Source: Nannobrachium achirus
Taxonomy: Eukaryota; Chordata; Actinopteri; Myctophiformes; Myctophidae
Direction: 5' to 3'
Length of the DNA: 64,000 nt
Assembly: GCA_963921795.1 (NCBI GenBank)
Contig: OY997644.1
Coordinates: forward strand, 2,347,254-2,411,253
The position numbers were made by a program, and so were the translations under genes. The notes beneath the pieces are model-generated. The model had not been told where the DNA came from and ran no database searches. It saw only the letters and a list, made by a program, of their open reading frames with translations. Below are positions 1 to 64,000 of the stretch, piece after piece (positions within the stretch are counted from its first letter, which is position 1; each line of letters starts with the position of its first letter).

Positions 1-39
1 CAAGACATATGTGTTGACAGTCTCCACCATAGCATTTGC

Positions 40-820
40 AGGGAGGAGTGCAACCTGCTTTGCAGCCAAATTTGATGGGCTCAAGTACTGCCTTTGGAGC
101 AGGGAGGGCAAGACACCTGACTGGAACATTCCCTCCACTCTCTAAATGCCATCTATTTTCTTCGATTGATCGAAGCTTGGGGCAATTTGTCAGGTATGAC
201 AAAGTAGGCATCATAATACGATACCTTCATCAAGGGACATGATTTTGTGGAAGTGCACACACATATTCAAGCAAGTTCAAGTTATTTGGATGTCACAAAT
301 GTCAAGGGTTCCTTGGCCTACATGATTTTTCTGGTGCTGGCTGGGGAAGAGAATTTGGTTGGAATCTCCAAAAAGACATGGGTCAATGCCTACTTGAAGC
401 CTGGTGATGATGACCAAGTCATTAACCACTTCAAGGACCTTAAAGGGTTCCATTCCTCCTGAGCTTATTATTGGTGAGCTTCCACCAACATTGCAGTCAT
501 TGGAGCATTTTGCATGCCATGTTTACAGTTCAAAAGGTCCAACAACCCTGCGATTACTCAGATGGGAACTATTTCTGTCAAAGAACTGAGGGTGAGATGC
601 TACCTCCAACTCGTGCTGCACTGCTACCACATCCGTGCCAACTATGTCACAATGCAGGATAAATCATACCTGACAAATTGCCCTGAGCTTCCACCAATCG
701 AAGAAAATAGATGGAATTCAGAGAGTGGAGGGTATTTTCCAGTCAGGTGTCTTGCCCTCCCTGCTCCAAAGGCAGTACTTGAGCTCATCAAATATGGCTG
801 CAAGGGACGGTGCAGCTGCT
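40..820. repeat. Inverted repeat around the decayed ORF
   Basis: Bases about 40-210 read as the reverse complement of about 650-820. Both arms hold the GCAGTACTTGAGC/GCTCAAGTACTGC and TGACAAATTGCC/GGCAATTTGTCA stretches. The right arm is the 3' part of the pseudogene, so part of that coding sequence was duplicated in inverted orientation. Confidence 0.6.
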
Positions 821-915
821 CAAGTAATCTGCCTTTCACTCCATGGTGGAGACTGTGTCAACACTATTAGGTTGGACACTGAAGATGACAATGATGAAGA
901 CAATAGATCCTGCAT
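404..915 (+). pseudogene. Decayed transposon-associated ORF, C-terminal Cys-rich part
   Basis: Three overlapping frames each hold part of one protein: LEHFACHVYSSKGPTTLRLL (frame at 404), YFCQRTEGEMLPPTRAALLP (frame at 471), then NCPELPPIEENRWNSESGGY, FPVRCLALPAPKAVLELIK and GCKGRCSCSS (frame at 514). Order and style match an uncharacterised protein repeated many times in fish genomes that ends in a CGCKGRC-type cysteine cluster. At least two frameshifts break it. The upstream frame at 247-462 (DQVINHFKDLKG) may belong to the same ORF. I assign no function. Confidence 0.5.
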
Positions 916-1549
916 GTCTGAAATGACTGCATTGTAGTGAACCTTTTGGGCATAATTGACCATGGGCTCTTTAAGAGGATAGGGTGAGGGTTTTTGGGTG
1001 ACAATAACAAAGAGGTGTGTATGTGTGTGTGTGTGTGTTGTGTTGTCAGTGTGAGTGCAGTGCAATAAATTGACACGTTAGTCTGCACAAGTGAGAAGTT
1101 GCAATACTTTCATTATGTCAAATTCTGGGTCTGGCCCTTGCCCTTCCCCTGTTCTACCACACTTTGCTCGCACACTCCCCTCCTGTGAACCTGATTGTCA
1201 ATCTGAACTCCTCCCGGCTTCACAGCTGTGAGCTGTTGCCGGATGACTACCTAGTTGTCCTTTTATGGTTCCCCTGGCATCACAGGGATCTCCATATATG
1301 GGCATAAAGGGGATTTGGTTCCCTGACATCACAGTGATGTCAGAGCGGGATGCCAGAGTGTGAGAGTCAATCAACAAAAAAGCGTTACCCGTCCAGACAG
1401 ACAGATAGATACGGTCAAGATGTGACGGTTCTTATAGTAAACTGTGACCTATGGTCGCAAACTGCGTCCTATGGCCGCAATAAACCCAGGATACATAAAA
1501 ATATTCAAAGTTTCAGTTTCAAATGTGAAAAAAAAAAGATCCCATCAAG

Positions 1550-1630
1550 ATTGGCGGGCCCCCTGTAGTAACTCTGAGGACCCAGAAAGGGTCCCGGACC
1601 CCCTGTGGAAGACCCCTGGTATTTCAGCCC
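1550..1630. mobile_element. Fragment of hAT-like family D
   Basis: Matches the right end of element 27035-27473 (AACTCTGAGGACCC ... GAAGACCCCTG). Only one end is present. Confidence 0.5.
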
Positions 1631-2232
1631 AGCTACAAGAACTTTTATGCTTCAATTATGATCTAATTTAACATTGTTCTGGAGCAGTAGCAGAGTGATT
1701 ACTGAGACAGACCCCTAGACAGGGGTCTGTCTAGGGAGTCCCTGGTGAGGAAAGACCCCAACCAAAAGTCAGAAAGGTTATTCTGGCTGCTTTAAAAGTC
1801 TAATAAATGAACTCGGGATGTTTTAAAACCTATAAAACAACTCTAATATTATGAAAATCGGACATTAACTGGCTAGCGTACTGTTCTGGGAGGTCCCAAA
1901 ATAGATAACCCCCAGAAAGGGGGTGGGGGTCCAGAACATTTTACATCCATCATTCATTCATTCGAATCCTTGACCCAGAAAACATAGGATTAGCATGTTT
2001 AATTACGTTTCTAGGTTGTCTAGAAGCCAAGATAGCACAAATTGTGTATTTTATGTCGGCCATTTTGAACGTCCAAAATGGAGGCTTTGCAGGTGTCTGT
2101 GCAAATGCAAACAAAGATTTTTGGATTCCCCATGGTCTGAAGATTCCAAAAATGTATAGTTTTACAAATCTCCAAAAAAATCCAACGAATAAACCTTTGT
2201 TAACATAGCGGACCTGACTATCATGTTCTTAA

Positions 2233-2793
2233 CCCATTCAGAACGGGTACATATTATTGTGTATCATTATTTTATGCTTTAACTATTGAAAATATAGTTA
2301 TATAGCTATATAGGTAGTCAAAATAGCAAAAAAATATTTTTTGAAAAATCGTGAAAATTTGAATTTTGACCCGATTCTATAAGTGTCTTTTGAATCCTTC
2401 TAAGATTTTTTGAAAAACCCATGTTTCTATGTCAGCAATCTGGCCAGCCATCGTCAAAGAAAAGGTCCTTTTCACTTAAATGGAACTCAGTTAGTCTGTT
2501 CTTGAGAGAATACTATGTCAGTGGTTCTCAAACCTTTTCATGTGAATTTATTTGGCCACGGACCCGCATCTCAAAATATCTAGTTCCAGGGACCACCCAG
2601 AAGCAAAATTTGATTTACAAACGTTCGCTTTGAAAACACATAATATTCAAAGATTTGCACCCATTTTCACGACTTTTTCCAAAAATAGCAGATCTACAAG
2701 CTCGCAGCGCGGCACTCGGTGCCGCGCTGCGAGCTTGTATATCTGCTATTATTCACTGGTTAAAGCATTCAATAATTCTAGGCCCTAAATGGG
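2233..2793. mobile_element. piggyBac-like MITE, family B (TTAA-flanked)
   Basis: TTAA at 2229-2232 precedes CCCATTCAGAACGGG, and AAATGGG followed by TTTTTAA closes it. Same family as 23824-24413, 39995-40590 and 48815-49467. Contains a GGACC-rich segment (TCAGTGGTTCTCAAACC onward). The right half carries the palindrome at 2682-2752. The left half has different sequence where other copies carry one. Confidence 0.65.
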
Positions 2794-2879
2794 TTTTTAA
2801 TGTGTCTAGAGGAAGGACCTCCATTGGCAGCCCATGGCCAGTAAGGCAACGCAGAGGCAGAGGGGGCAGAGCCACTGAT

Positions 2880-2930
2880 GACAAAAGCAGAGGTTCTGTG
2901 GTGGTGGTGGTGGTGGTGGGGGTGGGACGG
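2880..2930. repeat. GGT/GGG-rich simple repeat
   Basis: A run of GTGGTGGTGG followed by GGGGTGGGACGGGGGTGG. It creates long spurious open frames on both strands. Confidence 0.8.
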
Positions 2931-3135
2931 GGGTGGAGATGCGGTGGGAAGCAGTGGAGCTACGGAGCGCTTTATAGAGATGGGTTGCAGCATATAGGAC
3001 TGTTGGTGTTAAACCACAGGGCTTCTATCGGGGGCCTGCCGCACACATCCCTCCCTCGCTCACCGAAAGGCGGTGTAAAACAGACTAACAGCTCATTTAT
3101 ACTTCGTCATATCGCTCTGGTGCAACTGCAGAATT

Positions 3136-3178
3136 GATGCTTTTTCGACCTGTAAAGTGTCGACGTTAGCCCGTCGAC
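3136..3178. repeat. Short perfect hairpin
   Basis: TAAAGTGTCGACG and CGTCGACACTTTA flank a loop of a few bases. Not related to the common GATCTACAAGC palindrome. Confidence 0.6.
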
Positions 3179-3654
3179 ACTTTAGTCAGTCCTGCGGCAA
3201 AGCCTCGAGAGACCGAGAGGGACTGTAGTAGACGAAGTGTTGAAAAGGGTGGTCGAACCCGTTCTTAACGTATCACAACTGTATTCTTTGCATTTTTCAT
3301 CCTTTTCGTTTTACCCATATCCAGGGGTCATCAATGTGTCCGTACACGGACAAATGTGTCCAGGCAAGACTGTCTGTGGCAATAATGTTCTTATTTTTAT
3401 TACCAGTAAGAATCCCTAATCGAGAGATAAGCGACCATCAGGGGTCGCATACACAAACTTTAGAAGGCAATGGTAGCCAATCAGGAGGGAATATGGGAAA
3501 TGGGACAGATCCATGTTGATGACATGACTCTAGAGATACTGTGTACCGTTATCATAAGACCCAATTACGGAATGTCAGCGTCCAGGTTTTCTTCAGAATG
3601 ACACTATACATGGCACATTGGGTGTCTCAAATGTTTTATTTTCAAGGACCTCCA

Positions 3655-3712
3655 TAACTCTGAGTGTACAAATGGAACCAAATTTGGTTCCATTCGTACA
3701 CTCTCATAGTTA
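3655..3712. repeat. Second hairpin family, copy 1
   Basis: AACTCTGAGTGTACAAATGG runs into AACCAAATTTGGTT and then the complementary arm CCATTCGTACACTC. Arms are about 27 bp with virtually no loop. Related copies lie near 42770, 56818 and 60660. Confidence 0.75.
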
Positions 3713-4269
3713 AGCCTTTTGCACACGGACACATTTTTTTTTTTCACACAAAAGAAAAGGACAATTTCATTTTTTTAAAGAAAACAATGATTCTCTATGA
3801 CCTCGTGCACACCGGCTCCGAATTTGCCATGCGGCAGGTGGCTGCGGCTGTGCGTTTTTTTCCCGATCGAACCCAGTTCGTCTTGTCGCATGCGGTGAAA
3901 ACTCATTGACTCCTTTTATGACTTATTTTTGGATCCGGATTCCGCACAGCCTTGCACACCAAATCCAATGCGTTTTAATCAAGCAGCAAACGGAAAGAAA
4001 CGCAGCGGTCCTGTGTGCAAAGCCCTTTACACACCTGTTATTTAGGGCTAGATCTTGACCTGTAATTGTCATTTAGGGTCATTTATGTGTTTGTCTGTAC
4101 TCATTTTGTCCATGGCAAAAATTGAATTTTGACAAAAATGGCCACCGCAAGCCAGCATGGCGATGACCCCTGCCCATATCCCCTCACATATATACATATA
4201 CCGGTATATGGGCGTCACTATTCTTCACACATTTCTGCTTCTTTCGCTCAGCTCAATGAGTGCTTAGAG

Positions 4270-4736
4270 CAGGGGTTCCCAAACCTTTTTGTCTCAGGGC
4301 ACCCTATAAATATTTTTTTAATCCGAGGCACCCCTACATTATAATTTTCACTCCCAGCACCTTAAATTTATAGAATATCGTCGTTGTCGGTTGGAAACCT
4401 TGTATGTCCAAAACCTTTCTTTTTGTAGATCATCTATAAAATGTACTAAACTAGTGAAAACAGCCGATCTACATTGTGTGCTTGTAGATCGGCTGTTTTC
4501 ACTAGTTTTGTGCGACAGAGGTTTCTGCCTGATTATATTGCGAGGAAAACATTGAGATAATAGCCATTTTGGTTAGAACTGACCGAAAATAACTTTGTAC
4601 TTCAAGTTTAAAATGATACTAAATATTTCTTCAAGTGTCCAAATAAATTCCAAATATTATCAAATGATCTCGTGGCACCCCTGGACTGCCGTCGCGGCAC
4701 CCCAGGGTGCCCCGTCACCCACTTTGAAAACCCCTG
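4270..4736. mobile_element. hAT-like non-autonomous element with 8-bp TSD
   Basis: Ends are CAGGGGTTCCCAAA and TTTGAAAACCCCTG. The 8-bp TSD GCTTAGAG is perfect (4262-4269 and 4737-4744). Inside, 4380-4540 is a shortened family A element with a palindrome flanked on both sides by ACTAGT. Lies 43 bp from the itga11 exon 11 donor. Confidence 0.88.
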
Positions 4737-4778
4737 GCTTAGAGCTTATAGCAGTGATGTCTGCGTCTTTATGCTCAC

Positions 4779-4923
4779 CCAGGTAAGCACCGTGGTTCTT
4801 CAGCTCTTCGGGGAACTCCTGTGTGTAGGAGGACTTGGGAGGGATCACTTTACCCTGGCGGGTCTCCTTCAACACGGCTCCATTCCAGTCGTAGGCCCCC
4901 ACAGCACCCACTAGAATCCCGTC
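4779..4923 (-). CDS. itga11: itga11 exon 11 (return into the propeller)
   Basis: Encodes DGILVGAVGAYDWNGAVLKE, TRQGKVIPPKSSYTQEFPEE and LKNHGAYLG (last codon split). GAVGAYDWNG is the FG-GAP repeat just after the I domain. Donor is GTGAGC. No later exon was recognised between this donor and position 1. The hAT-like element 4270-4736 begins 43 bp past the donor, so the intron starts almost at once with repeat. Confidence 0.96.
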
Positions 4924-6337
4924 CTGGAAATGAAGGTGCAGTGTTAGTCATCAACAGTTTCTGTTTGTCATTGTAGCTGGACATGAGTACGGAACCTACT
5001 CTATACTGCGTGTCCTCTCCTCCGCGAACTGACAATCTGACATTTGTGTTTTTTCGTCGCATATTTGGCCATGTGTGTCCGACGGCTGCAACAATTACAT
5101 TGCTAGGCATCGTTTTGTGTTGTGTGTGTGTGACAAGGACCAGAACCCAGGACGGTCTCTATAAGACCTTGTTGGGTGGATTCAAATAGGGTCTTTATTC
5201 TCACAAAGGCTATTCAAAAGTGACATCGGCATTGGACCCTTATAGCATTGCTCATTAGGTAGACACCATTTACCAGCGCATTACAGTCCTATCCTATCCT
5301 ATATCCTATTATTCTTCTTTTCAAGCATAGTCGTACGACTACGTAGCCACTAGTCAGTGACCTCCAGCTTCTTGGTGGACTTTATTTGACAAGTGACAGC
5401 TATTTTCTGTAGAGGGGAGCTGTTGTGATCACCAGGAATGAACAAGACAACAAGACTCATCTGATTAGGATTTGAATAGACAAGCAAGGAACCACGTGTT
5501 AAGTACCATGCATAGTAGTACATAAGGACCGCAGGAATACACAAGCAACGGAGGGTGAGAGAACTTTACTCTGTTTGGTCCAGTTTGACTCCCAGTACTT
5601 AACACTCCGGATGATTTATCTCTGTATACGGACCCTTACGGACAGCACCCAACTGGACGGACTCAATGTACAAGATGTAGACCTATCCGTAGCAAGAAGT
5701 AGCCTACCCACGGCCACCGTTGTCAAACATAGGCGCAGTAGTGAGGAAAATTACTTTTCCTCTGCTCTATGACAGCGGTTCTCAAACTATGTGTCCCAAT
5801 GATAAATATATTGTATCAAGAAACGGTAAAAAAGGAACGTTGCAACAGGACGGCTTGACACACACGCGCGCGCGCGCAGTCACACACACACTGCCTATCC
5901 TCCTCCAACAGCTGCCAACAAGACGAGGCACACAAGAAGAGCTGAGTAATTAGCTCAGCGGCTCATCATATACTTGGGAATTATATGCGGGTGTGTTTTG
6001 TTATAATCACTCCGGGTCCTGATCCATATGTGGTTAAATCTGTACCCTCGCGGAGTTTTACATTTACCGCGAATCTGCTAAACAACTTTGCCGACAGACA
6101 GCAGAACCTGCAGTCCAGACTGTTACCACTTATAACATCACGTCGTCGGGTCAAGACATTCTGTGGTTCTACATATTTTGGCTGCTTCGTTTTTGTTAGC
6201 TATTCTGTTCTGTGCTGCGAGGCACTAAATGTGGCGCGCGGCCCAACGGAGAGCGGTCGGCACGGACATAACATAGAGGACACGTACACAAAATCAACCA
6301 TACGTAACTATAAATGGCCCTTTACTCCTCTGTGAGG

Positions 6338-6538
6338 ATGCCAGCTGGTGTGTCTTGGCCTCGCTACCTGAGGATGCTTGGGGCTAGTGTCCTGGCCATG
6401 TTTGCAGGAGCACAGGTTGTCCATATGTACTACCTACCCGATCTGAGTATCCCAGAGATCCCACCAAAGCCAGGAGAGTTGAAGACAGAGTTGCTGGGAT
6501 ATAAAGCTAGAGAACGAAACATGACAACTACATTGTAG
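6338..6538 (+). CDS. uqcc6: Brawnin-like complex III assembly microprotein (UQCC6 homologue), nested in itga11 intron 10
   Basis: A 66-codon intact ORF starting MPAGVSWPRYLRMLGASV and continuing LAMFAGAQVVHMYYLPDLSI then PEIPPKPGELKTELLGYKAR. This matches my knowledge of UQCC6/BRAWNIN (C12orf73), a roughly 71-residue inner mitochondrial membrane protein needed for respiratory complex III assembly: an N-terminal hydrophobic helix (about residues 9-27), then the conserved block PDLSIPEIPPKPGELKTELLG. An in-frame upstream ATG at 6314 would add eight residues, but the family begins at MPAGV. The C-terminal tail (RERNMTTTL) looks divergent. The upstream 6230-6270 is GC-rich. No clear poly(A) signal or A-tract was seen downstream. 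It is either the true gene lying antisense inside itga11 or an intact retrocopy. I cannot decide which because the parent's exon structure is not available here. Confidence 0.85.
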   Translation: MPAGVSWPRYLRMLGASVLAMFAGAQVVHMYYLPDLSIPEIPPKPGELKTELLGYKARERNMTTTL

Positions 6539-6539
6539 C

Positions 6540-8700
6540 CGTTAATCCTAGTCTGAATACATTATGCAAACTAGCAGTTATTCAGTACGACCTGGAGCAG
6601 TCAGAACTCTCACATCATGTCAGGTGGGAGCTGGCAGCCAAGACTAACAACAGCAACAGATGATGATGATGGCAGATGAAAACATCCTGGTTCTTTGATT
6701 GATTTATTGAATATTTTATTAGACATGTATCTATCTTCTATCTACTGTATAAATTAGCCAAATCTATGTGCTTGTGTGTGTCTGTGTTTATGCCCCGTAG
6801 CCAATTACAGGCCATGGACCATGGGCCTCACAGAGGGGCAAAGGGTGACGTCAGAATATCGAGGCATACGGTATATAAGGGCCACAAGACGGGCCATCTA
6901 TACCCGTAGGTGTAGCCAATCAGATGGGCATAAACTGGCATATATGTCCGATAAGCTTTTTTTTTTGCTATCAGCCCCACACCTGGTTTAAAGAAATAAT
7001 AATCACAGGAAAACAGAACATGTGAAATAATGTCATGTGACCGATCAGAGGATCGACTGGAAAATAGAAAAATATCTGTGACTACTTGAAAAGGCAAAGA
7101 AAAAAATGCTGGCATTGCTTTGTAGTTTGGTTACAAATGCTTGGCAGTGAATGAGTTAAGACTCACAGGGTCCCTAGCTGGACCAGTTATCTTTGAGGCC
7201 CCCGACAAAACTCTTGGTAGAGTTGGGTGGGCATGCAAACACAATATTTGGATCGAAAGGTAACAAGAAATGACAGTCCTTTTATACCAGCTTAAGCCTA
7301 AATAGACCGTTTGTCAGCCTTCTGATTGGTCCCTGAGACTCCCTGACTGGCCAACCAGAAAAAATCATTCACTTTTTGCTATCGGGGGTGGAGTTGTGCA
7401 GTGAGAGAATGTTGCTTCAGGCTTTCAACAACGGTCCGCACGGTATTTTAAATGGGCAGAATTACGAAAGCCAGCCTATTATGTGAGTAGAACTATAGTC
7501 TGGCTGTCATTTTCCTACCCAAAATGCACTGCGCTTTCTCTTTCTATTTATCTCCTCTGTCTGATCCAGAGGATTAAACTAATTAAAACATATATTTTCG
7601 GGGGAAAACTACTGTTTTGCTATGTAACTACTGTACTTTTTTCTTCCCTTTTTATTAATATCACGTAGATGTTTTTCCTTTGGTACTTTAAATTGCAATA
7701 ATGAGGCAATGAAAATACCCTCTCCCCCCATTCACTGCCACTATAAAAACAATCTGCCCAGGGTCATTTGTACCACCAGGGCAGAATGGGGCGGGATTTG
7801 ACATACAGTCTATTGTGGACAAGCCTTGTGGAAGATGATTTCAGTGAATCATAAATTAAGAAGCCATAGTTTGTCCCCAATTATGAAAGAACAAAAGCTT
7901 TCACACAATTGCCAACAACAGAATGCAATTTACGGATAGCACTAAAATGTGCTTAGCCATTCAGAGGAATATCTCAAAAAGCCAAAGGATTGAGAACTTT
8001 TTTTTTCTTTTTCTTTCCCCCCCCCCCCCCTTGACAAACCATTATTCAACAAAAAAAAGACACCGGAAAATGTAGGGTAATGAATCAAACTGAGAGGTAC
8101 TAGAAGAAGGCCTTTCCTATTACTTCCTCGGTTGACTTTTGTTCAGAGTACCTTGACTCTATGACACTGTAATGATAGGGTTCCATACTTAATTAGCTGG
8201 GTTTTCTGCAATACACGCTATGCAGACAACACATTTTCCAAAGGTTAGGATATGTTGGGGTCGTATTTTGCAATGCCGTACTGAGAAATGGAATTGACCG
8301 CTCACCAAAACTCATGCTCTGTCAGTTTCTGATGTTAGCCTTTGTGGTTATAACTGTTTTGGTGAAAACGGTCGCTATGGCAATTGAATCAAATCATCAG
8401 AAGACTAGATCTATCTCTTTTTTTTATGTAGGAACATGGCCATGATGTGCCCTGGCTTGACTGGGATGTCAAGTTTTCCTTATGATGGAAAAATCCAGAT
8501 ATGTGGTCAAGATACTGTATGTGTTGGCACCCATGCTTGTCAGCTAACTGCCAAAGAATTCATTTAGGCCACAGAAGAAACATGAATAAGAATAGAGTGG
8601 AATAGGTATGCATGTGTATCTGCATGATTTCTTTATGCAGGAGGATCCAATGCCAGTAACATGGAATGCACATTTTACATAACGTCAAAAGCATCCATTA
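6540..8700. other. Intron 10 stretch without recognised features
   Basis: AT-rich intronic DNA with a C-run at about 8018-8031 and short A/T tracts. No exon, RNA gene or bounded transposon was recognised on either strand. Confidence 0.5.
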
Positions 8701-8705
8701 ACTTA

Positions 8706-8889
8706 TCGTCGTTGTCGGGTGGAAACCTCGTATCTCCAAGTTTCAAATTTGTACGTTCTTTCGCAAAGTAATGCCCTGCTTCATCATACAAGGCCGTCAC
8801 ACAAAAGTAGTGAGTTTAAATCATTTTTAAAATGATACATGCAAAACGAACGGTTTTGGACATACAAGGTTTTCATTGGACAACGACGT
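8706..8889. mobile_element. Family A TA-flanked MITE lacking the palindrome
   Basis: Starts TCGTCGTTGTCGGGTGG after TA at 8704-8705 and ends CAACGACG next to TTA. Inner sequence matches family A (CCCTGCTTCATCATACAAGG, TTTTGGACATACAAGG), but it is 184 bp rather than about 259. The palindrome is missing: AAAAGTAGTGA runs directly into GTTTAAATC. Confidence 0.82.
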
Positions 8890-9147
8890 TATGCTGCCTA
8901 TGCTAGTCGTACATTTTCATACATTTTAGATATAGGTAACTTATATTTACATACTTACATAATATCAAGAATATTTGTGTATAATTATGTGAAAATGACT
9001 TAATATGAGAAGTAATGAAAAGGCGGCTAAACATTTTCCAAAACTTTTCCAGAATATTTAACCCAATTTCCAAGACTATATTATAACAATAATTCCGCTC
9101 AATAACACTCCTATACGCAATGCCTAAAGACAGGTAGTGTAAGCCAG

Positions 9148-9370
9148 TGGTTCTCAACCTTTTCAGGCCGTGACCTCAGAAATAATAATATTTTAACTGG
9201 GGACCCTGACGAGCACTAAGTTGAGGAATTTTGTGTAACACGGTTCTATGAAAATAGCCGATCTACCTGCTCACATGTGATTATGTAGATCGGCTATTTT
9301 CACAATTTCTGCCTCTAATATTTGACAATTTGGCCAATGTTTAATTTGTCATGATTTCAGAGGTATTAAC
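9148..9370. mobile_element. hAT-like family C, truncated, with palindrome
   Basis: CAGTGGTTCTCAACCTTTTC with GGGGACCC starts the element. The palindrome at 9251-9303 has a shortened stem. The far end is missing. Confidence 0.65.
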
Positions 9371-9667
9371 AAAATCAATAACCAAAAAACAATGCATAGC
9401 TATTTTTTCCAGGACCTTCCAGGACCCTTGATAAATTCCAAAACTTTTCCAGTACTGGAAAAAATATTTTTCTAATTTCAAAATATTTCCAGGAATTTCA
9501 TGACCGTGGGAACCCAGCCTTTCTCTAAGCGCACCGGCCTTACCCTGGTCCATCAAGAATGCACATTGGGAACGATGCAAGTTGAGAATGCATGCCCACG
9601 TTAATGCAATACCCGTTGTACCTGTTATCAGAGTTACTCGCTCTAGCCATTGCCAGAGTACTATTAA

Positions 9668-10187
9668 CCCTCTAAGGCCCACGGTTGTAATATTACAACG
9701 TTTGTATTTTATCCAAAAAAAGGTTTAAATCATTTTATTTTAGCTCCCCCTACCACCTAAACACCACCATTGGATTCTATTGTTTAGTATTACAATGCCA
9801 TTGGCCACAATATTTGCATATAAATACCCCCCACAGGGGCTGACATTCACACCCGCCACACCCGCTGAAATTCCAGAGTTTTGACGAACAACATCTCACT
9901 TTTTCATGGAAGCTATACCTCACAAAAACATAAGTAAAATGCCTGTACTATTTTTTTTGGTGATCATTAGAATGTCTAGAACATGTACATATGTTATTAT
10001 TGTGAAAAATATCCCCCATATGTAAATTAGAGCATGATTTATGATTTTTGATTTATGGCTATAAAATCTTACAAAAACATTTTTTTGAAAAAAACATTAC
10101 ATTTTCCTCTGAATAGGACTCCTACAACACCATCTGATTTTTTTCAATTTTTTATTTCAAGTATTTCTTAATGCGGGCCTTAGAGGG
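9668..10187. mobile_element. piggyBac-like MITE, 520 bp, TTAA TSD
   Basis: TTAA at 9664-9667 and 10188-10191 bound inverted ends CCCTCTAAGGCCC and GGGCCTTAGAGGG. No ORF of note, so non-autonomous. It does not contain the common palindrome. Confidence 0.85.
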
Positions 10188-10330
10188 TTAACATTAGGTA
10201 TTACAATCGATGGGTGATTTATAAACGCAAGTTGGGAAACGACCCACCCATTTATGCAATAAGCGTTGCAATTGTTGTGTTTCTTGTGCATGCTGACAGT
10301 GCCCGTCTGCCCGAGTTATGCCCGGGACAG

Positions 10331-10338
10331 ACATTTGG

Positions 10339-10374
<36 letters not shown>

Positions 10375-10376
10375 GC
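10331..10376. repeat. GACA tetranucleotide repeat
   Basis: Repeated CAGA/GACA units, imperfect. Confidence 0.85.
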
Positions 10377-11089
10377 AGAGGTTTCGGTAATTTGAAGATA
10401 GAAAGATAGAGATACAAAGGGAAGAAAATGACTCAGAAGAAATGCCAGGATACTTGCGACGTCAGGATGTGTATGACATAAGCGGCATTCTTAAATTGGC
10501 ATGGCTTGATGTTCAACAAAACCATCTGGGGCTTTCAGGGCTGTTTTTCTCCTTCAAAGACCCAACATTCCTTCCAATAAGTGATCCTACTTTCAACACT
10601 CAGGTTGGCCTTTATCGAGCATAGTTCTATCCCTGGAATCCAGACTTTTTGGACAAGAGAATTTCCAACCGCTGTTGTCACCCAGCTGCAACTTGTGCTA
10701 TATATGCATTTACTTATCGTCTGAAGGGGATATATGTATGGTTCTCTTTGGCTAGTTCAGTTTTGATTGGCCCGTGGAACTGTTGCACCTGCACACATCA
10801 ACTTAGGTCCAAGAAGATCCAAAAAATAGCACCTGTGCGTTGGTTTCAAACAAGACACACATGCATATCTCCTTGCATGGCCGCTCTGTCCGTTCCATAC
10901 ATGGAGTTCCGTGCTCATACAGACAGTCATATGCAACTCATACATACACACAAACAAAGCAAGACGTACCGTAGGAGTGGTTAGCCCCGCTCAAAAAGTT
11001 ACCCACTGGATAGGTGACCAACCACACCATGTATAGTGCACTGATTTTTGAGCGGTGGTAAACCGCTCCTATAAGTGGCTGTGCGTGTG

Positions 11090-11400
11090 TCTGTAGCCAC
11101 TTTTCCTCAGCGTTTTGCCATAGCAATGTGTTTTCCTCAGCGTTTTGACATAGCAATATGTGTGTGTGCGTAGCCATATTACATCATATTACAAAATCCT
11201 AGACCTATCTGTAGCCACTTTTCCTCAGCGTTTTGCCATAGCAATGTGTTTTCCTCAGCGTTTTGCCATAGCAATATGTGTGTGTGCATAGCCATATTAC
11301 ATCTTATTACATCACCAATTATCTGTAGCCACTATCTGTAGCCACTTTTCCTCAGCGTTTTGCCATAGCAATGTGTTTTCCTCAGCGTTTTGCCATAGCA

Positions 11401-11460
<60 letters not shown>

Positions 11461-11585
11461 CCATATTACATCACCAATTACATCCTAGACCATCTGTAGC
11501 CACTTTTCCTCAGCGTTCTGCCATAGCAATGTGTTTTCTTCAGCGTTTTGCCATAGCAATGTGCGTGTGTGTGTGTAGCCTGTAT
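11090..11585. repeat. Tandem repeat of a compound unit with GT microsatellite
   Basis: About four copies of a unit of roughly 110-170 bp: TGTAGCCACTTTTCCTCAGC, GTTTTGCCATAGCAATGTG twice, then GTGTGTGC and AGCCATATTACATC. The third copy contains a long (GT)n run at about 11404-11458. Length differences between units come mostly from that run. Confidence 0.9.
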
Positions 11586-12064
11586 TACATCACCAATTAC
11601 CAATTGAAGGCGACCACCGCTCACTTCACATTGGGTGTGATTTTTTATTTACTGTTCATTTAATTTAATTTAAAAAAATCAGTAAGGGTCCATATTCATG
11701 CTGTCAGAGTTCAGTTAACAGTCAGGATTGTACAGTAGGACTCCTCTCACTCCTCCAGCTGTGAGAGCCTTAAAGCCAACACACCTGCTGCTATCTGCTC
11801 TCACCATAGAGCCAAAAAAACTCTAAAAAGTTAGAAGGGAAAACAACCCGTCTTCCGCAAAAAGGCTGCCTCAACCTTCGCCTCAACCTTTCACTAATAT
11901 GTCTCCCATGGGAATTAGTGGTGTCTTATTTCCCGTTCTTGTGTGGCTGGAAGTGGAAAAAGGCCTGTCTCTCCTGTCAGAGGCCTCTAAATCAGGATGA
12001 CCTAAGCCTCGGGGGCCACACAGCAGGGGGCTCAGAGGAGAGGATGAATAGCGGTGAATGGAGT

Positions 12065-12751
12065 GTTGCAGGGAAGAGTAACGGAGCCGAATTGCACAAG
12101 GGGACAGGGACGTGCTGGCCATTGGGAAAAGCGGGACAACTCCCGAACGTCCGGTTCATTCCCGGCCGGTCCAGGCCGGCCATTAGGAAAAATAAATACA
12201 AATAAAATGTCGGCCTTCGTTCCATTTTGGGGGCTGGGCGGCCAACAAAGTAAATCGTCACTGTTGGGCAGAAACCTTGTATCTCCAAGTTTCAAATTTG
12301 TAGATTTTTCCGCAAAGCAAAGCCCTGCTTCATCACAAGGCCGTAGCACGAAAGTAGTGAAAACAGCAGATCTACAAGCACACAACGCCTCGCGGTGCGA
12401 GGCATTGTGTGCTTGTAGATCTGCTTGTAGATCGGCTGCTTGTAGATCGTCTGTTTTCACTAGTTTAAATCATTTTTAAAATGATAAATGCAAAACAAAC
12501 GGTTTTGGACATACAAGGATTTCCACCCGACAACGACGAAATATAACTCATGTACAGTAATTGGCCCACTGGCTTGTCACTTGTCATGATCTGAAATGGC
12601 AAATCTTTGAGTAGCAGCAGTGCTATAGAGAGAGATCTCTCTCTATAGCGCGCAATGAGGGCCTCTCCAACTCTTTTTCCCGGGCTGAATCAGGGGCCCA
12701 GCACGTCCCTGGTTGCAGGGAAGAGTAATGGAGCCGAATTGCACAAGGGGA
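12065..12751. mobile_element. hAT-like family F (12105-12711) with nested family A, flanked by a 40-bp direct duplication
   Basis: Element ends CAGGGACGTGCTGG and CAGCACGTCCCTG. A family A element with its palindrome (12357-12463) lies inside. Instead of an 8-bp TSD, 40 bases (12065-12104) recur flush at the other end (12712-12751) with one mismatch. GCGCTATAGAGAGAG-type subterminal palindrome sits near the right end. Confidence 0.85.
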
Positions 12752-12994
12752 CATACTATAGTATAGACTGAGTTCTACTTAGTTGCGTGCGGGCGCTGTG
12801 TATCGAAAACATAGCCAATCTACAAACTCCCAACGGGTGACAGCACGGGGAGCTTGTACCGTAGCATACGTTGTGAGCTCGTAGATCTGCTATTTTTTGG
12901 CACGTGACACGGCACGCGAACCAAGCATAAATCAGACGAAAACGTGCGGTTCTGAACGGTCAACATGAGGATACTACCAGACGCTTTGACTCAC

Positions 12995-13065
12995 CTCTAC
13001 GATGTGTGAGGAGAAGCCAGCCTGAGACATCTGGAGGCCAAACGCCGTCCCGTTCTTACTGGTCC
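12995..13065 (-). CDS. itga11: itga11 exon 10
   Basis: Completes Gly, then TSKNGTAFGLQMSQAGFSSH and IVE, corresponding to the alpha-11 stretch after the I domain (FGLEMSQTGFSSH in the family). Acceptor TACCCAG, donor GTGAGT, phase 0. Too short to stand out as an open frame, but phase and sequence fit both neighbours. Confidence 0.93.
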
Positions 13066-13793
13066 CTGGGTAAACAGAAACATCAAATATGAAGCTCAGC
13101 AGAGCACCGGAAAATCTCCAACTCTCAACTCTTGGGATAATCGCTGCAAGGTTTTCAAATGACTATTTTCACGATTGAGTAATTGTTTGATACGCTTTTT
13201 GATTATCCAGTTAATCTGCGCAATTCATTTAAGCTATGAAATAATTGCAAAATTAGGTAAATAAATAAAACATGAATCACACATCTGAACCCAAACAGAT
13301 ATTTTAATAAAATTGCTTAATGTGGTTACTAAAAATGGTAACCTCGCGTCACCAGGCTTCCTCGGTGGAAAGCCTGGAGCTCGTTTACTAAATGGCAAAA
13401 GAGAAGAAGCGGCGTCGCTTTGTTTTGGTTCCCCCGTTTGTTTCCCCAATCCCTATTTAAAATGCTAGAGAAGTGTAGTCTGCGAGTCGCTGCGAGTTGG
13501 ACTAAAAGATGGATATACCAAACAAACCTTTCAAAAAATAAGCAAAACTATGCCGCAATAAGGGTTTTATTGGGTAGGTAAGAAAATGATGTCCTTGAAC
13601 ATGGACAAATGTTTTGGGTTAAAACTGATTCTGGTTTGGTATTTCCTGCGGACTACACTTTGTAGTCCGTTTTGACTACAAAATGACGTAGGACGCTATC
13701 CACTCCCGACCGGATCAAAAGTTCGAAATTGGAAGTGATCCCGGGCTACTGTATTAACTTAATCCGTTTAATTACTTCATCCACAGTGGTAGG

Positions 13794-14215
13794 TAGGGCA
13801 TTCACCAAATATTTGACTATTCGAATATCAAAGTCACTATTCGACTTTGTTCACCGAAGTCGAATATTCACTTTTTTTTTGGTTCGCCTTTAAAAATATA
13901 TATATTTCTTCATGGTTTATAAAGCTTGGCTTGATAGGAAGTCATAAGAACCCTGACAAGCACTTGGAATTGTAGGTATTACATTTAATGTGACTCGGTT
14001 CCGCAGATAAATATTGTGAAAATAGCAGATCTACATGCTCACAACACCTCGCAGCGCGAGGCGTTGTGAGCATGTAGATCGGATATTTTCACAATGTTCG
14101 CCTCTTGCTTACTTAATATTTGACAGTTTGGCCAGTCCTGTTGAATATTCGACTATTCGAATACTTTGAGGTCGAATAATTCGAATACTAAAAATCACTA
14201 TTCGTGAATGCCCTA
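13794..14215. mobile_element. hAT-like element with 8-bp TSD near itga11 exon 9
   Basis: Ends TAGGGCATTCAC and GTGAATGCCCTA; TSD GTGGTAGG is perfect (13786-13793, 14216-14223). Inner part is rich in ATTCGAATA. Around 13920-14130 it carries a family C segment with a palindrome at 14014-14096. Confidence 0.88.
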
Positions 14216-14279
14216 GTGGTAGGTTATACAAATGAGTGTGCATTTCAGGTCATAGGTGAAAATAAAGCTCTTGTGAGAC

Positions 14280-14445
14280 CTTCCAGACTGAAGATGCGTT
14301 CCCCGAGTGCGTCCACGATGTCCTTCAAAGCCGACTCATCCGTTACGTTAAAGAAGTGCTTGTCGTCCGGGTCGCTGGCGATGTACTTGATTTCATTGAG
14401 GAAGGCCTCAGGGTTGATCCCCCGGCGGTTGTAGTACCCAAGGAC
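14280..14445 (-). CDS. itga11: itga11 exon 9 (I domain C-helix and end)
   Basis: Encodes [40 protein letters not shown] and [15 protein letters not shown] plus one base. GYYNRRG is the alpha-C helix found only in collagen-binding I domains. The donor as placed is GTCTCA, poor at +3 to +6. It is chosen because it keeps phase 1 with exon 10 and the alpha-11 boundary. A hAT-like element (13794-14215) ends 57 bp beyond the donor. Confidence 0.94.
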
Positions 14446-14633
14446 CTGTGGAGTACAATAGAATATTGCCTATTTAACTGAGGATAGTTTGTTTAAACTC
14501 TTTTCTTTCTAATAGCAATGTTAGTATACTTTTAGCAATTCCTGCTGGTTGAGCTATAAATTAGACTATTGCTCCGATGCTTAAAAAAAAACCTGTGTAA
14601 TCGAGGAGTTAACAATTCTCTACCATTTGCATA

Positions 14634-14892
14634 TCGTCATTGTCGGGTGGAAACCTTGTATGTCCAAGACCGTTCGTTTTGTATTTATCATTTTAAAAAT
14701 GAACTAAACTAGTGAAAATAGCAGATCTACAAGCACACAATGCCTCACACCGCGAGGCGTTGTGTGCTTGTAGATCGGCTGTTTTCACTACTTTTGTGCG
14801 ACAGCCTTGTGTGATGAAGCAGGGCTTTACTTGGTGAACAAAAGTACAAATTTGAAACTTGGAGATACGAGGTTTCTGCCCGACAGTGACGA
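14634..14892. mobile_element. Family A TA-flanked MITE, full length
   Basis: TA at 14632-14633 and 14893-14894 flank TCGTCATTGTCGGG ... CCCGACAGTGACGA. Terminal inverted repeats are about 33 bp and imperfect. Contains the palindrome at 14709-14790. TA target and short length suggest a Tc1/mariner-like MITE, but no transposase source is visible. Confidence 0.87.
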
Positions 14893-15420
14893 TATCCTGC
14901 GCTGCCCTCAGATCCAGAGTTCGGGCCTCTAGGTGGCCCTCACACCGTCGATCCCACCAATAGTCTGAGTCATAGTGTCGGCTTTGTCATAGTACCCATT
15001 GTACTCGTCTTTGTCCCTTTCATGCCCACATGGAGTCATTAGTATATGCCCATACCCTGCATGGCGTGCCAATATATCGACATATTGGTTGGATCGGCGG
15101 TTCTGGACAACTGGATCTCCATATATCCTATATGGGCATATCAGGTTTGTTTATGGTTGTGTGTGAGTCATAGTAACATGACAATATATGGGTGTTTTGG
15201 GTATGTTTATGGCCATATGTCTGAGTCAGAGGTTATGTTTATGTCCTCCCAGTAGTCAATAATTTAATATAGGATTAGTAATTCGCTCCTGCTCCTGCTG
15301 TTTCAGCTCAACTCTGATGCTACTTCATTCATGCTTCATTCAGTAATTGTGCTTTAACCCTGTGTGGTAAATACATGGGAAACTGAGAGCCATAATCCAG
15401 GAGAAACTGTAGGTTTAATA

Positions 15421-15674
15421 TCGCCAGTGTCGGGCAGAAACCTTGTATCTCCAAGTTTCAAATGTGTACATTTCTTCGCAAAGTAAAGCACTGCTTCATC
15501 ATCATCATACAAGGCCAAAGTAGTGAAAACAGCCGATCTACAAGCACACAACGCCTCGCACCGCGAGGCGTTGTGTGCTTGTAGATCGTCTGTTTTCACT
15601 AGTTTAAACCCTTTTAAAAATGATAAATACAAAACAAACAGTTTTGGACATACAAGGTTTCCACCCGACAACGA
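15421..15674. mobile_element. Family A MITE abutting the itga11 exon 8 donor
   Basis: TA at 15419-15420 and 15675-15676 flank the element, in opposite orientation to the copy at 14634-14892. Palindrome at 15524-15602. Its right end lies seven bases from the donor of exon 8. Confidence 0.9.
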
Positions 15675-15683
15675 TATACTCAC

Positions 15684-15828
15684 AGCAATGGCGTAGCGGG
15701 TGATGCCTTCCTTCTCGCTGTCCTCGATTGCCTGCTGCAGGTCTGGGCTGTCGTGTGACTCTCCGTCCGTTATCACAATCATCACCTTCTTGGCGCCTCG
15801 CCGACCTCCTTGCTTGAACCCCTCTGAG
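15684..15828 (-). CDS. itga11: itga11 exon 8 (I domain, MIDAS Asp)
   Basis: Completes Arg, then SEGFKQGGRRGAKKVMIVIT, DGESHDSPDLQQAIEDSEKE and GITRYAIA. ITDGESHD carries the third MIDAS residue. The donor is consensus GTGAGT, but only seven intron bases follow before a 254-bp TA-flanked transposon (15421-15674), so bases just beyond the donor were replaced by transposon sequence. Confidence 0.97.
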
Positions 15829-15948
15829 CTGTGGCAACATGTGTAGTTGTTTGTTTATCATCCGTGCAGATGACGAAACGTAATTGGTTGCAGAAGGCAG
15901 ATGGCAGATGCTGTGAAGTCCATTAAGGAGGAGAACCGTTTCCGCAGA

Positions 15949-16957
15949 TGTGTTGCACGTAGAATGCTGTACCGTGCAATGTTAATGCAGGTGTTTTGTA
16001 TAGAATGCTGTACCGTGCAATGTTAATGCAGGTGTTTTGTATAGAATGCTGTACCGTGCAATGTTAATGCAGGTGTTTTGTATAGAACGCTGTACCGTGC
16101 AATGTTAATGCAGGTGTTTTGTATAGAATGCTGTACCGTGCAATGTTAATGCAGGTGTTTTGTATAGAATGCTGTACCGTGCAATGTTAATGCAGGTGTT
16201 TTGTATAGAATGCTGTACCGTGCAATGTTAATGCAGGTGTTTTGTATAGAATGCTGTACCGTGCAATGTTAATGCAGGTGTTTTGTATAGAATGCTTGTA
16301 CCGTGCAATGTTAATGCATGGTGTTTTGTATAGAATGCTGTACCGTGCAATGTTAATGCAGGTGTTTTGTGTAGAATGCTGTAACGTGCAATGTTAATGC
16401 AGGTGTTTTGTATAGAATGCTGTACCGTGCAATGTTAATGCAGGTGTTTTGTATAGAATGCTTGTACCGTGCAATGTTAATGCATGGTGTTTTGTATAGA
16501 ATGCTGTACCGTGCAATGTTAATGCAGGTGTTTTGTGTAGAATGCTGTACCGTGCAATGTTAATGCAGGTGTTTTGTATAGAATGCTGTACCGTGCAATG
16601 TTAATGCAGGTGTTTTGTATAGAATGCTGTACCGTGCAATGTTAATGCAGGTGTTTTGTATAGAATGCTTGTACCGTGCAATGTTAATGCATGGTGTTTT
16701 GTATAGAATGCTGTACCGTGCAATGTTAATGCAGGTGTTTTGTGTAGAATGCTGTACCGTGCAATGTTAATGCATGGTGTTTTGTATAGAATGCTGTACC
16801 GTGCAATGTTAATGCAGGTGTTTTGTGTAGAATGCTTGTACCGTGCAATGTTAATGCAGGTGTTTTGTGTAGAATGCTTGTACCGTGCAATGTTAATGCA
16901 GGTGTTTTGCGTAGAATGCTGTACCGTCCAATGCTAATGCAAATGTGTTGCAGAGAA
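15949..16957. repeat. 41-bp minisatellite derived from the itga11 exon 7 donor junction
   Basis: About 24 units of GAATGCTGTACCGTGCAATG then TTAATGCAGGTGTTTTGTAT A. On the gene strand each unit contains GCATTAACATTGCACG followed by GTACAGC, identical to the end of exon 7 plus its donor. Variants include an extra T (GCTTGTACC) and GTGTAGAATG. Confidence 0.95.
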
Positions 16958-17363
16958 CAGTGGTTCTCAACCTGTGGGTCGGGACCCCCAGGGGGGTCCC
17001 CAAATTATTTTGGGGGGTCCCCAGATGATTAGCTTAATGTGCAACATTAAACAACAACAGTAAACAAGCCAACATAAAGTTTAAGTGTATAGAGGGTATC
17101 TGCACATTTTTAAAGTGACAATTTAAGGACTTTTTAATACCTCTAAATTGACAAATTAAACATTGGCCAAATTGTCAATTATTAGAGGCAGGAATCGTGA
17201 AAATAGCCGATCAACATGCTCACAACGCAGGCGTTGTGAGCATGTAGATCTGCTATTTTCACAATAGAACCGTGTTATACAAAATGTAATGCCTCAACTC
17301 TTGTCCCCAGATAAAAAAATAATTATTTGGGGGGTCGCGGCCTGAAAAGGTTGAGAACCACTG
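16958..17363. mobile_element. hAT-like family C inserted in the minisatellite
   Basis: Ends CAGTGGTTCTCAACCTG and GGTTGAGAACCACTG. TSD GCAGAGAA/GCATAGAA (one mismatch) is minisatellite sequence. Palindrome at 17197-17263 has stem ACATGCTCACAACGC, the CATGC variant. Confidence 0.9.
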
Positions 17364-17518
17364 GCATAGAATGCTGTACAACGCAATGTTAATGCAAATG
17401 TGTTGCATAGAATGCTGTACCGTGCAACGTGAATGCAAATGTGTTGCATAGAATGCTGTACCGTGCAACGTGAATGCAAATGTGTTGCATAGAATGCTGT
17501 ACCGTGCAATGTTAATGC
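17364..17518. repeat. Minisatellite units adjoining exon 7
   Basis: Four 41-bp steps at 17369, 17410, 17451 and 17492. The last one contains the true exon 7/intron 7 boundary at 17503/17502. The intron part here reads AAATGTGTTGCAT rather than GGTGTTTTGTAT. Confidence 0.93.
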
Positions 17519-17651
17519 CAAGAGCCGTGTTGGTCTCCTCTCCTCCTCGCTGGTCGATGCTGCGTGCTCTCTTCACCACTTCCTCCACTGATTTATAATC
17601 ACTGAGTTGGAACTCATGGACCACCTTCTCGCCATACTGGACGACCCCAAC
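17503..17651 (-). CDS. itga11: itga11 exon 7 (I domain, MIDAS Thr); its 3' end seeds a minisatellite
   Basis: Encodes [40 protein letters not shown] and NTALGINIA plus two bases of an Arg codon. The Thr in ETNTALG is in the usual place for the second MIDAS loop. The donor GTACAG is weak, with a poor match at +4 and +5. The last 18 exon bases, this donor and the following intron bases make up the 41-bp unit of the minisatellite downstream. The frame stays open past the donor into the repeats, so a missed donor would give a read-through peptide. Confidence 0.95.
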
Positions 17652-18154
17652 CTGAAGAATGAAACATCAAGACACTAATAATGATGGCACTACAATATCA
17701 CACGCACTCTGTTAAAGGATAACTTTAGTTTTTTACAACAAGGGTTTATATTTTAGATTGTAATTAAAGAATAAGAAAAGTGTTAAAATTATTTCATTTA
17801 CTTCTTTCTATTGTTTTACAACGCAACCTTTCATGGTTCGATGAGACTTATGGGTGCTAGAAGTGTTACTGTAAATAGCAATAAAGAAACTGCTGGCTTA
17901 TTGTGTCTAAAAAGACATATTTTAGCCACTTGTATGCATGCCCCCAATGCGTACACATGCCATTTTGCACGGTAAACACGATAAAACAATAGAATGAAGC
18001 AAATGAAAACATTTTAACACTCACTTTTTTCAAGACATATTTCAAAAGATATTTTTTAATAGCCTACATATTCTTTAAATAATGTCATACATTTTAAAAC
18101 AAACAGACAGATCTAAGAATTTCCATAAATAAAAATAATAATAATTGAGAAGTA

Positions 18155-18260
18155 GTGAAAACGACCGATCTACAAGCTTGCAACGAGGCTTGAAGCAACG
18201 TGTTGTGTGCTTTTAGATCTGCTTTTTACTAGTTTGGGTCCCGGGGCAAACATCTAATCT
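18155..18260. repeat. Isolated palindrome copy with degraded flanks
   Basis: GTGAAAACGACCGATCTACA and TTTTAGATCTGCTTTTTACT pair imperfectly. Followed by GGAACCACTG, a hAT-like end, so it may be the remnant of a host element. Confidence 0.5.
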
Positions 18261-18439
18261 CTCTTTTGGGAACCACTGTTAACCATAAAGTTATATTAAA
18301 GTACACTTTCGAGCTCCATAGTAAGTATTAACTTACACCGCATGTGAATAAATAATGTATTGAATCATTTCCGTTTAGTATTCAGCAGTACATCTATTCC
18401 TTCTGAATGCAATCGAGACCTCCATCTTTACACACTAAC

Positions 18440-18567
18440 CTGTATCTGACCTGGTCCAATGTAGAACTTCTGCAGAATGTTGATGAGAAAAGCCTGGACT
18501 TCATACCAAGGATAGATAGAGTTGGAACCGTCCAGAACAATCACTATGTCCATGTAGGTCTCACACC
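18440..18567 (-). CDS. itga11: itga11 exon 6 (start of the I domain, MIDAS DxSxS)
   Basis: Completes an Arg codon, then [20 protein letters not shown] and [20 protein letters not shown], ending IQ. DGSNS is the DxSxS metal-ion-dependent adhesion site loop that coordinates Mg2+ for collagen binding. Acceptor is CCCCAG after a run of C, donor GTTAGT, phase 0. The continuation in exon 7 is VGVVQYGE, as expected. Confidence 0.97.
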
Positions 18568-18689
18568 CTGGGGGGACATTTACAAGACACAACCGGTGTT
18601 GATCATCACATTCTTTACAAATAAAGCTTAACAATAATTGTTTTACTCTTTCCAAGTAAAATGAGTACTGAGGATTTGACTGTGTACGT

Positions 18690-19118
18690 CAGGGTTCCCC
18701 AATAGGCGGCCCCTGCTACTGTCTGACCCCCACCAACCCCAGTAATAATGGTGGTATAAGAGCAGCAACAACACTAGTATATCGTCGTGGTCGGGTGGAA
18801 ACCTTGTATCTCCAAATTTGTACGTTCTTTCGCAAAGTAAAGCCCTGCTTCATCATACAAGGCTGTCGCACAAAAGTAGTGAAAACAGCAGATCTACAAG
18901 CACAAGATCAGCTGTTTTCACCAATTTAAATCATTTTTTAAATGATAAATGCAAAACAAACGGTTTTGGACATACAAGATTTTCACCCGACAACGACGAT
19001 ATCTGAACTGTCGCTGGAGTAGCAGGAACGCCACCGTCGCCCCCTTCAATGTTGTGGCCCTCAGCTTGGTACCCTAGACATAATTCGGCCCTCGGGGAAA
19101 ACTAATTGGGGAACCCTG
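18690..19118. mobile_element. hAT-like family E with nested family A
   Basis: Ends CAGGGTTCCCCAAT and GGGGAACCCTG; TSD GTGTACGT is perfect (18682-18689, 19119-19126). Family A lies inside at about 18783-18995, with a shortened palindrome at 18878-18922. Confidence 0.9.
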
Positions 19119-19212
19119 GTGTACGTACTTGTGAAAAGAGACATTCAGAAATGAGGAAGAAAACTCCAAATTATAATTCCATGAGTCAAGCAGGACATAA
19201 ACGTAACCTTAC

Positions 19213-19327
19213 TCTGGAAGGCTGGAGCAATGGTTCTGGAGAACTTAAAGCTGGCATTGACTCTGGAACAGATCCCAGTGCTGTAATATGAGCTGCCACA
19301 CTCATACGACCACAGTGGCCCGCAGGC
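19213..19327 (-). CDS. itga11: itga11 exon 5
   Basis: Encodes ACGPLWSYECGSSYYSTGIC then SRVNASFKFSRTIAPAFQ plus one base. The paired cysteines and SSYYSTGICSRVN are typical of the segment just before the I domain in collagen-binding integrins. Donor is GTAAGG. A hAT-like element with a perfect 8-bp TSD ends 87 bp beyond this donor (element 18690-19118). Confidence 0.96.
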
Positions 19328-19679
19328 CTGCAACATAAAGACAAAAAGCATTTACACCAGAAACACCATTCACCAGATTTACATGGTGGCCATTCAACTC
19401 CCATGTCAAAACGTCTGCCATGTGAATACGGTCAGTGGCCAACAGTACTCATAGCATGTACAGCACCATTAGTGGGTCAGGAGCCATTTGTGGGTCACGG
19501 ACCAATGTTTATGAGTCACGACTCGTGTAAATATCCCATTTTATTGTCCTACATTTTAAAATATATATATACCGTATATCAAAAGAGTTTTTTATATTTA
19601 AAAAATAATAAATGTATACACTTTAAAACAAACAAACAAAAGGTTTGGGAAGGTTTGGGAAACACTGCTTGTACAGAGT

Positions 19680-19980
19680 CGGTACCGCGGTGAAGAGCTA
19701 TCCACCGTGGTGTAGTCTTTTTGAGTCATAAAACTACAACGTTACGTCATTACTCACGGTGAAGAGCTTTCCACCGCAAGTCCCGACACATCTCTCTGTT
19801 TTTACTTTCAGACAGATAGGCTCTTCACCCCGTTCACTGATTGGTCGATCTAGACCAGTCAGTCACGGTGAGGACTTCACCGTGACTGACTATGATAGCC
19901 TCCACTTATTTTCTCACTTTAGGTGGATAGCTTCACACCTACAATTTGCAGTGAATAGCTCTTCACCCTGGACTCTGATA
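19680..19980. repeat. Repeated GAAGAGCT/CACGGTGA motifs with a 15-bp hairpin
   Basis: Several direct and inverted copies of GTGAAGAGCT(A/T)TCCACCG. At 19857-19891 a perfect hairpin AGTCAGTCACGGTGA / TCACCGTGACTGACT has a 5-base loop. Identity unknown. Confidence 0.5.
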
Positions 19981-20193
19981 GAGGCTTTACTGTATATCTG
20001 TGAATTCCCTAAAGGCATAAGTTCATGATCAAAAAGAACTTCCAATGGATGTTAGTATACAGTATGAGGAATGGTGGAATAAGTCATATGAACAGATGTT
20101 GGCAAGAGTAAATAATAATGAAGGGGACAAACGGGAATGGGCATTTTATGCTTATAGCATAAGCAGGACACAGTGATCATGATAGGGTATGGG

Positions 20194-20766
20194 CAGGGAC
20201 GTGCTGGGCGCCTGATTCAGCCCGGGAAAAAGAGTTGGAGAGGCCCTCATTGCGTGCTATAGAGAGAGATCTCTTTCTATAGCGCTGCTGATACTCAAAG
20301 ATTTGCCATTTCAGATCATGACAAGTGACAAGCCAGTGGGCCAATTACTGTACATGAGTTATATTTCGTCGTTGTCGGGTGGAAACCTTGTATGTCCAAA
20401 ACCGTTTGTTTTGTATTTATCATTTTAAAAATGATTTAAACTAGTGAAAACAGCCAATCTACAAGCACACAATGCCTCGCACCGCGGTCCGCGAGGCGTT
20501 GTGTGCTTGTAGATCTGCTGTTTTCACTACTTTTGTCGGCCTTATATGATGAAGCAGGGCTTTGCTTTGCGAAAAAATGTATACATTTGAAACTTGGAGA
20601 TACGAGGTTTCTGCCCGACAGTGACGATGGGGGCCGCCCAGCCCCCAAAATGGAACGAAGGCCGACATTTTTTATTTATTTTTCCTAATGACCGGCCTGG
20701 ACCGGCCGGGAATGAACCGGCCGTTCGGGAGTTGTCCCGCTTTTCCCAATGGCCAGCACGTCCCTG
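20194..20766. mobile_element. hAT-like family F with nested family A, 8-bp TSD
   Basis: Ends CAGGGACGTGCTGG and GCACGTCCCTG; TSD GGTATGGG is perfect (20186-20193, 20767-20774). Palindrome at 20444-20531. Confidence 0.9.
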
Positions 20767-21053
20767 GGTATGGGTGTGACTAGATGTTCTGTGACATTAC
20801 CTTTGCTTGTTTATTGTTTATGTAAGTACCATGTGCCAGACGATGTGTGTTTGTGATGTCTTTGTGCTCAAGACTGAAAGAAATAAAAACTTTAATTACA
20901 AAAAGGAATGGTGGCATGAAACGACCATCCTGTGGTGTTTGGGTTTTATACAGCATGACTATTCCATTAAACATGTCCTCTGACATTCACAAACTTATAG
21001 GGATTTAAGTGGATCTTTATATTATGTTATGAACCTATGTCCACAGGTCTCAC

Positions 21054-21145
21054 CACGAAGCTGTTGTCTTTGGGGTTGGATGTGAGAGTCATTCCCAGCC
21101 TCATCTTGTCCTTTCGCTCAGAGACATTCGTCAGAGATATCCTTC
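21054..21145 (-). CDS. itga11: itga11 exon 4
   Basis: Encodes GRISLTNVSERKDKMRLGMT then LTSNPKDNSFV, closely matching alpha-11 (VSERKD, MRLG, NPKDNSF). The acceptor is CTCAAG, which has A at the -3 position instead of the usual pyrimidine. The donor GTGAGA is phase 0. The exon is followed 39 bases after its donor by an ACATAGG stretch with nothing notable, and a hAT-like element lies 94 bp upstream. Confidence 0.95.
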
Positions 21146-21238
21146 CTTGAGGAAAACATAATCTTAGTGAAAAGGTGATGGCATTGTGCAATATGTCATT
21201 TCTGTGCAAAACTGGCAGAATTCTTTTACATATTATAT

Positions 21239-21715
21239 CAGGGTTCCCCAATAGGCGGCCCGCGGGCCATTTGTGGCCTGCGGGGGGCTACCGTCTGGCC
21301 CCCACCAACCCCAGTAATAATGGTGGTATAAGAGCAGCAACAACACTAGTATATCGTCGTTGTCAGGTGGAAATCTCGTATCTCCAAATGTGTACGTTCT
21401 TTCGCAAATCATACGGTGCCGTGCTGCGAGCTTGTAGATCTGCTATACAAGGCCGTCGCACTGCTATACAACGCCTCGCGGTGCGAGGCGTTGTGTGCTT
21501 GTAGATCGGCTGTTTTCACTAGTTTAAATATTTTTTTAAATAATAAATGCAAAACGAACGGTTTGGACATACAAGATTTTCACCCGACAACGACGATATC
21601 TGAACTGTCGCTGGAGTAGCGGGAACGCCACCGTCGCCCCCTGCAATGTTGTGGCCCTCAGCTTGGTACCCTAGACATAATTCGGCCCTTGGGGAAAACT
21701 AATCGGGGTACCCTG
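21239..21715. mobile_element. hAT-like family E with nested family A (rearranged palindrome)
   Basis: Same ends as 18690-19118. The nested palindrome (21414-21520) is scrambled: a GAGCTTGTAGATCTGC arm of the CAAGCTC type lies beside an ACAACGCCTCGCGG stem of the CAAGCACAC type. TSD not detectable. Confidence 0.8.
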
Positions 21716-22096
21716 GTGTACAGTATGTAGATGTTTGGACACACTCAGCATCCTGTCAGCATGCATTCCAATGGAGTAGTAGTTTGGGGTTTGGGGTATT
21801 AGAAATGTTTCCACCTGGGCCCCCGGGTTTGTTAAGTCTATTTAGCCAGCCAAAGGTATGTGTCTACACCCTTAAGATCTAACCGCTTAGCTCACTCAAC
21901 TTGATGTCTCCATTTAACCAATACAACACATGTGCCCCGTATAATGGCACATGTGTGGCGTTGCAATGTCTGGCAGAGCACATATGTGGAAATGTACACC
22001 GTGAAAAACAGTGGTAAAACGTGGAATGAGGGAATGGTATGGTGCCCAGATTTCTCCTTATATGTCCCACAATGACACATGGCATGAAAACCTGAA

Positions 22097-22139
22097 AACA
22101 TGTAAAAAAAACACGCACGCACGCACACACGCACACTCA

Positions 22140-22181
<42 letters not shown>

Positions 22182-22220
22182 CACACGCATGCACACTCAC
22201 ATGCACACACGCACACATGC
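22097..22220. repeat. CA/CGCA microsatellite
   Basis: CACGCACG then (CA)n with interruptions, about 50 bp from the exon 3 donor. Confidence 0.95.
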
Positions 22221-22270
22221 ACACAAACAGAGAGAAATACAGAGAGAAAAAGGTATTCATAATACCGTAC

Positions 22271-22386
22271 CTAGGTTGAGCTTGGAGCAGGCTCCATTGC
22301 CACTCGTTCGTTTACTCAGTGGACATTTATAAATATCCCCCGTTTGGTGTGCTCCATTCATTTCATAGGGAGCCCCCACTAGTAAC
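22271..22386 (-). CDS. itga11: itga11 exon 3 (propeller blade 1)
   Basis: Starts with the G that completes the Trp codon from exon 2, then LLVGAPYEMNGAHQTGDIYK and CPLSKRTSGNGACSKLNLG. The VGAP and GDIYKCP motifs belong to the first integrin propeller repeat, and the cysteine pair CPL...ACSK matches the alpha-11 pattern. Donor is GTACGG, phase 1. A CA microsatellite begins about 50 bp downstream in the intron. Confidence 0.95.
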
Positions 22387-22870
22387 CTGTGAAAAAATGA
22401 AATCCAAAAGTCAATGAACACGTACCTATAGCCTGTAGGCTACTACAGCAGCACACATGAAGAGATTTGGAATGGTTGCTCACGTTCGCGTAAAAGTCAC
22501 TCATATGATTAAGACTTTTTGGTGGCCAGGGGCAACGACCAGGTTTTGTGCTTGGATGTGTGCGAGGCATGAGGCTGGCACGGGATGAAAAAATAAAAAG
22601 CTTCGTTGTTTGGCACCACCGGGGGTTTTTATGCCCTCCAGAGCTTTACAGTACATAATTGTATATGTCAACTGTGAAAAAAAGAACGCAGTTCCTGAGT
22701 GGGGATCAATGAAATTCACATTTTCCACGCTCTGCCCATGGTCTAGTGCCCCAGGGCTGCAGACCCATGAGACCTGATTTCTGAGTAAGTGTATCTCAAT
22801 CTGATGTCTAAAGCCCAGTGGGAATACATCGCTCTATTGACATAGGCCTAACATTGAAATGTATAAATAG

Positions 22871-23240
22871 GGCTGGGACTCGATTAAAAAAATGTATCTA
22901 ATTAATCAGAGGCTTTGTAATTAATTAATCGAAATTAATCGCATATAAATATTTGACCTGAGAGGCATTTTTTTCAAGTAAAACACATTTTGTTGTACGA
23001 GTGAATCAATAAGTGAGTTTTTTAAATCTAAATTTCGCATCCACTGGGCCAAGCAAATCGCTCTGATCGGCTACTTCTCCATTTGCGTTTGTTGTCTCTT
23101 CTTGGTTGGTGCATCGCTATGATCGGTATGCCCAAAACTAAAGGTTCTGTGGTGCAACGCGATTAAAATGCGTTAATTTTTTTAATCACATTAATTTCCT
23201 GTAATTAATTAATCGCAATTAATCAGTTAAAGTCCCAGCC
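22871..23240. mobile_element. MITE with ATTAATTAATCG-rich interior
   Basis: Inverted ends GGCTGGGACT and AGTCCCAGCC, with TAATTAATCG and AATTAATCGCAT near each end. No clear TSD seen. Lacks the common palindrome. Confidence 0.65.
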
Positions 23241-23359
23241 AATGAACTTATAAACTGAGTAGGCCTACTGTACATGACCAAGGCTAAACTAACCTGGGTT
23301 GTAAGAGTGGAAAATCAATGTGGTGCTCACACACGCGAACACCCAACGGCACGCACGTG

Positions 23360-23485
<126 letters not shown>

Positions 23486-23823
23486 CAGCAGGAACCTCGG
23501 CTGGTACACATCTGTGTGACAGGCTAGCATTTAAAGGTACTAACCATTTCATTTCCCACATCATGCGGACTGCTTTACCACAGGTCTCTCCTGACAGCTG
23601 AATGCTAGTCAAACTAAATATCCATGTCTCTGGACCATTAGACCGCCATAAGCTCACGAGGATACTTTACTTCTACAAAGCAGGCTTGCTGGCATTCAGA
23701 GATTCTTTGGGAATGACGTTAACCTTGTGGGGAGACGGACCCACACTTGACTTCAGAATAACGTCCTCCGAGGCAGGTCAGCGCGGTCTCATAAATGTCA
23801 GAGAGAGGTTTTCAGTGACTTAA

Positions 23824-24413
23824 CGCATTCAGAACGGGTACACATGTGTATCATTATTTTATGCTTTAACTATTGAAAAATAGCAGATATACAAGCTCAC
23901 AGCGCGGCACCGAGTGCCGCGCTGCGAGCTTGTAGATCTGCTATTTTTGAAAAATCATGAAAATTTGAATTTTGACCCGATTCTATAAGTGTCTTTTCAA
24001 TCCTTATAAGACTTTTTGAAAAAAACCTATGTTTCTATGTCAGCAATCTGGCCAGCCATCGTCAAAGAAAAGGTCCTTTTCACTTAAATGGAGCTCAGTT
24101 AGTCTGTTCTTGAGAGACTACTATGTCAGTGGTTCTCAAACCTTTTCATGTGAAGGACCCCCAAAATGATATTTATTTGGCCACAGACCCCCATCTCAAA
24201 ATATTTAGTTCCGGGGACCCTCCAGAAGCAAAATTTTACAAACGTTCGCTTTAAAAATGCATTATATTCAAAGATTTGCACATATTTTCACAACTTTTTT
24301 CAAAAATAGCAGATCTACAAGCTCGCAGCGCGGCACTCGGTGCCACGCTGTGAGCTTGTATATCTGCTATTTTTCACTGGTTAAAGCATTCAATAATTCT
24401 AGGCCTAAATTGG
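23824..24413. mobile_element. piggyBac-like family B, full length, two palindromes
   Basis: TTAA at 23820-23823 and 24414-24417. Palindromes at 23875-23949 and 24303-24378 are reverse complements of each other and lie in the long terminal inverted repeats. One arm of each has GATATACAAGC instead of GATCTACAAGC. Confidence 0.85.
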
Positions 24414-25189
24414 TTAATGCAATGGAGAATATAAAATAGTCGCCGTACGTGTTTTCCTCAGGACCCGAGTGATGAGATAAAGACCAAAGGGAGCTATAAC
24501 TCAGGAGGGCATTTCAGAGATAAGGGCTCTTTGTAATTCTAAGTGGTGAAACAGGCCACTCTATATGTCATGCCTAAAATGCCATTACTGTACTTTATGT
24601 GTGAAATATACGTTAGGGTTTGGGGCAATAGCATGTGATGTGTTCCTTGGCAACAGTTGCATAACTTCTTGTAAACACTATTAAACAGTCCCCACAAATA
24701 ATACATTGTACAGTCACAAGGTTCTGCTATACGTACTGTACATTGCCTTGACATTATAGAATAGCTCAGAAGTACAGTAGCATGCAGGCGCCAGTTTCTT
24801 CTTTTCGTTTTGGCTGTTCCCTTCAGGGGTCATCTCATCTGCCTCCATCTGACTCTTTCCTCTGCCTCCTCTTCTTTCACACCAACTAACCTCTTTCACT
24901 ACAGCCATAAATCTCCTCTTTGGTCTTCCTCTATCCAGTCCAGGCCTAAAGTCAGCTTAGTCAAACTCGCAGATTGTACGATACCTTAACTAATCATATG
25001 ACGAAAAAGTTCCATGTAATGTACTTGACACACTGAGTGCATTTTATTAAACAATAATTTAATAGCAGAGTGCTATTTAATTGTGATTTGATTTTTGTAT
25101 ATTTTGGACGCTCGGAGTAAAAGTAATCTGAGTAACTGTAAGCGAGTGTTTCTGGAATTTTCCTGCAATCTTATTTTCTTTCAAAATGA

Positions 25190-25830
25190 TATAGCGCGCC
25201 CCTTTGGCCAATTGAGGTAAGATTGGTTTCAGTGATATTTGGACTAACCTTCTACAGTATTTCATCATGAAAATGTGACTTTGCATGTATGTTTTAGAGG
25301 CAGAAGAATAATTTGCATCAAACTGCAATATTCAATATATAATATTCAATTATTAAAAAATATTTTTTAAATCTAAAAGAAATCCGATCTGACAGATAGA
25401 TATTGGTCCAAAGTTCATGTAAAAAAAGTTCTGTGCACGTGACGCGAAAATCCCAGGATAAAAACGGGTTTAAGCGTTTTGCAAACTGCTCAAAATGGCG
25501 GAAAATCTAAGGGCGGAGCTTACTTAACAAAGACACAGATGTCTTCGGCTTGAGTCAAGGCACGCGTGTAAATTTTCAAATGCTTTGTATAGCGCCCCCC
25601 TTTGGCCAATTAGAATAAGATTGGTTTCAGTGATATTTGGACTAACCCTCTACATCTTTGCCAAATGTCATGAAGGTGTGACTTTGCATGTATGATTTAG
25701 AGATAGAAGAAAAATTTGCATAAAACTACAATATTCATTGAATTATTAAAAAAATAATGTTTCACTTTAAAAGAAATCCGCCGAGACAGATCTTTAGTTA
25801 TTGGTCCAAAGTTCATGTAAAAAAAGAGAT
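25190..25830. repeat. Two direct copies of a ~240-bp repeat
   Basis: About 25190-25430 and 25590-25830 share CCCCTTTGGCCAATT, TTGGTTTCAGTGATATTTGG, GTGACTTTGCATGTATG and TTGGTCCAAAGTTCATG in order. Probably one dispersed repeat with internal duplication. Confidence 0.75.
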
Positions 25831-26089
25831 CAATCTTTACTGTTTTTCATATAATTCAAAATGGTGGGAGAACTAAAGATCAGAGGTCAAAAGTCAGAGT
25901 GTAAAAGTTGTTCGGCATGAGGAGACGCATAAGTGTATACAGGTTTCATGGCTGTATCTCATACAGAGCATGAGCTATACCTGTTCAAAGTTTGCATTTC
26001 AAGCCACTAGAGAAAAAGTGGCGGAAGAGAAAGTACAATATCAATGAGTGGCCTTTGCCACTGTGTGGCTTGGCCACTAATAATGGCTC

Positions 26090-27030
26090 AGATTCATATA
26101 GTGCTTTTCTAAGTAATTCGCTTTACTAGGAACCAACTTTAATAAGAGAAAAACGAATAAAATAAAGTTCTAGTTTAAAATCGATAAAATGTTGGGGAGT
26201 GGGTTGGGGTAGTGGTGGAATAAGTAATCACATGTTTTACTTAAGAAGAAGTACTCTGTTACAAATAAAATTCCGGAAAGTACCAAAAGTAGAGCTGGCA
26301 GAGAACTGAGATGACTAGGAGCGACAATGAAAATTGGAAATACTCCAGTAAAGTAAAAACTGCTCAAAATTGTACAAAGTACAGAACTTGAGTAAATGTA
26401 CTTACAGTAGTTACTCTACACCACTGGATTGGGGAGACATTCTAACTGTCACCTAGGAATAGAAGTATCTGTTTTCATCTAAGTGAAAACCAGAAGGATG
26501 GCAAGAGGCATATAGGAACAGCTGTCTCAGTTGTCCACGGGTATCCCTTAGGATAGACACTCGACACCACATTATAACAAAACTCTGAAACCTCTGACCT
26601 CCCGCTAGGATTTCTGGGTCAACCTCAGACACCTCTAGGTTTCAAAACATGTCTAATTATTACTCCCTGTTCCATATGAGGTAAACCTTGGTAGCATTTA
26701 GGTGAAATGGCGTGTGCAGTGCACAGTACCTCTGCTCTCTATGTTCTGTTACCTTGACACTTGACATCAACGGTCTGTGTTTTGAAAGTAACAGAAGTAT
26801 GCAGTATTACTTAATGCAGGGCACCTTTGTGTTGTGAGAAGTGTGGAAAAAAGAACTGCTGACTACAATTGTAGTATTCCAATCACTTTACATTGAATAA
26901 TCAATGAAGAACTTTTAAATGTAATGGACCATAAATGCTTTGCGTCTGTCTGATATGAACAGTTACTGCATGTATATCCTTGCTTCAGTGAAAATGAATG
27001 TGCTGCTGGTCCCTGTTCATTAATTTGCTT
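26090..27030. other. Intron 2 stretch without recognised genes
   Basis: Contains a fragment of family G (AAGTACTCTGTTAC, GTAAATGTACTTACAGTAG at about 26220-26420). Nothing else recognised. Confidence 0.45.
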
Positions 27031-27034
27031 ACTG

Positions 27035-27473
27035 CAGGGGTCTTCAACGTTTTCAGGCCAAGGACCCCTTAGTTGAGAGAGAGATGAAGCAGGGACCCCC
27101 ACAACCTGTTCATAGATTCCAAATAGTTTCATTGTTTGACAACACAATCATGTATTTTGGATTCTGTCAATTTCTGTTTTCAGATATTTAACCACTTGAA
27201 CCGTCAATACTTAATAAACTTGGACTTTCACTCTGTACTTAGTCTGCTCTTTTTCCCCTCTACACCAAAGCTCTTGGCCAAAAATAGCCGATCTACAAGC
27301 TCAGATCGGCTATTTTTGGCTAAAGTTCTTCAAGGATTCAAGTATAAAAGTATAAAAGTATAAAAAAGTATAAAAAAGGAGAACAAAGTTTCTATCACAC
27401 AAAGATTTGGAGGACCCCCTGAAGTAACTCTGAGGACCCCCTAGGGGTCCCGGACCCCTGTTGAAGACCCCTG
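27035..27473. mobile_element. hAT-like family D with palindrome
   Basis: Ends CAGGGGTCTTCAACG and GTTGAAGACCCCTG; TSD GCTTACTG/CCTTACTG, 7 of 8. Short palindrome at 27279-27323 with shoulders TTGGCC and GGCTAA. Confidence 0.85.
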
Positions 27474-28121
27474 CCTTACTGTAAATAGTTATGGAGTCCT
27501 ACGCAAGTCCTGACGTCAACGCCAAGAGCTTTATACCATCCAAAAATCCCATAGACTGTTTTAAATCAAATGGATTGGATTGTGAAGTGTTAAATGTTTG
27601 GACCCACCAGGAAGAGAAGTCTTCACTGTGGTGAGGATTAATGGGGATCCGTAATAAACAATAAACATAATTTAACAACTGTGCTCCAAAGACTTTATTG
27701 GTACTAATTTGGTCATTGCAGTTACTAAATGACTGATGTTATTTAATTAATCAAAGGATAACTGATCTCTAAAATGCAATTGAGCTCATTCACACAATAT
27801 TTTGAAAAAGCTCTTAGGTTTTGATGTTGTCTTTGCTAATAAAATCATTAAGAATTAAAATATATATATATATTTATACTAAATAGTCACTGTGTGTATA
27901 TAAATATATATCTAGGAAAAGTAGCACCAGTTATTGTGGCTTTTACAACGCTGACTGAAGCCAAGAGGAGAAGCTGTTAAAACAGTACAGTAAATCACTG
28001 GTAATATATGAGTGACTCATATGCAAACAAGCAGTGATGGATGTGCTCCTCGAAGCCAGCGCGATTCAACTCTCACAGACTCTGGAAATCATTTTCACCT
28101 CATAGCCATTAATATCAGGAG

Positions 28122-28678
28122 CAGGGGCGTCACTAGGGGTAGGAAAGTGGGACTGAGTTACTAGGGCCCAAGGTGGTGGAAGGGCCTTAATTATTTTATA
28201 CTTTAGCTTTTGAAAAATAGCAGATATACAAGCTCACAGCGCGGCACCGAGTGCCGCGCTACGAGCTTGTAGATCTGCTATTTTTTAAAAGTCGTGGAAA
28301 ATGTGTGCAAATCTTTGAATATATGTATTTTTTAAGCAAACATTTGTAACTCAAATTTTGCTTCTGGGGGGGTCCCTGGAACACAATATTTGGATATGGG
28401 GGTCCGTGGCCAAATACATACCATTTTGGGGGTCCTTCACATGAAAAGGTTTGAGCTCCACTGACATCGAAACATAGGTTTAAAAAGAAACCTTAGAAGG
28501 ATTTGAATTATTCAAAGATTTTCATGATTTTTCAAAAATAGCAGATCTACAAGCTCGCAGCGCGGCACTCGGTGCCGCGCTGTGAGCTTGTATATCTGCT
28601 ATTTTTCAATAGTTAAAGCACAGGGGCCCCACAGTGAATCCTTGTACCCAGGGCCCAGAATTTGGTGCGACACCCCTG
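28122..28678. mobile_element. hAT-like family I carrying part of family B and two palindromes
   Basis: Ends CAGGGGCGTCAC and GTGCGACACCCCTG; TSD ATCAGGAG is perfect (28114-28121, 28679-28686). Palindromes at 28209-28286 and 28534-28612. Confidence 0.9.
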
Positions 28679-29399
28679 ATCAGGAGTATTACTGCAGCTA
28701 TGGCTGTCCAGTGGCACCAGGAGAAGCTGTAAGCTAAAGTTCAACTCAGGACACTGCTAACCTTGATGAATGGGAGCCATTGTTGCCTTTCACTTTCGGA
28801 GGTCTGCCTGAGAACGACGTTCCTCTCGAGTTCTGTTCAACAGAAGCTGTTCAAACAATTATGTTCCAGGACTCATTAGAGTCAAACGCTTTAGTTATGG
28901 CCGGGGCATAACTCGGCAGAGATGGTGATGACATTGTAAGAAATAACTTGACCTAAAATGTAATGCCCGGACGGACATTTAACTCCCATGGTTACCAGAG
29001 AATACAGGATTTTTTTCTTAGTCTGAGGAAATCGCCATGTCCCGGCCCAAGCTGGCATTAATGTGGTAATGTTTTCCATATTTTGGTAAGAGGAGACGTG
29101 TATAACCGTGAAACCACATCCCCAGTCCCAAACAAAAGCCTGTGTCTACTCCTGCTTCAATATCACGCTTGTCGCTTGCTCCTTACATTTCATAGATTGG
29201 CGGGTTACAGTATCTGTTGCTGTGGAAATGTTATCCAGTTAACCAAAGTATATATATTTTGTAATATTTTTACAATAGATTTGCAAGTAAGATCTCAAAC
29301 TCACATTGTGTACAAAGTTGTTGTGATCGCCCCAGCCACGAAACATGACTGTCAAGACAGTCATGTATGAACTTCAACCTGGTCTTTGCATTCTCTCAA

Positions 29400-29800
29400 T
29401 TTTTGCCCCGAACATGTACATAAATGTTCAGATTACAAATATAAAGTGCTTATCCCATGGCCACGGATGGCACAATACTGTACAGTACAGGCCCTCAGAA
29501 GTACCTGTATCTTCTGCATTGTTCCATAAAAAGCATTTTAATCCGATCGATGGCCATGTTCTCTGTATTTCCTCCATATGCATTCAACTGTGCGATCGGT
29601 TGGGGAGGTGTACTGCACTCTGATACATTATAACTCTATGAGAAGATGGCCACCGATCGGATTTAAATGCTTTTTATTGAACAATATGGAAGATGGTTGC
29701 TTCTGCGCTGCGGGCCCCAGTATTGTGCCATCCATGGCAATGGGTTAAGCACTTTATATTTGAAATCCGAACTTTTATGTGGGGAAAATATACAGAAACT
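29400..29800. repeat. Inverted-repeat element
   Basis: Arms about 29400-29555 and 29645-29800 pair: AAATATAAAGTGCTTATCCC with TAAGCACTTTATATTTGAAA, and AAAAGCATTTTAATCCGATC with GATCGGATTTAAATGC. Arms have diverged. No ORF. Confidence 0.7.
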
Positions 29801-30204
29801 GCAAAAACCTGTTGTGACTGTTGTGAACAATGGCTATGATCCCACCAACCCCACCCCACCCTGCTTTCTTCCAACTATCATGTCTAGTAAACTATACAAG
29901 CTCCGAGTCTTCAACCCCACCCACTACCAAAGCTCTCCACCTGACCAATTTAGCTATTCCCATTTTACAGTGAACTCAATCTTTTGTTTCTCTCTCTTCT
30001 GTTTGGCATTAGAAACGCCAGCGCCATTTACCCGCCAAACATGTAATTGTTGATTACTTCACGATTAGTTCGGCCAAATATTTGCATTGGTTTTTTGAAT
30101 TTCTTTGTATTGAAACACAGAGATGAAAATAAACCTGGGCTGAGTCCCTGGTTTTAAAAATGCAGACTGTGACGGTGTAAATAGAGTGCATGATATTTCT
30201 CCCA

Positions 30205-30262
30205 TGGAAACTCTTTCGATGACCACCAATGGCTTCATTGGTGGTCATCGAAAGAGTTTCCA
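30205..30262. repeat. Perfect 27-bp hairpin with 4-base loop
   Basis: TGGAAACTCTTTCGATGACC ACCAATG is followed by GCTT and its exact complement. Not part of any repeat family seen here. Size is compatible with a small-RNA precursor, but no other support. Confidence 0.7.
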
Positions 30263-30660
30263 CGGCCATTTCCCAAAACCATAAAAAATGTGAAATAAAT
30301 TGGTAACTGGCAAAGTAAGCCGACCGTATTGCAGACCACACCACTGACTCCGTTCAACGCAAACGAGTTCTAAAGATTGGCTCGATCAGTCGTGTTATAC
30401 GTTTGCTGAAATATTTCAACACCCATAGGTGACACAAGCATCTCGCTGCAATAATATTACGATCAAAAGCACTGTTTTAAATTAAATTCAACGCGCACGG
30501 AGACTAGACCTGGCCAGACGTCAGCACATGGAACATTTATTTTGTTTGGGAGAGGAATGCTCCTCAACAGCTACAAGTTAAACAAAGGCAACAGCATTTT
30601 AAGGCCAGCGGTTGGAGGAGGACTTTCACAGACTCCTACTGGGTCTCTGTGGCCTGAAAC

Positions 30661-31222
30661 CAGGGGCGTCACAAGGGGTAGGAAAGTGGGACTGAGTTAC
30701 TAGGACCCAAGGTGGTGGAGGGGCCTTAATTATTTTATACTTTAGCTATTGAAAAATAGCAGATATACAAGCTCACAGCGCGGCACCGAGTGCCGCGCAG
30801 CGAGCTTGTAGATCTGCTATTTTTGAAAAGTCGTGAAAATGTGTGCAAATGTTTGAATATATGTATTTTTTAAGCGAACATTTGTAACTCAAATTTTGCT
30901 TCTGGGGGGTCCCTGGAACTCAATATTTTGAGATGGGGTTCCGTGGCCAGATACATATCATTTTGGGGGTCCTTCACATGAAAAGGTTTGAGCTCCACTG
31001 ACATAGAAACATAGGTTTTTCAAAAAAAACCTCTGAAGGATTTGAAATATTCAAAGATTTTCATGATTTTTCAAAAATAGCAGATCTACAAGCTCGCAGC
31101 GCGGCACTCGGTGCCGCGCTGTGAGCTTGTATATCTGCTATTTTTCAATAGTTAACATTCATGGGGGGGGCCCCGCAGTGAATCCTTGTACCCAGGGCCC
31201 AGAATTTGGTGCGACGCCCCTG
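30661..31222. mobile_element. hAT-like family I, second copy
   Basis: TSD CCTGAAAC is perfect (30653-30660, 31223-31230). Palindromes at 30750-30826 and 31073-31149. Very similar to 28122-28678, so recent activity is likely. Confidence 0.9.
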
Positions 31223-31494
31223 CCTGAAACTCTTGACTGAGCTTTAAGGAGTTAAAGGTCAGGTCCCTGCTGAGGAGACCTGGTCCATCTGTAGAAAAAC
31301 AAACAGTGGCAAATGGAAAGAAAGGGGGGTGTACAGTCAAGTCATGGAATTCAAGTCAGGGTATTCCGTCAGGAATAACACGGGTGGACGCTTGTTGCCA
31401 CCGGGGGGGCCGTGGCCTTTCCTTCTTTGGCTCCCCGAAGACCTGATCTGGCAGACTGTTTAGAAACTCCATCATCTTGGAGAGACACGAGACA

Positions 31495-32069
31495 GTGACA
31501 CATTCTCAGCCAGGGACGTGCTGGCCATGCATTGGGAAAAGCGGGACAACTCCCGAACGGCCGGTTCATTCCCGGGCCGGTCCAGGCCGGCCATTAGGAA
31601 TAAAATAAAAATAAAATGTCGGCCTTCGTTCCATTTTGGGGGCTGGGCGGCCAACAAAGTAAATCGGGCAGAAACCTCGTATCTCCAAGTTTCAAATTTG
31701 TAATTTTTTTCGCAAAGCAAAGCCCTGCTTCATCATACAAGGCTGTTGCACAAAGGTAGTGAAAACAGCAGATCTACAAGCACACAACGCCTCGCGGTGC
31801 GATGCGTTGTGTGCTTGTAGATCGGCTGTTTTCACTAGTTTAAATCATTTCTAAAATGATGTTGGACATACAAGGTTTCCATCCAACAACGACGAAATAT
31901 AACTCATGTACAGTAATTGGACCACTGGCTTGTCACTTTGTCACAAATCTTTGAGTAGCAGCAGCGCTATAGAGAGAGATCTCTCTCTATAGCACGCAAT
32001 GAGGGCCTCTCCAACTCTTTTTCCCGGGCTGAATCAGGGGCCCAGCATGTCCCTGGTGACACATTCTCA
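31495..32069. mobile_element. hAT-like family F (31511-32055) with flush 14-bp duplication
   Basis: GTGACACATTCTCA recurs on both sides of the element (31495-31508 and 32056-32069). Nested family A with palindrome at 31758-31836; its internal part is shortened. Confidence 0.85.
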
Positions 32070-32533
32070 ATGGTGGAAAGTAACTAAGCACATTTACTAC
32101 ACTAGTACTGTACTTAAGTAACATTTTGAGGTATTTGTACTTTACTTGAGTATTTCCCATTTCCAATACTTTCACTTCTACTCCACTACATTTATTTGAG
32201 AACTTTAGTTACTAGTTACTTTGTAGATTTTGATTATTATTACAAAACATGCATTAACCACTTCAGCCCTATATACATTTTGGCCATTTGAAAATAGCCG
32301 ATCTACAAGCTCTCAATGAGTCACATCGCAACGCATTGAGAGCTTGTAGACGTGCTATTTTCAAAAGATCTTTATACATTTGAAAACTTGAAATGGGACA
32401 TTTCTGCATAATGTGTACTTTTACTTTTGGTACTATAAGTACATTGTGATGCCAATACTTTTGTACTTTTACTCAAGTAAATGTAGAACTTAGCAAGTAA
32501 GAAATGTGATGACTTTTTCCGCCGCTGGACAAC
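32068..32533. mobile_element. Family G element (AGTAACTAAG type) with palindrome
   Basis: Starts near AATGGTGGAAAGTAACTAAG and ends near TTTCCGCCGCTG. A third copy of GTGACACATTCT follows at 32534. The palindrome 32286-32365 sits at its centre (AAGCTCTCAATG stem). Common fish repeat type. Confidence 0.7.
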
Positions 32534-32907
32534 GTGACACATTCTAGACATGGCAAGCTGTGCAGCTCCACGGGAGCCATGCACGGAACCTTTCAACATG
32601 CCTCGCAAAGATGTCTGAAGTTATAGTTGATGTCTACTCTGAAGTCAAGAATGGTGTCAAGACGAGTGGTTACGGAAAAATGTCACCCTGTGAAATTTTT
32701 ATGGCAAAAGTGTGTTTGGGATGGAACGCTCGTTTTTAATCGCCATTTCCCAACGTATTAATTTCACGGGGATGTCTTTTATAGCACGAAATGGTCTTAA
32801 TACAACTAAAATATTGTTTTTGAAGAACTTTGAAAGAAGTCTTTGTTCGAGATTTGCAGCGCTGTCTCAGTGGCGTCAGTTCAGAAAAAGCTAAGGTATG
32901 GCAACAT

Positions 32908-32955
32908 GGCTGGTGTCTTGCACGCGTGCCTTCGTGCGCGTGCAAGACACCAGCC
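32908..32955. repeat. Perfect 19-bp hairpin
   Basis: GGCTGGTGTCTTGCACGCG pairs with CGCGTGCAAGACACCAGCC across a 10-base loop. Not in any repeat family noted here. Confidence 0.7.
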
Positions 32956-33469
32956 TGGAGTTGTTAATTAACAATAATGCATTGCACCTGTGCAGCTGAC
33001 TTGCGGAACCTGGGAATATAGCATTCTGTCAAGTTTGGGAGAATAAAAGTCTGTTAAAGTGACCATTTTGTTAAATTTTGCATTTGTAGTTATTTTACTG
33101 TAATTTAACAACATAATAACCAAGACAGACATAAGAGACATTCATGGATTTATATTTAAAAGTAACTTTTATTTCCCCCCCTGGACCCAGGGTATGGCAG
33201 CTGCATATACCCCTGTCATACCCAAACCCAGTCTCAACATCACAGATATTACTAACTGCATGAATCCTGTAGTAAACGTTTGGTCCTCGCACGCTGGGAT
33301 AAAGTGCATTACTTTCTAAGACCTGAGGCCAATTCCGCAAAGATGCCTTCTAAATCAGTAGCTCTCACACTTTCAAGCAGCACGGCACGAAGTGACACGC
33401 TGTGAGCATCTGTGTCATCCAAAATGACACAGATGCTTTCTCCATTCTTTTTTTTCTTTTTTTTTCTTT

Positions 33470-33830
33470 TTTTTTTATCCCACGTTTTTTGCAACCCATT
33501 TTCTCACCCAGTGCCAACTACCTAACCTGTAGTCCTGGTTTCCGCTCTCCCTCTGCCGCGCCAGGGGAATTGGGGAGCCCCTGGCTGGCTAGAGGGAGGT
33601 AGTATAGAAACCAGGACTACTGCATGTTTTTGTGAGGGCATCTACCCTAGGTGACACGGGGAGAACATGCAAACTCCACACAGAAAGGCCCTATCGCCAA
33701 CCCCACCTAGGGTGTGGGCGCTGATGACGCGGAGGGAGGAACACGCCCCCCAGCACCCACAGCTTCCCCCGGCGGGAATCGAACCCAGGACCTTCTAGCT
33801 GTGAGGCGAAGGCGCCACCGTGCCCCTTTC
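33470..33830 (-). mobile_element. tRNA-derived SINE-like element, minus copy
   Basis: Complement of the 50946-51440 repeat: GGCGCCTTCGCCTCACAGCT, AGAAGGTCCTGGGTTCGATT (B box), then TTTCTGTGTGGAGTTTGCAT. Includes the tail with ACCAGGACTAC and the TTGCAAAAAACG end. Confidence 0.75.
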
Positions 33831-33845
33831 TCCAGTTGTAATGGG

Positions 33846-34174
33846 TCAGTAGTTCCCAGACTTTTCAGTCTCGAGAAACAAAAGAGAAATTTGATATCCT
33901 CCCGGGACCCAAACTAGTGAAAATAGACGATCTACAGTACAAGCACACATGTCGCGATGCGCTCCCTGCGATCTGCTATTTTCACTAGATCATAAAAGTA
34001 TTTTTTCCTCTAATCAATGTTTTTTTTTTCTTTTTTCTTTTGTGAATCTTTGGGGGATTTTTGTAAAATCTTTGAAATAACAATAATGATAAAAATAAAG
34101 GGGTATTTACTTGCGACCCATAAAAATTGTTCCGCGTCCCACATGTGGGTCCCGACCCACTGTATGGGAACCAC
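33846..34174. mobile_element. hAT-like remnant with palindrome
   Basis: CAGTAGTTCCCAGACTTTTC at one end and GGGAACCACTG at the other. Degenerate palindrome at 33917-33988 with ACTAGT/ACTAGA shoulders. Confidence 0.55.
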
Positions 34175-34967
34175 TGGGTCAAGTCATGATCAAAGAATGC
34201 TGTTTAACCGTTGTAAAGTTCTCCTGTGATGCTTGTGCAATCCAGATACCAAGCTGAGCCTGTTGAACAATCATGCTAGAATGGCTGGCAGGCACTGCTA
34301 TTTGGCACATACGTTTGTGGGCAAAGTCAATAACAGTTATAATTTAAATTCCCCTAAAAGCTCAAACCCGAAAGGAAAACCCACAAGGAGAAGTGATTCT
34401 AAATACAATATAAATAAAGTTTTGACACACCAAAATTAGATTAAAATTAGGAGGAAAGAACATATTAAGTGGTTTGGGACAATGATGTGTTGTAATTATC
34501 ATGTTTTGTGTGTTCTCAAAATATGTTTTTAGCGTTCGGTAAATTAAAATTGTTTCTGGACAATTTTCAAACTTTCAAGGAATGTAGTTCTTTTGACCAT
34601 CAAGCCACCACACACACTCAGCCGCACGCACACACACACACGTACACGGCCACACGCACATGCACATGCACATGCACAAGTGTGGATACGATATGGATGT
34701 GCATGGGTATATACTTGTCGTTGTTCTGTTATACTGGGTAGGACAGGGATGATGCAAAATGTGCAAATGCAGCATTGTTCAAATTACAGCTGTGTCCAGA
34801 ATTGTAATGCAGTCACATTGCATTCATGTTCAACAGTATTCCTTAAAATGTCTTGTTACATGCAACTGTCAGTATTTAATTTGATTAGCCCCCAAGTGTG
34901 TCAAATCAATGTCCCATATAAATATTCACTCTATTTGTGGTGGTTGCTTAGCATTCATTCATAATTG

Positions 34968-36051
34968 TCTCCACCAGCCGAAGACAGGGGGAGAGTATGT
35001 TTTCGTCCCTGTCCGTCCGTCCGTGTGTCCGTCCGTCCGTCCGTCCGTCCGTCCGTCCGTCCGTCCTCCGAGTTTGTGTACAGCTAATCTACGGCGCCGT
35101 TGGCCCGGACGCTGCCAAACTGAGCACACACACTCCCTGGATGCCAATTCAGAACCTCTGCCCCACATTTCTCAAATGGCCCTGTTCTAGCGCCACCATG
35201 AGGCAGATGTTTGCAAAACACATTTCTGTACACTACTCCTACAGATTTTGTCCAAAAATCACGCAAATCGGTAGACAGCATCTCTACAGTCATGTGATCG
35301 GCACGGATCTGTCTGATTGTCCATATTCCATCCTGATTGGCTGATATTGGCTTTCAAATTTCGTAAGATTGGTCCATTTTGGACAAAATGCCTCAAATCA
35401 CAAATGCAGAGTGCAATTAACATGAAATCGCGCACACAGGTTCCCACTAGGCCGAGGAAGAAATGCCACTTCAAATTTTTGAAATCAGCCTCATGGTGGC
35501 GCTATAACAGGTCGATTCGTGGTTTTACCTATAACTCCACTGATCAGTTTCAAACTTTGTAAGCGCACTCCCTATAGGCCAAGGAAAAACCCTTTCCTTC
35601 ATTTTTCACATCAGTCTTTTATAGCGCCACCTGGAGGCCGACTTATGTAAGACACATTTTTGGATATTACTCCTTCAGATTTTACCCAAAATGAACACAA
35701 ATCAGTACACAGTATCTGTACAGTCATATGATCAAGACGGATCTGTCCTGTATTAAATATTCCATCCTGATTGGCTAAGATTGGCCTCCAAACTTTGCAG
35801 GATTGATCCGTTTCAAACAAAATGCCTCAAATCAAACACAGTGTTCAATTGTAATGAAATTGTGCATGCACATTCGCAAAAGGCCAAGGAAGAAATTACA
35901 CTACAAAATGTTCAAATCAGCCTCATGGTGGCGCCATTAAAGGCCTAAGATTGGTGAAGAACACATGCCACTCTTTTTACATCGGCCAATTATAGCACCA
36001 CCAGGACGCGTGGCTGGTGGAGACCTGTGCTCGGAAGAGCACTTCTTCTAG
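34968..36051. mobile_element. Helitron/Helentron-like non-autonomous element
   Basis: Right end has hairpin GTGCTC-GGAA-GAGCAC, then TTCTTCTAG before T, the classic Helitron 3' end. Subterminal inverted repeats GTCTCCACCAGCC and GGCTGGTGGAGAC occur at both ends. Includes a (CCGT)n run at 35013-35062 and diverged direct repeats with TCATGGTGGCGC. The 5' boundary is approximate. Confidence 0.65.
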
Positions 36052-37190
36052 TTCCCTCTGGTTCCAGATCTAAACGCTGATACTTGTATGTGTAGGCAAT
36101 GTCTGCAAGTTGAAGCTCTGTCTTTCCATGTTGATTTGAATTTTCTGCTCCACTCACTTACACCACACTGATGTTGTTCTACTGACCAACATGCCCCCTG
36201 CCACAGTCCCAGATGTCAATCAGTGAAATACTAATGCAGACCAGCCTCAACACAGCAGCCATTGTGCAACACCGCCACGGAGGAGGCATCGTGTTGGTGT
36301 TCTTGAACTTTAACTGTGTGTGAGTGAGTGAGGGTTCCTGTTTCTCCTCCCCAGATAAATCTGTCTGTGATGCCAGGAATTCAGCGGGTGAGGAGGAGAC
36401 AAGAAGGGGCACTGATCTTAATTCTTTGAAAATGTGTGTTGAAGTGTCAAACAGCTCCCCTGCAGAGGGACACATGTGTCACACAGCACTGCAGGTGACT
36501 TACAGCTGATTTATAGTTTAGCTGCACGTCGGTGTGTCACATTGAAAATAGCCCGCCTGCAAGCTCACAATGCTTCGCATAACGCGCTTGTGCATGCGTA
36601 CACGTTATCACACAGTCAAAAGTCACAAAGCACTAACTGTCCTGTTTGGTTGCTCCGAAGCCTCTCTCGCTCTGCCGTATGCTGTCCAGCAGATTCTTAT
36701 GCTTGGTACACTTATTGCAAAACGAATCATTCCAAGTTTCACTAAATGGCTTAATGAGTTTGTATCATTATCTGGAGAGGCTGCGATGCCACAGACAGGA
36801 CAGTCTTGCAACATATGAATATATCTGGGGTCCTATTACGGGTCATCTCGACTCTTTATGAGTCATAGATTATGACTGCCCATGACATCAAATAGCCTAC
36901 CGTAATATGTTGTACAACTTGTATACCTCTGTAGGCTATAATTGTTCATTACTTCAAGTATGCCTAATTGTCCTAAGTTTTTTAAATAAGACTTTTGTAC
37001 TTTTTGTATGATAGGTTACTACTCTCGTTTATACTGTGGTTATCTGTGGTTAGGCCACCTGGCTGAAGTCACTCAGTGAGTCAGTGAGACATTGGTGTTT
37101 ATAGGGCTGGCCCTGCTGTTGTGGTCAAGCCGAATATCAACATGGAACTGTAAACACACTGATAAAACACCTACAGTCTACAGGAATTAA
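36052..37190. other. Intron stretch with one decayed palindrome
   Basis: At 36543-36600 GAAAATAGCCCGCCTGCAAG CTCACAATG is a decayed palindrome arm. No gene seen. Confidence 0.45.
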
Positions 37191-37194
37191 CTGG

Positions 37195-37515
37195 AGCTCA
37201 GTTAGTCTGTTCTTGAGAGACTACTATGTCAGTGGTTCTCAAACCTTTTCATGTGAAGGACCCCCAAAATGATATGTATTTGGCCACGGACCCCCATCTC
37301 AAAATATTTAGTTCCAGGGACCACCCAGAAGCAAAATTTTAGTTACAAACGTTCACTTTGAAAATACATATATTCAAAGATTTGCACACATTTTCACGAC
37401 TTTTTCAAAAATAGCAGATCTACAAGCTCGCAGTGCGGCACTCGGTGCCGCGCTGTGAGCTTGTATATCTGCTATTTTTCAATAGTTAAAGCATTCAATA
37501 ATTCTAGGCCTAAAT
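37195..37515. mobile_element. Right half of piggyBac-like family B
   Basis: From GGAGCTCAGTTAGTCTG to AGGCCTAAATG, collinear with 24098-24413. Palindrome at 37412-37485. Left half absent. Confidence 0.75.
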
Positions 37516-37763
37516 GTTAAAGTGAGACAGACAAAGGATGACCAATTTTCTCACTATACAGTATGACATCTCCAATAAAGCTTGAGCGTCACAAACAGAG
37601 ATGGGCGAAAATACATAAAAAGGTATTTGAAATACACATAAAAAATACTATGTGAAATACTTACCAGGATACTGTCACCACAGTATCATGGTCAGTATTT
37701 GTCCAAGTAAGTACTGACCAAGTATGTTGCTCTTTTTATGTATTTTCACCCATCTCTGGTCAC

Positions 37764-37935
<172 letters not shown>

Positions 37936-38215
37936 CACACACAGTCACACACAGCTGGAACTGGGCATTGCTCCAACAAAAAGTGCTGGCCAACAGACAT
38001 GCGTGCAGATGCCAGAAGTGAATTTGGGCCACACCACACTGTGCCAACTGGCCTAATAACAGTGTGAGTATGAAAAGCCCAGGATCTGCAGTGAGGTAAT
38101 ATGATGAATGTGAAGGTAATATGATGAATGTGAAGTAGCCACGGTTTGTTGAAGTGAGCACAATACTCATGGCAGGAAACTTTACACGCCACAGGAGAGC
38201 TAGTTCACGATATTG

Positions 38216-39052
38216 CAGGGACGTGCTGGGCCCCTGATTCAGCCCGGGAAAAGGAGTTGTAGAGGCCCTCATTGCACGCTATAGAGAGAGATCTTTGCTA
38301 CTCAAAGATTTGTGACAAAGTGACAAGCCAGTGGGCCAATTACATGAGTTATATTTCGACGTTGTCGGGTGGAAACCTTGTATGTCCAAAACCTTTTGTT
38401 TTGTATTTATCATTTTAACTCATTTTGTGCTCCAGACATGAACGGGTTAAAATGTCCAGCGTGCCTCTCGCAGGCTCCGTCCGCGGCCATTCTCTTATTT
38501 TGAAGGCCAGGAGTCGATTGCGTAAACATTTCCGGTTTGATGTCATGACGTCATTCAACGGAAGCGATCGTCATCCCATGCCGTTGCAGTAATGGCCGAT
38601 CGTTGCCTTTGTTATTACGTTATTGTAGCGAGAATCTAATGCCATCCTTGGCTTCAAAAGTGTGTACTCGAGTATTTTTCACGAGTATTCTCGGGATCGG
38701 CTAAAAATGGGTTAAATTAAAAATGATTTAAACTAGTGAAAACAGCCGATCTACAAGCACACAACGCCTCGCACCGCGAGGCGTTGTGTGCTTGTAGATC
38801 TGCTGTTTTCACTACTTTTGTGCGACGGCCTTGTATGAGGCAGGTATTTGCTTTGCGAAAAAATGTACAAATTTTAAACTTGGAGATACGAGGTTTCTGC
38901 CCGACAGTGACGATTTACTTTGTTGGCCGCCCAGCCCCCAAAATGGAACGAAGGCTGACATTTTATTTTTATTTTTTTCCTAATGGCCGGCCTGGACCGG
39001 CCGGGAATGAACCGGCCGTTTGGGAGTTTTCCCAATGGCCAGCACGTCCCTG
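38216..39052. mobile_element. hAT-like family F with nested family A and an inner TTAA element
   Basis: TSD CGATATTG/CTATCTTG, weak. The nested family A is interrupted by 38419-38711, a 293-bp insert flanked by TTAA (38415-38418, 38712-38715) with CTCATTTT and AAAATGGG ends. Palindrome at 38733-38814. Confidence 0.8.
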
Positions 39053-39059
39053 CTATCTT

Positions 39060-39690
39060 GCCTATGTTGAAATGCACGAGATGGAAATACCTCATCGTCT
39101 GGCTACTGACGCAGACAGACTGTAATGTGTTCTGTCAGCACTTTGTTTTACAGTAGCACTGAATTTAACATCGAACATAAATCTACGTTTTGATCATGAA
39201 CTCAACTTAATTATAGATACTCTCGCATTTTTTTGCTGTTTTTGAAATGTTTCCACTTAGTCATTTGGGGATAATAAAGAATACTTTTGGGAAACGTTGA
39301 GGTTGAATAAATACAAACTATTACTGTATATCGCACGGTAGGCATGGCTTATTATCAAAAGGATGTTGGTGTCAAAACTTTGTAATTCACCGCCTTGATG
39401 GAAACCCGCCTACAGTTAAAATGTGTTCTTTAGCGTATCTTTTCATTCATTTAGTCATTAAAGTTTAACCAGTGAGGGCTGAGCTTCTTGATGGCAAATA
39501 ACCTTTGAATATCAATATACGGTATGTTCAAGAGCAGGCATGTTATTTATTGAGAGGATTTGTTGATTGTTTCCATCAGCTTGGCAAACTCAGCTACAGT
39601 ATTCCTTGAAACCATTCATGTAATCTAATAAAGAGGAAAGTAGATAATGTGAAGAATATTTTGAGCTCAAAGTCTCAATAAGAGGTTAGA
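39060..39690. other. Intron 2 stretch, nothing recognised
   Basis: AT-rich, no bounded repeat or exon on either strand. Confidence 0.45.
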
Positions 39691-39975
39691 ACAGCGGTTC
39701 TCAACCTTTTCAGGCTGTGACCCCTCAAAATAATCATATTTGAACTGGGGACCCCCCACCCTGACAACCTTGGAATGGCAGGAGTTGAGGCATTACATTT
39801 AGTTTGACTTGGTTCCACAGATAAATATTGTGAAAGCAACACGAGATACGGTTGTGAGCTTGTAGATCTGCTAGTTTCACAACGTTTGCCTCTTTCTTAG
39901 ATGATTTAACAATTTGGACAATGTTTGAACAATGTGTTTGCTGGTTACTTTTGATGCAGTAATGGTCTTTTTCTT
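39691..39975. mobile_element. hAT-like family C, truncated
   Basis: CGGTTCTCAACCTTTTCAGG and GGGGACCC at the left. The palindrome at 39826-39882 has lost most of its left arm (GTGAAAGCAACACGAGAT). Confidence 0.6.
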
Positions 39976-39994
39976 GGTATTCTTTTGGTATTAA

Positions 39995-40590
39995 TACCCA
40001 TTCAGGCCTAGAATTATTGAATGCTTTAACTATTGAAAAATAGCAGATATACAAGCTCACAGCGCGGCACCGAGTGCCGCGCTGCGAGCTTGTAGATCTG
40101 CTATTTTTGAAAAAGTCGTGAAAATATGTGCAAATCTTTGAATATATGTATTTTTAAAGCGAACGTTTGTAACTCAAATTTTGCTTCTGGGTGGTCCTTG
40201 GAACTAAATATTTTGAGATGGGGGTCCGTGGCCAAATAAATATCATTTTGGGGGTCCTTCACATGAAAAGGTTTGAGAACCACTGACATAGTAGTCTCTC
40301 AAGAACAGACTATCTGAGCTCACGTTAAGTGAAAAGGACCTTTTCTTTGACGATGGCTGGCCAGATTGCTGACATAGAAACACAGGTTTTAAAAAAAACC
40401 TTAGAAGGATTCAAAAGACACTTATAGAATCGGGTCAAAATTCGAATTTTCACGATTTTTCGAAAATAGCAGATCTACAAGCTCGCAGCGCGGCACTCGG
40501 TGCCGTGCTGTGAGCTTGTATATCTGCTATTTTTCAATAGTTAAAGCATAAAATAATGATACACAAGAATGTGTACCCGTTCTAAATGGG
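39995..40590. mobile_element. piggyBac-like family B, full length, reverse orientation
   Basis: TTAA at 39991-39994 and 40591-40594. Palindromes at 40031-40109 and 40462-40540. Lies 86 bp from the itga11 exon 2 donor. Confidence 0.83.
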
Positions 40591-40676
40591 TTAAAACGTC
40601 CTTAAATTGTCACTTCACTGTCACAGGGGACCCCCCCCACAGAGTTAAAATAAAGTCAAATAAAAAAGTGACATAC

Positions 40677-40791
40677 CATTTTTCTCCCCCAGCAGCCACA
40701 TGTTGCTGAACAGTGTATCCAAACTGGGCCTGTTTCGGGCCCTTGATGATTCTATGGTTTTTTGTGTCAATGGTAAAACATTCATGGATTC
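40677..40791 (-). CDS. itga11: itga11 exon 2 (mature N-terminus, first FG-GAP repeat)
   Basis: Encodes GIHECFTIDTKNHRIIKG then PKQAQFGYTVQQHVAAGGEK and the first two bases of a Trp codon. Acceptor is TTCCAG and donor GTATGT. FTIDTKN corresponds to the start of the mature alpha-11 chain, and FGYTVQQH is a hallmark of alpha-11. The open frame continues past the donor as YVTFLF, which is intronic. A hAT-like element begins about 800 bp upstream in intron 1. Confidence 0.93.
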
Positions 40792-41596
40792 CTGGAAGAG
40801 AAAAAAAAGACAGATGCAAGTCATCAGAAATAAGATACGATGCTTCGGAAATACACCATTCATTCACCAAGTGTCCTTGAGTCCAGTGGAAAGATTTAGT
40901 TGCCATTTAAATTGCTACCAGCCAAATGCCACAAATACGAGAAATAGATTTTGTTGATGGACAGACACACGCACCATAAAACGCTACAGAAAATAGGTAC
41001 GGTATGTGCTCTAGTACGATTTTCCTAATGGTGGCAGCAGTGCGTATGCCTGAATACCGCCCTGCTTTACCATCTGGATTCATTCCAACCAAACCGATGT
41101 AGGAGGCGGGCCATTTTTTCAAGTTCTTTAGCAGGTGATTGGATGGGGCCGTCTGTCTATCACAGACTGGGAGTGCCAACTCCAACCACTCATATTGGCC
41201 TGTCTGCATGACGTTACACCCAGAATCCACCTACTGGGTTTCCAAGTGGTCTGCAGTCAGACTCTATTGGCTCAGAGCCCGCCCGTAGCTGCCGCTGATT
41301 CGTCCGGCCCGGGACTTTACGAGCGTTATCAACTCTCCCCGAGCGGTCCCAGATGGTAAGGAAGGGCGGTACGCACTGCTGCCACCAGTCAGGTTACGAT
41401 TTTCCTTCATTGTACTCAAAAGTTGTGCTAATGACGGAATAGTTTTCATTTCTGAATCCCTGCTCCATTGTAAACAGATGCGTGACCCTGTTATCGTTGT
41501 AGAGCAGCAGACCTGTCTGACAGGGTTGATTGACATGGCTGTGTCAGGAGATTCATGAAGATAAAACACCAGAACCGCTACGGCTACACTGTATAC

Positions 41597-42035
41597 CAGG
41601 GTTCCCCAATAGGCGGCCCGCGGGCCATTTGCGGCCCGCAGGGGGGCTACTGTCTGGCCCACACCAACCCCAGTAATAATGGTGGTATAAGAGCAGCAAC
41701 GACACTAGTATATCGTCGTTGTCGCGTGGAAATCTCGTATCTCCAAATTTGTACGTTCTTTCGCAAATCATACAAGGCCGTCGCACAAAAGTAGTGAAAA
41801 CAGCAGATCTACAAGCACACAACGTCTCGCATTGCGAGACGTTGTGTGCATTTTGTGCATTTTTAAAATGATAAATTCAAAACGAACGGTTTTGGACAAG
41901 ATTTTCACCCGACAGCGTCGAAAAATGTCGCTGGAGTAATGGGAACGCCACCGTCGCCCCCTGCAATGTTGTGGCCCTCAGCTTGGTATCCTAGACATAA
42001 TTTGGCCCGTGGGGAAAACTAATTGGGGAACCCTG
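41597..42035. mobile_element. hAT-like family E with nested family A
   Basis: TSD CTGTATAC is perfect (41589-41596, 42036-42043). The palindrome near 41797-41850 is cut short just after its stem (GACGTTGTGTGCATTTTGTG). Confidence 0.9.
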
Positions 42036-42359
42036 CTGTATACCATGAATACTGGCTGAATACTACACAGCACAATCAGTGGTGTAAAGTAACTAAGTAC
42101 AGAGTATAGCAGTATTGATACTATTACTTAAAAAACGAGAGTAGTTCTTCCTCCACCACTGCGCACCTGAGTGTTATATGAAACCCCATGGTGCATTTCT
42201 ACATTGACAATAATAATTAATTACCTACTTAGACCAACAACGACAGGTTTATGACACTTATCCATGAAGAGTGCACGCCACGGACACATAAAATGCCCTG
42301 TATATCATTTCCCCACATGCAAAAAAACAATTACGAGACAGATATACTTGAAAAACTGT

Positions 42360-42746
42360 GGCGTTTCCACTACTCCAGCGACAGTTCAGATATTGTCACT
42401 CTCGGGCAGAAACCTCGTATCTCCAAGTTTCAAATGTGTACGTTTTTGGTAAAGTAAAGCCCTGCTTCATCATACAAGATCGTCGCACAAAACTAGTGAA
42501 AACAGCAGATCTACAAGCACACAACGCCTCGCAATGCAAGGCTTTGTGTGCTTGTAGATCGGCTGTTTTCACTAGTTTAGTAAATTTTTAGATGATAAAT
42601 ACAAAACGAAAGGTTTTGGACATACAAGGTTTCCACCTGATAACGACGATATACTAGTGTTGTTGCTGCTCTTATACCACCATTATTACTGGGGTTGGTG
42701 GGGGCCAGACAGTAACCCGCCGCGGGCCGCCTATTGGGGAACCCTG
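42360..42746. mobile_element. hAT-like family E, left-truncated, with nested family A
   Basis: Collinear with the right part of family E in reverse orientation (GGGGTTGGTGGGGGCCAGAC, CCTATTGGGGAACCCTG). Palindrome at 42496-42577. Confidence 0.75.
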
Positions 42747-42923
42747 CTATACACGTCTGTATAACTCTGAGAGTGTACAAATGGAATAATGGTGTTGGAT
42801 CCGGTTCCTATGGTTCCACGCTCGGTGAGAACCCAGGGATCAAATCCAGCAGGGGCACCCAACTAGAGACCTCACAGACACTCAATGCTCATCTCTGACA
42901 GCTTGTTTGTATTTGCTTTATAC

Positions 42924-43459
42924 CAGTGTTTCTCAAACTGTGGTACATGTACCACTGGTGGTGGTACTTGAGCCCCCCTCTGATGGTACACAGAGGAGTC
43001 TCCCAAAAAAGAAGAAAAAAGATAAAAGCGGAGTCAAATATTTACATTATATTACAGGTAGTTCTGACCAAGCACTTGGTTGAAAAAGGCTCTGTCTGAG
43101 GCTTTGTCTCAATGTTTGTCTCAATGTCTGTCTCAATATATGTGGCATTGTGTGCAACTGCAGGAGATAAAGGAGTAGTTCACACAAAATAAGAAATTAC
43201 TTATGTTCGATCTGTTACACACCCCATGAAGCCTTGAATTCATGGTGATGTTTTTGTTTTTGTTGCATTCCTAAGCCATTCATCTGAGGACCGACGGAAT
43301 CGGCCCTATTGACCCGATGATCAAATAATTGGCTTGTGCATAGCAGAATAGGATGGGATAGGTCTACTAACCTGTATTTTAACATCAGTTATTGGTGGTA
43401 CTTGGAGAGACAGATATTTTCTGAGGTGGTACTTGGTGTAAAAAGGTTGAGAACCACTG
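42924..43459. mobile_element. hAT-like element without palindrome
   Basis: Ends CAGTGTTTCTCAAACTGTGG and GGTTGAGAACCACTG; TSD CTTTATAC is perfect (42916-42923, 43460-43467). Interior has GGTGGTACTTG motifs. No GATCTACAAGC hairpin. Confidence 0.88.
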
Positions 43460-44789
43460 CTTTATACAATTTAGGCATCGATAGGCCATGTTGCTCAAAT
43501 TTCACATCTCTAGTCTCTAATTTAAAACTTTGCCAGCAATCACTATCACAGTAATCACTGTAATAAAATCTAGATTAGAGCATGTGGGGAAGCATAATTC
43601 ACAGGCAAGTGTAATTTTACTAACCTGACTGCGCCAGATAGTTGCAGCAGTGCATGCTAGAGGCAAAAACTAAATCCTGCTTTACGAGTTGATCAAAGAC
43701 GGGCTGTATTTTCAATTACACTTATTCATTCCATCCCCCTCGCATGCTTTGTACAATCTGACCAGATGGAGAAAACATTTGCAATGAGTTTCTGGTTTCA
43801 GCGAAATGTACAGTATATGAGAGAAGGAAGACCTTTTCCGATATCTTGCTGTCACCTATATTGCCCAAAATTCCGTATCAGTGAAAACAATATGATGTAC
43901 CAGATGCAGTGGTGTAAAGTAACTAAGAACATGTACTCAAGCACAAGTTTGAGGTATTTTTTTTACTTCCGTACGTGTATGTATATGGATACATATTATT
44001 ATTAATAAAGGATGAAATAAAATATACAAACATATATGGGCATTCCCAGAACCAAAATCCTTTTTATGCCCATATATGGAGATTTATGATGTCATCAATC
44101 CCAGGTCCTAACTGGTCCAAGAGCCTGCTTTACTCTGATTTACACCCTACCTTCCCCGAAAACGTTAATATTAAGTCCATATGTATATGGCCTGTCCTAA
44201 GTTTTCTGAAAAACAATATTATTCAAAAATTTGCCTACAAAACAAATATGTTGCTACATACTGTACATGTGCTGTAATACACTAAAATGTGTTAATAAAG
44301 GATAAAAAAAAAACATATACAGTATGGGCATTCCCAGATGATGATGACATGATAACATTGTTGACTATCATGCAGGGGTCTCCATATATGGGTAACTGGT
44401 CCAATATACATCACTGGCCAGATGGCCAAGAATTGCATGTCGCCCTGAGGCGTCTTACTAGTACTGGTTACTTTTTTAGATTTGACGACGGCGACGGGTT
44501 CCCACCCCTTTCACTGAACGCGTTGGTTCCCATGGCGGCGCGTACACGCAGCAGACGGAGTAGGCGCTACGTGGGAAGGGACCTTCGGCCGTAGTAGAGA
44601 CGGCTGCAGCGACGGCAGGTTTATCTATCGAGCGCGGATCATTTCCGGTTACCATTGTCATCTGCCGTTGCGGTAGCGTTGCTTAAGGTCGCTATTAGTG
44701 TGGTGTGACCATGCCCTAACAGAGTATTTCCACACTGCAGTATTGATATTTTGGTCCCATCCTCTTTTACAGTACACTTTAAGACATAA

Positions 44790-44822
44790 TCTATCTATAA
44801 ATGCGAGAAGTCTCTGCGTGTG

Positions 44823-44853
<31 letters not shown>

Positions 44854-45605
44854 GTGTCTGTAATCCGCGTATCTCGAGAACCGTTCGTCCCACCGGCTTC
44901 AGATTCGGCACGCGCGTTCCCCGCCGTGGCACGGAGTGCAGTGCCGGGTCTCGACCCGACCCGACGCGCGGTTTTCCCGAACCGGTGCGAAACGTTCGGA
45001 ATCTCCTTATGCGGGGTTGATTGTTGACATCAGGCTGTTCCGGAGGAAATCGGCGAAAGCTCTGACTCATTGTGACATCACTTCATAAAAGGCTCTGACA
45101 TCACGTACGCCACATGAGTCAACAAAAAATCTCTGAATATATCCATATATAGCATATATGGGCATAAAATGGACGCAGAATCACAAAGATCTCCATATAC
45201 GGGCATAAAGGGACACAGACAGACGGATACAGAGATCTCCATAAATGGGCATAAAATGGACGCAAATGGCATATATGGGCATAAAATTTACGCAGAATCA
45301 CAAAGATCTCCATATACGGGCATAAAGGGACACAGACAGATAGATACAGAGATCTCCATATATGGGCATGAAATGGACGCAAATAGACAGATATCTCCAT
45401 ATATGGGCATATATGGGCATAAAATGGACCCAGAACTATATCTGCAGTGATCTCCATATATGGACATAAAATGGACACTCTCCATATATGGGCATGAAAT
45501 GGACGCAAATAGACAGATATCTCCATATATGGGCATATATGGGCATAAAATGGACCCAGAACTATATCTGCAGTGATCTCCATATATGGACATAAAATGG
45601 ACACT

Positions 45606-45655
<50 letters not shown>

Positions 45656-46041
45656 TAACAGATATCTCCATATATGGGCATAAATAAAGGGACACAGACA
45701 GACAGATACAGAGATCTCCATATATGGGCATGAAATGGACGCAAATAGACAGATATCTCCATATATGGGCATATATGGGCATAAAATGGACTCAGAACTA
45801 TATCTGCAGTGATCTCCATATATGGACATAAAATGGACACTGACAGACAGACAGACAGACAGATAACAGATATCTCCATATATGGGCATAAATGGACACA
45901 GGCAAACAGATGGTCAAAACGGGTCCTATGACAACAGGTATAATGGGGTTTGCATTAAAGGGCGGGGCATTCATTCCCTATTTACATCGTTCCCGAGTTG
46001 GCCAGGTCGCCGACTAGACGCTGGGCCGGCCCAGCTTCTAG
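44790..46041. mobile_element. Helitron-like non-autonomous element
   Basis: Begins TCTATCTATAAATGCG after A and ends with hairpin GCTGGGCCGGCCCAGC, TT, CTAG before T. That is the A/T insertion and 3' hairpin-CTRR signature of Helitrons. The opposite palindrome arm keeps the uninterrupted target. Interior holds CTGT and GACA runs and a CCATATATGGGCAT satellite. Confidence 0.9.
45120..45900. repeat. Satellite of CCATATATGGGCATAAA units inside the Helitron
   Basis: Repeated GATCTCCATATATGGGCATA AAATGGAC units of variable spacing, mixed with (GACA)n at about 45603-45655 and 45841-45865. Produces a 256-codon open frame on the minus strand that is an artefact of the repeat. Confidence 0.92.
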
Positions 46042-47336
46042 TAAGACATAATAAGACAGAATAAAGCCATAATAAGAAATAATGTGTTGGTAATTAGAGC
46101 TAATATATTTTATTAGACAGAAACAAAGACAGAATAGTAGAAAGAGCGAATACATTCTCTGGCACCGTCACCTGCCGCGGAACTGCAGCGGCAGACACTG
46201 CCGCACGACCGCTAGTTCGACCAGCAGTCGCACTGCATCGCCGGCGATAGTTACCAGCGATGCCGGTGCCAGATAATGTATTCGCTTTCTGCTATTCTGT
46301 CTCAGCCACCACCGCACGGACGGGCAGTTTACCGCTACGGGACTGCTGGTCCTATCGCCGGCGATGCAGTGCGACTGCTGGTCGAACTAGCGGTCGTGCG
46401 GCAGTGTCTGCCGCTGCAGTTCCGCGGCAGGTGACGGTGCCAGAGAATGTATTCGCTCTTTCTACTATTCTGTCTTTGTTTCTGTCTAATAAAATATATT
46501 AGCTCTAATTACCAACACATTATTTCTTATTATGGCTTTATTCTGTCTTATTATGTCTTATTATGTCTTAAAGTGTACTGTAAAAGAGGATGGGACCGAT
46601 ATTTTTGCTTACTTTTTCCATCACTGATGATGTACCAGATGAACAGAACACATTCAGACAGGAGGTGCATTAGAAGATAGGTGGAGGAGGAGCTGTCTCT
46701 CCCTACTCATCCTCCCCTTGTTCTCTCAATGATCTCTACATGTATTTCAACAGTCATTCATTATGGCCCTCTCACAACTACACAGTATGTCTCTTTTTTA
46801 AACTCTCAAAATCAAATGATAACTCTGGATTTTACTGTGCAGTGAATAGTGATACAGTATATTATGTCCATTTACTGTAATGCCTGAGTTATTCTTGTGC
46901 GGGGGTGTCACACGCATTAAATAGCCGATCTATAATCTCACGCTTAATAGATCAGTTATGTTAGCGCAAAACTGAGCATTGTGCATTGACTCAACATTGA
47001 TACTGAGAAATGACTGAATCCAAGCCAAACATATACAGCAGACTTCTTGCAGAGTCAGAATGTCACATCACAACTCAGCGATGGTAACAGAACACCATCC
47101 CAGAAACTGCAAGAAGAGAAGTTTAAAGAAAGGAGGAGGAAATGAGAAGAAAGAAAGAGAAGCAGCTTTTAAAGTAATCATGCTTAATGAGATATAATAG
47201 AGTTTAGTTTCCAAAAGGATTGACTGTTGCTATTGCTCAAGAGAATAATCGTTTTTTCACTGTTGGAGCTCCCCATTCCAGCTGAGATTTATTTCATAGA
47301 GCACAAATTTGCAGAGCTCTGGTCACAAAGACAAGT

Positions 47337-47685
<349 letters not shown>

Positions 47686-47690
<5 letters not shown>

Positions 47691-48600
47691 AAGTAACTAA
47701 GTACATTTACTCAAGTACTGTACTGTACCATAACATTTTGAGGTACTTTTAATTCACTGGAGTCATAATTATTTCACAACTTATTCACTAGGAGATTGAG
47801 GTTATTTATTACAAAACATACATTAACCACTTCAGCCCCACATATACTGTATACTTCAGCTAATTGAAAATAGCTGATCTACAAGTTCAAAATTGCGACG
47901 CGTTGGCTATTTTATTTGTATACATCTTGTAAAGCTGTGAATTGTGATATTCTGCTCTGCGAGAGGTCAATGACTTCAAATACTTGGGTTCCTGGATGAA
48001 CTCCACAGAACAGGACCTTAAGGTCAGGAAGGCACTAGTGTGGAGGGCCCTGAACGGCATGTCAAGAGTGTGGTGCTCGAATCTCCCCCGACACAAAGCT
48101 GAGCCTATTCCACGCCACTGTGGAGTCTGTCCTCCTGTATGGCTGCAAAAGCTGGACCCTGACACCCACCCTGCAGAAGTCCCTGGATGGGTGCTACACC
48201 AGAATGCTACGAGCTGTTCTGAATGTGGACCAGAACATCCACATTACCAACAGCAACAAGGACCTGTACAGGCAACTGCCGAAGCTCAGCAAGAAGGTAG
48301 CAGCTAGGAGGATGAAGCTGGCCGGCCACTGCCACAGACATCGGGAGCTCCCGGCCAGCAGGCTGGTCCTGTGGGAACCAACGCGCGGGCATCGATCGCG
48401 AGGACGTTCCGCGTTAACGTATGTGGACGTCCTGAAGAAGGATGCGGGAGCTGAAAGCTCTTCGGAGCTGGCCAGGTGTATGGAGAACCGGAAAGATTGG
48501 AGACTCCGATGGAAGCTCGTCTGAGGACGACCGAGAGAGCATAACAATGTTTTACTTTTGGTACCCTATTTTGATGCCAATACCTTTACTTGTAAGGGCA
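47686..48600. mobile_element. Family G element interrupted by a LINE fragment
   Basis: Left part (GTAAAGTAACTAAGTACATT, TTAACCACTTCAGCCCC, decayed palindrome at 47866-47916) and right part (TTTTACTTTTGGTACC) match 32068-32533. The middle is the LINE fragment at about 47950-48530. Confidence 0.65.
47950..48524 (+). pseudogene. LINE reverse transcriptase C-terminal fragment, frameshifted
   Basis: First frame (47984 on): FKYLGSWMNSTEQDLKVRKA then LVWRALNGMSRVW. Second frame (48120 on): VESVLLYGCKSWTLTPTLQK, SLDGCYTRMLRAVLNVDQN, RRMKLAGHCHRHRELPASRL and VLWEPTRGHRSRGR. This is the tail of a non-LTR retrotransposon polymerase, downstream of the catalytic site. One frameshift and loss of the rest make it dead. 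Inserted in a family G element. Confidence 0.85.
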
Positions 48601-48814
48601 CGTCATACCGCACTTATTCTACCTATGAGGGCGAATTCTGCCAACGCATTTCAGCGGAAATGGAGCGGTTTGCTGCCATTTGCGGATGTCTGCTAAAAAA
48701 ACACTCCATTCCCATTGAAATGCATTGGCCTCATAGGCAGAACAAAAGTGCAGCGTGACCAACCATGCTGCACCATGCCAACAGAGTGCTTCTTCATAAT
48801 GGTATTAATACTTT

Positions 48815-49467
48815 TACCCATTTAGAACGGGTACACATTATTGTGTATCATTATTTTATGCTTTAACTATTGAAAAATAGCAGATATACAAGCTCACAGC
48901 GCGGCACCGAGTGCCGCGCTGCGAGCTTGTAGATCTGCTATTTTTGAAAAATCGTGAAAATTAGAATTTTTACCCGATTCTATAAGTATCTTTTGAATCC
49001 TTCTAAGGTTTTTTGAAAAACCTGTGTTTCTATGTCAGCAAAATTGCCGTCATTTTGGAAAAAACTTCCAGAAGTTTGACTCAGTGAAAACGGGGCTTAT
49101 GTCAGCAATCTGGCTAAGCCATCGTCAAAGAAAAGGTCCTTTTCACTTCAACTGGGGCTCAGTTAGTCTGTTCTTGAGAGACTATACTATGTCAGTGGTT
49201 CTCAAACTTTTTCATGTGAAGGACCCCCAAACTGATATTTATTTGGCCACGGACCCCCCATCTCAAAATATCTAGTTCCAGGGACCACCCAGAAGCAAAA
49301 TTTGAGTTACAAACGTATCGCTTTAAAAACACATATATTCAAAGATTTGCACACATTTTCACGACTTTTTCAAAAATAGCAGATCTACAAGCTCGCAGCG
49401 CAGCACTCGGTGCCGCACTGTGAGCTTGTATATCTGCTATTTTTCACTGGTTAAAGCATTCAATAAA
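48815..49467. mobile_element. piggyBac-like family B, nearly full length
   Basis: CCCATTTAGAACGGG after TTAATACTTTTA at the left, ending CAATAAATTAAG at the right. Palindromes at 48872-48948 and 49373-49445. Carries a partial internal duplication near 49030-49130 (TATGTCAGCAA twice). Confidence 0.78.
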
Positions 49468-49469
49468 TT

Positions 49470-50940
49470 AAGTAAAACATGGGTACTTCCTCCACCACTG
49501 CACATACCCCTCCTCCTCCCTTATCCACACACTGTGGGGTTTCTTCTATTCTCCCCATCTGGCCTCATTCTAAAGCCTCCTCAGTCATAGCTCTCTCGCT
49601 GGCCATCTGTGAGGCTTTGGGGTCAAGTCGAGTCAAGAGAGCATTACTTCTCTCTGCGAGAGGAAATTCACCTCAATGTAAACAACAAGGTGAAGGAATG
49701 AACAACACAGTTTAAAAGCAGACATAACAATTTATTTCACCACACTATGGTAGTGTTTGTCTCTCCCTGCATGCATCAGAACATTGTCCTCTCATGTATA
49801 CACTATAGTGAGGTTTGTTATAAAGTTAATAAACGGATAAATCCTCAGTGTATAACTCTGAGGTGTTTACCGTCAATGAAAAGGACATTTGTCGTTGCAG
49901 TTTTGTCGTTGATTTAATTAGGTTACCGGCAGTGAGTTCATTAGGTCTCCATTTACTCCATTAAGTTTTTTGAATTTAGCTATTCAAATAGTAGTACCAA
50001 CTTCTTTATTAGTCATTAAATATAATTACTTGGTATATTATTGAATTATCTGGGTCTAAAATATGGTTAATTATGAGTAAAGTGATCATCTGGAACATGA
50101 GAAATTACACTAATCCCAGACTATTTTCAACTGATGCAACTGCATAGGAACTGATGTATGTAGTAGTCTTGTAAGCTCCCTCAGGCTACCTCAACTTTTT
50201 TTTTCTTTTTTTTTGTATCTTCTCATTTTCCTTGACACTTAATGGAGGAAATGCTCCACGTTTTAATACAGTAAGGAAGATGTCCCTTCCCATCAGAGAT
50301 GTAGGGCACAATAACCTAACATTCCACCCTTGTTGAACCGGTGTTAAATCAAATAAGAACATTTCCTACCATTTGAAATAGATTTTTATTGAAAAATCAA
50401 ACCTCGGTTCGAAGTGGAGCGGTGAATCTGAGCAGCTATACCCTGTGTGTGTTGCTAAATGCCTAAACTGTAAACTGTAAACTGTGCCTGTGAGTGAGTG
50501 GTGAGTGTGCCTGGCCTGCACAAAACAGCGCCCCTCCTTTAACTAGTGTGTTGTGTGTGGCCACTCAAGGTATTGCCAGGCTACGGACACGGCCAGCCAG
50601 CCAGCCACCCAGCCACCCACCCACGGACATACCCACGGACATACCTGTCTATTGGGAGCGCTTTCACCGCTCCAAAAAGAGCAGACATCCCAAATTTCCA
50701 CTGACAGGTAAACAGATTTACATAGAATTTCCTTCCATGCAGTTGGCATTGTGTAATAAGGCCAGACAAATTCCATCATGATTTAATTTCCATCAAAAAT
50801 CTCTCTACAGTAAATCATCTTTGGGGCATTTGAGGCACTAGACTAAAGGTCTACAGCAGGACCACAACAACGACTGCAACATAGCAATGACATGGGCACC
50901 AGAAGAGATGGTTTCCTCTGCCATCGGTGTATGAATGTGT
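49470..50940. other. Intron 1 stretch without recognised elements
   Basis: Only short simple repeats (CCAGCCAGCC near 50592, T-runs near 50198). No gene recognised. Confidence 0.45.
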
Positions 50941-50945
50941 GTGAA

Positions 50946-51440
50946 TGGGGGGCACGGTGGCGCAGTGGTTAGCGATTCGCCTCACAACTAGAAGGTCCTG
51001 GGTTCCCGGGGGACGCTGTGGGTGCTGGGGGCGCGTTTCTCCCTCCACATCATCAGCACCCACTCCCTAGGTGGGGTCGGCGATAGGGCCTTTCTGTGTG
51101 GAGTTTGCATGTTCTCCCCGTGTCTCCTAGGGTTGATACCCTCACAAAAACATGCAGTAATCCTGGTCTCAATAATGCCTCCCCCTGGCCAGCCGGGGCA
51201 CTTGATGGAGAGGAAAGGAACTGGTTGGAATAACGTGTTCCTTCCACGTGCTATACGTCCATCCTGGGGAAATCCCCCCTGTCGGGTGAAAAGAAACAAC
51301 TTGGACTACTCATGCATTGAAGGAAGCATGAGGTCAGTCCGTTGTCTCCCCAGGCGCGGCAGAGGGAGAGAAGAGCCCAGGATTACATAGGCAATTGGCA
51401 CTGGGTGAAAATGGGTTGCAAAATCGTGGGATAAAAATTA
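50946..51440 (+). mobile_element. tRNA-derived SINE-like element
   Basis: Head GGGGGGCACGGTGGCGCAGT GGTTAGCG resembles a pol III A box. GAAGGTCCTGGGTTC resembles a B box. Then CTTTCTGTGTGGAGTTTGCA TGTTCTCCCCGTGT, a phrase common in fish SINEs. The tail includes CAAAATCGTGGGATAAAAA. Longer than a minimal SINE, perhaps with an insert near 51205-51345. Confidence 0.75.
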
Positions 51441-51632
51441 TAAAAAAAAGAAAGAAGAAAAGGAAGACCAAAGACCACCTGGAGGCGTACCGTCAAGAAA
51501 GAAAGAAAAGAAGCAGGATGGACATCATGGTCTCAAGTGAGGACTACAGCAGCTGCTGACTGGGAGAAGTGGAAGCGCTCTGTGAAGGCCTTATGTGCCA
51601 CAAGGCACGAAGTGGATAGGTAACAACTAGAG

Positions 51633-52125
51633 TAGATTTCCCCAAATAGTTTTCCCCAAGGTCCGAATTATGTCTAGGGTACCAAGCCGAGGGCCACAAC
51701 ACTGCAGGGGGCGACGGTGGCGTTTCCGCTACTCCAGCAACAGTTCAGATATCGTCACTGTCGGGCAGAAACCTTGTATCTCCAACTTTCAAATGTGTAC
51801 CTTTTTTGGTAAAGCAAAGCCCTGCTTCATCATACAAGATCGTCGCACAAAACGAGTGAAAACAGCAGATCTACAAGCACACAACGCCTCGCGATGCGAG
51901 GCGTTGTGTGCTTGTAGATCGGCTGTTTTCACTAGTTTAGTACATTTTTTAGATGATAAATACAAAACGAACGGTTTTGGACGTACAAGGTTTCCACCCA
52001 ACAATGACGATATACTAGTGTTGTTTCTGCTCTTATACTACCATTATTACTGGGGTTGGTGTGGGCCAGACAGTAGCCCCCCGCGGGCCGCAAATGGCCC
52101 ACGGGCCGCCTATTGGGGAACCCTG
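51633..52125. mobile_element. hAT-like family E with nested family A
   Basis: TSD AACTAGAG is perfect (51625-51632, 52126-52133), though the left tip has mutated (TAGATTTCCCC). Palindrome at 51857-51938. Confidence 0.87.
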
Positions 52126-52234
52126 AACTAGAGGTTTGACCTCACGTCTAGAGTTCTGGCCACATAGCGGACCTCACACCTACGTTGCACCGCATATCCG
52201 ACCAATATGTCTGAGTCCTAATGTCGGGGGTTAC

Positions 52235-52500
52235 AAGTAAAAGTAAAGTATTCAGGATTCACTTGAGTAAAAGTACAGACGTATTGGCATCAAAATATAT
52301 TTAAGTACCTAAAGTAAAAAGTACTTATTATGCAGAATGTTCAATTCCATATCAAGTTTTCAAAATGTATAAAAATATTTTGAAAATGGTAGATCTACAA
52401 GTTTGCAAGTGAGAAAGATGGACTATTTTCAAATAGCCAAAATATACTGTAAAACAGTGAGGATATATATTGTAGTGTGAAGTTATTCATTCTGATTCCT
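52235..52500. mobile_element. Family G fragment with decayed palindrome
   Basis: AAAGTAAAGTATTCAGG, then ATTGGCATCAAAATAT. Palindrome remnant at 52382-52432 (GAAAATGGTAGATCTACAAG). Confidence 0.55.
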
Positions 52501-52510
52501 GGCTGTAGGC

Positions 52511-52951
52511 CAGGGTTCCCCAATTAGTTTTCCTCAAGGGCCAAATTATGTCTAGGGTACCAAGCCGAGGGCCACAACATTGCAGGGGGCGACGGTGGCG
52601 TTCCCACTACTCCAGTGACAGTTTTCGTCGTTGACGGGTGAAAATCTTGTTTTTCCAAAACCGTTCGTTTTAAAAATGATTTAAACTAGTGAAAACAGCC
52701 GATCTACAAGCACACAACGGCTCGCACCGTGTGCTTGTAGATCTGCTGTTTTCACTACTTTTGTGCGACGGCCTTGTATGATTTGCAAAAGAACGCACAG
52801 ATTTGGAGATATGAGATTTCCACCCGACAACGACGATATACTAGTGTTGTTGCTGCTCTTATACCACCATTATTACTGGGGTTGGTGTGGGCCAGACAGT
52901 AGCCACCCGCGGGCCGCAAATGGCCCGCGGGCCACCTATTGGGGAACCCTG
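52511..52951. mobile_element. hAT-like family E with nested family A
   Basis: TSD CTGTAGGC is perfect (52503-52510, 52952-52959). Palindrome at 52687-52757. Family A is shortened. Confidence 0.9.
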
Positions 52952-52959
52952 CTGTAGGC

Positions 52960-53825
52960 TATACACAGAACACACATTGTGTACCATCAGATTGTTGGTA
53001 CCGTGTGTTACTGTGTAGAAGCTCCACAGCTGTATTTACAGCATCAAGGAAATAACTTCCTTAACAAGGAACAGAAGTAGACACACATTCCTTTGCTCAC
53101 TGATAGGCAGTATGGGAGGAGTGTTAATGATGTTGCAGAACTGAGAAGGGACCACACTACAACGCTGGTTTACTCAGAATCTGTCAAAATGACACTTTAC
53201 TGTATAAGTGTGAAGTTACCACACTGCAAAGAGTAGTGAAACCATCAAAACCCCAGTTTTACTACAGCAAAATAGGTGGTCGGACTGTTTGTGTACTGAC
53301 TGACATCCTGGAATCCTTCAACCCGTTGCAAGTGTCACATATCACATGACCAGAGCTAACTCACAGCAGTCCACACCACCTTTAACACAACCACATCTCA
53401 TTTGTTCTGCTTCATGAAAACCCCCATTCATGCAACAATCGTCTTCTCCACCATTTATACCATTCCCCTAAATATTGACACATTCTCCACGTTGCTCATT
53501 TCCTGTTGCATGAATAGTGCACGTGTGCAGCTGGACCCTTTCATCCCGTGCCCAGATTTTATCCTGAAAGGCCTCGCTTATCTGGGAATATAAAGACTAT
53601 TTTTAAATAGATTATATGGCGGAGATGCACTCTCGATAAACATAAATATACAAATAAATGTGTTTGGGTCGACAAGAAAAGTTAATAAATAAATCTCCGG
53701 AAGAATATTGTGGAATAGCTATCTTTTTTACAAACAGTGTGTATGTGTGTGTGTGTGTGTGTGGTGGGTTCTGTTTTTGAGTTTTCTGGATTCTGTTATA
53801 GACAGCACTTGATAGTATTTTCAGA
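52960..53825. other. Intron 1 stretch, nothing recognised
   Basis: A short (GT)n at 53742-53761 is the only repeat seen. Confidence 0.45.
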
Positions 53826-53834
53826 ACTTCATAG

Positions 53835-54381
53835 CAATGTTGATTTCGTCGACTAAAACTATGACGAAATTTTTTTGTCAACTTGTGTTTTTTTCACTGA
53901 CGAAAACTAAATAAAAACTAAACAAAAACTAAGCTGTGGTGACTAAAACTAAGACTAAATATATTGTCAATTTCGTCAACAAAATAAAAACTAGACTAAA
54001 ACGTTAGGGAGGGACTAGTGGAGAAGAGAGTAATTTTATGTTTGGTTGCTCTCAGGAGTTGCGTGCTGAAAATAGCCGATCTACAAGCTCACAACGCGTC
54101 GCAGCGTGACGCGTTGTGAGCTTGTAGATCTGCTATTTTCAGCACACAAACAAGTGTAAAATCAGTCATTACGATGCCATCAAGGCCTGCCAAAATACAT
54201 TTCAGTCGACTAAATAAACTGTAGATTTAGTCGCCTAAAAGCTTATGATATTTAGTCGACTAAAATTAGACTAAAACTAAAACTTTTCAGTTGACTAAAT
54301 TATGACTAAAATCAAATTACATTTTATTCAAAAGACTATGACTAAAAACTAAATCAAAATTTGCTGTCAAAAACAACACTG
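53835..54381. mobile_element. hAT-like element of ACTAAAACTA type with palindrome
   Basis: TSD CTTCATAG is perfect (53827-53834, 54382-54389). Ends CAATGTTG and CAACACTG. Interior is rich in GACTAAAACTA. The palindrome 54066-54146 is nearly perfect, with shoulders GTGCTGAAAATAG and CTATTTTCAGCAC. Confidence 0.88.
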
Positions 54382-54779
54382 CTTCATAGAATTAGAAAGC
54401 AAACTGCAATAGTTACTTTCTCAGAACAGCTTTTGCTGTAGTCTGACCAAGAAAAAGAAAGGGCGCTGCGCAAGAAGAATAAAAGGGCAGAGGGGAGAGA
54501 GAGTTGGGGTGAAAAGCATGAGAATGGAGGGAATCCAGTTTTCCATCTCCAGCCCCTAACGTGGCAGAGCAATTTAATATTCCCAGTAATATCAGCAGCT
54601 TTCTAAAGCCGGGGTCGGGAGTCTCTGCCTGGGTTTCCTGTGTACCGGCTTCCGTGCCCAGATAAATAAACCTCAGGCCCGGTGGCTGCCGGTGCGACCC
54701 ACATTAGTCCACGCTGCTGCCTTTGGCCTGACACCAAGCTGCAGGAGTTCACCACAGACCCACTGCATGACACACAGCA

Positions 54780-54807
54780 GCCCCCCCCCCCCCCCCCCCC
54801 CCCCCCC
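54780..54807. repeat. Poly-C tract
   Basis: About 27 C in a row. Confidence 0.97.
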
Positions 54808-55158
54808 AGGGCATATGCTCTCTCTGAACCAGTTACGATCTGGAGGCTAGGATGGATACTTGATGCATACTTAAAATCTAAATCACTAGACCTTACCCGT
54901 TCGAATATATGTGCTGCAAAATATGTGCAGAGTGTGGGTTTTGGGGAAAGTAACTGTAACTGCATGGTGCGTGCGTGAGAATATGTGGGAGCATCATAAT
55001 GTAAGGAGCAGCCCATGGAGGAGTGTATATTTATGATGGATACAAATAATTTAACAGCAAAATTAGGTGAATAGAAGTATGAGGATGTATTTGCTCCACA
55101 TAAGTTTTCTATACCCGTTGGAAGATGAGACACACATCACCCGTTGCATGCGTGACCC

Positions 55159-55159
<1 letters not shown>

Positions 55160-55207
<48 letters not shown>
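55160..55207. repeat. (AG)n microsatellite
   Basis: Pure GA run of about 48 bp. Confidence 0.97.
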
Positions 55208-55210
<3 letters not shown>

Positions 55211-55530
55211 CAACATTCCTAACTGTGAGAGAGGTGTGTGTGGGCCCGGGGCTACAGATCCCATGGCCTGGAGGAACGGACCGTAACCCTGACAACAGGC
55301 TGTAGAGCTATAGAGTGAAGAAACGCTAAGAAATCGCTAGAATTTGGGAAAAATGAAATTCGGGCTCCGTCACGGTGTGTATAATGCTAATGACCAATGC
55401 CATGTTAAATTTGAGATCAGTCGCTGAAGCGAGTGAATAGATAATGCATTTTGTGACTGACTGACCTCTCTCTCTAATTATATGTTAGATATCTAAAGTC
55501 ATGTTCAGATCCCAATGTGTCCCTCTACAG

Positions 55531-55984
55531 CAGTGGTTCTCAACCTGTGGGTCGGGACCTCCAGAGGGGTACCCAAATTATTTTGGGGGTCTCCCAGATG
55601 TTGCATGTTAATATTGTTTTCTCATTCAACAGTGAACAAACCAACATAAAGTTTAAGTGTATAGAGAGTATCTGCACATTTCTAAATCGACAATTTAAGG
55701 ACTTTAAAGACCTTTTTAGTACCTCTGGTCAAACATTGGTCAAATTGTCAAATATTAGAGGCTGAAATTGTGAAAATAGCAGATCTACATGCTCACAACG
55801 CCTCGCAACGCGAGGCGTTGTGAGCATGTAGATCGGCTATTTTCACAATGGAATAGATCGAGTCAAACCAAATGTGTACCAAATGCCAACTCCTACAATT
55901 CCAAGTGCTTGTGCAGGGTTGGGGGTCCCCAGTTAAAATATGATTATTTTGGGGGTCACGGCCTGAAAAGGTTGAGGACCACTG
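55531..55984. mobile_element. hAT-like family C with intact palindrome
   Basis: TSD CTCTACAG is perfect (55523-55530, 55985-55992). Palindrome at 55770-55846 with shoulders ATTGTG and CACAAT. Its right part and flank are duplicated in inverted form at 57472-57790. Confidence 0.9.
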
Positions 55985-56107
55985 CTCTACAGCACATCCC
56001 CTTTTGGTGATTACTGATTATGTTTGTTATTGTGTTTCATTGCTAATGAACATGGCTATTAACCCAGGACTAGAACTACTGGGGTAGCATGTCTATTGAG
56101 CATAAAG

Positions 56108-56552
56108 CAGGGGTCTTCGATAGGGGGTCCGGGACCCCAAGGGGTCCTCAGAGTTTCTACAGGGGCCCCACCAAATCATAGAATACTTATTTTAACATGA
56201 ACCACTTGAACCCTAGAATCCGTATTCTTAGGGGAACATTGGCTGAAAACAGCAGATGGACACAGCAGAACGCTTGTAGATCTGTTATTTTTAGGAAAGA
56301 GGTTTGGTGAATACTGTAGAGGGGGAAAAGAGCAGACCAAGTACGGAGTGAAAGGTGAAAAGTATTGACGGCCTAAATGGTTACATGTAATTTACACTTG
56401 ATGATAGTGCTGTCAAACAAGTCTATGAATCTATCTATTAAATTTATGGAAAAAGTTTAAAAGGAATATATTTAATATGTTGTGGGTGTCCCTGCTTCAT
56501 CTCTCTCTCAGCTATAAGAGGTCCTTGGCGTGAAAAACGTAGATGACCCCTG
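56108..56552. mobile_element. hAT-like family D with decayed palindrome
   Basis: TSD GCATAAAG is perfect (56100-56107, 56553-56560). Palindrome remnant at 56246-56300 (GAAAACAGCAGATGGACACA). Confidence 0.88.
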
Positions 56553-56631
56553 GCATAAAGTACAGCTAAAGGCATCTCCAAGTCCAAACCATTACGAAAG
56601 CCACACCTCCTTGGAAGTTATCATTTACACT

Positions 56632-57034
56632 TAGGGGTGGGCGATATGGAAAAATACAATGTCACAATATTTTCCCAAGCTGTATCACGATACATGATTT
56701 TATCACGATTCTTTTTCACACTGGTTTTTCATGGTTATTTTTCAAGTTACTTGACAAAAACTAGACTCTCTGGGTTTCTTTTGGGAGGTCTAAATTGAAC
56801 TGTACAAGTACTGTATGTAACTCTGACAGTATACAAATGAAACCAAATGGACCCGTAAGGGTCAAATGCAGGTTTAAATTGAATTCTGCAATGAATCTCT
56901 GTATTAACAATTAAACAGGATTTTTTACAAGGCTCCCTCAATTGTATCACGATATATACGATACCTCTGAAAAGGCATATTGTGGAGACATTGTATCGTC
57001 TCAACGATAATTATCACCATATCGCCCACCCCTA
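56632..57034. mobile_element. hAT-like MITE with GTGGGCGATATGG ends
   Basis: Ends TAGGGGTGGGCGATATGG and CCATATCGCCCACCCCTA; TSD TTTACACT is perfect (56624-56631, 57035-57042). One arm of the second hairpin family lies inside near 56818. Confidence 0.9.
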
Positions 57035-57471
57035 TTTACACTAGCTTTTCAATGAGTTTTTACAATTTATCCTCTCAGAAAAAGATGCATCTCTGTTCTC
57101 TGCAATATGCTATCAATCCAGTTCCCATTAAAATAGTTTTCTCTGGAATGATACTTCACGATGGCCAATAAACCTTTTTCACACATTATATGACTCCAGT
57201 GCTGAAGCCAAGGTAAACGAGTTGGGATGGATGGGAATGGGATATCTGACACCAGTGTACTCCTCATACAGCCAACTGGGCACAGCTACTGTAACCTAAA
57301 TATTGACACTTTGAGTCAACCAAAGGCCTCTAAAAAGAGTTCCAAACAAATCCTCTATGACAGTATTTCAACACAAGCGATGCAGTGTGCATACCAGTAG
57401 AGGTCACTTATCACAGACAACACACAAGAGGAAACAGATTACTCTGCATATAATTGCGACCGTCAGGCCAT

Positions 57472-57795
57472 GTTCATTAGCAATGAAACACAATAACAAA
57501 CATAATCAGTAATCATCAAAAGGGGATGTACTGTAGAGCAGTGGTCCTCAACCTTTTCAGGCCGTGACCCCCAAAATAATCATATTTTAACTGGGGACCC
57601 CCAACCCTGCACAAGCACTTGGAATTGTAGGAGTTGGCATTTGGTACACATTTGGTTTGACTCGGTCTATTCCATTACATTTTGTATAACGAGGCGTTGC
57701 GAGGCGTTGTGAGCATGTAGATCTGCTATTTTCACAATTTCTGCCTCTAATATTTGACAATCTGGCCAATGTGTCATTTTAGAGTTATTAAAAAG
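57472..57795. repeat. Inverted duplicate of 55750-56065, including a family C piece
   Basis: GCCATGTTCATTAGCAATGA onward is the reverse complement of unique-looking flank at 55985-56065 and continues into family C from 57539. The palindrome here has lost one arm (GTATAACGAGGCGTTGCGAG). Confidence 0.87.
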
Positions 57796-57890
57796 TCCCC
57801 CAACACCCACCCACAGTGTCCCCGGAGGGAATCAAACCTGCGGGACCTTCTAGCTGCATACCGACTGCACCACCATGCGCCCTTAACTCT
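57796..57890 (-). mobile_element. SINE-like fragment, minus copy
   Basis: GAATCAAACCTGCGGGACCT TCTAGCTG and GCACCACCATGCGCCC match the head (B and A boxes) of 50946-51440 in reverse. Confidence 0.55.
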
Positions 57891-58224
57891 CCCCACGCTT
57901 TGAACGTTAACGTTCGCCCCATTTTTTACAGAACCTCGATGCCAATACGGCGCTCGTTTGTTCGTTCGTCTGATGACTGTAAGCTGATGAGGGGTCGCGC
58001 GGCCGTGTACTGTAAACACATTTTCCGCGGTGATGGTGTAAAAAATCCATTATGCGTTACATCAACGGAGAACAATTCACTTCCTTGTTGATTTCCTCTG
58101 GCTGTAAGGCTCTGTGGCCAGTGACTGGTCTTCTTCTTCTTCAACACATAACAGGCAAATTCACATTCATTCTCGCATGACGCCGCCCTCTGCTGCCTGG
58201 CAGACCAAAGTGCACTATTGCACA

Positions 58225-58256
58225 ATAAAAAAAAATAAAAAAAAAAAAAAAATAAA
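58225..58256. repeat. A-rich tract
   Basis: AAAAAAAATAAAAAAAAAA run after a GCACAATA stretch; possible retroposon tail with no clear body. Confidence 0.6.
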
Positions 58257-58259
58257 TGT

Positions 58260-59360
58260 CTGTCTATCTACTATAACGTCGCAAAGGTAAGCCGCTTTTT
58301 GATGGCACCAGACCCAATAAATAAATAAATAATCTGGCAGTAGGAGAGTTAAAGAGGAAACTCAAAGTGGATAACCTGGCTGACAGGTTTTTGCAATATT
58401 CATCTCAGGTAGAGCATTCTCACCTTGGAGCGGTCAGCTGCCAACCCTGTCCCTGAGTGACCTGAGGATCTGCTGTTGGCACTGGAATTATTTCCTCAAT
58501 AACTTGTATCAAAACTACAGGTTAAATTAAAGGTGTATTCAGTGATAATGAAAGTGGCCGGGGGTCATCTTTTCCCTTACTGGCCTTACAGCATGGAAAT
58601 GTTTAGTTTTTTTTAATAGATTTTTTACACCATTATAATGTTCTCGTTTTGATCATTAGACCCAATCACTGAATATCGGTAGGCCTACGTCTCCAGCTTC
58701 AGGATATTTATGATACTGATTTACTAAACTGTGGCATTTTATGAGTTCAGTAGTTTACAATCTAGGCATTTAGCAGACGTTCTTAATTCAGAGCGACTGT
58801 GGTTCTCAAAACTTTTATTTTGACCATCATAACTAAACATCATAAGTTTTAACATAATTACGGCCACACTCTACCCTGATTGGTCGAGGACTGGCTGGCC
58901 ACCTCTGAAAACTGAATCTAGCTATGCTCGCAACACAGGCCATGGTGGAAGTCCTTATATGGTCAGCACACATTCTAGTGAGGAGAATGAATGGAAAATG
59001 TACCAATTATATTTGTATTTGAATGAAATACAATCACTGAATATACCTTTAAAAGAAAGGACCCTGGACAAAGAAGTACCTGGGCTGTACAGTACATGTT
59101 TTGTAAACACAGTGGTGGAAAAGGTTATTTTTTTACTTAAGTAAAAGTATCAATACTGCAATGTAGAAATACTCTGTTACAAGTACAAGTCTGGAATTCA
59201 AAACTTATTTGAGGAAAAAAAGGTTAAAAAGTATTGGTTTACAGCTGCCTGTCACCTCAGCCTGGTTCAGAGAATCCTCCTGATACAAGGATCATGTATC
59301 ATGAATTATTTCCACAGTATGACTTCATGGTTTCTCCTGCTGTCTCCTAGTGGGTTTCCC
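58260..59360. other. Intron 1 stretch
   Basis: Contains a family G fragment near 59112-59230 (GTGGTGGAAAAGG, ACTTAAGTAAAAGTATC). No gene seen. Confidence 0.4.
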
Positions 59361-59369
59361 ACTCTAGAC

Positions 59370-59431
59370 CAGTGGTTCTCAAACCTTTTCAGGCTGTGAC
59401 CCCCAAAATAATCATAATTTTAACTCTTCCC

Positions 59432-59516
<85 letters not shown>

Positions 59517-59805
59517 GCTTACATGTTGTGAGCATGTAGATCGGCTATTTTCCCAATTTCTTCCTCTAATATTTGACAGTTTGGCCAATGTTTCATTTGT
59601 CATTTTAGAATTTAGAGGTATTAAAAAGTCCTTAAACTGTCACTTTAGAAATGTGTAGATACCCTCTATACACTTGAACTTTATGTTGATTTGTTTACTG
59701 TTGAGAGAGAAAACAACATGGCACATTAAGTTAACCATCTGGGGACCCCCCAAAATAATTTGGGGACCCCCCTGGGGGTCCCGACCCACAGGTTGAGAAC
59801 CACTG
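59370..59805. mobile_element. hAT-like family C, reverse, with CA expansion replacing half the palindrome
   Basis: TSD CTCTAGAC/CTCTAGCC (7 of 8). A (CA)n run (59433-59516) occupies the left arm position and only AGCATGTAGATCGGCTATTT of the palindrome remains. Confidence 0.82.
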
Positions 59806-60012
59806 CTCTAGCCAGTATTTTGACTTTTGTCTGCATTCAAGTTCACTATGCACTGCCCTCATGTCCAAACCTCTGCTTTCAACAAGATTCCAGTCCAAGT
59901 AAATATTTACAAAAGATTTCCATTCCTCCACCAAGTCTTTTTTTGTTGTTGTTCTTTTAAATAGTGCTATTAACCAAATTGAGGATTCATGAGATCTTTA
60001 TTAATGATTACT

Positions 60013-60014
<2 letters not shown>

Positions 60015-60068
<54 letters not shown>

Positions 60069-60138
60069 ATATTGTCAAGTTAAATGACACGAATCAAACC
60101 GGAATCAAAAAGAAATATGACTTTGCACGCACGCACGC

Positions 60139-60178
<40 letters not shown>

Positions 60179-60216
60179 GCACACACACGCACACACGCAC
60201 ACACACACACACACAC
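60015..60216. repeat. Two CA microsatellites
   Basis: (CA)n at about 60015-60062 and CA/CGCA at about 60125-60216. Confidence 0.95.
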
Positions 60217-60621
60217 GTTGCTGCATGGTATTGCGATTTCACTGGTAATTGACCCCAGTCCTGGCTACTCACCAGCACCTCTCCCAGAGTCGCTGGAAAT
60301 TCTGACCACTTGATTATGAAAAGATAGCATCAGCTTTCACTTGAAACGACATGTCTGTTTCCAATGAATGAGAGGCGGCTAGAGAGCACCTCAGCAGACC
60401 TGAGCGAGCCAACACATCCCTCAACAAAGAGCCAGCTCAGCATCCCTGAGTCTCGACCACAGCGTGAGGTCAAGATGATGGGAGGCGACGGTATATGAGA
60501 TTGTGGAATAGATAATACAAGCAAACTGTAAGGTCGATCTCCAAATCCTGATATACTTACAACAGAAAAAAAGCTAATCTATTTCAAAGTGTAGCCTACA
60601 GTAGTATATAGTAGACGAGTG

Positions 60622-60824
60622 CAGTGGTTCTTAAACGTTTAAAATGTCAAGGTCTCACCTTAACTCTGACAGTATACAAATGGAACAAAATGGACCTGTC
60701 AGGGTCCAATTGGTTCCATTTGTATACAGTCAGAGTAACAGACTTGTAACAGACTTGTATGGGTCCATTTAGACCCCCCTAAAGGAACCCACAGAGTCCT
60801 TGGAATCCACTTTGAGAACCACTG
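60622..60824. mobile_element. Short hAT-like element carrying the second hairpin
   Basis: Ends CAGTGGTTCTTAAACG and TTTGAGAACCACTG. The TSD is weak (GACGAGTG/GTATAGTG). A hairpin at 60660-60737 pairs TAACTCTGACAGTATACAAA with TTTGTATACAGTCAGAGTAA. Confidence 0.7.
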
Positions 60825-61043
60825 GTATAGTGCACAAAACTTTTTTTTGGGGGTAAATGTTTTTTTGGGTAAATGTAAAAAAAAAAAAAAAGCACTTATT
60901 GTGCAATTATAAAACCACCAAAGTATTTAGACTAAAATAGAGACATGTTTCCATTCAGCCTACAGAAATGTCAGGAATAATGCAGACAACAGAAATGCAC
61001 ATACACACACACACGCACGTGAATACAATATACTTTAACTCAC

Positions 61044-61092
61044 CTAGCATCTGGCCACAGATCCAGAGCAGTAGGCAACAGTAGTACTCCAT
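61044..61092 (-). CDS. itga11: itga11 exon 1 (start codon, signal peptide)
   Basis: Reads MEYYCCLLLWICGQML plus one base, then a consensus donor GTGAGT. The Cys/Leu-rich core fits a secretory signal peptide for a type I membrane protein. The ATG has G at +4. Phase 1 matches the acceptor of exon 2. The exon lies 20 kb upstream of exon 2, and with so few codons the call rests mainly on phase, position, the donor and signal-peptide character. Confidence 0.8.
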
Positions 61093-61300
61093 TAGGTTAT
61101 GCATGTGTGGATACAGTATGTGTGCACGTGTTGATGCGTGTATATGCGTGTGCGCGTGCGTGCCGTGTGAGTGTGTGTCGGGTGTGTGGGCTGAGGCAGA
61201 GAGAACCCAGCGGCGTGCACTGTTAAAGATCCCGCTCTGATTGACTCCCCCCTCACAGGGAAAAGCCTCTATATCTGGGGGAAGTAGGAGGGACCGTGGG
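61093..61300 (-). promoter_or_regulatory. itga11: putative itga11 5'UTR and core promoter
   Basis: Reading toward exon 1, a TATA-like stretch (GATATAGAGG) lies near 61268-61277. A start about 30 bases downstream would give a 5'UTR of around 150 nt, rich in CA and CACGCA. This is position-based inference. No initiator or conserved factor site was established. Confidence 0.3.
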
Positions 61301-61399
61301 GCTGCTATGCAAGGAGGAGGTCCACTTTGACACAGCAGGCAGGAGTCCTCTACTCCTCCTCCTCCTCCTCTTCACTCCTCCTCACTCGACTTGACCCGG

Positions 61400-63420
61400 T
61401 TCAGGGCCGGAGTGGGCCTGTCTGGGCCATAGGGACCCATACACCCTTCCAGGCCACTCTACCCAAACACTAGGCAACATGAAAACACATGAACGCGCCT
61501 GCCACTCGCACTCACACACATGTGACAGCCTTACAGAGTTTCAGTTCTGTTTGGCTGAGATGTTTCTTGTAAAACAAAACACATAAAAAACTAATATACT
61601 AATATATACCATCCACTGTAGGCCTACAGAAGTAGTCACTACAACACTCGCTTCTGTGCAGGAGCAATCATATGAAGACAACAGTTACAGCATTTTTCCT
61701 TTCCACATGGGCTAAGTAATCACTGAAAATCATTATTCCATATATACCAACAGTCACACTAGAAAGTGTTCTATATCCAGTCCATATTATTTATATGGTA
61801 TGCAATTAAATAAAAATATAGTATTATTTTGTCAGAAAAGCATTTAGATGTCAGCTTACTATATCAATATTATATGCAAACGCCAATGTTCAATGTCAAA
61901 CTGTACAATCTAGTACTGTACTGTATTATCACTGAGTAGAGCTCTGCATGCACCTCTCCCCCGGAATAATCTTATATTCAGTTAGAATCATCACTATCTG
62001 CTAGTAGTTCCACTCTGCTAGTAGTGCTATGGAACCTCCTATTCAGTTAGGAAGACATTGTGGAATAATTACTGGAACTAACAAGCACTGGCCTCCACCC
62101 TACAAACAACATACCACATAGCTAGCTTACAGATTGTCTGTTTCAACAGCACAGCAGCTTCACATGTTTCTCTATCCCACAAAAACATCAATCAATCAGG
62201 TAGCCACATGTATCACAGTCAAGCTCAAATTATATATAATATGACAACAATAGTGTAGAATATGCCTGAAGATGGTGTATGAAACTCCAACTCAGTACAA
62301 TGTTTCCCATTTCTTAACTTCTGTCCATACATTAGCATAATCACTTAGTAGTGTGGTCTCAGGGATAGATAGCACCTTAACTCTGCAGCCGCACAGAGGC
62401 GCTCCAACACAAAATTGCAGCAGTTATTTTAGAGTTGTGCATACTAGTATCCACCAAATGTTTCCTCCAAACCCTCAAGTGTAACTTGATAGTCATTACA
62501 GACAGCAATTTGCGTTCATGCTATTAAAATGGTCTAACTTTGTTAGGGTACGAAATGGAACAAATTGTGTTCTTAATAATCCTAATAATAGCAATGAATT
62601 TATCTGGCCTAATGCTCCCCTAGGGATCCACATGCATGTTGAGAAACTTGAGAAGAACCAGTGTTTATATTGAAACAACTTACTTGTTGCTGCATCATTC
62701 TTACTAGAAGACTGCATGCTGAAGCTTTGAACATTTCAGTCAGTATAACATTTCCCCCCCATCCTTCTCTCCCTTCAGCTCCATGTTTTCTCTTTTTCTT
62801 TGTGGGGCTATGCGGCTGGGGTTGGGGTCCATAATTTAACTATTTATTTATTTATTTTGTCGCCTTCTTCTCTCTGCTGTCTGGCCACTATCCTCAGTCA
62901 GACGTGTGTTTGTGTGCTGCCTTCCTTAGCCGGTCGGCCTGTCTGTGAGCACGCTTGTGGTAGGGCCTGGCCAGAAAGCCAAACTAACCAATCACGCATT
63001 GATTATTCTAAAAAAAAAAGTTGATTGCTGTCCTTTTTGACCAATCCCTTGGGGAGAAAACCCATGTTGCTTTTCTGTTTAGAGAGGGGAGGGGGCGAGT
63101 AGCTGTCAGCACAGGCCAGCTGTGGTGTCAAGTTACACAGGCAGGGCTGCTGTATGAAGCCCTGCTGGCTATGTGGCCTGCGCAAAGGGGATCTTTTTAT
63201 TTTTTTCAGGAGGCACCAGGCCAGTTTTTGCACTAGTAAAGCGCAATCAAGCGCTGCGCTGCACTGGCTGTAGCTGGCCTGAGGCTAGGGGAAAACACCA
63301 GGCCACCAGGCCAGTGGCGGCGGCGCAGTCCACCGGGAATCGTCCCCCTACTCCCTACTGTCAATCCGGGCCTGGGTTCAACTCAGGCTGAGATGCAGTT
63401 TAATTTTGTCGAGTAAGAAC
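61400..63420. other. Upstream of itga11, no gene recognised
   Basis: Would contain distal promoter. Short T/C-rich and ATTT repeats (62840-62856). No exon of a neighbouring gene identified on either strand. Confidence 0.45.
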
Positions 63421-63426
63421 CATGAT

Positions 63427-63986
63427 CAGGGACCTGCTGGGCCCCTGATTCAGCCCAGGAAAAAGAGTTGGAGAGGCCCTCATTGCGCGCTATAGAGAGA
63501 GATCTCTCTCTATAGCGCTGCTGCTACTCAAAGATTTGTGACAAAGTGACAAGCCATGGGTCAATTACAAGAGTTATATTTCGTCGTTGTCGGGTGGAAA
63601 CCTTGTATGTCCAAAACCGTTTGTTTTGTATCTATCATTTCAAAAATGATTTAAACTAGTGAAAACAGCCGATCTACAAGCACACAACGCCTCGCACCGC
63701 GAGGCGTTGTGTGCTTGTAGATCGGCTGTTTTCACTACTTTTGTGCGACGGCCTTGTATGATGAAGCAGGGCTTTGCTTTGCGAAAAAATCCACAAATTT
63801 GAAACTTGGAGATACGAGGTTCTGCCCGACAGTGACGATTTACTTTGTTGGCCGCCCAGCCTCCAAAGTGGAACGAAGGCAGACATTTATTTTTTTATTT
63901 TTTCCTAATGGCCGTTCTGGACCGGCCGGGAATGAACCGGCCGTTCGGGAGTTGTCCCGCTTTTCCCAATGGCCAGCACGTCCCTG
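63427..63986. mobile_element. hAT-like family F with nested family A and near-perfect palindrome
   Basis: TSD ACCATGAT/ACTATGAT, 7 of 8. Palindrome at 63657-63737 has both arms GCCGATCTACAAGCACACAA and its complement, one of the best-matched copies. Confidence 0.88.
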
Positions 63987-64000
63987 ACTATGATGAATAC

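What the first reader, a model, noticed from the sequence alone, without database searches (positions are those of the whole stretch)
2682..63737. One palindrome, about 36 copies, inside at least eight unrelated transposon families
A 50-80 bp hairpin with arms built on AAAA(T/C)AGC(C/A)GATCTAC AAGC (or CATGC) recurs across the window (e.g. 4450-4506, 14709-14790, 27279-27323, 32286-32365, 54066-54146, 55770-55846, 63657-63737). It sits near the middle of hAT-like families C, D, G, I and the 53835 element, TTAA-flanked family B, and TA-flanked family A, which is itself carried by families E, F and the 4270 element. These hosts share no other sequence and differ in ends and TSD length. Common ancestry of hosts is therefore a poor explanation. 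A hairpin able to move or be copied between transposons fits better. Elements such as 42924-43459 and 9668-10187 lack it, so it is not a requirement of short elements here.
Basis: partly seen in the sequence, partly recalled or inferred. Interest (0 to 1): 0.88.

Follow-up and report, generated by a model that had tools for sequence, protein, structure and literature searches.

The report
One palindrome shared by many transposons
The same 71-base DNA palindrome sits inside many otherwise different small transposons of a transposon-rich animal genome; it appears to ride on them, often in nested copies, rather than to jump by itself, and how it first crossed between transposon families is still open.

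Summary
The window holds 33 strict (36 loose) hairpins with AAAAYAGCMGATCTACAWGC-type arms; shuffles give 0. Genome-wide (1.66 Gb) the arm 16-mer occurs about 356,000 times; 38,490 hairpins have both arms exact at fixed spacing; controls 0. A sample extrapolates to about 0.4 million.

"Unrelated hosts" is half right. Part of the host list is nesting: element A in three hAT-like hosts, a TTAA element in another, C in a fourth. Some hosts have related flanks. But five carrier groups (TTAA group, A, C, D, H) share only the core: identity drops from 91% inside to 25-30% outside.

A freely jumping hairpin is not supported: 78 of 87 distinct hairpins lie in repeated flanks, and most hairpin-poor host copies read look like ragged deletions. 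The stem is kept palindromic with few G-U steps (26 compensated cells, 6 one-sided).

Best reading: a hitchhiking palindromic module, rarely copied between transposon founders (template switching, inferred), then amplified and nested by its hosts. Nearest precedent: coral CMITEs. A selected plug-in role stays possible.

The parts
4270..4736 (.). hAT-like host (duplication GCTTAGAG) carrying an A element (from about 4383) with a shortened hairpin at 4457-4499
13794..14215 (.). hAT-like host with TAGGGCATTCAC ends (duplication GTGGTAGG) holding part of a C element with hairpin 14019-14089
   Evidence: relative L018:9093-9576
14634..14892 (.). TA-flanked family A element, hairpin 14715-14785 near its middle
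15526..15596. hairpin of another A element (inverted copy of the previous one)
17200..17259 (.). C-type hairpin, 60 bp
20194..20766 (.). hAT-like host (duplication GGTATGGG) carrying an A element with hairpin 20447-20524
23877..24373 (.). family B two-hairpin module (hairpins 23877-23947 and 24303-24373)
27281..27316 (.). shortened F-type hairpin inside an hAT-like element
28122..28678 (.). hAT-like host (duplication ATCAGGAG) carrying the B-type two-hairpin module (28214-28284, 28535-28605)
30661..31222 (.). second hAT-like host of the B-type module (duplication CCTGAAAC; hairpins 30753-30823, 31074-31144)
32291..32361 (.). E-type hairpin, next to a TTAACCACTTCAGCCCTA end
39995..40594 (.). 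family B element with TTAA-type ends, hairpins 40037-40107 and 40463-40533 (ends read by eye)
52511..52951 (.). hAT-like host (duplication CTGTAGGC) carrying an A element with hairpin 52692-52752
53835..54381 (.). hAT-like family D element (duplication CTTCATAG), hairpin 54069-54139
55531..55984 (.). hAT-like family C element (duplication CTCTACAG), hairpin 55773-55843
56108..56552 (.). hAT-like family F element (duplication GCATAAAG), decayed hairpin 56246-56291
63662..63732 (.). full-length A-type hairpin (34 of 35 core pairs)

Best explanation
The palindrome is a discrete hitchhiking module of 71 bp. Its copy number comes from transposition of its carriers, not from movement of its own (supported by shared flanks). 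Several carriers got it second-hand, when a hairpin-bearing MITE (A, an F-type TTAA element, C) came to lie inside another MITE that then amplified (seen for five hosts). Between the primary carrier groups only the core is shared. There the most likely route is rare ectopic copying during repair of excision gaps or replication breaks: a hairpin-forming strand switches template at one of the hundreds of thousands of hairpins and the palindrome is pasted into the element (inferred). The same hairpin-primed template switching would keep the inner stem palindromic and, in A, C, D and E, lengthen it outward with local sequence (the effects are seen, the process is inferred).
For: 78 of 87 distinct hairpins have a flank recurring at another hairpin. 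Nesting: A inside 4270-4736, 20194-20766 and 52511-52951; a TTAA-bounded F element inside an hAT-like host in L009; C inside L018:9093-9576. Sharp border: identity between seven representatives 0.91 at arm positions 1-20 (1-17 inflated by the search pattern), 0.69 at 21-35, 0.30 in the first five bases outside, 0.25 beyond. Compensated stem change with few one-sided steps: 26 against 6 cells, 20 unpaired, 0 of 500 shuffles. Stem extension beyond the core: at least 4 bases in 58 of 87 and at least 6 in 28 of 87 hairpins, against 17% and 6% for flanks paired across carriers; medians A 9, C 6, C' 9, D 10 (one copy), E 5. Ragged hairpin-poor copies.
Against: No transfer event was caught between two datable states. 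B and F stems extend only about 4 bases and H about 2, hardly beyond the control. A mismatch at stem position 9/63 (C against A) persists in 21 of 26 non-B rows of 71 bp, so arm-to-arm correction is not frequent there. The 11 hairpins include related ones (three B, two C, two H), so its cells are not independent. Five of 20 C copies (L041, L043, L052, L054, L058) keep few or no stem letters and could be old empty sites.
Confidence: 0.42

Rival explanations
1. Only nesting and descent: one old hairpin-bearing MITE lineage (perhaps the TTAA group) inserted into other elements repeatedly; its own ends have decayed or been deleted in carriers such as C, D and H, so that only the conserved core is recognisable.
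For: Five nested cases. F, Q and P share both flanks (z 4.1-8.1) and B, E and F are linked more weakly (z 2.8-4.3). The flank of D recurs beside an intact piggyBac-like gene (z 13.1).
Against: No inner element border seen in C, D or H; the edge of the shared block is the same in seven representatives although decay should leave ragged borders; outer stems are carrier-specific in A, C, D and E.
Confidence: 0.28
2. Selected plug-in: the palindrome raises the transposition of whatever short cut-and-paste element carries it, for instance as a cruciform hinge that brings the two ends together, or as a protein-binding site (piggyBac-type transposases bind palindromes in their ends), so elements that captured it won.
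For: 19 of 43 candidate 8-bp-duplication elements hold a strict hairpin against 4.9 for random placement, maximum 12 of 300 runs. In ten hand-picked host families the hairpin is nearer the middle than uniform, p = 0.0009; p = 0.029 without the three A composites. The arm core is kept across carriers. piggyBac and piggyBat transposases bind palindromic end sequences (PMC11707139, passages).
Against: The enrichment is partly circular, since hairpins live in hosts, and some candidates overlap or are false. Central position also follows from MITE birth by internal deletion around an insert. Hairpin-free families exist (42924-43459, 56632-57034). In the piggyBac element examined the arms lie far from its ends.
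Confidence: 0.18
3. A self-moving micro-transposon: the arms are its terminal repeats and it inserts by itself.
For: Conserved outer arm, freer inner part, sharp border; A and two G copies have TA on both sides (by eye).
Against: Nearly all hairpins lie in recurring flanks; C and D have inverted, not direct, flanking letters (by eye); no constant duplication; no longer relative with these arms as ends was found in the sequence held (not an exhaustive search).
Confidence: 0.07
4. A microRNA-like or other RNA hairpin carried by the elements.
For: Very stable predicted RNA fold (z -13.3 to -16.7 for four hairpins).
Against: G-U type cells are rare (2.3% of 1802 cells; 6 one-sided against 26 compensated); the DNA fold is as exceptional; no Rfam match at gathering thresholds in the window.
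Confidence: 0.05

Closest known systems
CMITE families of Acropora corals (PMC2872659; passages and section 10 read)
   Same: Short MITEs with different terminal repeats share a conserved internal region of 75 bp.
   Different: All CMITEs have TTAA duplications; about 1,600 copies were estimated in one coral; the passages and section I read do not call the region a palindrome. Here hAT-like, TTAA and TA carriers are involved and copies run to hundreds of thousands.
piggyBac/piggyBat end palindromes (PMC11707139; passages read)
   Same: Palindromes in a transposon, bound by transposase domains.
   Different: Those are short (14-19 bp) and near the transposon ends; here the stem is over 70 bp and mostly central, also in hAT-like and TA elements. 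Binding not tested.
Nested or composite MITEs, e.g. CMITE-IN (PMC2872659, passages)
   Same: A MITE inserted in another sequence, the composite moving as a unit.
   Different: Here it accounts for part of the hosts only.
Foldback MITEs of fish such as Angel (recalled, no paper read)
   Same: Short hairpin-forming elements at high copy; hairpins were proposed to aid amplification.
   Different: There the whole element is the hairpin; here the hairpin is an insert shared by different elements.

Membership tests
hAT-type MITE (hosts C, D, F, 4270, 20194, 52511, 28122) | 8-bp target-site duplication with terminal inverted repeats starting CA or TA | tested here: met
hAT-type MITE (hosts) | mobilised by a named hAT transposase with matching ends | not tested
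   hAT transposase domains exist in the genome (150 scored matches) but none was matched to a host
piggyBac-type MITE (B, inner F) | TTAA on both sides and matching terminal repeats | tested here: met
   L009 and L028 elements
piggyBac-type MITE (B, inner F) | ends shared with an autonomous piggyBac element | tested here: inconclusive
   the one element whose ends were seen has other ends; others not bounded
CMITE-like group | conserved internal region shared by MITEs with different terminal repeats | tested here: met
CMITE-like group | all members with TTAA duplications | tested here: not met
   8-bp and TA duplications
self-moving micro-transposon | constant target-site duplication directly at the hairpin and clean empty sites | tested here: not met
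   five C copies remain open
microRNA-type RNA hairpin | pairing kept through G-U steps, or a known RNA family | tested here: not met
microRNA-type RNA hairpin | expression and processing | not testable with these tools
   no expression data

The most novel reading that the evidence does not exclude
A superfamily-independent plug-in for DNA transposons: a central palindrome that works as a cruciform hinge (or factor-binding site), raises the mobility of whatever short cut-and-paste element captures it, and so spreads from family to family by template-switch copying, as a second-order parasite of transposons.
Probability: 0.13. Interest if true: 0.88.

Novelty: new variant of a known kind. Interest (0 to 1): 0.55.

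Why it matters
One internal module appears to cross transposon superfamily borders at a scale of hundreds of thousands of copies. That makes it testable whether internal sequences of MITEs are passengers or part of their success, and how a palindrome is kept near perfect at DNA level over long times.

Tried and rejected
Micro-transposon with a TA duplication: fits A and some G copies, fails for C and D (by eye).

Clean empty sites: sought with joined-flank queries for A and C. For A, 12 of 62 matches were fetched; 8 junctions were read, 4 were not located by the script. Seven of the 8 keep some stem letters to different extents (L029 only the outer stem); L033 keeps none. For C, 20 of 56 matches were fetched, chosen because the query aligned in one piece; L041, L043, L052, L054 and L058 keep few or no stem letters, L055 was aligned badly, the rest keep stumps.

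Native to piggyBac transposons: 15 arms in 7.7 kb upstream of seven intact genes, 1 in 7.2 kb downstream, 149 in 200 kb of sample; several of the 15 are nested A or Q copies, so this is not shown.

Weak flank similarities (A with H or G, z 3.3-3.7) were not taken as real because several hundred pairs were compared. In one search positions were averaged in a way that flattered the centre; one search replaces it. A first count of 89 hairpins held two duplicates from overlapping loci; one search gives 87. An earlier statement of mine that every carrier has an extended outer stem did not stand: B, F and H hardly do.

Paper searches. They listed no report of this palindrome; the arm letters as text gave one listing that looks unrelated (listing only) and none. 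Subscription papers and Repbase reports are not in the library.

Full report
WHAT IS THERE. The window lies in a 1.66-Gb genome of 564 contigs. Loose matching pairs 36 hairpins, strict matching 33, with none in the reversed window or in 20 shuffles. Genome-wide the 16-mer AAAAYAGCMGATCTAC has 177,814 forward and 178,106 reverse exact matches, control 0. Hairpins with both 15-base arms exact and exactly 31 bases between number 38,490, control 0. In 20 loci spread over the genome (192,197 unmasked bases) 46 hairpins give 0.24 per kb, or about 0.4 million by extrapolation; the window, at 0.52 per kb, is about twice as dense. Window, sample and eight loci chosen by the arm pattern hold 87 distinct hairpins (89 rows, two of them duplicates), of which 52 have a core of exactly 71 bp. 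Four tested hairpins fold as single strands with z of -13.3 to -17.0, as RNA and as DNA.

HOSTS. 78 of the 87 hairpins have at least one flank that recurs at another hairpin of this small sample. Terminal repeats with exact 8-bp duplications mark nine window hosts as hAT-like; others are TTAA-bounded (B and an inner F element, in sample loci) or TA-bounded (A). The list of independent hosts shrinks by nesting. A lies inside the hosts at 4270-4736, 20194-20766 and 52511-52951. An F element bounded by TTAA (L009:6932-7119) lies inside an hAT-like element. A C element with one of its ends lies inside the TAGGGCATTCAC host L018:9093-9576 (inner borders partly by eye). The two-hairpin B module occurs with TTAA ends and with hAT-like ends and shares more than the hairpins there. 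Anchored flank alignment against shuffles relates F, Q and P (z 4.1-8.1) and links B, E and F weakly (z 2.8-4.3). What remains are at least five groups without a flank relation that I could show: the TTAA group, A (with G at most weakly similar), C, D and H.

BORDER. Across seven representatives (A, B, C, D, E, H, P) identity between carriers is 0.91 at arm positions 1-20 and 0.69 at 21-35, 0.30 in the first five bases outside and 0.25 beyond. Positions 1-17 are inflated by the search pattern, the rest are not. At the same time the bases just outside often pair with each other within one hairpin: an extension of at least 4 bases (one mismatch allowed) in 58 of 87 and of at least 6 in 28 of 87, against 17% and 6% when flanks of different carriers are paired. 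It is marked in A (median 9), C (6), C' (9), D (10, one copy) and E (5), and slight or absent in B, F and H. Where it is marked, the outer stem is carrier-specific, which neither direct duplications nor leftovers of a common element would give.

HOW THE STEM EVOLVES. In 11 hairpins chosen to span the carriers (with three B, two C and two H among them) 13 of 34 pairs changed on both sides: 26 cells against 6 one-sided and 20 unpaired. 0 of 500 shuffles reached this, and slid structures fall far below. One-sided G-U steps, expected if RNA were selected, are few; over all 53 rows of 71 bp, G-T type cells are 2.3% and other mismatches 6.5%. Against complete arm-to-arm correction: a C/A mismatch at position 9/63 persists in 21 of 26 non-B rows.

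HAIRPIN-POOR HOSTS. In family A, 7 of 8 junctions read keep stem letters of different extent. In family C most of 20 do, but five keep few or none. With exact flanks, A has 3,276 + 3,324 copies with a gap of 61-90 bases and 94 + 89 with a gap of 0-30; the two flank patterns differ in length, so the ratio is rough. Loss is a minority state and mostly looks secondary.

PASSENGER OR PART? Of 43 candidate 8-bp-duplication elements (some overlapping or in tandem repeats) 19 hold a strict hairpin; random placement gives 4.9, at most 12 in 300 runs; for 94 TA candidates 12 against 9.4, and for 7 TTAA candidates 1 against 0.7, no excess. In ten host families from 15 hand-picked elements, two-hairpin B elements left out, the hairpin is nearer the middle than a uniform position (p = 0.0009; 0.029 without three A composites). 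This fits a helpful role, but also the birth of MITEs by internal deletion around an insert.

AUTONOMOUS RELATIVES. PF13843 gave 116 scored matches, mostly open frames, several with identical scores on different contigs. One element was bounded on its right by two copies whose identity ends at a TTAA; the left end is inferred from the only TTAA there; length about 6.5 kb. It carries several hairpin arms far from its ends. The flank of D recurs upstream of another such gene (z 13.1). Whether hairpins are native to these elements is undecided. No hAT host was matched to its transposase (one search gives positions only).

CONCLUSION. Amplification by hosts and nesting are well supported; the sharply bounded core in carriers without related flanks is seen; transfer by template switching is inferred and unproven. 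The nearest described case known to me from the papers read is the coral CMITE group (PMC2872659, section 10 and passages), with a 75-bp core shared by TTAA MITEs. A plug-in role in transposition is the boldest reading left open.

Noticed in passing
L061-L074 (flanks of seven intact piggyBac-like genes, 14.9 kb): TTAA, the piggyBac target, is strongly depleted: 3 found against 40.6 expected, while the 20 sample loci have 1154. One bounded element has 1 against 10.2 in the 5.4 kb read; A copies nested in two such genes have none, against a mean of 1.56 in 18 other A copies, 3 of which have none. It may reflect avoidance of self-insertion (suicidal autointegration is described, PMC3952818, passages).
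   Followed up: partly
genome contig C2, about 71.34-71.84 Mb: A cluster of many same-strand piggyBac-like transposase matches, mostly with open frames, unlike the scattered copies elsewhere.
   Followed up: no
genome-wide, family A: Among 100 listed of 183 hairpin-poor A copies, about 40 (counted by eye) share the same span of 53 bases, suggesting a recurrent or amplified shortened form.
   Followed up: no
window 46039-46563: A 212-base inverted repeat with 100% complementary arms and 101 bases between, without the hairpin.
   Followed up: no
window 15960-16941 and 17364-17518: Two arrays of a related 41-base tandem repeat on either side of a C-type hairpin element.
   Followed up: no
stem position 9/63 of the hairpin: One arm reads AGCC, the other AGCA, in 21 of 26 non-B rows of 71 bp; all 27 B rows are A on both arms. 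It marks an orientation in an otherwise symmetric palindrome.
   Followed up: partly
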